A DNA stretch of 34,804 nt from Gemmatimonadaceae bacterium (GTDB lineage: Bacteria; Gemmatimonadota; Gemmatimonadetes; Gemmatimonadales; Gemmatimonadaceae). Within the stretch, counting starts at the first letter, position 1. Each line of letters starts with the position of its first letter. The notes below the pieces were generated by a model. That model made no database searches. It was given only the letters and a program-made list of their open reading frames with translations, and was not told the origin of the DNA. Of the stretch, positions 1 through 34,804 are shown piece by piece. Where the stretch lies: contig JAICLH010000011.1 of NCBI GenBank assembly GCA_025927495.1, positions 1 to 34,804 on the forward strand. The letters are read 5' to 3'. A program made the position numbers and the translations under genes.

Positions 1-9
1 CGCGCCCCA

Positions 10-1026
10 CTAGTCATCCTTCTGCCCAAAAATCCCCATGTTCGACGAGTGCCCCGGCGCCACTTTCTTGTCGGGGTAAATCCAGTGCACCGCCTGATTC
101 ACCGCGATCGCGGCTTCGCTGAAGCCGGTGGCGATCAATTTGAGTTTTCCTGGATACGTCGTGATGTCGCCCGCCGCCCAGATTCCCGTGCGACCCGTCT
201 CCATCGTGCTGTTCACCACGATCTCGTCCTTCTCCACCTGCAATCCCCACTCCGTGAGCGCACCGATGTCGCTCACGAAGCCAAGCATCGGCAGGATGAC
301 ATCGACGTCCACGTCGAAATGCGTTTTCGCTTTCACGTCCTTGAGCGTCACCGCCCGCACGCCCTCGCCGTTTCCGTGGACCTCGGCCAGCTCGTGAAAG
401 GTCAGCACCTTGGCCCGACCCTCCGCTGCTGCCGTGGTGACCGCGTGCACCGTCGCTCCGTGCGCGCGGAATCGGTCGCTGCGATGGACCAACGTCAGCT
501 CCGCCGCCCGATCCAACAGCTGCTGCGCCCAGTCGAACGCCGAGTCGCCGCCGCCGACGATGAGCACCCGCTGCCCGCGAAACGCCTCCGGGTCCGACAC
601 CCGATCGTAGATCCCGCGCCCGTACCACTGCTCCGCGGACGGCTGCGGCAACCGCCGCGGCGAGAAGGCGCCGATCCCGGCCGCCACGACGATCGCCCGC
701 GACGGAAACCGGTCGGTTTCGGTGACCAGCGTGAAGCAGCCGCCGTCCTCTTCCAGTGAGACCACCCGCTGATTGAGGTGGACCGACGGCGAAAACCGGC
801 TGGCTTGCTGCACGAGGTCGCGGACCAGCTCCTTGGCCAGGATCTGCGGAATCCCCGCGACGTCGAAGATGTACTTCTCCGGATACAGCGCGAGCAGCTG
901 ACCGCCCAACTCCGGCAATGCGTCGACGATGCGCGCCGTGACCCCGCGCATGCCCGAATAGAAGGACGCGAAGAGCCCCGTGGGCCCTCCGCCGATGATC
1001 GTGATGTCTCGGATGTCGTGCGGCAT
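10..1026 (-). CDS. Ferredoxin--NADP+ reductase, YumC/thioredoxin-reductase-like flavoprotein
   Basis: FAD motif DITIIGGGPTGLFASFYSGMRG, ELGGQL, NAD(P) motif VLIVGGGDSAFDWA, C-terminal GIWAAGDITTYPGKLKLIATGFSEAAIAVN. Confidence 0.92.
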   Translation of the reverse strand: MPHDIRDITIIGGGPTGLFASFYSGMRGVTARIVDALPELGGQLLALYPEKYIFDVAGIPQILAKELVRDLVQQASRFSPSVHLNQRVVSLEEDGGCFTLVTETDRFPSRAIVVAAGIGAFSPRRLPQPSAEQWYGRGIYDRVSDPEAFRGQRVLIVGGGDSAFDWAQQLLDRAAELTLVHRSDRFRAHGATVHAVTTAAAEGRAKVLTFHELAEVHGNGEGVRAVTLKDVKAKTHFDVDVDVILPMLGFVSDIGALTEWGLQVEKDEIVVNSTMETGRTGIWAAGDITTYPGKLKLIATGFSEAAIAVNQAVHWIYPDKKVAPGHSSNMGIFGQKDD

Positions 1027-1088
1027 GGAGTCGGATGACAGATGATCACGGCGCGCGCCTCGCCGCCGTGGCCTGCGAGTCTGTAATA

Positions 1089-2150
1089 ATGCACTCTGAC
1101 GAGCACATACTGGAATACGCCGGCTCCTTCCGCCTCGTACGCAAAATCGCGCAGGGCGGCATGGCCACGGTCTACGAGGCCGAGCATCTGGGGCCCGCCG
1201 GTTTCGCCAAACGCATCGCGCTCAAAGTCATCCATCCGCACTACGCCAAAGAGAAGACCTGGCTCCAGCTCTTCATCGACGAAGCCAAGCTTTCGGCGAA
1301 CCTCGTCCACGGCAACATCGTCCAGATCTACCAACTCGGCGAAGTCGAAGGGCAGTACTACATCGCCATGGAGTACATCAAGGGTCCCACGCTGCGCAAC
1401 ATGATCGAGCGGCACCGCGAGCTCGATCGATTGATCCCGGTGCACGTCGCCGCGTACGTCACGAGCCGCGTGTGTCGCGCGCTCGACTTCGCCCACACGT
1501 ATGCCGGACCCGATGGCCGCCCGCTCGACATCGTGCACCGCGACGTTTCGCCTAACAACATCATGTCGACGTGGGACGGCCACATCAAACTGGCCGACTT
1601 CGGCATCGCCAAAGCCAAGACGTCCTCCGATCCCATGGACGCGTCGCCGATGCTGATGATGGGCAAGAAGCACTACATGAGCCCCGAACAGATCTTAGGC
1701 CTCGACGTCGATGGCCGCAGCGACGTGTTCGCCATTGGCGTGGTGCTCTACGAGCTGCTCACGCTCGAGCCGTTGTTCTACGAGGATGCCACCGAGTTGT
1801 TGATCGACGAAGTGACGTGGCGCCCGCTCCCCAACATTCGCGAGAAAGTCCCCGCCGTTCCCAAGGCCATCGAAGAAGCGCTCATGGCGGCACTCGATCG
1901 CGATCCGGCACACCGGCCCACCGCCGCCACATTCGGGAAGACGCTCGACCGCTGGTGCGAAGCCCAATCTGTGGTGGCAACGCCCGATCGGTTGCAGGAT
2001 CATCTCGCGGCGCTCTTCCCGACGACGTATCAGCCGTCCGCCGCCGGCGCCGAAATCACGCGCTTCTCCAACTTCAAGCACGGACTGCGCCGCAACGGCG
2101 CGCACCAGCGCGGCTGGTTTGGGCGACTCCTCCACGGCATGCGCGTCTGA
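1089..2150 (+). CDS. Serine/threonine protein kinase; the ORF is open from 1035, likely start ATG 1089
   Basis: Hanks motifs GGMATVYEAEH, ALKVIH, HRDVSPNNIM, DFGIAKA, MSPEQILG, DVFAIGVVLYELLT. Confidence 0.93.
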   Translation: MHSDEHILEYAGSFRLVRKIAQGGMATVYEAEHLGPAGFAKRIALKVIHPHYAKEKTWLQLFIDEAKLSANLVHGNIVQIYQLGEVEGQYYIAMEYIKGPTLRNMIERHRELDRLIPVHVAAYVTSRVCRALDFAHTYAGPDGRPLDIVHRDVSPNNIMSTWDGHIKLADFGIAKAKTSSDPMDASPMLMMGKKHYMSPEQILGLDVDGRSDVFAIGVVLYELLTLEPLFYEDATELLIDEVTWRPLPNIREKVPAVPKAIEEALMAALDRDPAHRPTAATFGKTLDRWCEAQSVVATPDRLQDHLAALFPTTYQPSAAGAEITRFSNFKHGLRRNGAHQRGWFGRLLHGMRV

Positions 2151-2195
2151 CCGGCGCACTCACCAGGGCGCGCCGCGAGCGTTAGATTCTGCCGC

Positions 2196-2741
2196 ATGCG
2201 GATCTATACGCGCACCGGTGACAAGGGCGACACGGGATTGTTCGGCGGTGGACGGGTCTCGAAGGACGATCCGCGCGTCGAAGCTTACGGCGAAGTCGAC
2301 GAGCTGAACGCGATCATCGGTCTCGCGCGCTCGATCGAGATGATGCCGCGCATCGATGAAATCCTCGTTCCCGTCCAACGCGATCTGTTCAGCTTGGGTG
2401 CGCTCCTCGCCACTCCGCATCCCGAGAAAGTTCGCCAACAGCTCGAGAAGGCACGCATCGATGATGCGCGCATTGCCGGCCTCGAGCGCGCCATCGACGA
2501 CGGTGAAGCCGAGCTCACGCCGCTCACCGCGTTCATTCTTCCGGGCGGGACGCCCAAGTCGGCGGCACTGCACGTCGCGCGCACGGTGTGTCGCCGCGCC
2601 GAGCGTCGCGTGATCGCGTTAGGCCGCGACGTCGAGCTGCCGGCCATCGTCGTCATCTATCTCAATCGCCTGTCCGATCTGCTCTTCGTGCTCGCCCGCG
2701 TCGCCAACCGGCGCGCCGGCGCGGCGGAGGTGACGTGGTAG
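2196..2741 (+). CDS. pduO: Cob(I)yrinic acid a,c-diamide adenosyltransferase, PduO type
   Basis: MRIYTRTGDKGDTGLFGGGRVSKDDPRVEAYGEVDELNAIIGLAR; C-terminal VVIYLNRLSDLLFVLARVAN. Confidence 0.93.
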   Translation: MRIYTRTGDKGDTGLFGGGRVSKDDPRVEAYGEVDELNAIIGLARSIEMMPRIDEILVPVQRDLFSLGALLATPHPEKVRQQLEKARIDDARIAGLERAIDDGEAELTPLTAFILPGGTPKSAALHVARTVCRRAERRVIALGRDVELPAIVVIYLNRLSDLLFVLARVANRRAGAAEVTW

Positions 2742-3844
2742 CACGGCGCCAGCGCGCCCCCACCGCGCTGCGCCTCCTGGACTGCGAGATCCTCGTCGAG
2801 CCCGGTCTGTTAGGCAGCATCGGCGCCGTGGCCGAGCGCGTCGCGCCGGCACACCGCTACGTGATCGTCACCGACGATACGGTAGCCGGACACTACGGCA
2901 CGCGCGTCGTCGACTCGTTCACCGGCGCCCAACCGCTCATGCTCCGTATCCCGCCCGGCGAGTCGCACAAGACGCGCCTCACGTGGGCAAGCCTGACGGA
3001 CGAGATGCTCGACGCCGGCTGCGGACGCGACACCACGGTCATTGCGTTGGGCGGCGGCGTCGTGGGCGACCTCGCTGGATTCGTCGCCGCCACGTTCATG
3101 CGCGGCATTCCGTTCGTGCAGGTGCCGACGACGCTCCTCGCGATGATCGACGCGTCCATCGGAGGCAAAACCGGCGTCGACGCGCCCGCGGGCAAGAATC
3201 TCGTGGGCGCGTTTCACCAGCCTTCGGCGGTCGTCGCCGATCCGCACGCGCTCGCGACGCTGCCCCTCGAGCACCGGCGCGCCGGCGCCGCCGAAGCGAT
3301 CAAACATGGCGTGATCACCGACGCCGCCTACTTCGACCGCGTCGCCGCCGCGCTGCCCGCGCTGCTTCACGACCCTGCCGGCGACGCCATGCACGAGCTG
3401 ATCATCGGCAGCGTCACCATCAAAGCCGGCATTGTGTTAGGCGATGAGCGCGAGCGCGGCATGCGCAAGATCCTCAACTTCGGCCACACACTCGGTCACG
3501 CGATCGAGACCGCGAGCGACTATCGTCTGCTGCACGGCGAAGCCATCGCCATCGGCATGGTGCTCGAGGCATCGCTCGCCGAAATGATCGGCGTCGCCAC
3601 GGCCGGGATCGCCGAGCGCGTGCGCGATGTCGTCGCGCGCACGGGTCTGCCGGTCGCCCCGCCGCCGACGCTCTCGCCGGAACGTCTGCTCGCTCTCACT
3701 CGTACGGATAAGAAAGCGCGAGCCGGCTCGGCCGAATATGCCCTGCCGCTCACCATCGGCACCATGGCCGGCGCCGATACGCAATGGAGCGTGCGCGTCC
3801 GCGACGACGATGTCCTCGCGGTGCTGCGCGCCGCATCGCGCTGA
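2735..3844 (+). CDS. aroB: 3-dehydroquinate synthase; likely GTG start at 2735 overlapping the upstream stop (ORF open from 2588)
   Basis: TVIALGGGVVGDLAGFVAATFMRGIPFVQVPTTLLAMIDASIGGKTGVD; KILNFGHTLGHAIE; GMVLEA. Confidence 0.95.
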   Translation: MVARRQRAPTALRLLDCEILVEPGLLGSIGAVAERVAPAHRYVIVTDDTVAGHYGTRVVDSFTGAQPLMLRIPPGESHKTRLTWASLTDEMLDAGCGRDTTVIALGGGVVGDLAGFVAATFMRGIPFVQVPTTLLAMIDASIGGKTGVDAPAGKNLVGAFHQPSAVVADPHALATLPLEHRRAGAAEAIKHGVITDAAYFDRVAAALPALLHDPAGDAMHELIIGSVTIKAGIVLGDERERGMRKILNFGHTLGHAIETASDYRLLHGEAIAIGMVLEASLAEMIGVATAGIAERVRDVVARTGLPVAPPPTLSPERLLALTRTDKKARAGSAEYALPLTIGTMAGADTQWSVRVRDDDVLAVLRAASR

Positions 3845-3864
3845 TCACCTTCGAGGAGCCCAGG

Positions 3865-4041
3865 GTGGCACCGCGCTTGTTCATTCTCGCCATCGTCGTC
3901 AGCGTCGTGGGTCTCGCGTTCGCGGCGTACTTGCTCGACGTGCCGCCGCTGTGGATCGCGATCGCGGTCGCCCTCGTCGTGATTCGCGCTGCTATTTCGA
4001 TCTGGCGCCGCGCGCGCCGCGAGCGAATCCAGGGGCCCTGA
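3865..4041 (+). CDS. Small hydrophobic membrane protein, uncharacterised; likely GTG start
   Basis: VAPRLFILAIVVSVVGLAFAAYLLDVPPLWIAIAVALVVIRAAISIWRRARRERIQGP: two hydrophobic helices and a basic tail; GAGG about 10 nt upstream; lies just after aroB. Confidence 0.6.
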   Translation: MAPRLFILAIVVSVVGLAFAAYLLDVPPLWIAIAVALVVIRAAISIWRRARRERIQGP

Positions 4042-4194
4042 CGGATGGTTTCGGCCGGATACGCGCTACGTTCGCTGTTCCATCGGGCCCCCGTTTCTGC
4101 GCGCGATAGAACGCATGGGACCCGCAAATCGTTGTGCCCCAATGCAATTACCCGGGAGCGACACAAGGACCTGTCACGGTATGAATCGTGGCTG

Positions 4195-4223
4195 TTGACC
4201 TAACCGGGGGCTCGCGTTATCGT
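4195..4223 (+). promoter_or_regulatory. Candidate sigma-70 type promoter for the sigma factor gene (TTGACC-N17-TATCGT)
   Basis: TTGACC at 4195-4200, 17-nt spacer, TATCGT at 4218-4223, in the intergenic region upstream of the CDS at 4298. Confidence 0.45.
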
Positions 4224-4297
4224 GCGCTCCCCTGGCGGTATCGAGCACGCAAGGCTTCCCGGTTCGTCCACCTTTTTGAGACAGGAAAGGGGCGAGT

Positions 4298-5191
4298 ATG
4301 GAGCATGTGGCCGAGAGCAGGTCCAAAGGGTTTTTTCGCTCTTCTCCCTCCACGGCTTTCGATCAGTATCTCCAAGACATCCAGAAGCTTCCCCTCATAA
4401 CCGAACCCGAAGAAGAACGACGTCTCGCGCGTCGCGCGCAGAAAGGTGATGAGCGCGCCGCGGAACGCCTCGTGACCGCCAACCTTCGATTCGTCATTTC
4501 GTACGTCAAGAAATATCAGGGGCACGGTCTGGATCTGAGCGAGTTGGTGGCCATCGGGAACGAAGGACTCCTCAAAGCCGTCAAGAAGTTCGATCCGGAC
4601 CAGGGCGTGAAGTTCATCTCGTACGCCGTATGGTGGGTCAGACAAGCCGTCCTGAAAGCCCTCGCCGAACAGACCCGCTCCGTCCGCATTCCCCTCAATC
4701 AAAACTCGCAGCTCATCAAGCTCGCTCGCGCCGAAACGGTGCTCGCGCAGGTGCTCAAGCGCGACCCCACCGACGACGAGATCAGCCGCTTGATCGAGGA
4801 GACGCCGGAGACGGTGCGCGCCGCGCGGCAGATGTCGGCCACCGAAGTCTCGCTCGACGCGCCGATCGATCGCAGCGACCGCGAAGCGGCTACGTTAGGC
4901 GAACGATTCGTCGGTGTGGACGGTATCGAGATCGAGGACACTACCGACTTCAAGCTGATGCGCGAATTCATCGACCGCGCGTTCCGCAAATACTTGACGC
5001 CTCGCGAGCGGAAAATCCTGTATCTGTACTACGGCCTCGAGGAAGGATCCGAGGCCATGACGCTCGAGAAGATCGGCGCGCTCATGGGCGTCACCCGCGA
5101 GCGCATCCGCCAGATCCGCGAGCGCGCCTTCGAGAAGCTCCGCGACTCGCCCGACGGCGCCGCTCTGGCCGGTTTCTGGAACGCCGCCTGA
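4298..5191 (+). CDS. RNA polymerase sigma factor, sigma-70 family (RpoD/SigA-like, group 1/2)
   Basis: FDQYLQDIQKLPLIT; ANLRFVISYVKKYQGHGLDLSELVAIGNEGLLKAVKKFDPDQGVKFISYAVWWVRQAVLKAL; region 4 TLEKIGALMGVTRERIRQIRERAFEKLR. Confidence 0.96.
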   Translation: MEHVAESRSKGFFRSSPSTAFDQYLQDIQKLPLITEPEEERRLARRAQKGDERAAERLVTANLRFVISYVKKYQGHGLDLSELVAIGNEGLLKAVKKFDPDQGVKFISYAVWWVRQAVLKALAEQTRSVRIPLNQNSQLIKLARAETVLAQVLKRDPTDDEISRLIEETPETVRAARQMSATEVSLDAPIDRSDREAATLGERFVGVDGIEIEDTTDFKLMREFIDRAFRKYLTPRERKILYLYYGLEEGSEAMTLEKIGALMGVTRERIRQIRERAFEKLRDSPDGAALAGFWNAA

Positions 5192-5219
5192 CGGCACCGC
5201 CCGCTTTGCCTAACTGAAT

Positions 5220-5249
5220 ACGGCGCGACCCCTGGTGGGGCCGCGCCGT
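5220..5249 (+). terminator. Intrinsic terminator after the sigma factor gene
   Basis: ACGGCGCGACCCC-TGGT-GGGGCCGCGCCGT (one mismatch in a 13-bp stem), followed by CTGGTTTT. Confidence 0.75.
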
Positions 5250-5285
5250 CTGGTTTTCACCCCCCGCGCTCCCTACATTCCGGCT

Positions 5286-5960
5286 GTGGACGCTCGCTTG
5301 CTGCCGCTGTTCCCCCTGCCGGTGGTCCTCTTTCCCGGCACAGCGCGACCGCTGCACATCTTCGAGCCGCGCTACCGCCGCATGCTCGCCGATTGCCTCG
5401 ATGGAGACCGGCGTTTCGGCCTGCTCTTTTGCGCCGACACCGAACACGAGCGCGCCATACCCCCGGGACAGGTCGGCTGCATCGCACGCATCGAAACCGC
5501 AGACGCGCTGCCCGACGGCCGCTCCAACATCATCGTCGCCGGCGAAGAGCGCTTCGCACTCGTGCGCTTCATCGACAGCGACGCGCCGTACCTCCTCGGC
5601 GAAGTCATCGACTACGCCGACGAACCGGAGTTCGACGCCGAGCTCGACCCGCTCGCGGAGCGCGTACGCGCAGCGTTCGAGCGACTCGTCCGCGCCGTGC
5701 GCGCGATCGCGGACCAGCGGACGCCCGTGCCCGAGCTGCCGCAGGATTCATCGCGCATGGCGTACCACGTCGCGTCGGTCATCGATACGCCGCTCGACGC
5801 GCGCTACGACCTGCTTCGCTCGCGATCGGCCCTCGCCCGCTTGCGCGCCGTCGCCGGCATCCTCGAGCAGGCCGTCCCATCCGTCGAGCGGCGCGCGGTC
5901 CAACACCGCCGCGCGCGGTCTAACGGAAGCGGGCACGACGCCGCGGGCCACGCCCCGTGA
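5286..5960 (+). CDS. Lon N-terminal (LON substrate-binding) domain protein; likely GTG start 5286
   Basis: LLPLFPLPVVLFPGTARPLHIFEPRYRRMLADCLDGDRRFGLLF; no AAA or protease domain. Confidence 0.85.
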   Translation: MDARLLPLFPLPVVLFPGTARPLHIFEPRYRRMLADCLDGDRRFGLLFCADTEHERAIPPGQVGCIARIETADALPDGRSNIIVAGEERFALVRFIDSDAPYLLGEVIDYADEPEFDAELDPLAERVRAAFERLVRAVRAIADQRTPVPELPQDSSRMAYHVASVIDTPLDARYDLLRSRSALARLRAVAGILEQAVPSVERRAVQHRRARSNGSGHDAAGHAP

Positions 5961-7387
5961 CGCGCGACGAGCTGGCCGACGCGCTCCGCGCCATCGTCGG
6001 TCCGCGCGGCGTGCTCTCGCGCGCGTCCGAGCTGCTCCCGCTGAGCGCCGATGGGCTGCCCACCTATCGGCTCCCGCCGACCCTGGCCGTGCTCCCATCC
6101 ACGCGGCAGCATGTCATCGATGTGGTGCGGTTGTTGGCACGCGAGGGCGTCGCATTCGTGCCGCGCGGGGCGGGCACCGGACTGTCTGCCGGAGCCCTCG
6201 CCACCGGCGACGCCGTCATCATCGGCCTCAATCGGCTCACACGCATCATCTCGATCGATCCGGTCAATCGCCTCGCGGTCGTGGAGCCCGGCGCGGTGAA
6301 CGTTTCGCTCACGCGCGCGGCCGCCGCGCACGGGCTGCACTACGCGCCCGATCCGTCCAGCCAGACCGCGTGTACCATCGGCGGCAACGTCGCCGAGAAC
6401 TCCGGCGGACCGCACTGCCTCAAGTACGGCGTCACCCTGAACCACGTCGTCGCGGTCACGGTGCTGCTGCCTGACGGCGGTGTCATCACGTTAGGCGACG
6501 CCGATGGCGAGACGCCGGGCTACGATCTGTTGGGCGCATTCGTCGGCTCCGAAGGATGCTTCGGCATCGCGCTCGACGTCACCGTGCGCCTCGTGCCCGA
6601 TCCGCAAGCGGTGCGCACCATGCTCGCCGACTTCATGTCCATCGAAGCCGGTGCGCGCGCCACGTCGGCCGTCATCGCCAGCGGCATTCTCCCCGCGGCG
6701 ATCGAGATGATGGATGGCCCGACCATCCGCGCCGTGGAAGCGTCCATCTACGCCGCCGGCTATCCCGCCGACGCCGAGGCCGTGCTGCTCATCGAGCTCG
6801 ACGGCCTCGAGGCCGGCATCGATGACGAAGCGCGCCGCGTCCAGGCGATGTGCACCGAAGCCGGCGCGCGCACCGTGCGCATCGCGCGCGACGACGCGGA
6901 GCGCGCGCGCCTGTGGCAGGGTCGCAAGAAAGCATTCGGCGCGATGGGCCGCGTCGCGCCCGCGCTCGTCGTCCAGGACGCCGTGATTCCGCGCACGCGG
7001 CTGCCCGATGTGCTGCGCACCATTCACGAAATTGCCGCCCGCTGGAACATCCAGGTGTGCAACGTCTTTCACGCGGGCGACGGCAATCTCCATCCGAACA
7101 TCGCCTTCGACCCGCACGATGCCGACGCGACCGACCGCGTACACCACGCGATGCGCGAGATCATGCGCGCGTGCGTCGATGCCGGCGGCACCATCACGGG
7201 TGAGCACGGCGTCGGACTCGACAAGCTCGAGTACATGCCGCTCATTTTCTCTCCGGAATCGTTGGACGCGCAGTGCCGCCTGCGCAGCGCATTCGATCCC
7301 GAGCGGCGCGCGAATCCCGGGAAGGTCGTCCCCGTCCACGCGTGCCGCGAATGGCTGGCGACGCCGGCCGCGCGAGCGCTCGCATGA
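5957..7387 (+). CDS. glcD: Glycolate oxidase FAD-linked subunit
   Basis: PRGAGTGLSAGALATGDAVIIGLNRL; PDPSSQTACTIGGNVAENSGGPHCLKYG; NVFHAGDGNLHPNIAFDP; GGTITGEHGVGLDKLEYM; GTGA overlap with the upstream gene. Confidence 0.93.
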   Translation: MTRDELADALRAIVGPRGVLSRASELLPLSADGLPTYRLPPTLAVLPSTRQHVIDVVRLLAREGVAFVPRGAGTGLSAGALATGDAVIIGLNRLTRIISIDPVNRLAVVEPGAVNVSLTRAAAAHGLHYAPDPSSQTACTIGGNVAENSGGPHCLKYGVTLNHVVAVTVLLPDGGVITLGDADGETPGYDLLGAFVGSEGCFGIALDVTVRLVPDPQAVRTMLADFMSIEAGARATSAVIASGILPAAIEMMDGPTIRAVEASIYAAGYPADAEAVLLIELDGLEAGIDDEARRVQAMCTEAGARTVRIARDDAERARLWQGRKKAFGAMGRVAPALVVQDAVIPRTRLPDVLRTIHEIAARWNIQVCNVFHAGDGNLHPNIAFDPHDADATDRVHHAMREIMRACVDAGGTITGEHGVGLDKLEYMPLIFSPESLDAQCRLRSAFDPERRANPGKVVPVHACREWLATPAARALA

Positions 7388-8550
7388 CACCGGCCGACAC
7401 CGCCGTGCGTGCGGGTACGACGCAGGATGTGGCCGCGGCGGTAAGGGATGCGGCGGCGCGCCACACACCGCTGCGCGTCGTTGGGCGCGGACACTGGCTG
7501 GATGCCGGCGCGCCCGTGAGTCCCGCGACGCCGCTGGCGCTCGATGCGCTCTCGGGCATCGTCGCGTACACGCCCGGCGACCTCACGCTCACCGCGCGCG
7601 CGGGGACGACGCTGGCCGACATCGCCGCCGTCACGGCCGAGCACGGGCAGTGGCTGGCGCTCGACCCGTTCGGCAGCGACGACGGCACCATCGGCGCCAC
7701 TATCGCCACGGCGTCCGCGGGACCGCTGGCGCACGCGTTCGGCACGCCGCGCGATGCTGCGTTAGGCCTCGAGGTGGTCACGGGCGACGGCGCGATCGTG
7801 CGCACGGGCGGCCGCGTGGTCAAGAACGTTGCCGGCTTCGACCTCACGCGCCTCTTCACCGGCTCCTGGGGCACGCTCGGCGTGATCACCGAGGTCACCG
7901 TTAGGCTCAGGGCGCGGCCGGAGGTGGATGAGACGTGGGCGGTCGCGCTTCCCGACGACGGCGCGATCGGCGCCGCCTGCCGCGCCGCCCGCGGCGCGGC
8001 CGCGGCGCCGATCGCCCTGGAGCTGGTGGACGCGCCGCTGGCCGCGGCGCTCGGGTTAGGCATGCACCCGGCGATGCTCGTGCGCCTCGCCGGGGCGGCG
8101 GCGGCGATGCGGGCGCAGCGCGACGCGCTGCGCCCGCTCGGCGCCGCCGCCCCGGCCCCCGAGGGAATCTGGCAGCGCCTCCGCACCGCCGAACCGCTGG
8201 CGAGCACCGTGCTCCGCCTGTCGCACCGGCCCGATCGTATCGCCGACACGTGGCGCGCGGCCGCCGGCATCCCATCCGCGTACCGACACGCCACCCCGAG
8301 CCGCGGCATCGTCCGCGTGATCGTCTACGGCGACGACGACATCGCCGCGGCCACTGCCCGCGCCGCCGCCCGCTGTACGCTCATCGCCGAGCGCGCACCG
8401 GCCGCCGTCTGGCTCGCCGGCCCCACGCCAGTGCCTAACGCACCACTCTCGGCGCGCATCCGCGCCGCGTTCGACCCCGCCGGCATCCTGAACCCCGGCC
8501 TTGCACCCGACGCCCCACGCTCGCCGGCATGGCCGCCGACTGATGCCTGA
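7384..8550 (+). CDS. glcE: Glycolate oxidase FAD-binding subunit; ATG 7384 overlaps the glcD stop (ORF open from 7273)
   Basis: FAD-binding PCMH-type region LRVVGRGHWLDAG, DGTIGATIATASAGPLAHAFGTPRDAALGLEVVTGDGAIVRTGGRVVKNVAGFDLTRLFTGSWGTLGVITEVTVRL; position between glcD and glcF. Confidence 0.88.
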   Translation: MTPADTAVRAGTTQDVAAAVRDAAARHTPLRVVGRGHWLDAGAPVSPATPLALDALSGIVAYTPGDLTLTARAGTTLADIAAVTAEHGQWLALDPFGSDDGTIGATIATASAGPLAHAFGTPRDAALGLEVVTGDGAIVRTGGRVVKNVAGFDLTRLFTGSWGTLGVITEVTVRLRARPEVDETWAVALPDDGAIGAACRAARGAAAAPIALELVDAPLAAALGLGMHPAMLVRLAGAAAAMRAQRDALRPLGAAAPAPEGIWQRLRTAEPLASTVLRLSHRPDRIADTWRAAAGIPSAYRHATPSRGIVRVIVYGDDDIAAATARAAARCTLIAERAPAAVWLAGPTPVPNAPLSARIRAAFDPAGILNPGLAPDAPRSPAWPPTDA

Positions 8551-9880
8551 CCACGCGCCCCCTTCCCCCTTCCCTCTTCCCCCAGGGACGGCGCCAAGCG
8601 CCGCCCCGCTTCCCTGCGCAAACACCCCGCTCGCCGCCGCGCTTCCGGGCATCATGACCTGCGTCCACTGCGGCTTCTGCCTGCAGGCCTGTCCCACCTA
8701 CCTGGCGTTAGGCGACGAGAACGACTCGCCGCGCGGCCGCATTCTCCTCGTCCGCGCGCTCGCCGAAGGCGCGCTCCCCCTCGACGACCCCGACGTCCGC
8801 ACCCATCTGGACCGCTGCCTCGGCTGCCGCGGCTGCGAAACCGCCTGCCCGTCCGGCGTCCCCTACGGCCACATCCTCGAGGCGGCGCGCGCCACCCTCA
8901 ACGAAACCGAGCCACCGCCGCGCCTCGCGCGCGCCGTGCTCGCCATGTTCGCGCGCCCGCGATTCCTCGCCCTGGCCCTCGCCGGCGCGCGTGTCCTCCG
9001 CCTAACGGGAATCGCCCGGCTGCTCGCGCGCCTCCCCGGCCGCCTGGGCTTTGCCTGCGCGATACTCGCCGCGAGCGCGCCCCCGCTCGCCACCCGCGCC
9101 TATGTGCCAAGCGCGCGCGGCGTCCGCGGAACGGTTGCCGTGCTCGCCGGCTGCGTCATGCGCGGCCTCTTCGCGCACGTCAATCGCGCCACCGAGCGCG
9201 TGCTCTCCACCAACGGTTATCGCATCGTCTCGTCTCCCGGCCAACGCTGTTGCGGCGCGCTCCACGCGCACGCCGGCGACCTCGCCGGCGCGCGCGCCCT
9301 CGCCCGCCGCAACATTGCCGCCTTCGAGCAGACCGGTGCCGAGCACATCGCCGTCAACGCATCGGGTTGCGGCCTCATGATCAAGGAGTACGGACACCTC
9401 CTCGCCGATGATCCCGCCTGGGCCGAGCGCGCCGCCGCGGTCGCCGCCCGCGCCCGCGACGTGAGCGAGCTCCTCGCTGACGCCGGCCCCGCTCCCGGTG
9501 CGCCGATGCCCAGGCGCGTCGCGTACGACGCACCGTGTCATCTCCTCCACGGACAACATCTCGCGCGCCAACCGCTCGCCGTCCTCGCCGCCGTTCCGTC
9601 TCTCGACGTCGTACCGCTTCCAAATGCCGATCAATGTTGCGGCAGCGCCGGCATTTATAGCCTGGTTCAGCCGCTGCTTGCACAGCAGGTCCTCGCACCC
9701 AAACTCACCGAAATCGCGCGAGCGGCGGCGCCGCTCGTCGCGACCGGGAATCCCGGCTGCATGATGCACATCGGCGCCGGCATGCTCCGCGCGCGAATCC
9801 CCGCGCGTACGGTCCACCCCGTGGAGCTGCTCGACGCATCGTACGCCGCAGCCCATGGCGCGACGCCGCCGGACCGTTAG
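8543..9880 (+). CDS. glcF: Glycolate oxidase iron-sulfur subunit; likely ATG 8543
   Basis: Two 4Fe-4S motifs (CVHCGFCLQACP, CLGCRGCETACPSG) and two CCG motifs (RCCGALHAHAG, QCCGSAGIY). Confidence 0.92.
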   Translation: MPDHAPPSPFPLPPGTAPSAAPLPCANTPLAAALPGIMTCVHCGFCLQACPTYLALGDENDSPRGRILLVRALAEGALPLDDPDVRTHLDRCLGCRGCETACPSGVPYGHILEAARATLNETEPPPRLARAVLAMFARPRFLALALAGARVLRLTGIARLLARLPGRLGFACAILAASAPPLATRAYVPSARGVRGTVAVLAGCVMRGLFAHVNRATERVLSTNGYRIVSSPGQRCCGALHAHAGDLAGARALARRNIAAFEQTGAEHIAVNASGCGLMIKEYGHLLADDPAWAERAAAVAARARDVSELLADAGPAPGAPMPRRVAYDAPCHLLHGQHLARQPLAVLAAVPSLDVVPLPNADQCCGSAGIYSLVQPLLAQQVLAPKLTEIARAAAPLVATGNPGCMMHIGAGMLRARIPARTVHPVELLDASYAAAHGATPPDR

Positions 9881-9984
9881 GTTAGCAATATGTTGCAGGC
9901 CGGACCGCGTGCCGTCGGTGCGTGGATCCCAAGGTTCGGACCGCCGCGACCGGCGTTCCTCGTCCGCGGACTCGTTCTCGTCGT

Positions 9985-11082
9985 ATGACCGCAGGTTCCA
10001 TCGTCACAGGCACGTTCCCCTCCGTTGGCGACGTCGGCGGACACTCCGTGGTCATGCACTATGGCCACATCGCCGGCGAGTACGCCTCGTTGCGCACGTC
10101 GGCGATGCTCATCGACCGCAGCGCCCGCGGCCGCGTCCGCATCGAGGGCGACAAAGCGGCCGAGCTCCTCACCGGCCTCGTGACTAACGACGTCATGGCC
10201 TTGCAGCCGGGCCACGGGCAGTACGCCGCCGCGCTCAACCCGAAGGGCAAGATCGTCGCCGATATCCGCATCTTCCGTTTCGACGATCATCTGCTCGTCG
10301 ACGCGCCCCCGCGTGCGCAGGCCGGCTGGCTCGCGCTCGTGCGCAAGTACATCAATCCGCGCCTTGCGCCGTATCACGACGCGTCCGGCACCGCGCGGGA
10401 TCTGGGCGTATTCGGCGTCCAATCGCGGCGCATCGTGTCCGAGATCTCGGGCCTAACGGGAGAATCGCTCGCCGCGCTTGCGCCGTACGGCCACGTGCGC
10501 GCCGTGCTCGACGCCGAGACGGCGATCGTCGTGGCGCGCGTCCCCGACCTCGAGCTCGAAGGATACGAGCTGTTCGTCCCCCAGACGGCGTTCGCGGCGC
10601 TCTGGCAGCGCGCGCTCGTCGCCGGTGCGATCCCCTCGGGTCTGCTCGCGTGGGAGATCGCGCGCATCGAAGCGGGCCACCCCGAATGGGGGCTCGACAT
10701 CGACGAGTCCACCATTCCGCAGGAAGCCAACTTCGACGAACTGCACGCGATTTCGTATACCAAGGGCTGCTACGTTGGGCAGGAAGTCGTGGCGCGCGTC
10801 CACTTCCGCGGCCACGTCAATCGGCATCTGCGCGGAATTCGCTGCGGCCATCACGAGCCGCCGCCCGAACACGCCGCACTGCTCGATGACGCCGGCAAAC
10901 AAGTCGGCGACGTGCGCACCAGCGCGCTCTCGCCGCGACTCGGCGCAATCGCGCTCGCTATGGTGCGCCGCGAAATCGCACCCGGCGCGGTGCTGCGCGT
11001 GCAGTGGCCCCCGCCCGCATCACCCGATCCGCGCAGCGAAGTACAAGCGGAATTGTTCGCGCTGCCGTTTCCGCTCGACTGA
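9985..11082 (+). CDS. ygfZ: Folate-binding YgfZ/GcvT-like protein; likely ATG 9985
   Basis: YgfZ signature YTKGCYVGQEVVARVHFRGHVNRHLRG; GcvT-like N-terminus LIDRSARGRVRIEGDKAAELLTGLVTNDV. Confidence 0.87.
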   Translation: MTAGSIVTGTFPSVGDVGGHSVVMHYGHIAGEYASLRTSAMLIDRSARGRVRIEGDKAAELLTGLVTNDVMALQPGHGQYAAALNPKGKIVADIRIFRFDDHLLVDAPPRAQAGWLALVRKYINPRLAPYHDASGTARDLGVFGVQSRRIVSEISGLTGESLAALAPYGHVRAVLDAETAIVVARVPDLELEGYELFVPQTAFAALWQRALVAGAIPSGLLAWEIARIEAGHPEWGLDIDESTIPQEANFDELHAISYTKGCYVGQEVVARVHFRGHVNRHLRGIRCGHHEPPPEHAALLDDAGKQVGDVRTSALSPRLGAIALAMVRREIAPGAVLRVQWPPPASPDPRSEVQAELFALPFPLD

Positions 11083-11111
11083 TCGTCGAACCGTGCGACG
11101 CCGCGACACAA

Positions 11112-11143
11112 AGAGGGGACGCAACCGTGGTTGCGTCCCCTCT
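11112..11143. terminator. Bidirectional intrinsic terminator between convergent ygfZ and the small lipoprotein gene
   Basis: Perfect 15-bp inverted repeat AGAGGGGACGCAACC-GT-GGTTGCGTCCCCTCT. Confidence 0.8.
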
Positions 11144-11182
11144 GTTGTGCCGCTTCGCTCGCCAATCGCGAGCGCACGCGCG

Positions 11183-11389
11183 TTAGTGCTTCGTCGTGTC
11201 CTTCTTCGTGGTGTCCATCTTCATCGAGCCCGTGTCGTGCTTCATGCCGGTATCCGTCGCGGCAGGAGCAGGTGCCGGAGCCATCGCCGGTGCGGCGGTG
11301 GTGTCCGACGACGTCGCGGGCGCGTTTTCCTTCGCTTTGCACGCTGCAAGCACGAGCGCAGCAGCAGCGAGGACGGCAAGGCGCTTCAT
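11183..11389 (-). CDS. Small Ala/Pro/Thr and Met/Lys-rich putative lipoprotein
   Basis: MKRLAVLAAAALVLAACKAKENAPATSS...: signal peptide with LAAC lipobox; low-complexity tail TGMKHDTGSMKMDTTKKDTTKH. Confidence 0.7.
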   Translation of the reverse strand: MKRLAVLAAAALVLAACKAKENAPATSSDTTAAPAMAPAPAPAATDTGMKHDTGSMKMDTTKKDTTKH

Positions 11390-11781
11390 TTACAGTCTCC
11401 TTGTGGGGGCCAGTGGCTGATCAACCTTCGTCCGAGCACGCGCGCTGCTATGCAAGGAACGAGCGGCAGTTATTCTACTCCCTGCGATCGGCCTGTCAAG
11501 GTTAGCCGAGTGACGTGTCCCGCGTCCAGCGTGCGTAGCGCCCCCATTTCGCGCACGCGGCCGAGCCACGGGACCACGCCATTCGACTGGCCGATTTATC
11601 GCTGCACGTCGTGGGCCACGGCGCCGATACACTACAGGTTTAACATTAGGCGTCTCAAACGCTTTGCCGCACACGTCAACCGCGTGCAACGCGCACGCGG
11701 AAATTCACGCCGTGCTCTGGCTCCCAACGCCGGCAATCGACATGTTGCAGAGTATTCCACCCGCGCACCACTCGTGAGGTC

Positions 11782-13878
11782 GTGACCGCTCCTGTCATGG
11801 TGCCATCCGGTTCGCACGTCGTGCGTGCCGCGTGCCCGCACGATTGCCCCGATACGTGTGCGATGCTCGTCACCGTCGAGAACGGACGCGCCACGCGTGT
11901 CGCCGGCGATCCCGAGCATCCATTCACGCAGGGATTCCTCTGCGCGAAAGTGAATCGCTACGTCGAGCGCACGTATCACGCCGACCGCCTTACGCAACCA
12001 CTCCGGCGCGTCGGCGCAAAGGGACGCGGGGCGTTCGAGCCGATCTCCTGGGACGATGCGCTCGACGAGATCGCCGCTCGCCTTACGGAAATCGCGCGAT
12101 CGGCGCATGGGCCGCAAGCGATTCTCCCGTATTCGTACGCCGGCACCATGGGCCTCGTGCAAGGCGCTTCGATGGATCGCCGGTTCTTCCATTTGCTCGG
12201 CGCGTCGAAGCTCGACCGCACCATCTGTTCGATGGCCGGCACCGTCGGCATGCGCATGACGGTCGGCGCGAACATCGGTGCCGACGCCGAAGGAATTCCG
12301 GACAGCGACCTGGTGCTGTTGTGGGGCACGAACACGCTCACCTCCAATCCGCATCTGTGGCCGTTCGTGCTCGAGGCGAAGCGCAAGGGCGCGCCGATCA
12401 TCGCCATCGACCCGCTGCGCACGCGCACCGCCCAACAGTGCGATGAATGGATTCCCATTCGCCCCGGCACCGATGCCGCGTTCGCGTTAGGACTCATGCA
12501 CGTGTTGTTCGCCGACGAACTCGTCGACCAGGACTACATGGAGCGATACACGCTCGGCGAAGCCGAGCTGCGCGCGCGCGCGGCGGAATATCCGCCCGAG
12601 CGCGTCGCCGGCATCACCGGTATCGCCGCATCGACCGTCGTCGATGTCGCCCGACGGTACGGCCGCGCGCGCGCCGCGTTCATTCGGGTGAACTACGGAT
12701 TGCAGCGACACGCCGGCGGCGGCATGGCGGTGCGCACCATCGCGTGCCTGCCCGCGATCACGGGCCACTGGCGGCGCGCCGGCGGCGGCGTGCAGCTCTC
12801 CACCAGCGCGAACTTCACGTTCGACCGCGCGACGGTGGAGCGACCCGATCTGTCGCCGCCCGTGCGCACCATCAACATGATCCGGTTAGGCGAGGCGCTC
12901 ACCCGCCCCGACGCCGGTGTCGGCGGCCCGCCGGTTCGCGCGCTCGTCGTCTACAATTCGAATCCGGCCGCCGTCGCTCCGGATCGCACCATGGTGCTCA
13001 CAGGGCTGGCGCGGTCCGACCTGTTCACGGTCGTCCTCGAGCACTTTCAAACCGACACCGCCGACTGGGCCGACATCGTCCTGCCGGCGACCACGCAGCT
13101 CGAGCACTGGGATCTGCACCTGTCGTACGGCCACCACTACGTCGCGCTCAATCAACCGGCCATTCCGCCGGTCGGTGATGCTAAGCCTAACAGCGAGATC
13201 TTCCGGCTGCTCGGCGCGCGCATGGGCCTCGACCATGCGGTGATGCGCGACGATGACCAGACGCTCATTCGCCAGGCGCTCGAGGGCGGCGGCCGCAACC
13301 TGAACGGGGTCACGTTCGAGGCGTTGCTCGAGCGCGGATGGATGCGGCTCGCGGTCCCGCGGCCGTACCTGCCGTTCGCCCACGGCGGATTCCTAACGCC
13401 GAGCGGCCGATGCGAGTTCGTGTCGGAGCGACTAGCCGACATGGGCCTCGATCCGCTGCCCACGTACACGCCGCCGTACGAGTCGCCCGAGCGCGCGCCG
13501 GAGCTCGCCCAACGATTCCCGCTCACGCTCATCTCGTCGCCCGCGCACCAGTTTCTCAACAGCACGTTCGTCAACGTGGACGTGCTGCGCCGCGCGGCGC
13601 GCGAGCCCGAGTTAGTCATCCACCCCGCGGACGCTGCGCCGCGCGACATCGTGCCCGGATCGCGCGTGCTCGTGCACAACGACCGCGGCGAGTTCCTCGC
13701 CATCGCGCGCGTCGAAGACGGCGTGCGCGAAGGAACCGTATGGGCACCGTCCATCTGGTGGGGCAAGTTCGCCGCCGACGGTCGCAACGCCAACCACACG
13801 ACGTCGCAACGCGAGACCGACCTCGGCCACGGCCCCGTCTTTTACGACAACCTCGTCGAGGTGACTCCCGCGGATTAG
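11782..13878 (+). CDS. Molybdopterin oxidoreductase family protein (DMSO reductase superfamily) with N-terminal 4Fe-4S site
   Basis: ACPHDCPDTCAMLVTVENGRATRVAGDPEHPFTQGFLCAKV; RRVGAKGRGAFEPISWDDALDEIA; VLLWGTNTLTSNPHLWPF; C-terminal molydop-binding region. Confidence 0.9.
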   Translation: MTAPVMVPSGSHVVRAACPHDCPDTCAMLVTVENGRATRVAGDPEHPFTQGFLCAKVNRYVERTYHADRLTQPLRRVGAKGRGAFEPISWDDALDEIAARLTEIARSAHGPQAILPYSYAGTMGLVQGASMDRRFFHLLGASKLDRTICSMAGTVGMRMTVGANIGADAEGIPDSDLVLLWGTNTLTSNPHLWPFVLEAKRKGAPIIAIDPLRTRTAQQCDEWIPIRPGTDAAFALGLMHVLFADELVDQDYMERYTLGEAELRARAAEYPPERVAGITGIAASTVVDVARRYGRARAAFIRVNYGLQRHAGGGMAVRTIACLPAITGHWRRAGGGVQLSTSANFTFDRATVERPDLSPPVRTINMIRLGEALTRPDAGVGGPPVRALVVYNSNPAAVAPDRTMVLTGLARSDLFTVVLEHFQTDTADWADIVLPATTQLEHWDLHLSYGHHYVALNQPAIPPVGDAKPNSEIFRLLGARMGLDHAVMRDDDQTLIRQALEGGGRNLNGVTFEALLERGWMRLAVPRPYLPFAHGGFLTPSGRCEFVSERLADMGLDPLPTYTPPYESPERAPELAQRFPLTLISSPAHQFLNSTFVNVDVLRRAAREPELVIHPADAAPRDIVPGSRVLVHNDRGEFLAIARVEDGVREGTVWAPSIWWGKFAADGRNANHTTSQRETDLGHGPVFYDNLVEVTPAD

Positions 13879-13991
13879 CGCAAACAGTCTCGCGGCGCGA
13901 CACCCCTGGCGGCGAGGGCTGCCCCGTGTGTACGCTGCACGATGAGCCGCGCCGCGATCCGGGGCGCTGCTCCATCGTCCGTCCCGAAGGC

Positions 13992-15476
13992 ATGGAGAAG
14001 GTTGTGTCGTCTCATCCCGAAACATTGGGCGCGCTCAAGCGCTCCACATATGCGTCGTCCCACTCCGTCGCGCGCTCCGTCAAAGAGGAAGTGCGCGACA
14101 ACCTGCTGCGCCGCCTGACCTCGCGCACACCTATCTTCGAGGGCGTGCTCGGCTACGACGACACCGTCGTGCCGCAAATCGTCAACGCGCTGCTGTCGCG
14201 TCACAATTTCATTTTGCTCGGCCTGCGCGGACAGGCGAAGTCGCGCATCCTCCGGTCGCTCGCCACGCTGCTCGATGAGGAGATGCCGATCGTCGCCGGC
14301 AGCGAAGTGAACGACAATCCGTTCGCTCCCATCTCGAAGTACGCGCGCGCGGTCATCGCCGAGCACGGCGACGACACACCGATCGCGTGGGTCGGCCGCG
14401 AAGAACGCTTCGTCGAAAAGCTGGCCACGCCGGATGTCACCATCGCCGATATCATAGGAGACGTCGATCCGATCAAGGCCGCTCGCGGCGGTCACATCTT
14501 GTCCGACGAGCTCACGATTCACTACGGCATGCTGCCGCGCGCGAATCGCGGCATCTTCGCCCTGAACGAGCTGCCCGATCTCGCGGGGAAGATTCAAGTC
14601 GGCTTGTTCAACATCATGCAGGAAGGCGACGTGCAGATCAAAGGCTACCCCGTCCGCCTGCAGCTCGATGTGTTGTTGTGCTTCACCGCGAACCCGGAGG
14701 ACTACACCGCGCGCGGGAAGATCATCACGCCGCTCAAGGACCGCATCGGGAGTGAGATTCTGACCCACTATCCCGAGGACATCGAGTTAGGCATGGCGAT
14801 CACGAAGCAGGAAGCGTGGACCAAGCGCGCCGGCCTCGCCGTGCGAGTGCCCGACTTCGTCGCCGAAGTGATCGAACGCATCGCCTTCGAGGCGCGGGGG
14901 GACAAACGCATCGACAAACGGTCCGGCGTCTCGCAGCGCATGCCGATCACCGTCCTCGAAAACGCCGTGTCTAACGCAGAGCGGCGCGCGCTCGCCATGG
15001 GTGAGTGCGAGGTCGTGCCGCGCATTACCGATGTCTACGCCGCGCTGCCGGCGATCACCGGCAAGATGGAATTGGAGTACGAGGGCGAATTGGTCGGCGG
15101 GCACGCCATCGCCGACGAGCTCATTCGCCGCGCTGCGGACGCCGCGTTCCAGGCCCGCGCCGGCGGCGTGAACACCGATGACATTGTGATGTGGTTCGAC
15201 CGCGGGAACGCGTTACAGGTCGGAGAGGACCTCGGTGCCTCCGCCATGGTGCGCGCATTCGAGCGCGTGCCGAGCATCGTGGAGCTCGTTCGTGAGACGG
15301 GCCTCGCCACGCCAGGCGATGACGGGGTCACCGCCGCGGCGTGCGAGCTCACGCTCGAGGCGCTCGTCGCCCGCAAGAAACTCTCACGCTCGGCCTCGGG
15401 TCACTACACCCGCGCGCAACCACCGGAGCGCCGGCGCCCGAATCAGGATCTGTTCGGCGGCGGGATGATGACGTGA
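13992..15476 (+). CDS. ChlI/MoxR-like AAA ATPase (magnesium-chelatase subunit I-like); likely ATG 13992
   Basis: FEGVLGYDDTVVPQIVNALLSRHNFILLGLRGQAKSRILRSLATLLDEEMPIVAG; GGHILSDELTIHYGMLPRANRGIFALNELPDLAGKIQVGLFNIMQEGDVQIKGYPVRLQLDVLLCFTANPEDYT. Confidence 0.9.
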   Translation: MEKVVSSHPETLGALKRSTYASSHSVARSVKEEVRDNLLRRLTSRTPIFEGVLGYDDTVVPQIVNALLSRHNFILLGLRGQAKSRILRSLATLLDEEMPIVAGSEVNDNPFAPISKYARAVIAEHGDDTPIAWVGREERFVEKLATPDVTIADIIGDVDPIKAARGGHILSDELTIHYGMLPRANRGIFALNELPDLAGKIQVGLFNIMQEGDVQIKGYPVRLQLDVLLCFTANPEDYTARGKIITPLKDRIGSEILTHYPEDIELGMAITKQEAWTKRAGLAVRVPDFVAEVIERIAFEARGDKRIDKRSGVSQRMPITVLENAVSNAERRALAMGECEVVPRITDVYAALPAITGKMELEYEGELVGGHAIADELIRRAADAAFQARAGGVNTDDIVMWFDRGNALQVGEDLGASAMVRAFERVPSIVELVRETGLATPGDDGVTAAACELTLEALVARKKLSRSASGHYTRAQPPERRRPNQDLFGGGMMT

Positions 15477-16012
15477 TCGATCGCGAGACGCCGGCACCCA
15501 CCGCGCGACGTGTTCGCGCGCCCCGCCGCGAGACGGGCACGGGGATCACCGTCCGCACCGCGTGCATGGCCGACCTGCCGCTCATCGTCGAGCTGCGCCT
15601 CGCGCTCCTCCGCGAGCACGGCGACAATCCGATCTACGAGCGCCTGCGTCCCGATGCCCCCGACCGCGCGCGTCGGCTGTTCGCTGCCCAACTGCGCTCT
15701 CCCGATGAAGTGATCTTCCTGGCGGACCTGGACGGCGATGTGTGCGGCATTTTGCGCTGCATTCAAACCGGCGGATTGCCGCTGCTCTTTCCGGCCACGC
15801 ACGGCTACATCTCGTCGGTGTACGTCGTCCCGCGGGTCCGCCGCCGGGGCGTGCTGCGCGCGCTGCTCGCGGCGGCGATCGACTGGTGCGAGGCACGCGG
15901 CCTCACCGAGCTCCGCCTGCACAACGCGTCCGACAACGCCGTCGCCAACGCCGCGTGGGACGCGCTCGGTTTCCGCGTGGTCGAGCATCTCCGCGTGCGG
16001 CGTCTCGCCTAA
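15473..16012 (+). CDS. GNAT family N-acetyltransferase; likely GTG 15473 (GTGA overlap with the AAA gene)
   Basis: ITVRTACMADLPLIVELRLALL; YISSVYVVPRVRRRGVLRALLAAAIDWCEARGLTELRLHNASDNAVANAAWDALGFRVVE. Confidence 0.88.
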   Translation: MIDRETPAPTARRVRAPRRETGTGITVRTACMADLPLIVELRLALLREHGDNPIYERLRPDAPDRARRLFAAQLRSPDEVIFLADLDGDVCGILRCIQTGGLPLLFPATHGYISSVYVVPRVRRRGVLRALLAAAIDWCEARGLTELRLHNASDNAVANAAWDALGFRVVEHLRVRRLA

Positions 16013-16033
16013 CCCGCACGTCCGGCACGCGCC

Positions 16034-16666
16034 ATGGCCATCATCACGGTGTCGCGCATGTACGGCTCCGGCGGCTCCGAGGTCGCCGAGCGCATCGCGC
16101 ACGAGCTCGGTTGGCAGCTGCTGGACAACGCGTTCGTCGACGAGGTCGCGACTCGGTTAGGCACCCCGGCGGCGGAGGTCGAAGCGCGCGAGGAGCGCGT
16201 GCCCTCGCTTGCCCAGCGGCTTGCCGCCACACTGGCGTTAGGCGCGCCCGAGATTCTGCCCGGCCCGGCCGACGCCGAGCTGCCGCCGAGCGAGGAGCGC
16301 CTCATCGAAGTCACCGAGCGCATCATCATGGAGGCGGCGAGCCGCGGCCACTCGGTCATGGTCGGCCGCGGCGCGCAATCCGTCCTCGCGTCGCGCCAGG
16401 ACGTCATCCACGTCTTCTGCTACGCGCCGCGCCCCGCGCTCGTCGCCCGCGCCGCCCGCCGTCTCGCCATCTCCGACAAAGAAGCCGAAAAGGTCGTCGA
16501 CGACACCAATCGCCAGCGCGAGCAGTACGTCCGCACGTACTGGAAGCGATCCTGGCGCGCCTACGAGAACTACCATCTCTGCCTCAACACGGACTGGCTC
16601 GGCGTCGACGGGGCGGCCAGTATCGTCATCCGGCTCGCGCGCGAGAAGTTCGCGGCTCCTGCCTGA
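16034..16666 (+). CDS. Cytidylate kinase-like family protein
   Basis: MAIITVSRMYGSGGSEVAERIAHELGWQLLDNAFVDEVATRLG; GHSVMVGRGAQSVLASRQDVIHVFCYAP; REQYVRTYWKRSWRAYENYHLCLNTDWLG. Confidence 0.85.
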   Translation: MAIITVSRMYGSGGSEVAERIAHELGWQLLDNAFVDEVATRLGTPAAEVEAREERVPSLAQRLAATLALGAPEILPGPADAELPPSEERLIEVTERIIMEAASRGHSVMVGRGAQSVLASRQDVIHVFCYAPRPALVARAARRLAISDKEAEKVVDDTNRQREQYVRTYWKRSWRAYENYHLCLNTDWLGVDGAASIVIRLAREKFAAPA

Positions 16667-16673
16667 CGCGCAG

Positions 16674-18053
16674 TCAGAGTGTCTTCACTTCGGGCCGCAG
16701 CCACAGCACCCAGCCCGCGAACGTGAGCAGCACGAGGGCACCAGCGCCGACCGCCACCGGTGTCCCGGCCACCTCGGCAACCGTCCCCGCGAGCAACGAC
16801 CCGATCGGCCCCAGCCCGACGAACACGAACGCGTACGCCGCCATCACGCGGCCCCGCAGGTGGTCCGGTGACAACGTCTGCAGCAGTCCGTTCGCCAGCG
16901 CGTTGTTCTGGATCATCGCGAATCCCACCAGCGCCAACAATGGTACCGAGAACCACAACGATCGTGTGAACGAAAACGCGAACAGAAACGCGCAAAAGGA
17001 CACCGACGCATACGCCAGCCACTGACCGCGCCGTGCGCGATGACCCATCATCGCCAACGACAACGCGCCGATCACGGCGCCGATGCCCACCGCCGCGAGC
17101 AGGGTTCCGTACGTCTGCGCGTTCCCGTGCAGCACGTCCTTCGCAAACACCGGCATCAGCACGAGAAACGGAATGCCAAACACCGAGTACACCGCCACGA
17201 GCATCATCAGGAGCGCGACCGGCCTCGTGCGCGTCATGAACTGCAGCCCTTCGAGTAACCCCGACATCGACGAACCACCCGCGCCCCGAGCCTTGGCCAG
17301 CGCACGCTCCCCGCTCGCGCTCACCCGAATCATCGACAGACCGATCAGCACGAGCAGAAAGCTCACGGAGTTGATCGCGAAACACCACGCCAGGCCTAAC
17401 CGATAGATCACGATCGCCGCCAGCGCCGGACCGATCACGCGCGCCACGTTGAATCCGCTCGAGTTCAGTGCGATCGCATCCACGACGTCCTCACGCCCAA
17501 CGAGCTCGATCATCAGGGATTGGCGGGCCGGGATGTCGAACGAGTTGATGGCGCCGGCAATCAGTGAGATCAGGGCCAGCCACGCGACCGTGATGTGCCC
17601 GGACCAGTCGAGCCACCACAGCACGGCCGATTGCAGGAGGAAGAGCGCCTGCGTGGTTTTCACGACCTTGAGCTTCGGACGCCGGTCCACCACGACGCCG
17701 GCATACAGCGTCAGTAGCAACACCGGGAGCGATCCCGCCGCCGACACGACGCCCACCATGAACGCGCTGTTCGTCAGCTGCAGCGCCAGCCAACCCGTGG
17801 CCACCGATTCCATCCACGTGCCGATGACCGACCCCGTCTGCCCCAACCAAAACAGACGGAAGTTGCGATGCACCATCAACACCCGGATCGGGTTCCGATA
17901 GCGCGGCACGGGTGCCACGCTGGACGGCGTCACCGATCGGCTACGTTGTTCCAGCGATGGCGGAGAAGGCGTCACCGAAACGCGAACGGCGCGTGAAGTG
18001 TTAGATATAGAGGAGCGAGCATCGCGCCGCGTCACCGTGCACGCGCGCGCCAC
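16674..18053 (-). CDS. MFS transporter (EntS/MFS_3-like exporter); true start may be internal
   Basis: NFRLFWLGQTGSVIGTWMESVATGWLALQLTNSAFMVGVVSAAGSLPVLLLTLYAGVVVDRRPKLKVV, then multiple hydrophobic helices. Confidence 0.9.
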   Translation of the reverse strand: MARACTVTRRDARSSISNTSRAVRVSVTPSPPSLEQRSRSVTPSSVAPVPRYRNPIRVLMVHRNFRLFWLGQTGSVIGTWMESVATGWLALQLTNSAFMVGVVSAAGSLPVLLLTLYAGVVVDRRPKLKVVKTTQALFLLQSAVLWWLDWSGHITVAWLALISLIAGAINSFDIPARQSLMIELVGREDVVDAIALNSSGFNVARVIGPALAAIVIYRLGLAWCFAINSVSFLLVLIGLSMIRVSASGERALAKARGAGGSSMSGLLEGLQFMTRTRPVALLMMLVAVYSVFGIPFLVLMPVFAKDVLHGNAQTYGTLLAAVGIGAVIGALSLAMMGHRARRGQWLAYASVSFCAFLFAFSFTRSLWFSVPLLALVGFAMIQNNALANGLLQTLSPDHLRGRVMAAYAFVFVGLGPIGSLLAGTVAEVAGTPVAVGAGALVLLTFAGWVLWLRPEVKTL

Positions 18054-18097
18054 GCGCGACGCTTGATCTTTCGCCCAACCGATGGCAAGGTGGCTGC

Positions 18098-19384
18098 ATG
18101 CGGTCGCACACGTATTCGAAGTTCAGTCCCGAGATGGCGGACGCCATCGACCTCCAATCGCTCCTCGACAAGCTCGCCGATTTCCTCCTGCAGTCAGGCT
18201 TCGCGGGCGGCAAGATGCAGCACCCGTATTGGGGCGAGTTCGGCGGAGACGCCGACCGCTCCATGGAAGCCCTGCGCGAGGCGATTCTCAATGCGTTGAT
18301 GGATAGCGGACAGTTTACACCGGAGATGCTCGACGCGCTGCGCGGCGACGCCGATGACGATGGAGAAAGCACCGCAAAGCTCGCCAAACTGCTGGATGAC
18401 ATCGTCCAGCGCCTCGTGCAGGAGGGCTATCTCAATCTCGAGGCGCCGCCGCAGATGCCGGCTGGCCACCAGGAGGTAACCGGTCCAGGTGGACTCGCTC
18501 GAGCTGCCGCCCGCGACGTGCAGTTCCAGCTCACCGAAAAAGGCATCGACTTCCTCGGCTTCAAAACGCTCCGGAGCCTACTGGGTTCGCTCGGCAAGTC
18601 GAGTTTCGGCAGCCACGATACGCCGTACCTCGCCACCGGTATCGAGGCCGACGCCGCGAGCCGCACCTACGAGTTCGGCGACACGATGAATCTCGACGTG
18701 AACGCCACGCTGCAGAACGCGCTCATTCGCAACGGCAACCTCGACGTCCCCATCGACCTCGACTACTCCGATTTGATGGTGCGTCAGGCAGAGTACCGCT
18801 CATCGTGCGCCACGGTACTCATGCTCGACACCTCGCACTCGATGATTCTCTACGGTGAGGATCGCTTCACGCCCGCCAAGAAGGTGGCGCTGGCGCTCAC
18901 CCACCTCATTCGCACGCAGTTCCCGGGCGACACCCTCCGCGTCGTGCTCTTCCACGACTCCGCGGAGGAGATTCCGCTCGCCCGGCTCGCGCATGCCCAG
19001 GTCGGCCCGTACCACACCAACACGGCCGAGGGACTCAAGCTCGCGCGGCGTATCCTGGTCTCGCAAAAGAAGGACATGCGCCAGATCGTCATGATCACGG
19101 ACGGCAAGCCGAGCGCGCTCACGATGCCTAACGGAACCATCTACAAGAATTCGATGGGTCTCGACGCCCTCGTGGCCGCGCAGACGCTCCGCGAAGTGGC
19201 CGACTGTCGTCGCTGCGGCATCATGATCAACACCTTCATGCTCGCCCGCGACCGGGCCCTCGTGGAGTTCGTGAAGCGGGTCGCGGCCATCAGCCGTGGC
19301 AAGGCCTATTTCACCAACACGATGACCCTCGGTCAGTTCATCCTCATGGACTTCCTCCGGAGGAAAACGCGCAAGGTTTCCTGA
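18098..19384 (+). CDS. VWA domain-containing protein (probable partner of a ChlI/MoxR AAA ATPase)
   Basis: [52 protein letters not shown] (MIDAS DTSHS, ITDG). Confidence 0.88.
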
Positions 19385-19462
19385 CCGCGTTCGCCTGAGC
19401 GACGCGCGTTACATCGCGGGCACCGCAGCGTCCTTCGCGAGACTACCTTTGGCAGACGCCAC

Positions 19463-21355
<1,893 letters not shown>

Positions 21356-21371
21356 CGAAACGGCCCGCGCG

Positions 21372-22550
21372 CTACAGGCGCGGCGCGATCGCGAGATCCA
21401 GCTCGAAGCTGAAGCGCGTCCCCTCGGTGGCGCTGGTGTCCACGTGAAGCGTACTGCCGAGCGCTGCGACGAGCTTACGGCAGATGGACAACCCGAGTCC
21501 CGCGCTCGAGAACGTGTACTCGCCCGCGTTCCGCCGGCGGCGGAACGTCTCGAACAAACAGCTCATCACTTCCGGCGGTATGCCGCGACCCGTGTCCTGC
21601 ACGGAGAACGCGAGCCGCGTGCGCGACAGCTGCTTCGCACTCAGGTCGACCTGCCCCTCGCTCGTGAACTTGAGCGCGTTCGTGGTCAGGTTGAGCAGCA
21701 CACGGTTCAAGGCGCCCGGGTGGCCTAACCGGAAATCCGCGTCCGGCGTGGTGAGCGTCACCGTCAGACCCTTCTCCTCGGCCATCGGGAGCACGATGTC
21801 CCGCACCGAGCGCATGAGGTCAGCGACCGAGAATGGCACCGGCGCGGTGTCCACCAGGCGATCGCCGCCGCGCGCCAGCTCGATGACGTCGCTCGCCATC
21901 CCGCTCAGCCCGAATGCCGCACTGTAAATGAGGCCGAGCTGACGCTCCTGCACCGGATTCACGACGCCGCTCTGCGCCTTTCTGAGCGTCTCGGCCAAAA
22001 ACAGGATCGACGCCAACGGAGACCGGAGGTCGTGCGCAACCTCGACGATCAGCTCCAGACCACCAGCGCCCGACAACCGCGTCGCGAAGCGATGCGCCTC
22101 GTCGCGATCCAACGCCACCTGCACGCTCTCGATCGCGGTGAGAAGTGAAATGATCTCGGCAGCCGGCACCGCTTCGCGCATCCCGGATAGTTCCGAGACC
22201 AGCGCCGCGCGCAGAAGGTTGAGAACCCGCTGGACCGGCACCGCGGGCGCCGCGCGCTCGAGTAACGGCGACTCACCAGCTGCCGCCTGTGCGATCGCGG
22301 CCTGCAACGCCTCCAATTGAAATCGGAGATCGTCCGCGTGCGTGCCCTGCTCCACCGCGCCAGGCGCTGCTGCGACGCGATCAGCCGCGCGACGGAGCGC
22401 CTCACGTAGTGGCTTCACGATCCGCGAATCGGGAGCAGCAAGCGACACCACGGGTGACACGGCGCGCATACTCCCGCTGCCACCCGATGAACGCTCGACG
22501 CGCTCTGGCTCGCGCGCCGTTGCGGTCGCGCGCGGAGCGCGCGACTTCAC
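21372..22550 (-). CDS. Sensor histidine kinase, apparently cytosolic
   Basis: H-box VAHDLRSPLASILFLAETL, N-box LNRVLLNLTTNALKFTSEG, G1 VQDTGRGIPPEV, G2 SAGLGLSICRKLV. Confidence 0.92.
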   Translation of the reverse strand: MKSRAPRATATAREPERVERSSGGSGSMRAVSPVVSLAAPDSRIVKPLREALRRAADRVAAAPGAVEQGTHADDLRFQLEALQAAIAQAAAGESPLLERAAPAVPVQRVLNLLRAALVSELSGMREAVPAAEIISLLTAIESVQVALDRDEAHRFATRLSGAGGLELIVEVAHDLRSPLASILFLAETLRKAQSGVVNPVQERQLGLIYSAAFGLSGMASDVIELARGGDRLVDTAPVPFSVADLMRSVRDIVLPMAEEKGLTVTLTTPDADFRLGHPGALNRVLLNLTTNALKFTSEGQVDLSAKQLSRTRLAFSVQDTGRGIPPEVMSCLFETFRRRRNAGEYTFSSAGLGLSICRKLVAALGSTLHVDTSATEGTRFSFELDLAIAPRL

Positions 22551-24079
22551 TCGCCTGAACCGGTCAACTCGTCACGCCGCACGTTGTGCTTCTCCATGAG
22601 ACGATACAGTGTCGTGCGGTCAATGTTCGCGAGCCGCGCTGCGCGAGACATGTTTCCGCCCGCTCGCGCGGAGAGGCGCGTCAGGTATTCCTTCTCGAAC
22701 TCCGCAATCAGCCGGTCCTTCGCCGCATGGTAGGGCTCATCCATCATCGACATCGGCAGGGTGCTCTTTGCGGCTGGAACCGGGCCGTCATCGTACACTG
22801 GTATATCTGACGGTTGGATCGGCTGTCCTGGCTCACTCAACACGGCAACATGCTCGATCGCGTTTTGTAACTCTCGGACGTTGCCCCGCCATGGCCTGGA
22901 CCGCAAGAAGTCGAGCGCCGCATCCGTCAGCTTGGGCTGCGTGTCTCCAGGTAATCGATGACGCGCCCAATAATGCGCCAGGAAGTGATTGGCGAGCAGC
23001 GGAATGTCCTCTAACCGCTGGCGGAGCGGTGGCAGCTTGATCGGGACCACACGAAGCCGGTAGAAGAGGTCCTCGCGTAGAACGCTTTTGTTCACTGCAT
23101 CTTGAGGATCGCGGTTCGTCGCCGAAATGAATCGCACGTCCACGACCGCGTCCTGCTGCTCACTGCCCACCCGCCGCACGACGCCGTCCTGCAACACGCG
23201 GAGCAACTTGGCCTGAATCGGGTGCGACATCTCCGTCAGCTCGTCCAGGAACAGGGTCCCGCCGTTCGCCGTCTCGAGCAAGCCGGGCTTGTCGCGATCT
23301 GCACCGGTGAATGCGCCCTTTCGGTGACCGAACATTTCGCTCTCGAGCAATGGCTCCGGCAGCGCGGCGCAGTTGATCGGCACGAGCTTGCGGCTCGCAC
23401 GGCGGCTGTGATGATGAATGAACTGGGCGATCACTTCTTTGCCCGTCCCGCTCTCACCGGTGATCATCACCGACGCGTCGGTCGACGCAACCTTGCGCGC
23501 CAGCTCCACGGCCCGCCGGAACGCGGGCGACACGCCCAGCAGCGTGATCTTGTCGCTGTTGCCGGTCTGTTGGACCAACTGCAGACGCAGGTCGTTAGTC
23601 TCGCGCGCAACCATCACGGCGTGCGATGCCCGACCAACGAGCACTTGCAGGTGCGTCGCCGAAAACGGCTTCGGCAAATAGTCCCAGGCCCCGGCGCGCA
23701 ACGCTTCGATGCTCGACGTCACACTCGGATTGCCCGTCATCACCACGACGATCGTGTCGCGATGCGTCTCCAGCGTTGCCTTGAGAATGTCGATGCCCGA
23801 CACCGGCGTGAGATAGAGATCCACGAGCGCGATGTCGAACTTGCGGCGCCGAACCATCTCGAGCGCTTCATCACCGCGCCCGATGAAGGTCACGTTGTAG
23901 CCGTCGAGCTGTAGCACGCTCGCGCATCCCTCACGCAGCGTGCGGTCATCGTCGACGACTAAGATTCGGATGCTTGCCTTGACTTCGGCGGGGATCGATA
24001 GCGGGTCACGCGATGCTGCTTCCGGTGCCTGCGCTGGCGCCGGAATGTTTTCCGACTCTTCAACGAACGGCATCGACAT
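22547..24079 (-). CDS. Sigma-54-dependent Fis-family response regulator (NtrC-like activator)
   Basis: REC with VVDDDRTL, LVDLYL, MTGN, PKPF; AAA+ GESGTGKE, GAFTGA, LDELTEM; C-terminal Fis HTH MSRAARLANIDRTTLYRLMEKH; 4-bp overlap with the kinase gene. Confidence 0.95.
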   Translation of the reverse strand: MSMPFVEESENIPAPAQAPEAASRDPLSIPAEVKASIRILVVDDDRTLREGCASVLQLDGYNVTFIGRGDEALEMVRRRKFDIALVDLYLTPVSGIDILKATLETHRDTIVVVMTGNPSVTSSIEALRAGAWDYLPKPFSATHLQVLVGRASHAVMVARETNDLRLQLVQQTGNSDKITLLGVSPAFRRAVELARKVASTDASVMITGESGTGKEVIAQFIHHHSRRASRKLVPINCAALPEPLLESEMFGHRKGAFTGADRDKPGLLETANGGTLFLDELTEMSHPIQAKLLRVLQDGVVRRVGSEQQDAVVDVRFISATNRDPQDAVNKSVLREDLFYRLRVVPIKLPPLRQRLEDIPLLANHFLAHYWARHRLPGDTQPKLTDAALDFLRSRPWRGNVRELQNAIEHVAVLSEPGQPIQPSDIPVYDDGPVPAAKSTLPMSMMDEPYHAAKDRLIAEFEKEYLTRLSARAGGNMSRAARLANIDRTTLYRLMEKHNVRRDELTGSGE

Positions 24080-24528
24080 GCGACAATTCTCCTCTCGTGA
24101 ACGCGAGACGATTTGCCGCGAACCAGCGGTGACGTTCCGTTGGTCATGGGCAACATCGCCTGTATTCCATACGCTACATCGCTGTTGTCAACGTTCCACA
24201 TGATGTAGATCACACGGAACGCCTAAAGGTCACAGAGGCGGACTCAAGCTAAGCAATCGTTGCGTTGGAAGCACGACTTTTCGGGTGGGACCAGCGTCGC
24301 CGGCTGTGCCAAGGTGCAGACCAAGCTGTTGTCGAGTATATACATATGCCTTTCGCAACCCCGACAGGTCGCTTCAGGCAGCTTTGCACGAGGGCGGTCT
24401 GCCATAGAACGCGAAGCCAGCCTTTCCGGTAACGACGCATCCCTCCATCGACCGCAGGGTAAAATCTCCAGTCCGAGCGAGCGCAGGCGCATTCCTGTGA
24501 TCGGCGGCACTCATTCTCCAGCTCGTGT

Positions 24529-24571
24529 TGTCACATAGTTGATCAAGCCCCAAGCTGTCACACGGTTGCTC
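24529..24571 (+). repeat. Pair of imperfect 16-bp direct repeats TGTCACAYRGTTGMTC, possible operator/UAS
   Basis: TGTCACATAGTTGATC at 24529-24544 and TGTCACACGGTTGCTC at 24556-24571 (13/16 identical, 27-bp period), intergenic upstream of the tyrosine kinase gene. Confidence 0.45.
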
Positions 24572-24587
24572 CGCGGCGCGGGCAGTG

Positions 24588-24604
24588 TGGGCCCGGATTT
24601 GCAT
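24588..24604 (+). promoter_or_regulatory. Candidate sigma-54 (-24/-12) promoter for the EPS tyrosine autokinase gene
   Basis: TGGGCCCGGATTTGCAT: GG-N10-GC spacing with TTGCAT, against consensus TGGCACGNNNNTTGCW; predicted +1 near 24614. Confidence 0.5.
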
Positions 24605-24702
24605 CCGCTCAACGCGTCGAGCCCAATTCCGCACGCTCAAGGTTTTGATCCGCGATGTTGGAACGCGATGGGCGTGAATCAACTTTGGAGAATCGGTATC
24701 GA

Positions 24703-27213
24703 ATGACCGGCAACTACATCCCTTCGAATCTTCCCGTCGAGCGCGGCCCGGATCCGAACTTCCCGGCGTTTCTACCGCAAGGCGGCTGGCCGCAGTGGGG
24801 CTCACAGAACGCCGACGAACCTGGAATACCGTGGGCGCGTTACTTCGCTGCCCTCAGGCGTTATAAATGGCTCATCTTGATCTTGGTCATCGTCGGCGGT
24901 GCAGCCGGCGTCATCGTGGCCAGGTTTCTACCGCCTGAGTACTCAACGCAGGGACAACTCTGGATCAATGACTCAGGCGCCGCCGCCCAGCGAAGCGAGA
25001 CGCCTGGACCTCTCCAGCCCGATGAGCTTCTCGCCGCCGGTGCATGGGCCGATCTCCTCAAGAGCTCGACCATCATGGACCGCGTGGTGAAGAAGATGTC
25101 GTTGTACCTGTGGCCGACGAGTTTGTCCGATTCCGCGGTCTTCGACGGATTCCAACCCGGCCCCGGATTCCGCGCCGGGAGTTACGCGCTGCGCATCGAT
25201 CCCACTGGTCACAAATATTCGATCGTGACCGATCAGGGTGCGGTCGTCGAATCGGGCAATGTCGGAGACTCCGTTGGGCGGACGCTCGGTTTCCTGTGGA
25301 GGCCGCGGGCGGAGACGCTCGGCAAGGGTCGCGCGATTCAGTTCACGGTCGCCGATCCGCGGGACGTCGCCGTCGGGCTGCTGGGCCGGATGGATGTCAC
25401 GCTCCCGGAGCGGAGCGCATTCCTGAAAGTGTCAATGACCGGGCGGAGCCCGCGTCGCACAGCGGCGATCTTGAACGCCGTGATGGCGGAGTTCGTGACT
25501 ACGGCCGGCGAATTGAAGCGCCGCAACCTCGAGCAGAGCTCCGCAATGTTGGGCGACCAGCTCGACACCGCGCGCGAGAACCTTCGCGCGGCCGAATCGG
25601 CGTATCAGTCCTTCCGAGAGGGCTCGATTACGCAGCCGCAAGACGCTGGTCCAGGTGCGGGCGCCGATCCGCTCACCGGCGTCCAACTGGGCGGCAATCA
25701 AGTTCCGGGCGGCGTTGGCCAGGCTGGCATGCCTAACGATCCGCTCGGCGCCGCTAACGCAGCCGGCGGCAACCCGGTGATCGGAAACTATTTCACCGAC
25801 AAGGCACAGCTCGAGCTGTTGCAGCACGATCAGGCAGCACTGCAGCAACTCATTCAGAATCCGAACGCGATCAATGCCGATGCGTTCGTGCCGATTCTCA
25901 CCGCGCATCAGTCGCCGGCGCTGCAGAGCGCGCTGACGGACCTCGCCAAGCGCGAGGGAGAGTTGCGCACCGCGCGCGAGGTCTACACCGAGCAGCACCC
26001 GACGGTGCAGGCACTGCGCACGAGCGTGCAGGTGATGCGCACGCAAACGATTCCGGGAATCCTGCGTGCATTGATTGCCCAGATTCAATCGCGCGAAACT
26101 GATCTCCAGGGTCAGATCGCGTCTGCGGGCAAACAACTCAAGGCGATTCCGGCGCGCACCATCGATCAGATGCGGCTGGAGCGCGACGTGAACACCAAGA
26201 CGCAGCTATACCAGATGTTGCAGGCGCGGTACCAGGAGATGAAGCTGGCGGAAGCGAGCGCGATTCCGGACATCAGCATTCTCGACACCGCCATTGCGCC
26301 GCTCTTGCCCACGAAGAACACGACGCCGAGCATCATCGCGTTCGCGATCGTGGCCAGCTTGGGCGGCGCGCTCGGCCTCGCGCTCTTGCTCGACCACACC
26401 GATCCTCGCTTCCGGTATCCGGAGCAAGTGACGAGCGATCTCGGGCTCACGATCCTCGGCGCGGTGCCGAGCATCAAGCGCGCGCGAAGCGGCGAGCCGA
26501 ACCCCGAGGAGGCCGCGCAGGTAATCGAGGCCTTCCGGACGATCCGAATGAGTCTGTCCAACTCCTACGCCGGAGCAGGCTCCATCGCACTCGCGGTGTC
26601 CAGCCCCGGCCCGGGGGACGGCAAGTCGTTGGTGTCGTCGAATCTCGCGCTGTCGTTCGCGGAAGCGGGCTACCGCACGGTGCTCCTCGATGGCGACACG
26701 CGGCGTGGTCAGCTCCATGCGATGTTCGGTGCGAACCGGCGCCCTGGACTGCTCGACTATCTCGGCGGCGATGCGCCGCTCGAAACCATTCTGCGCACGA
26801 CGACGCACGAGAAGCTCGCGCTCATCCCGTGCGGTACGCGCCGTCACCGTGGCCCCGAGCTCTTGCACTCGCAGGCGATGCTGCAGCTCATGGGCGAGCT
26901 GCGGGCGCGGTACGATGTCATTCTCATCGACAGTCCGCCGCTCGGCGCGGGCGTCGACCCGTTCGTGTTAGGCGCGGCCACCGGCAACTTGCTGATGGTG
27001 CTGCGGACCGGCACGACCGACCGCCGCATGGCCGACGCGAAGCTCAAGCTGGTCAAGCGGCTGCCGATTCGCCTGTTGGGCGCCGTGCTCAACGACATCC
27101 GCGCGCAGGGTGTGTATCGCTATTACACGTACCTCTACGGATACACCACCAGCGAGGACGACGAACTGCCGCAGTTGGCGCCGCAGGTGGGCGAGCTGTC
27201 GGGCAAGAGCTGA
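24703..27213 (+). CDS. Polysaccharide biosynthesis tyrosine autokinase / chain-length regulator (Wzc-like); ORF open from 24655
   Basis: Wzz-like N-terminal region ARYFAALRRYKWLILILVIVGGAAGVIVARFLPPEYSTQGQLWI; P-loop SSPGPGDGKSLVSSNLALSFAEAGYRTVLLDGDTRRG; VILIDSPPLG; C-terminal Tyr cluster YRYYTYLYGYT. Confidence 0.93.
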   Translation: MTGNYIPSNLPVERGPDPNFPAFLPQGGWPQWGSQNADEPGIPWARYFAALRRYKWLILILVIVGGAAGVIVARFLPPEYSTQGQLWINDSGAAAQRSETPGPLQPDELLAAGAWADLLKSSTIMDRVVKKMSLYLWPTSLSDSAVFDGFQPGPGFRAGSYALRIDPTGHKYSIVTDQGAVVESGNVGDSVGRTLGFLWRPRAETLGKGRAIQFTVADPRDVAVGLLGRMDVTLPERSAFLKVSMTGRSPRRTAAILNAVMAEFVTTAGELKRRNLEQSSAMLGDQLDTARENLRAAESAYQSFREGSITQPQDAGPGAGADPLTGVQLGGNQVPGGVGQAGMPNDPLGAANAAGGNPVIGNYFTDKAQLELLQHDQAALQQLIQNPNAINADAFVPILTAHQSPALQSALTDLAKREGELRTAREVYTEQHPTVQALRTSVQVMRTQTIPGILRALIAQIQSRETDLQGQIASAGKQLKAIPARTIDQMRLERDVNTKTQLYQMLQARYQEMKLAEASAIPDISILDTAIAPLLPTKNTTPSIIAFAIVASLGGALGLALLLDHTDPRFRYPEQVTSDLGLTILGAVPSIKRARSGEPNPEEAAQVIEAFRTIRMSLSNSYAGAGSIALAVSSPGPGDGKSLVSSNLALSFAEAGYRTVLLDGDTRRGQLHAMFGANRRPGLLDYLGGDAPLETILRTTTHEKLALIPCGTRRHRGPELLHSQAMLQLMGELRARYDVILIDSPPLGAGVDPFVLGAATGNLLMVLRTGTTDRRMADAKLKLVKRLPIRLLGAVLNDIRAQGVYRYYTYLYGYTTSEDDELPQLAPQVGELSGKS

Positions 27214-27239
27214 TCGCCGCGCTCGACGCACGCGAAAAA

Positions 27240-27277
27240 GGCCGGCCGCGGTAGTCGCACCGCGGCCGGCCCTTTTT
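27240..27277. terminator. Bidirectional intrinsic terminator between convergent wzc-like and cysD genes
   Basis: AAAAA-GGCCGGCCGCGGT-AGTCGC-ACCGCGGCCGGCC-CTTTTT, perfect 13-bp stem with A/T tracts on both sides. Confidence 0.9.
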
Positions 27278-27286
27278 GCGTTCCGA

Positions 27287-28168
27287 TCACATGTATCCGT
27301 CGCGCCGCAAGGACTCGAGACCGCCGCCGTCTTCCTTGTCCTGCGCACGGCCCGACCGCTCCGCAATGTGCGAGAACTTGCCCGTGCGCAGCTCGACGAT
27401 GATCTCGCTCACGTCGCGCGCTTCGGAGTGCACCTTCTGGGTGCACGGGCCGCAGCCTAACGAACGATAGCGGGTGCCGTCGCCGTGATTGTAGTAGAGC
27501 GACACCGTCGGAATCTGTTCGCGTCCGATGTACTCCCAGATGTTCAATTCGGTCCAATCGAGGAGCGGGTGAATGCGCACGTGCGTGCCCGGCGCGAATT
27601 CTGTTTTGTACTGGTTCCAGAACTCGGGCGGCTGATCCTGCACCTCCCACTCGCTCTGCGTGGTGCGTGGGGAGAAGTACCGCTCCTTGGAGCGGCTGCC
27701 TTCTTCGTCCGCACGCGCGCCCACGATGACGCCCGTGAACGGTTCCGTGTTCCGATCCCGCTCGTACGTGCGCGTCGCGTGGTTGAACCGATACCGCGGC
27801 CCTTCACCGCTCAGTGTGCGGCGCAGCGCTTCCGTTTTGAGCAGGCCGCAGCACGTTAGGCGATCGACCGCGCCGTCGGGGTAGGTACGATGCTCCGCCA
27901 GCGCGACCTCATTCTGCCCGTACATGAGGTTCAGGTGCCACTCGGCCGCCAGCTTGTCGCGATAGGCGATCATTTCGGGAATCTTGAATGACGTGTCGAT
28001 GTGCACGAGCGGGAACGGGACGTGTCCGAAGAACGCCTTCCGCGCCAGCCAGAGCATCACCGTGCTGTCTTTCCCGATCGACCACAACATGCACAACTGC
28101 CGGAAGTTTGCGTACGCTTCCCGCAAAATGTGGATGCTTCGATTTTCGAGTTGTTCCAGATGATCCAT
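27287..28168 (-). CDS. cysD: Sulfate adenylyltransferase subunit 2
   Basis: [91 protein letters not shown]. Confidence 0.96.
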
Positions 28169-28190
28169 CGTTCACTCCTGATTCACGGAC

Positions 28191-28910
28191 CTACAGGTTT
28201 CCGCGAATCCGATTCAAGACCTTCCCGCCCGATTCTTCGACGGTCACGCCGCGCGTGTCGATCACGACGTCGGCGTTGGCCGGCGCTTCGTACGGGTCAT
28301 CGATGCCGGTGAAGTTGCGGATCTCGCCGCGTCGGGCTCGTGCGTAGAGCCCTTTCACGTCACGCCGCTCGCACTCCTCCAGTGGTGTCGACACGTAGAC
28401 CTCGACGAAGTTCCGGCACAGCCCGCGCACGAACGCGCGCGATTCCTCGTACGGCGATATGAACGAGGCAACGACGAACACGCCGTTCTCCTCGAGCTTG
28501 CTTGCCAGGTAGCCAACGCGGCGAATGTGCTGGTCGCGGTCGGTGCGTGTAAATCCCGTTGTCGGAAAGAGATGGCGGATCGTGTCGCCATCGAGATATT
28601 CGGCCCGAATGCCCCGGCGTCGCAGCTCGGCGTGGACCCACTGCGCGATGGTCGTTTTGCCCGATCCCGACAATCCGGTGAACCAGATGACCGTTGGCGT
28701 CGGCTCGTGTTTGCCTAACGGAATGCGCTCCCACAGCCGTTCGTGCAACCAGAACAAGAGGATCTTGCCCACCAGCTCGACGACGCCCACGAACAGCGCC
28801 ACCTGCACCCGCTTCGTGAAAACATATACGATGACCGTGGTCGTCAGGCTGCCGAAGATGCGCCACGAGAACGCTTTGGCGAACGACCGGACGTTGGTAT
28901 CACGATGCAT
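28191..28910 (-). CDS. cysC: Adenylylsulfate (APS) kinase with N-terminal DUF2061 membrane domain; likely ATG at 28910 (ORF open to 29318)
   Basis: DUF2061-like RSFAKAFSWRIFGSLTTTVIVYVFTKRVQVALFVGVVELVGKILLFWLHERLWERI, then CysC VIWFTGLSGSGKTTIAQWVHAELRRRGIRAEYLDGDTIRH...ASFISPYEESR. Confidence 0.93.
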   Translation of the reverse strand: MHRDTNVRSFAKAFSWRIFGSLTTTVIVYVFTKRVQVALFVGVVELVGKILLFWLHERLWERIPLGKHEPTPTVIWFTGLSGSGKTTIAQWVHAELRRRGIRAEYLDGDTIRHLFPTTGFTRTDRDQHIRRVGYLASKLEENGVFVVASFISPYEESRAFVRGLCRNFVEVYVSTPLEECERRDVKGLYARARRGEIRNFTGIDDPYEAPANADVVIDTRGVTVEESGGKVLNRIRGNL

Positions 28911-28945
28911 GGTCGAGCCACGCTGTGCGGAGCGCGTCGGCGCCG

Positions 28946-29713
28946 TCAGGCACCAAGAACGAACGAGCCATTGCGCAGCTCCCGCTTGTTGTACGTGAAT
29001 GGTGTCTGCCGACGCCCGTCGCGCGCCGACTCGCGATAGATGCAGTCTCCCGCCGCCACGTCCCATTCCATCGTCGGGCCGAAGCGCGGGTACAAGTCGG
29101 CGCGGCCATCCGCCACCCAGCAGAACTTGAGCGAACTGCCTAACGAAATGCGCTCCTGCACCTGGATGGTGGCCAGATACGCCTCGAGCTCCGACGACGG
29201 ATGCGACCGGCTCTGCACGATGATGCGGCCCCCCGTGGCCGGCCGGTCGCCGCTGTACACGCGCTCCGGCGTCGCACCGCGGTCCTCGCGCCAGCTGCCC
29301 GCGCCTGCTCGCGCCCAATACATGAGATCGAGCACGGGTGCGTAGATGACGCCCATCGTTGGCGCGCCGTGCTCGATGAGCGCGATGTTCACCGTGAACT
29401 CGCCGATGCCCTTCGTGAATTCCTTCGTGCCGTCCAGCGGATCCACGAGCCAGAAGCGCGTCCAGTCACGCCGGGCGTCGTACTCCGGAATGTCCCCTTC
29501 CTCCGACAGCACCGGAATGTCTGGCGTTAGGCGATGCAATCCATCGGCGATCACGGTGTGCGCATCCTGATCGGCCATCGTGAGCGGACTCGCGTTCTCC
29601 TTCCAGGCGACGGCCTGCCGCGTGTCGCTCGACGCGTAGTATCGAAGAATCGCCTGGCCCGCATCGCGGGCCAGATGGCGAATGTCCTCGATGAGCTGCT
29701 CGGCGTTCACCAT
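28946..29713 (-). CDS. cysQ: 3'(2'),5'-bisphosphate nucleotidase
   Basis: [46 protein letters not shown]. Confidence 0.92.
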
Positions 29714-31512
29714 GGACGATAGACGACGCCCAGGTCCTTGAGGCGCGTCTCGATGCGCTCGAGCGCTTCCGCCCTCCCTTCCCCGTCGCTGACGTACAAA
29801 TTGCACTCCAGATCCGTGGTCATGCGGTCGCCTACCCAGATCGTTTCAATGCGCTCGGGTTCGACCGCGGCCCGAATCACTTCGAGGTCCTCGGTGGTGA
29901 GCTCGGCGGCGGTGACGATGAGGATCATGCCCGCATCGAGCATGATGTTGGCGACTTCGGCGAGGCGGCGCATGTGCTCCAAGCGGTTCTCGCGTTGGCG
30001 GCCGATATCAGCGTCGACGCCATACAACACGCTGCCGATGCCGAGGAAATAGACCACCTTGCCCTGCGCGAAGAGCCGTCCCTCGAGCTCCTTCGCCAAC
30101 GCTTTACGTTCGGTCTCCGTGGGGCCCGTGAAGAGCAGCAAGGTCGCGCGCTGATTGAACCGTTCGGCGCGACGCTCGAGCGGGATCGATCCGCGCTCCC
30201 ATTTCGAGTTGCGCACCAGCACTTTCTCGCGCACCCACCCCTGTTGGTCGGGCAGCGCTTCGCGCACGATGCCGCCGCCGCGGATGTCGTATTCATCCAC
30301 GATCACGAAGCGGCTCGTCACCGGCAGGTCGCTGGCCAGGTCGAAGGCGACCGCCTTCCCGATCTTGAGTACGCAGTCCGCGACATCGTGGCGTTCGACC
30401 CGCGTTGCGTTAGGACGCGCGGCCAGCGTCGACGCATCGATCACACGGTCCACCGACTCGAGGCGCATCGGAATGCGCGCCGCACCCATCTTGAGCGCGT
30501 ACTCTTTCCGCATCTCGAGCGGGCGCTGGCCGAGCCAGAAGAGGCTCACGCGCAAGCGCGTAGTGACCTGCGGCAGCGGATCCGACTCGCGTACCGCAAG
30601 CTCGCCGCGTGCGACGTAGATCTGTTCCGTGAGCGTGACCCCGGTCGCCCAACCGGCGGACGCCTCGGTCTGCGTTGGGCGGTTGAAGGCCTCGATGGAC
30701 TTCACGCTGCTGCGCTTGCCCGAGGGTAGAAAGACGAGGCGATCGCCCACGGAAATCTGTCCGGAGTCGATCGTGCCGGCCACGATCCGGCGATCATCGC
30801 CCTGCCCGGTGAACTTGTACACGTCCTGGACGCGCAGGCGAAACGGAAGCCCAACCGGCGGCGCTTCCGGCTCGAAGGTGTCCAGCGCTTGCAATACCGT
30901 TGGGCCGTGATACCACGGCATCCGCGTCGACGCGTCGGCGAGGTTGTCGCCGTCTCGACCGCTCACCGGTATGAAGCACGCCGGCGTGATGTTCACCTGC
31001 GCGAGAAACGCGGTGAGCGACTTGACCAGCTTCTCGTACTCGGCTTGGTCGAAGCCGACGAGGTCCATCTTGTTGATCAGCACCACACACTGCTTGATGC
31101 CGAGCATCGCGAGCATGTAGCCGTGGCGGCGAGAGTTCTCTTGCACGCCTTCCTGCGCGTCGATCACGAGCAATGCCGCTTCTGCGCGCGACGCACCCGT
31201 GATCATGTTCTTGAGAAACTCGATGTGACCGGGTGCATCGATCACGATGTATTCGCGCCGCGCCGTTCGAAAAAAAACGCGCGCGGAATCGATCGTAATG
31301 CCTTGCGCGCGCTCATCGCGCAGCGCATCGAGGAGGAACGCATATTCGAACGGCTTCGCCGTTCGCGCGCAGAGCTCTTTGACCTGCTCGAGCTTCCCGT
31401 CGGGAAGGGAGTGACTATCGGCGAGCAGCCTGCCGATGATCGTGCTCTTGCCGTGATCGACGTGACCGACGATCACGATACTCATGCGCTCCTCGGTGGC
31501 GAGTTTCGTCAT
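29707..31512 (-). CDS. cysN: Sulfate adenylyltransferase subunit 1 (CysN GTPase) with a C-terminal degenerate APS-kinase-like domain
   Basis: [64 protein letters not shown]-terminal domain aligns by eye to CysC but has [11 protein letters not shown] in place of a P-loop. Confidence 0.94.
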
Positions 31513-31620
31513 GCGAGGTGGTTTGGCAGCTCATGGATGAATGCGGAATCGGCGCCGTCGGCTACAGGCACGGACCGGATGCGCGCCATAACTGCGTGAT
31601 GGACGCGCAGTCGGAATAAT

Positions 31621-31636
31621 AGCAATGTTCGTGCGG
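31621..31636 (-). promoter_or_regulatory. Candidate weak sigma-54-like promoter upstream of cysN
   Basis: Minus strand CCGCACGAACATTGCT versus TGGCACGNNNNTTGCW: 2 mismatches, correct spacing. Confidence 0.3.
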
Positions 31637-31653
31637 GCTGTTCGCGAGCGGCG

Positions 31654-32610
31654 CTAGAGAGCCGACCGGAGGGGCACGTCTTCGAATGCCCGGATCGGCA
31701 CTTCAGATTCCTCGGTACGCAGATACCGGAGCGCCGTGGTCGCGCGCAGCAGCATTTCGACTGCGTCGACGCTGGACTCGGAGAAATCCGGCACGGCGCA
31801 GTAGCCGGCCCGAATTCTGAGTTTGTGCGCCGCGTCACCGATCGTCGTCGGCTCCGCGTCCATCGTTTCCTGAATGCGCTGCATCATGCGCACGGCACCA
31901 TCGCTGCCGGTCGCCGGAGCAATGATGGCGAAGTCCGTTGGGCCGAGACGTCCGATCGCATCGGAGACGCGTCCTGCGCGTCGGACGAGCGAGGCCAGGT
32001 ACGCGATTACGTATTCTGTGTCGCCATTGAGTGGCCGCTCCTCGAAGTCTGGCGCTTCGGCGACCGGTGCGAATGCCACGCATGCAATGGGCGCCTTGAG
32101 TCGCTGTGCTTCTGCTGAAATCTCGCGCGCCCGCCGCACGAGTCCGCGCATGTTGTACAAGCCGGTCGTCGGATCGAGCAAGCTTTCAGCGCGCAGTCGA
32201 TCCGCCTCACGCTTGCTGCGCATGAATGCATCGAGCTTGAGCAACAACACTTCACCGTCGAGCGGTTGACTCACGAACTCCCAAGCGCCGGCTTGCAACG
32301 CGGCCAGCCGTTGGCTCCGCTCCGCAGGACCAGATGTAGTGATGATGATCGGAGTGGACACGTTGAATCGGACATCATCGAGCAACTGGCGACACACGTC
32401 GCCGCCGTCCACGTCGGGCAGACGAATGTCCATGATGACGAGATCCGGCTGCGCACTGCGCGCGAGATCCAACACTTGCTTACCGGTGTACGCGCGGAGC
32501 ACCGCGTAGCCGTTGGGCCCGAGTATGCTCTCGAGCGAACGCGCCGACCATTCCTGGTCGTTCGCGAGGAGCACGAGCGGCGGACGAGACGGCTTCTCGT
32601 TTTCGGACAT
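31654..32610 (-). CDS. Response regulator with degenerate REC and degenerate GGDEF (GPTDF) domain; likely ATG 32610
   Basis: REC-like LVLLANDQEW...LVIMDIRLPDVDGG...; GGDEF-like LLDPTTGLYNMRGLVRRAREIS...RVSDAIGRLGPTDFAIIAPATG. Confidence 0.85.
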   Translation of the reverse strand: MSENEKPSRPPLVLLANDQEWSARSLESILGPNGYAVLRAYTGKQVLDLARSAQPDLVIMDIRLPDVDGGDVCRQLLDDVRFNVSTPIIITTSGPAERSQRLAALQAGAWEFVSQPLDGEVLLLKLDAFMRSKREADRLRAESLLDPTTGLYNMRGLVRRAREISAEAQRLKAPIACVAFAPVAEAPDFEERPLNGDTEYVIAYLASLVRRAGRVSDAIGRLGPTDFAIIAPATGSDGAVRMMQRIQETMDAEPTTIGDAAHKLRIRAGYCAVPDFSESSVDAVEMLLRATTALRYLRTEESEVPIRAFEDVPLRSAL

Positions 32611-32784
32611 ACTCACCGGATACGGGCGTCGTCTTGCCCGGCGGGTCGTTTGGAGAGGCACCTGAAGCGAGCGTTGTTGGTCGTGCCGGGAGTATGCAGA
32701 ACTCATGCGGACCCGAAACACGTGTGCTAACTGCATATATACCAAACTGTTACTGAAGCATGAGAGCAGCCTAAGCGGCGAAAT

Positions 32785-32801
32785 TTGCCGCGCGGGTGCC
32801 A
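32785..32801 (-). promoter_or_regulatory. Candidate sigma-54-like promoter upstream of the REC/GGDEF gene
   Basis: Minus strand TGGCACCCGCGCGGCAA: perfect -24 TGGCAC, GG-N10-GC spacing, weaker -12 (CGGCAA). Confidence 0.35.
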
Positions 32802-33103
32802 CAGGAGCGATGGAATGGCGATACGGACGAATCGACGTGCCGCTGCTTCCGGATGGCTGAGAGCTTCTGCTTTTCGATGATCGCCCTGCAGCGCGGCGCG
32901 AATTTTCCTTTTTGCTCTCAGACGTGCGATGAATGTTGGAGATGCGACCCATGTTATGTTGTACCGCTGCTACACGATCGCCTCGCACCGGACCTTCCTG
33001 ATCGAACGGCGCAATTCATGAAATGAAAGTCGCGCCGAGAGATTCACCACCTTCGAACCCAAACGGACGGCTAGCACAAGGGGTGCAACGTCGCCGGAGG
33101 ACT

Positions 33104-33961
33104 ATGTCAGCGCTCTTTGGTAGCGAGCTACACAACAAGGCACACTGCTTCGGTCGCTTGCTCGCGATCATCGGCGTGTCGGCAGCCATCACGAGCGCGC
33201 TCCCCGCTCAACAGCCGGTCCAGCGAGACACGACCCACGCCGCGCCGGTACAAGGCGATTCAACGCGTCTCGATTCAGCGCGAAGGGCACAAATCCTAAG
33301 TGATACAACGCACACCCCTCTGACGCGCGCACAGTTAGAGTCAGAAGCAGGGACTCTCGATCGACAGGGCCACCAGGCACAAGCGGCCCTCATCCGGCAG
33401 AGACTCAGGGATGGCGATTTTCAGGTTGGCGATCGCATCGCGATCGTCGTGCGAGGCGACTCGACATTGAGTGATACGGCAAGCGTTCGCGCAGGACGAG
33501 TGATCCAACTGAAAAATCTTCCGCCCATTTCGTTAGCGGGCGTGTTGCATTCGGAGTTGCAGGATTATTTGACGAAGCAGTTGTCGCAGTACTTGAAGAA
33601 TCCGACGGTACAAGTGACGCCGTTGGTACAGATTGCTGTCGTTGGCAACGTTGGGCATCCGGGATTTTTCTGGGTGCCGGCGGACCTGACGCTCACCGAT
33701 GCGATCATGCTCGCCGGCGGGCCGACGCAAACGTCGGACTTGAACGGCACGAAGATCAAGCGTGACAACAAGGATCGACTGACCGACAAGCAGGTGCAAC
33801 AAGCTTTTGCATCAGGCGCAACACTGGACCAACTCGACATGCGAGCTGGCGACCAGATTTCGGTTCCCGAGGCGGGGAAAAAGGATTGGGTGAGAATCTT
33901 GCAGGTAACAGCCGCACTGGCCGCCGTGACGGTGGCCCTCATCTCGATCTCTCGGCATTAA
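33104..33961 (+). CDS. Polysaccharide export protein (Wza/OPX-like, SLBB); likely ATG 33104 (ORF open from 33023)
   Basis: FQVGDRIAIVVRGDSTLSDTASVRAGRVIQLKNLPPISLAGVLHSELQDYLTKQLSQYLKNPTVQVTPLVQIAVVGNVGHPGFFWVPADLTLTDAIMLAGGPT; signal peptide; GGAGG upstream. Confidence 0.88.
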   Translation: MSALFGSELHNKAHCFGRLLAIIGVSAAITSALPAQQPVQRDTTHAAPVQGDSTRLDSARRAQILSDTTHTPLTRAQLESEAGTLDRQGHQAQAALIRQRLRDGDFQVGDRIAIVVRGDSTLSDTASVRAGRVIQLKNLPPISLAGVLHSELQDYLTKQLSQYLKNPTVQVTPLVQIAVVGNVGHPGFFWVPADLTLTDAIMLAGGPTQTSDLNGTKIKRDNKDRLTDKQVQQAFASGATLDQLDMRAGDQISVPEAGKKDWVRILQVTAALAAVTVALISISRH

Positions 33962-33966
33962 CACGC

Positions 33967-34804
33967 ATGCTTTGGGAAGACATCCCAGACTCTTGGAGTA
34001 GCGATGCGCTGAGCGTGCGCGTGAACGACAGACGCCGCACGCATCACGGTCCAACGGAACGGACGCGGCGAAACACTCCGTCGGCGGCCGCAGCGTTAGC
34101 CGACGTTGCCCGGCCGATTGAGCTCGTGCGCGAGCGCGCCGAGCGCCAGGTGCCACGTCGCGAGATTCAACCGCGCACGCGATCGGAAGTGTTGAACCGC
34201 GCGGTGAACCTACTGCTCGCCGCCATTGCGCTGGTCATCCTGACCCCGATCATGCTGCTTGTCGCCGTCGCCGTGAAGTTGACGTCACGGGGGCCGGTGC
34301 TGTACTCGCAGACGCGTGTTGGTCTCGATCGTCGTCGCGCGTGCGTCGATGCGTTGTACGAACGTCGAAAGCAGGACGCCGGCGGCCGGATTTTTACGAT
34401 CTACAAGTTCCGTTCGATGTACGTGGACGCGGAACAGCAGTCGGGCGCGGTGTGGGCGACGCGTGATGATCCACGCGTGACACCCGTTGGGCAATTTCTC
34501 CGGCGCGTGCGGCTCGATGAACTGCCGCAACTTGTGAACGTGATCAAGGGCGACATGAACATCGTCGGTCCTCGGCCCGAGCGTCCGAGTATTTTCGCGC
34601 GGCTTCGTCAGGACATCACCGAGTATCCGCTGCGTCAGCTGACGCGCCCGGGGATTACCGGCTGGGCGCAGATCAACCACACATACGATTGCAGTGTGGA
34701 TGACGTGCGCACGAAGGTTCGCTACGATCTCGAGTACCTGCAGCGCCAATCGCTGGCCGAAGACCTCAAGATCATGGTGCGGACGGTGCCAGTGATGTTG
34801 TTTC
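33967..34804 (+). CDS. Bacterial sugar transferase (undecaprenyl-phosphate sugar phosphotransferase), truncated by the window end
   Basis: Own translation: [48 protein letters not shown]...[15 protein letters not shown]...[25 protein letters not shown]...[11 protein letters not shown]; absent from the supplied ORF track because no stop is reached. Confidence 0.93.

What the first reader, a model, noticed from the sequence alone, without database searches (positions are those of the whole stretch)
1550..29532. Dispersed heptamer GCCTAAC/GTTAGGC strongly over-represented at DNA level
Hand count of 33 exact copies: 1550, 2618, 2809, 3436, 4894, 5208, 6490, 7761, 7900, 8055, 8433, 8707, 9000, 10451, 12885, 13185, 14786, 16007, 16156, 16237, 17394, 19126, 20359, 21342, 21350, 21723, 25731, 26967, 27455, 27855, 28713, 29138, 29526. 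A zero-order estimate at about 66% GC gives roughly 4. It occurs in both orientations (about 16 and 17 on the + strand) and in different codon phases: Leu-Gly (TTA GGC), Pro-Asn (CCT AAC), Leu-Thr (CTA ACG), Val-Arg (GTT AGG C), over stops (GCC TAA C) and intergenic. Protein-level selection therefore cannot explain it. Most in-frame TTA codons in the housekeeping part sit inside it. Candidates: a methyltransferase or R-M site, an uptake-like sequence, a nucleoid-protein site, or a HIP1-like repeat of unknown function. The lack of strand skew argues against a Chi/KOPS-like polar role.
Basis: partly seen in the sequence, partly recalled or inferred. Interest (0 to 1): 0.8.

Follow-up and report, generated by a model that had tools for sequence, protein, structure and literature searches.

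The report
Dense uptake-like heptamer in Gemmatimonadaceae
Some soil bacteria of the phylum Gemmatimonadota, and a few from an unrelated phylum, carry the same seven-letter DNA word (GCCTAAC) thousands of times per genome, kept by selection or biased DNA exchange; it most resembles the 'self' tag that Neisseria and Haemophilus use to choose which DNA to take up, which would be new for these phyla.

Summary
All 33 copies are where listed. The genome (3.55 Mb held) has 2212+2135 copies, 1 per 818 bp. GCCTAAC is its top 7-mer, 38-fold over a second-order Markov expectation and 16-fold over synonymous-codon shuffles, in every phase that avoids an in-frame stop and between genes. It is dense in 11 of 35 genera of the family and near background in the other 24. 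An rpoB tree needs about 7 gains or losses.

In the four relatives that keep the motif, window sites are conserved 71-79% in three (7-mer background 32-35%) and 35% in the fourth (background 21%). In G096, which lost it, 0 of 14 remain. A tailed-phage contig carries it at host density. Three Chthoniobacterales (Verrucomicrobiota) MAGs carry an extended form, GCCTAACGA, with the same C2-to-A tolerance.

Tested and disfavoured: Chi (no strand bias; most carriers lack RecBCD and AddAB-type genes), integron attC, and adenine methyltransferases of two Pfam classes. Cytosine methyltransferases were not tested.

Best explanation: a DNA-uptake-sequence-like 'self' tag maintained by biased transformation. 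The reader protein was not found and no uptake was measured, so membership is inferred.

The parts
1550..1556 (+). GCCTAAC (Pro-Asn phase, protein kinase gene)
2618..2624 (-). GCCTAAC on - strand (Val-Arg phase of the long aroB frame)
2809..2815 (-). GCCTAAC on - strand (TTA GGC, aroB)
3436..3442 (-). GCCTAAC on - strand (TTA GGC, aroB)
4894..4900 (-). GCCTAAC on - strand (TTA GGC, sigma-70 gene)
5208..5214 (+). GCCTAAC outside the listed genes
6490..6496 (-). GCCTAAC on - strand (TTA GGC, FAD-linked oxidase)
7761..7767 (-). GCCTAAC on - strand (TTA GGC)
7900..7906 (-). GCCTAAC on - strand (GTT AGG C)
8055..8061 (-). GCCTAAC on - strand (TTA GGC)
8433..8439 (+). GCCTAAC (CCT AAC)
8707..8713 (-). 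GCCTAAC on - strand (TTA GGC)
9000..9006 (+). GCCTAAC (CTA ACG)
10451..10457 (+). GCCTAAC (CTA ACG, GcvT-like gene)
12885..12891 (-). GCCTAAC on - strand (TTA GGC)
13185..13191 (+). GCCTAAC (CCT AAC)
14786..14792 (-). GCCTAAC on - strand, outside the listed genes
16007..16013 (+). GCCTAAC; TAA is the stop of the mechanical ORF 15341-16012
16156..16162 (-). GCCTAAC on - strand (TTA GGC)
16237..16243 (-). GCCTAAC on - strand (TTA GGC)
17394..17400 (+). GCCTAAC (TTA GGC in the - strand MFS gene)
19126..19132 (+). GCCTAAC (CCT AAC)
20359..20365 (+). GCCTAAC (CCT AAC, ftsH)
21342..21348 (+). GCCTAAC (CTA ACC, end of ftsH)
21350..21356 (+). GCCTAAC; TAA is the stop of the ftsH ORF 19463-21355
21723..21729 (+). 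GCCTAAC (TTA GGC in the - strand histidine kinase gene)
25731..25737 (+). GCCTAAC (CCT AAC)
26967..26973 (-). GCCTAAC on - strand (TTA GGC)
27455..27461 (+). GCCTAAC (TTA GGC in the - strand cysD-like gene)
27855..27861 (-). GCCTAAC on - strand (CTA ACG in the cysD-like gene)
28713..28719 (+). GCCTAAC (TTA GGC in the cysC-like gene)
29138..29144 (+). GCCTAAC (TTA GGC in the inositol-phosphatase gene; overlapping frames)
29526..29532 (-). GCCTAAC on - strand (CTA ACG)

Best explanation
GCCTAAC(G) works like a DNA uptake sequence (the DUS of Neisseriaceae, the USS of Pasteurellaceae): a genome-wide 'self' word recognised on double-stranded DNA by a receptor of the competence pilus, so that fragments carrying it are taken up and recombined preferentially. 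The bias spreads copies to every position that protein coding permits, in both orientations, on the chromosome, plasmids and long-resident prophages. Shown here: the density, DNA-level constraint, symmetry, spacing, tolerance profile, gain/loss pattern, phage carriage and a related form in another phylum. The receptor gene was not identified.
For: Density 1 per 818 bp with equal strands. Enrichment 16-27-fold over a within-gene synonymous shuffle in five of the six carriers tested and 14.5-fold in G158, and also between genes. Silent-site constraint: 19/24, 17/24 and 15/19 window sites kept in G100, G097 and G099 at 83-85% identity against 0.32-0.35 for any 7-mer; 8/23 in G098 against 0.21; 0/14 in G096. 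In rpoB, distant carriers show TTA GGC at the same Leu-Gly sites where non-carriers have CTC/CTG GGC. Neighbouring copies have near-random relative orientation; gaps are under-dispersed in the window genome (CV 0.79, half the expected gaps under 100 bp), though not in G073 or G100. Copies occur on the Gemmatirosa chromosome and all three plasmids, with none in a 20 kb stretch holding type I restriction-like genes. Near-match excess is base-specific (C2A, G1T, C2T) instead of following all transitions, and C2A tolerance recurs in Chthoniobacterales. The G (and GA) extension differs between lineages. ComEC is nearly universal in the family. A tailed-phage contig carries 26 copies in 21 kb with the same word; temperate Pasteurellaceae phages accumulate USS (PMC6776037). 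Published DUS/USS traits agree: dialects around an invariant core (PMC3630211), mismatch over-representation and no orientation bias (PMC1939737).
Against: No receptor was found: ComP_DUS hits are below cut-off and occur in carriers and non-carriers alike, and ComEC does not discriminate. I found no paper linking uptake sequences with Gemmatimonadota, and natural transformation was not tested here. At 7-9 bp the word is shorter than DUS (10-12) and close to USS (9). T4C near-matches may simply be decay or a synonymous intermediate. Phage carriage also fits an intracellular function.
Confidence: 0.58

Rival explanations
1. An intracellular DNA-binding protein (nucleoid organiser, replication or repair factor, or a defence system that spares 'self' DNA) reads the motif, and direct selection on cells and phages keeps the copies.
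For: Strong silent-site constraint, somewhat even spacing in the window genome, all replicons, and host-like density in a phage contig.
Against: Patchy presence among sister genera with complete erosion in non-carriers is odd for a core chromosome function. No non-carrier sampled shows a replacement word. A 20 kb island in Gemmatirosa does without it.
Confidence: 0.2
2. HIP1-like: a methyltransferase plus methylation-dependent mismatch repair creates and maintains the word.
For: HIP1 in cyanobacteria is likewise a very frequent short word and correlates with orphan methyltransferases (PMC4390886).
Against: N6_N4_Mtase is absent from carriers G100, G099, G073, G013, G083 and G105, and strong N6_Mtase hits are absent from G100, G099, G013 and G105. 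GCCTAAC is not palindromic. Near matches are enriched rather than depleted. Cytosine methyltransferases and other adenine classes (PF00145, PF02086, PF07669) were not tested.
Confidence: 0.1
3. Chi site of a recombination helicase-nuclease (RecBCD, AddAB or AdnAB).
For: An over-represented 7-8-mer in core genes; carrier G158 has recC-recB-recD.
Against: RecC is found in no carrier genus of the family except g34, and the strong PDDEXK_1 hits expected of AddAB occur in 0 of 12 carriers tested. Replichore orientation counts 83:93 and 54:40 differ insignificantly, p=0.13; neighbouring copies are near-randomly oriented.
Confidence: 0.04
4. Remnants of integron attC sites, whose core (RYYYAAC / GTTRRRY) fits this word.
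For: Integron integrases are common in the family, and clustered GCCTAAC copies beside an integrase look like attC (L157); co-oriented clusters also occur in G266 and G251.
Against: The dispersed copies lie inside housekeeping genes, have no partner core or conserved flank beyond +8, show no integrase above the curated cut-off in the window genome and G097-G099, and do not track integrase presence.
Confidence: 0.01

Closest known systems
DNA uptake sequence (DUS) of Neisseriaceae, receptor ComP
   Same: Thousands of dispersed copies in both orientations, in coding and non-coding DNA; lineage dialects around an invariant core; genera without it in the same family (PMC3630211)
   Different: Different word, shorter; no ComP homologue over cut-off; different phyla; uptake not shown
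Uptake signal sequence (USS) of Pasteurellaceae, predicted receptor ComN/PpdA
   Same: About 1 copy per kb, 9-bp scale, phages accumulate it (PMC6776037), patchy evolution
   Different: Word unrelated; no A/T-rich flank seen; receptor unknown here
HIP1 (GCGATCGC) of cyanobacteria
   Same: Very frequent short word, patchily lost, function open (PMC4390886)
   Different: HIP1 is palindromic and tracks methyltransferases; this is asymmetric and the adenine-methyltransferase classes tested do not track it
Chi sites
   Same: Short over-represented asymmetric word
   Different: No strand bias; most carriers lack RecBCD and AddAB-type hits
Integron attC core sites
   Same: Word fits the attC core
   Different: Dispersed singly inside core genes, no paired core, no dependence on an integrase

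Membership tests
DUS/USS uptake sequence | Strong genome-wide over-representation, about 0.5-1.5 per kb | tested here: met
DUS/USS uptake sequence | Both orientations, no replication-strand bias | tested here: met
DUS/USS uptake sequence | Near matches over-represented around an invariant core | tested here: met
   C2A, G1T, C2T and T4C enriched; A5, A6 and C7 strict
DUS/USS uptake sequence | Competence machinery present | tested here: met
   ComEC in most carriers; misses fall in incomplete or highly fragmented assemblies. ComEC is also present in non-carriers, so this does not discriminate
DUS/USS uptake sequence | Poor in recently acquired DNA | tested here: inconclusive
   One 20 kb stretch of Gemmatirosa with restriction-like genes has none; the window end 29.5-34.8 kb has none; a phage contig has many
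DUS/USS uptake sequence | Sequence-specific receptor (ComP/ComN-like minor pilin) | tested here: inconclusive
   PF16732 below cut-off and not discriminating; other pilins not searched
DUS/USS uptake sequence | DNA with the motif is taken up preferentially | not testable with these tools
   needs a transformation experiment
Chi site | Cognate RecBCD/AddAB/AdnAB present in carriers | tested here: not met
   present only in g34 among the carrier genera examined
Chi site | Orientation bias along replichores | tested here: not met
   p=0.13 over 270 copies in Gemmatirosa
HIP1-like iterated palindrome | Palindromic word | tested here: not met
   GCCTAAC is asymmetric
HIP1-like iterated palindrome | Cognate methyltransferase tracks the word | tested here: inconclusive
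   Two adenine classes do not track it; cytosine and other classes untested
Restriction-modification recognition site | Modification at the site | not testable with these tools
   needs long-read kinetic or current data
Integron attC | Paired R''/R' cores with a foldable spacer beside an integrase | tested here: not met

The most novel reading that the evidence does not exclude
One horizontally mobile DNA reader, probably a competence-pilus receptor, has rewritten genomes in two phyla (Gemmatimonadota and Verrucomicrobiota) with the same core word GCCTAAC and local extensions (G, GA). This would be a cross-phylum uptake language, repeatedly lost in sister genera.
Probability: 0.35. Interest if true: 0.92.

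Novelty: new variant of a known kind. Interest (0 to 1): 0.77.

Why it matters
Uptake words are described in Neisseriaceae and Pasteurellaceae; finding one in Gemmatimonadota and Verrucomicrobiota would show that self-selective DNA exchange evolved or spread far more widely and would point to transformation in major soil bacteria. The many independent losses and the close pairs with and without the word (G100/G096, G014/G155, G013/G116) make the open question of what reader or force maintains such words directly testable. It would also give a practical handle: adding GCCTAACG to DNA might make these hard-to-engineer soil bacteria transformable.

Tried and rejected
Protein or codon-pair cause: rejected by the synonymous shuffle. 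Vsr-like conversion that should deplete neighbours: neighbours are enriched or neutral. Integron attC origin: rejected for the dispersed copies. Chi: disfavoured. Adenine methyltransferases of two classes: not shared by carriers. ComP_DUS receptor: no hit over cut-off. Transcription-terminator role: inverted pairs closer than 60 bp are few. Alternative words in 13 non-carriers: none. Literature: no open-access paper ties the heptamer to anything but attC. An rpoB tree with wrong frames was redone.
Full report
OBSERVATION. All 33 copies are at the listed positions, 17 GCCTAAC and 16 GTTAGGC. A second-order Markov model trained on the window expects about 1. The genome containing the window (contig 262 of a 321-contig, 75%-complete assembly) has 2212 + 2135 copies in 3.55 Mb, one per 818 bp, against 324 + 326 for the word read backwards. 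In 166 kb of it, GCCTAAC is the top 7-mer: 219 against 5.8 expected. Shuffling synonymous codons within each gene leaves 9.5 expected against 156 observed. The excess is present in all phases that avoid an in-frame stop, and the density between genes (1.45/kb) is similar to that in genes (1.27/kb).

THE WORD HAS REDEFINED CODON USE. TTA is rare in these GC-rich genomes and sits mostly inside GTTAGGC: 95 of 137 TTA codons in the window genome sample and 136 of 149 in Gemmatirosa kalamazoonensis. In the window genes listed the figure is 16 of 28.

ANATOMY. The core is followed by G in 60% of copies in the window's genus and 88-89% in three other genera, so the fuller word is GCCTAACG; C or T tends to precede it. 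Compared with non-carrier genomes, one-mismatch words are enriched selectively: C2A, C2T and G1T in the window's genus, and T4C, while changes at A5, A6 and C7 are near background. Simple decay would favour all transitions. I read this as the tolerance profile of a DNA-reading protein, which is inference; T4C is the exception, because it is synonymous in the main phases (TTA to TTG, CCT to CCC). Neighbouring copies are near-randomly oriented. Gaps are under-dispersed in the window genome (CV 0.79; 6.3% of gaps under 100 bp against 13.2% expected), while G100 lacks short gaps but has CV 1.01 and Gemmatirosa looks random.

DISTRIBUTION. In the family (179 genomes, 35 genera), 11 genera are dense carriers (g1, g3, g4, g10, g12, g13, g14, g21, g23, g32, g34; 270 to 5,785 copies, apart from G096 in g1) and the rest have 3 to about 170. 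Intermediate counts occur in other families of the order. One carrier is Gemmatirosa kalamazoonensis, identified by its plasmid record NZ_CP007129.1; its chromosome and three plasmids all carry the word. Thirteen sampled non-carriers show no replacement word. An rpoB tree scatters carriers among several subclades and needs 7 changes over 26 genomes. It shows close mixed pairs: G099/G100 carry thousands while G096 of the same genus has 9; G014 carries it while G155 does not; G013 carries it while G116 does not.

CONSTRAINT. Aligning the window with its genus, motif sites are kept at 19/24, 17/24 and 15/19 in G100, G097 and G099, where any 7-mer is kept at 0.32-0.35 (p 1e-4 to 5e-6). In G098, with fewer copies, 8/23 are kept against 0.21. 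In G096 none of 14 is kept against a background of 0.195, and the commonest replacement is GCCGAGC, that is CTC GGC. In rpoB, carriers from different genera have TTA GGC at the same Leu-Gly sites, where non-carriers have CTC or CTG GGC. The word is therefore actively kept at silent positions in carriers; that it erodes when its reader is lost is inference.

MOBILE DNA. A 20 kb stretch of the Gemmatirosa chromosome with restriction-like genes and an N6_Mtase hit has no copy, against about 14 expected. A contig from the viral collection with terminase, portal, protease, HK97-type capsid, tape measure and distal tail genes has 26 copies in its first 21 kb, both orientations, mostly GCCTAACG. Temperate phages of Pasteurellaceae are known to accumulate USS (PMC6776037), so this fits an uptake-sequence model in a long-resident prophage. 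It fits an intracellular role too.

ANOTHER PHYLUM. Among its rows were three MAGs titled Chthoniobacterales (Verrucomicrobiota), with 120 copies in 64 kb in both orientations; the word there is GCCTAACGA (101 copies against 0.4 expected). The genes in these loci include ATP synthase, obgE, mnmA and yidC. Their MnmA is only 44% identical to a Gemmatimonadaceae one, so that locus does not look like Gemmatimonadaceae contamination; the taxonomy itself rests on record titles. The C2A near match is again over-represented (7 against 0.2). A shared core, a shared tolerance and a different extension look like dialects.

MECHANISM. Chi is disfavoured. The word shows no significant replichore bias in Gemmatirosa (83:93 and 54:40, p=0.13). 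RecC occurs in only one carrier genus of the family, and the strong PDDEXK_1 hits that mark AddAB occur in none of 12 carriers, though in 8 of 14 non-carriers, some of which have RecBCD instead. G158 (carrier) has a recC-recB-recD operon and G096 (non-carrier) has addA/addB. Adenine methylation of the N6_N4_Mtase or N6_Mtase kind is not shared by carriers; cytosine and other classes were not tested. The integron attC core fits the word and explains small co-oriented clusters in some relatives, but not dispersed single copies in core genes, and the window genome has no integron integrase above the curated cut-off. The pattern left is that of DUS/USS: dense, symmetric, base-tolerant around a core, dialectal, patchily lost, on all replicons and in a phage. 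ComEC is almost universal in the family, so the machinery is available, but it does not distinguish carriers from non-carriers. I therefore hold 'works like an uptake sequence' at 0.58 and do not file it as a proven member.

LIMITS. Genomes are mostly MAGs. The shuffle null uses my own gene calls. The carrier/non-carrier contrast for AddAB/RecBCD is confounded by shared ancestry. Literature covers open-access papers only; none ties this heptamer to anything other than attC.

Noticed in passing
L254, L259, L262, L267, L278, L321, L325, L327: Chthoniobacterales (Verrucomicrobiota) MAG contigs with dispersed GCCTAACGA at about 1.9 per kb, in loci holding atpA, obgE, mnmA and yidC; up to 30 copies in 8 kb (L267).
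   Followed up: partly
L549, L552 (IMGVR_UViG_3300003324_000477): Tailed-phage contig carrying the word at host-like density in terminase-to-tail genes; its last 4.5 kb has none.
   Followed up: partly
carrier genomes G100, G099, G014, G073, G013, G154, G153, G079, G083, G105: These carriers have neither RecC nor a strong AddAB-type PDDEXK_1 hit, whereas 8 of 14 non-carriers have one or the other (Fisher p about 0.05, not corrected for ancestry).
   Followed up: partly
L157; also G266:C5 12-23 kb and G251:C2: Co-oriented GCCTAAC clusters, in L157 beside an integron integrase: probable attC arrays, separate from the dispersed word.
   Followed up: partly
L090 (G073:C2:2656001-2676000): 20 kb stretch with restriction-like genes in Gemmatirosa and no copy of the word.
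   Followed up: partly
L031 and L042: The 21 kb smallest contig of the Gemmatirosa assembly and the start of the chromosome share identical motif-flanking segments, suggesting duplicated DNA.
   Followed up: no
29533-34804: 5.3 kb at the window end without a copy, holding cysN-like, GGDEF and polysaccharide-export genes.
   Followed up: no
L209 (G079:C7): A Cas4g/Cas1g fusion gene in a carrier genome.
   Followed up: no
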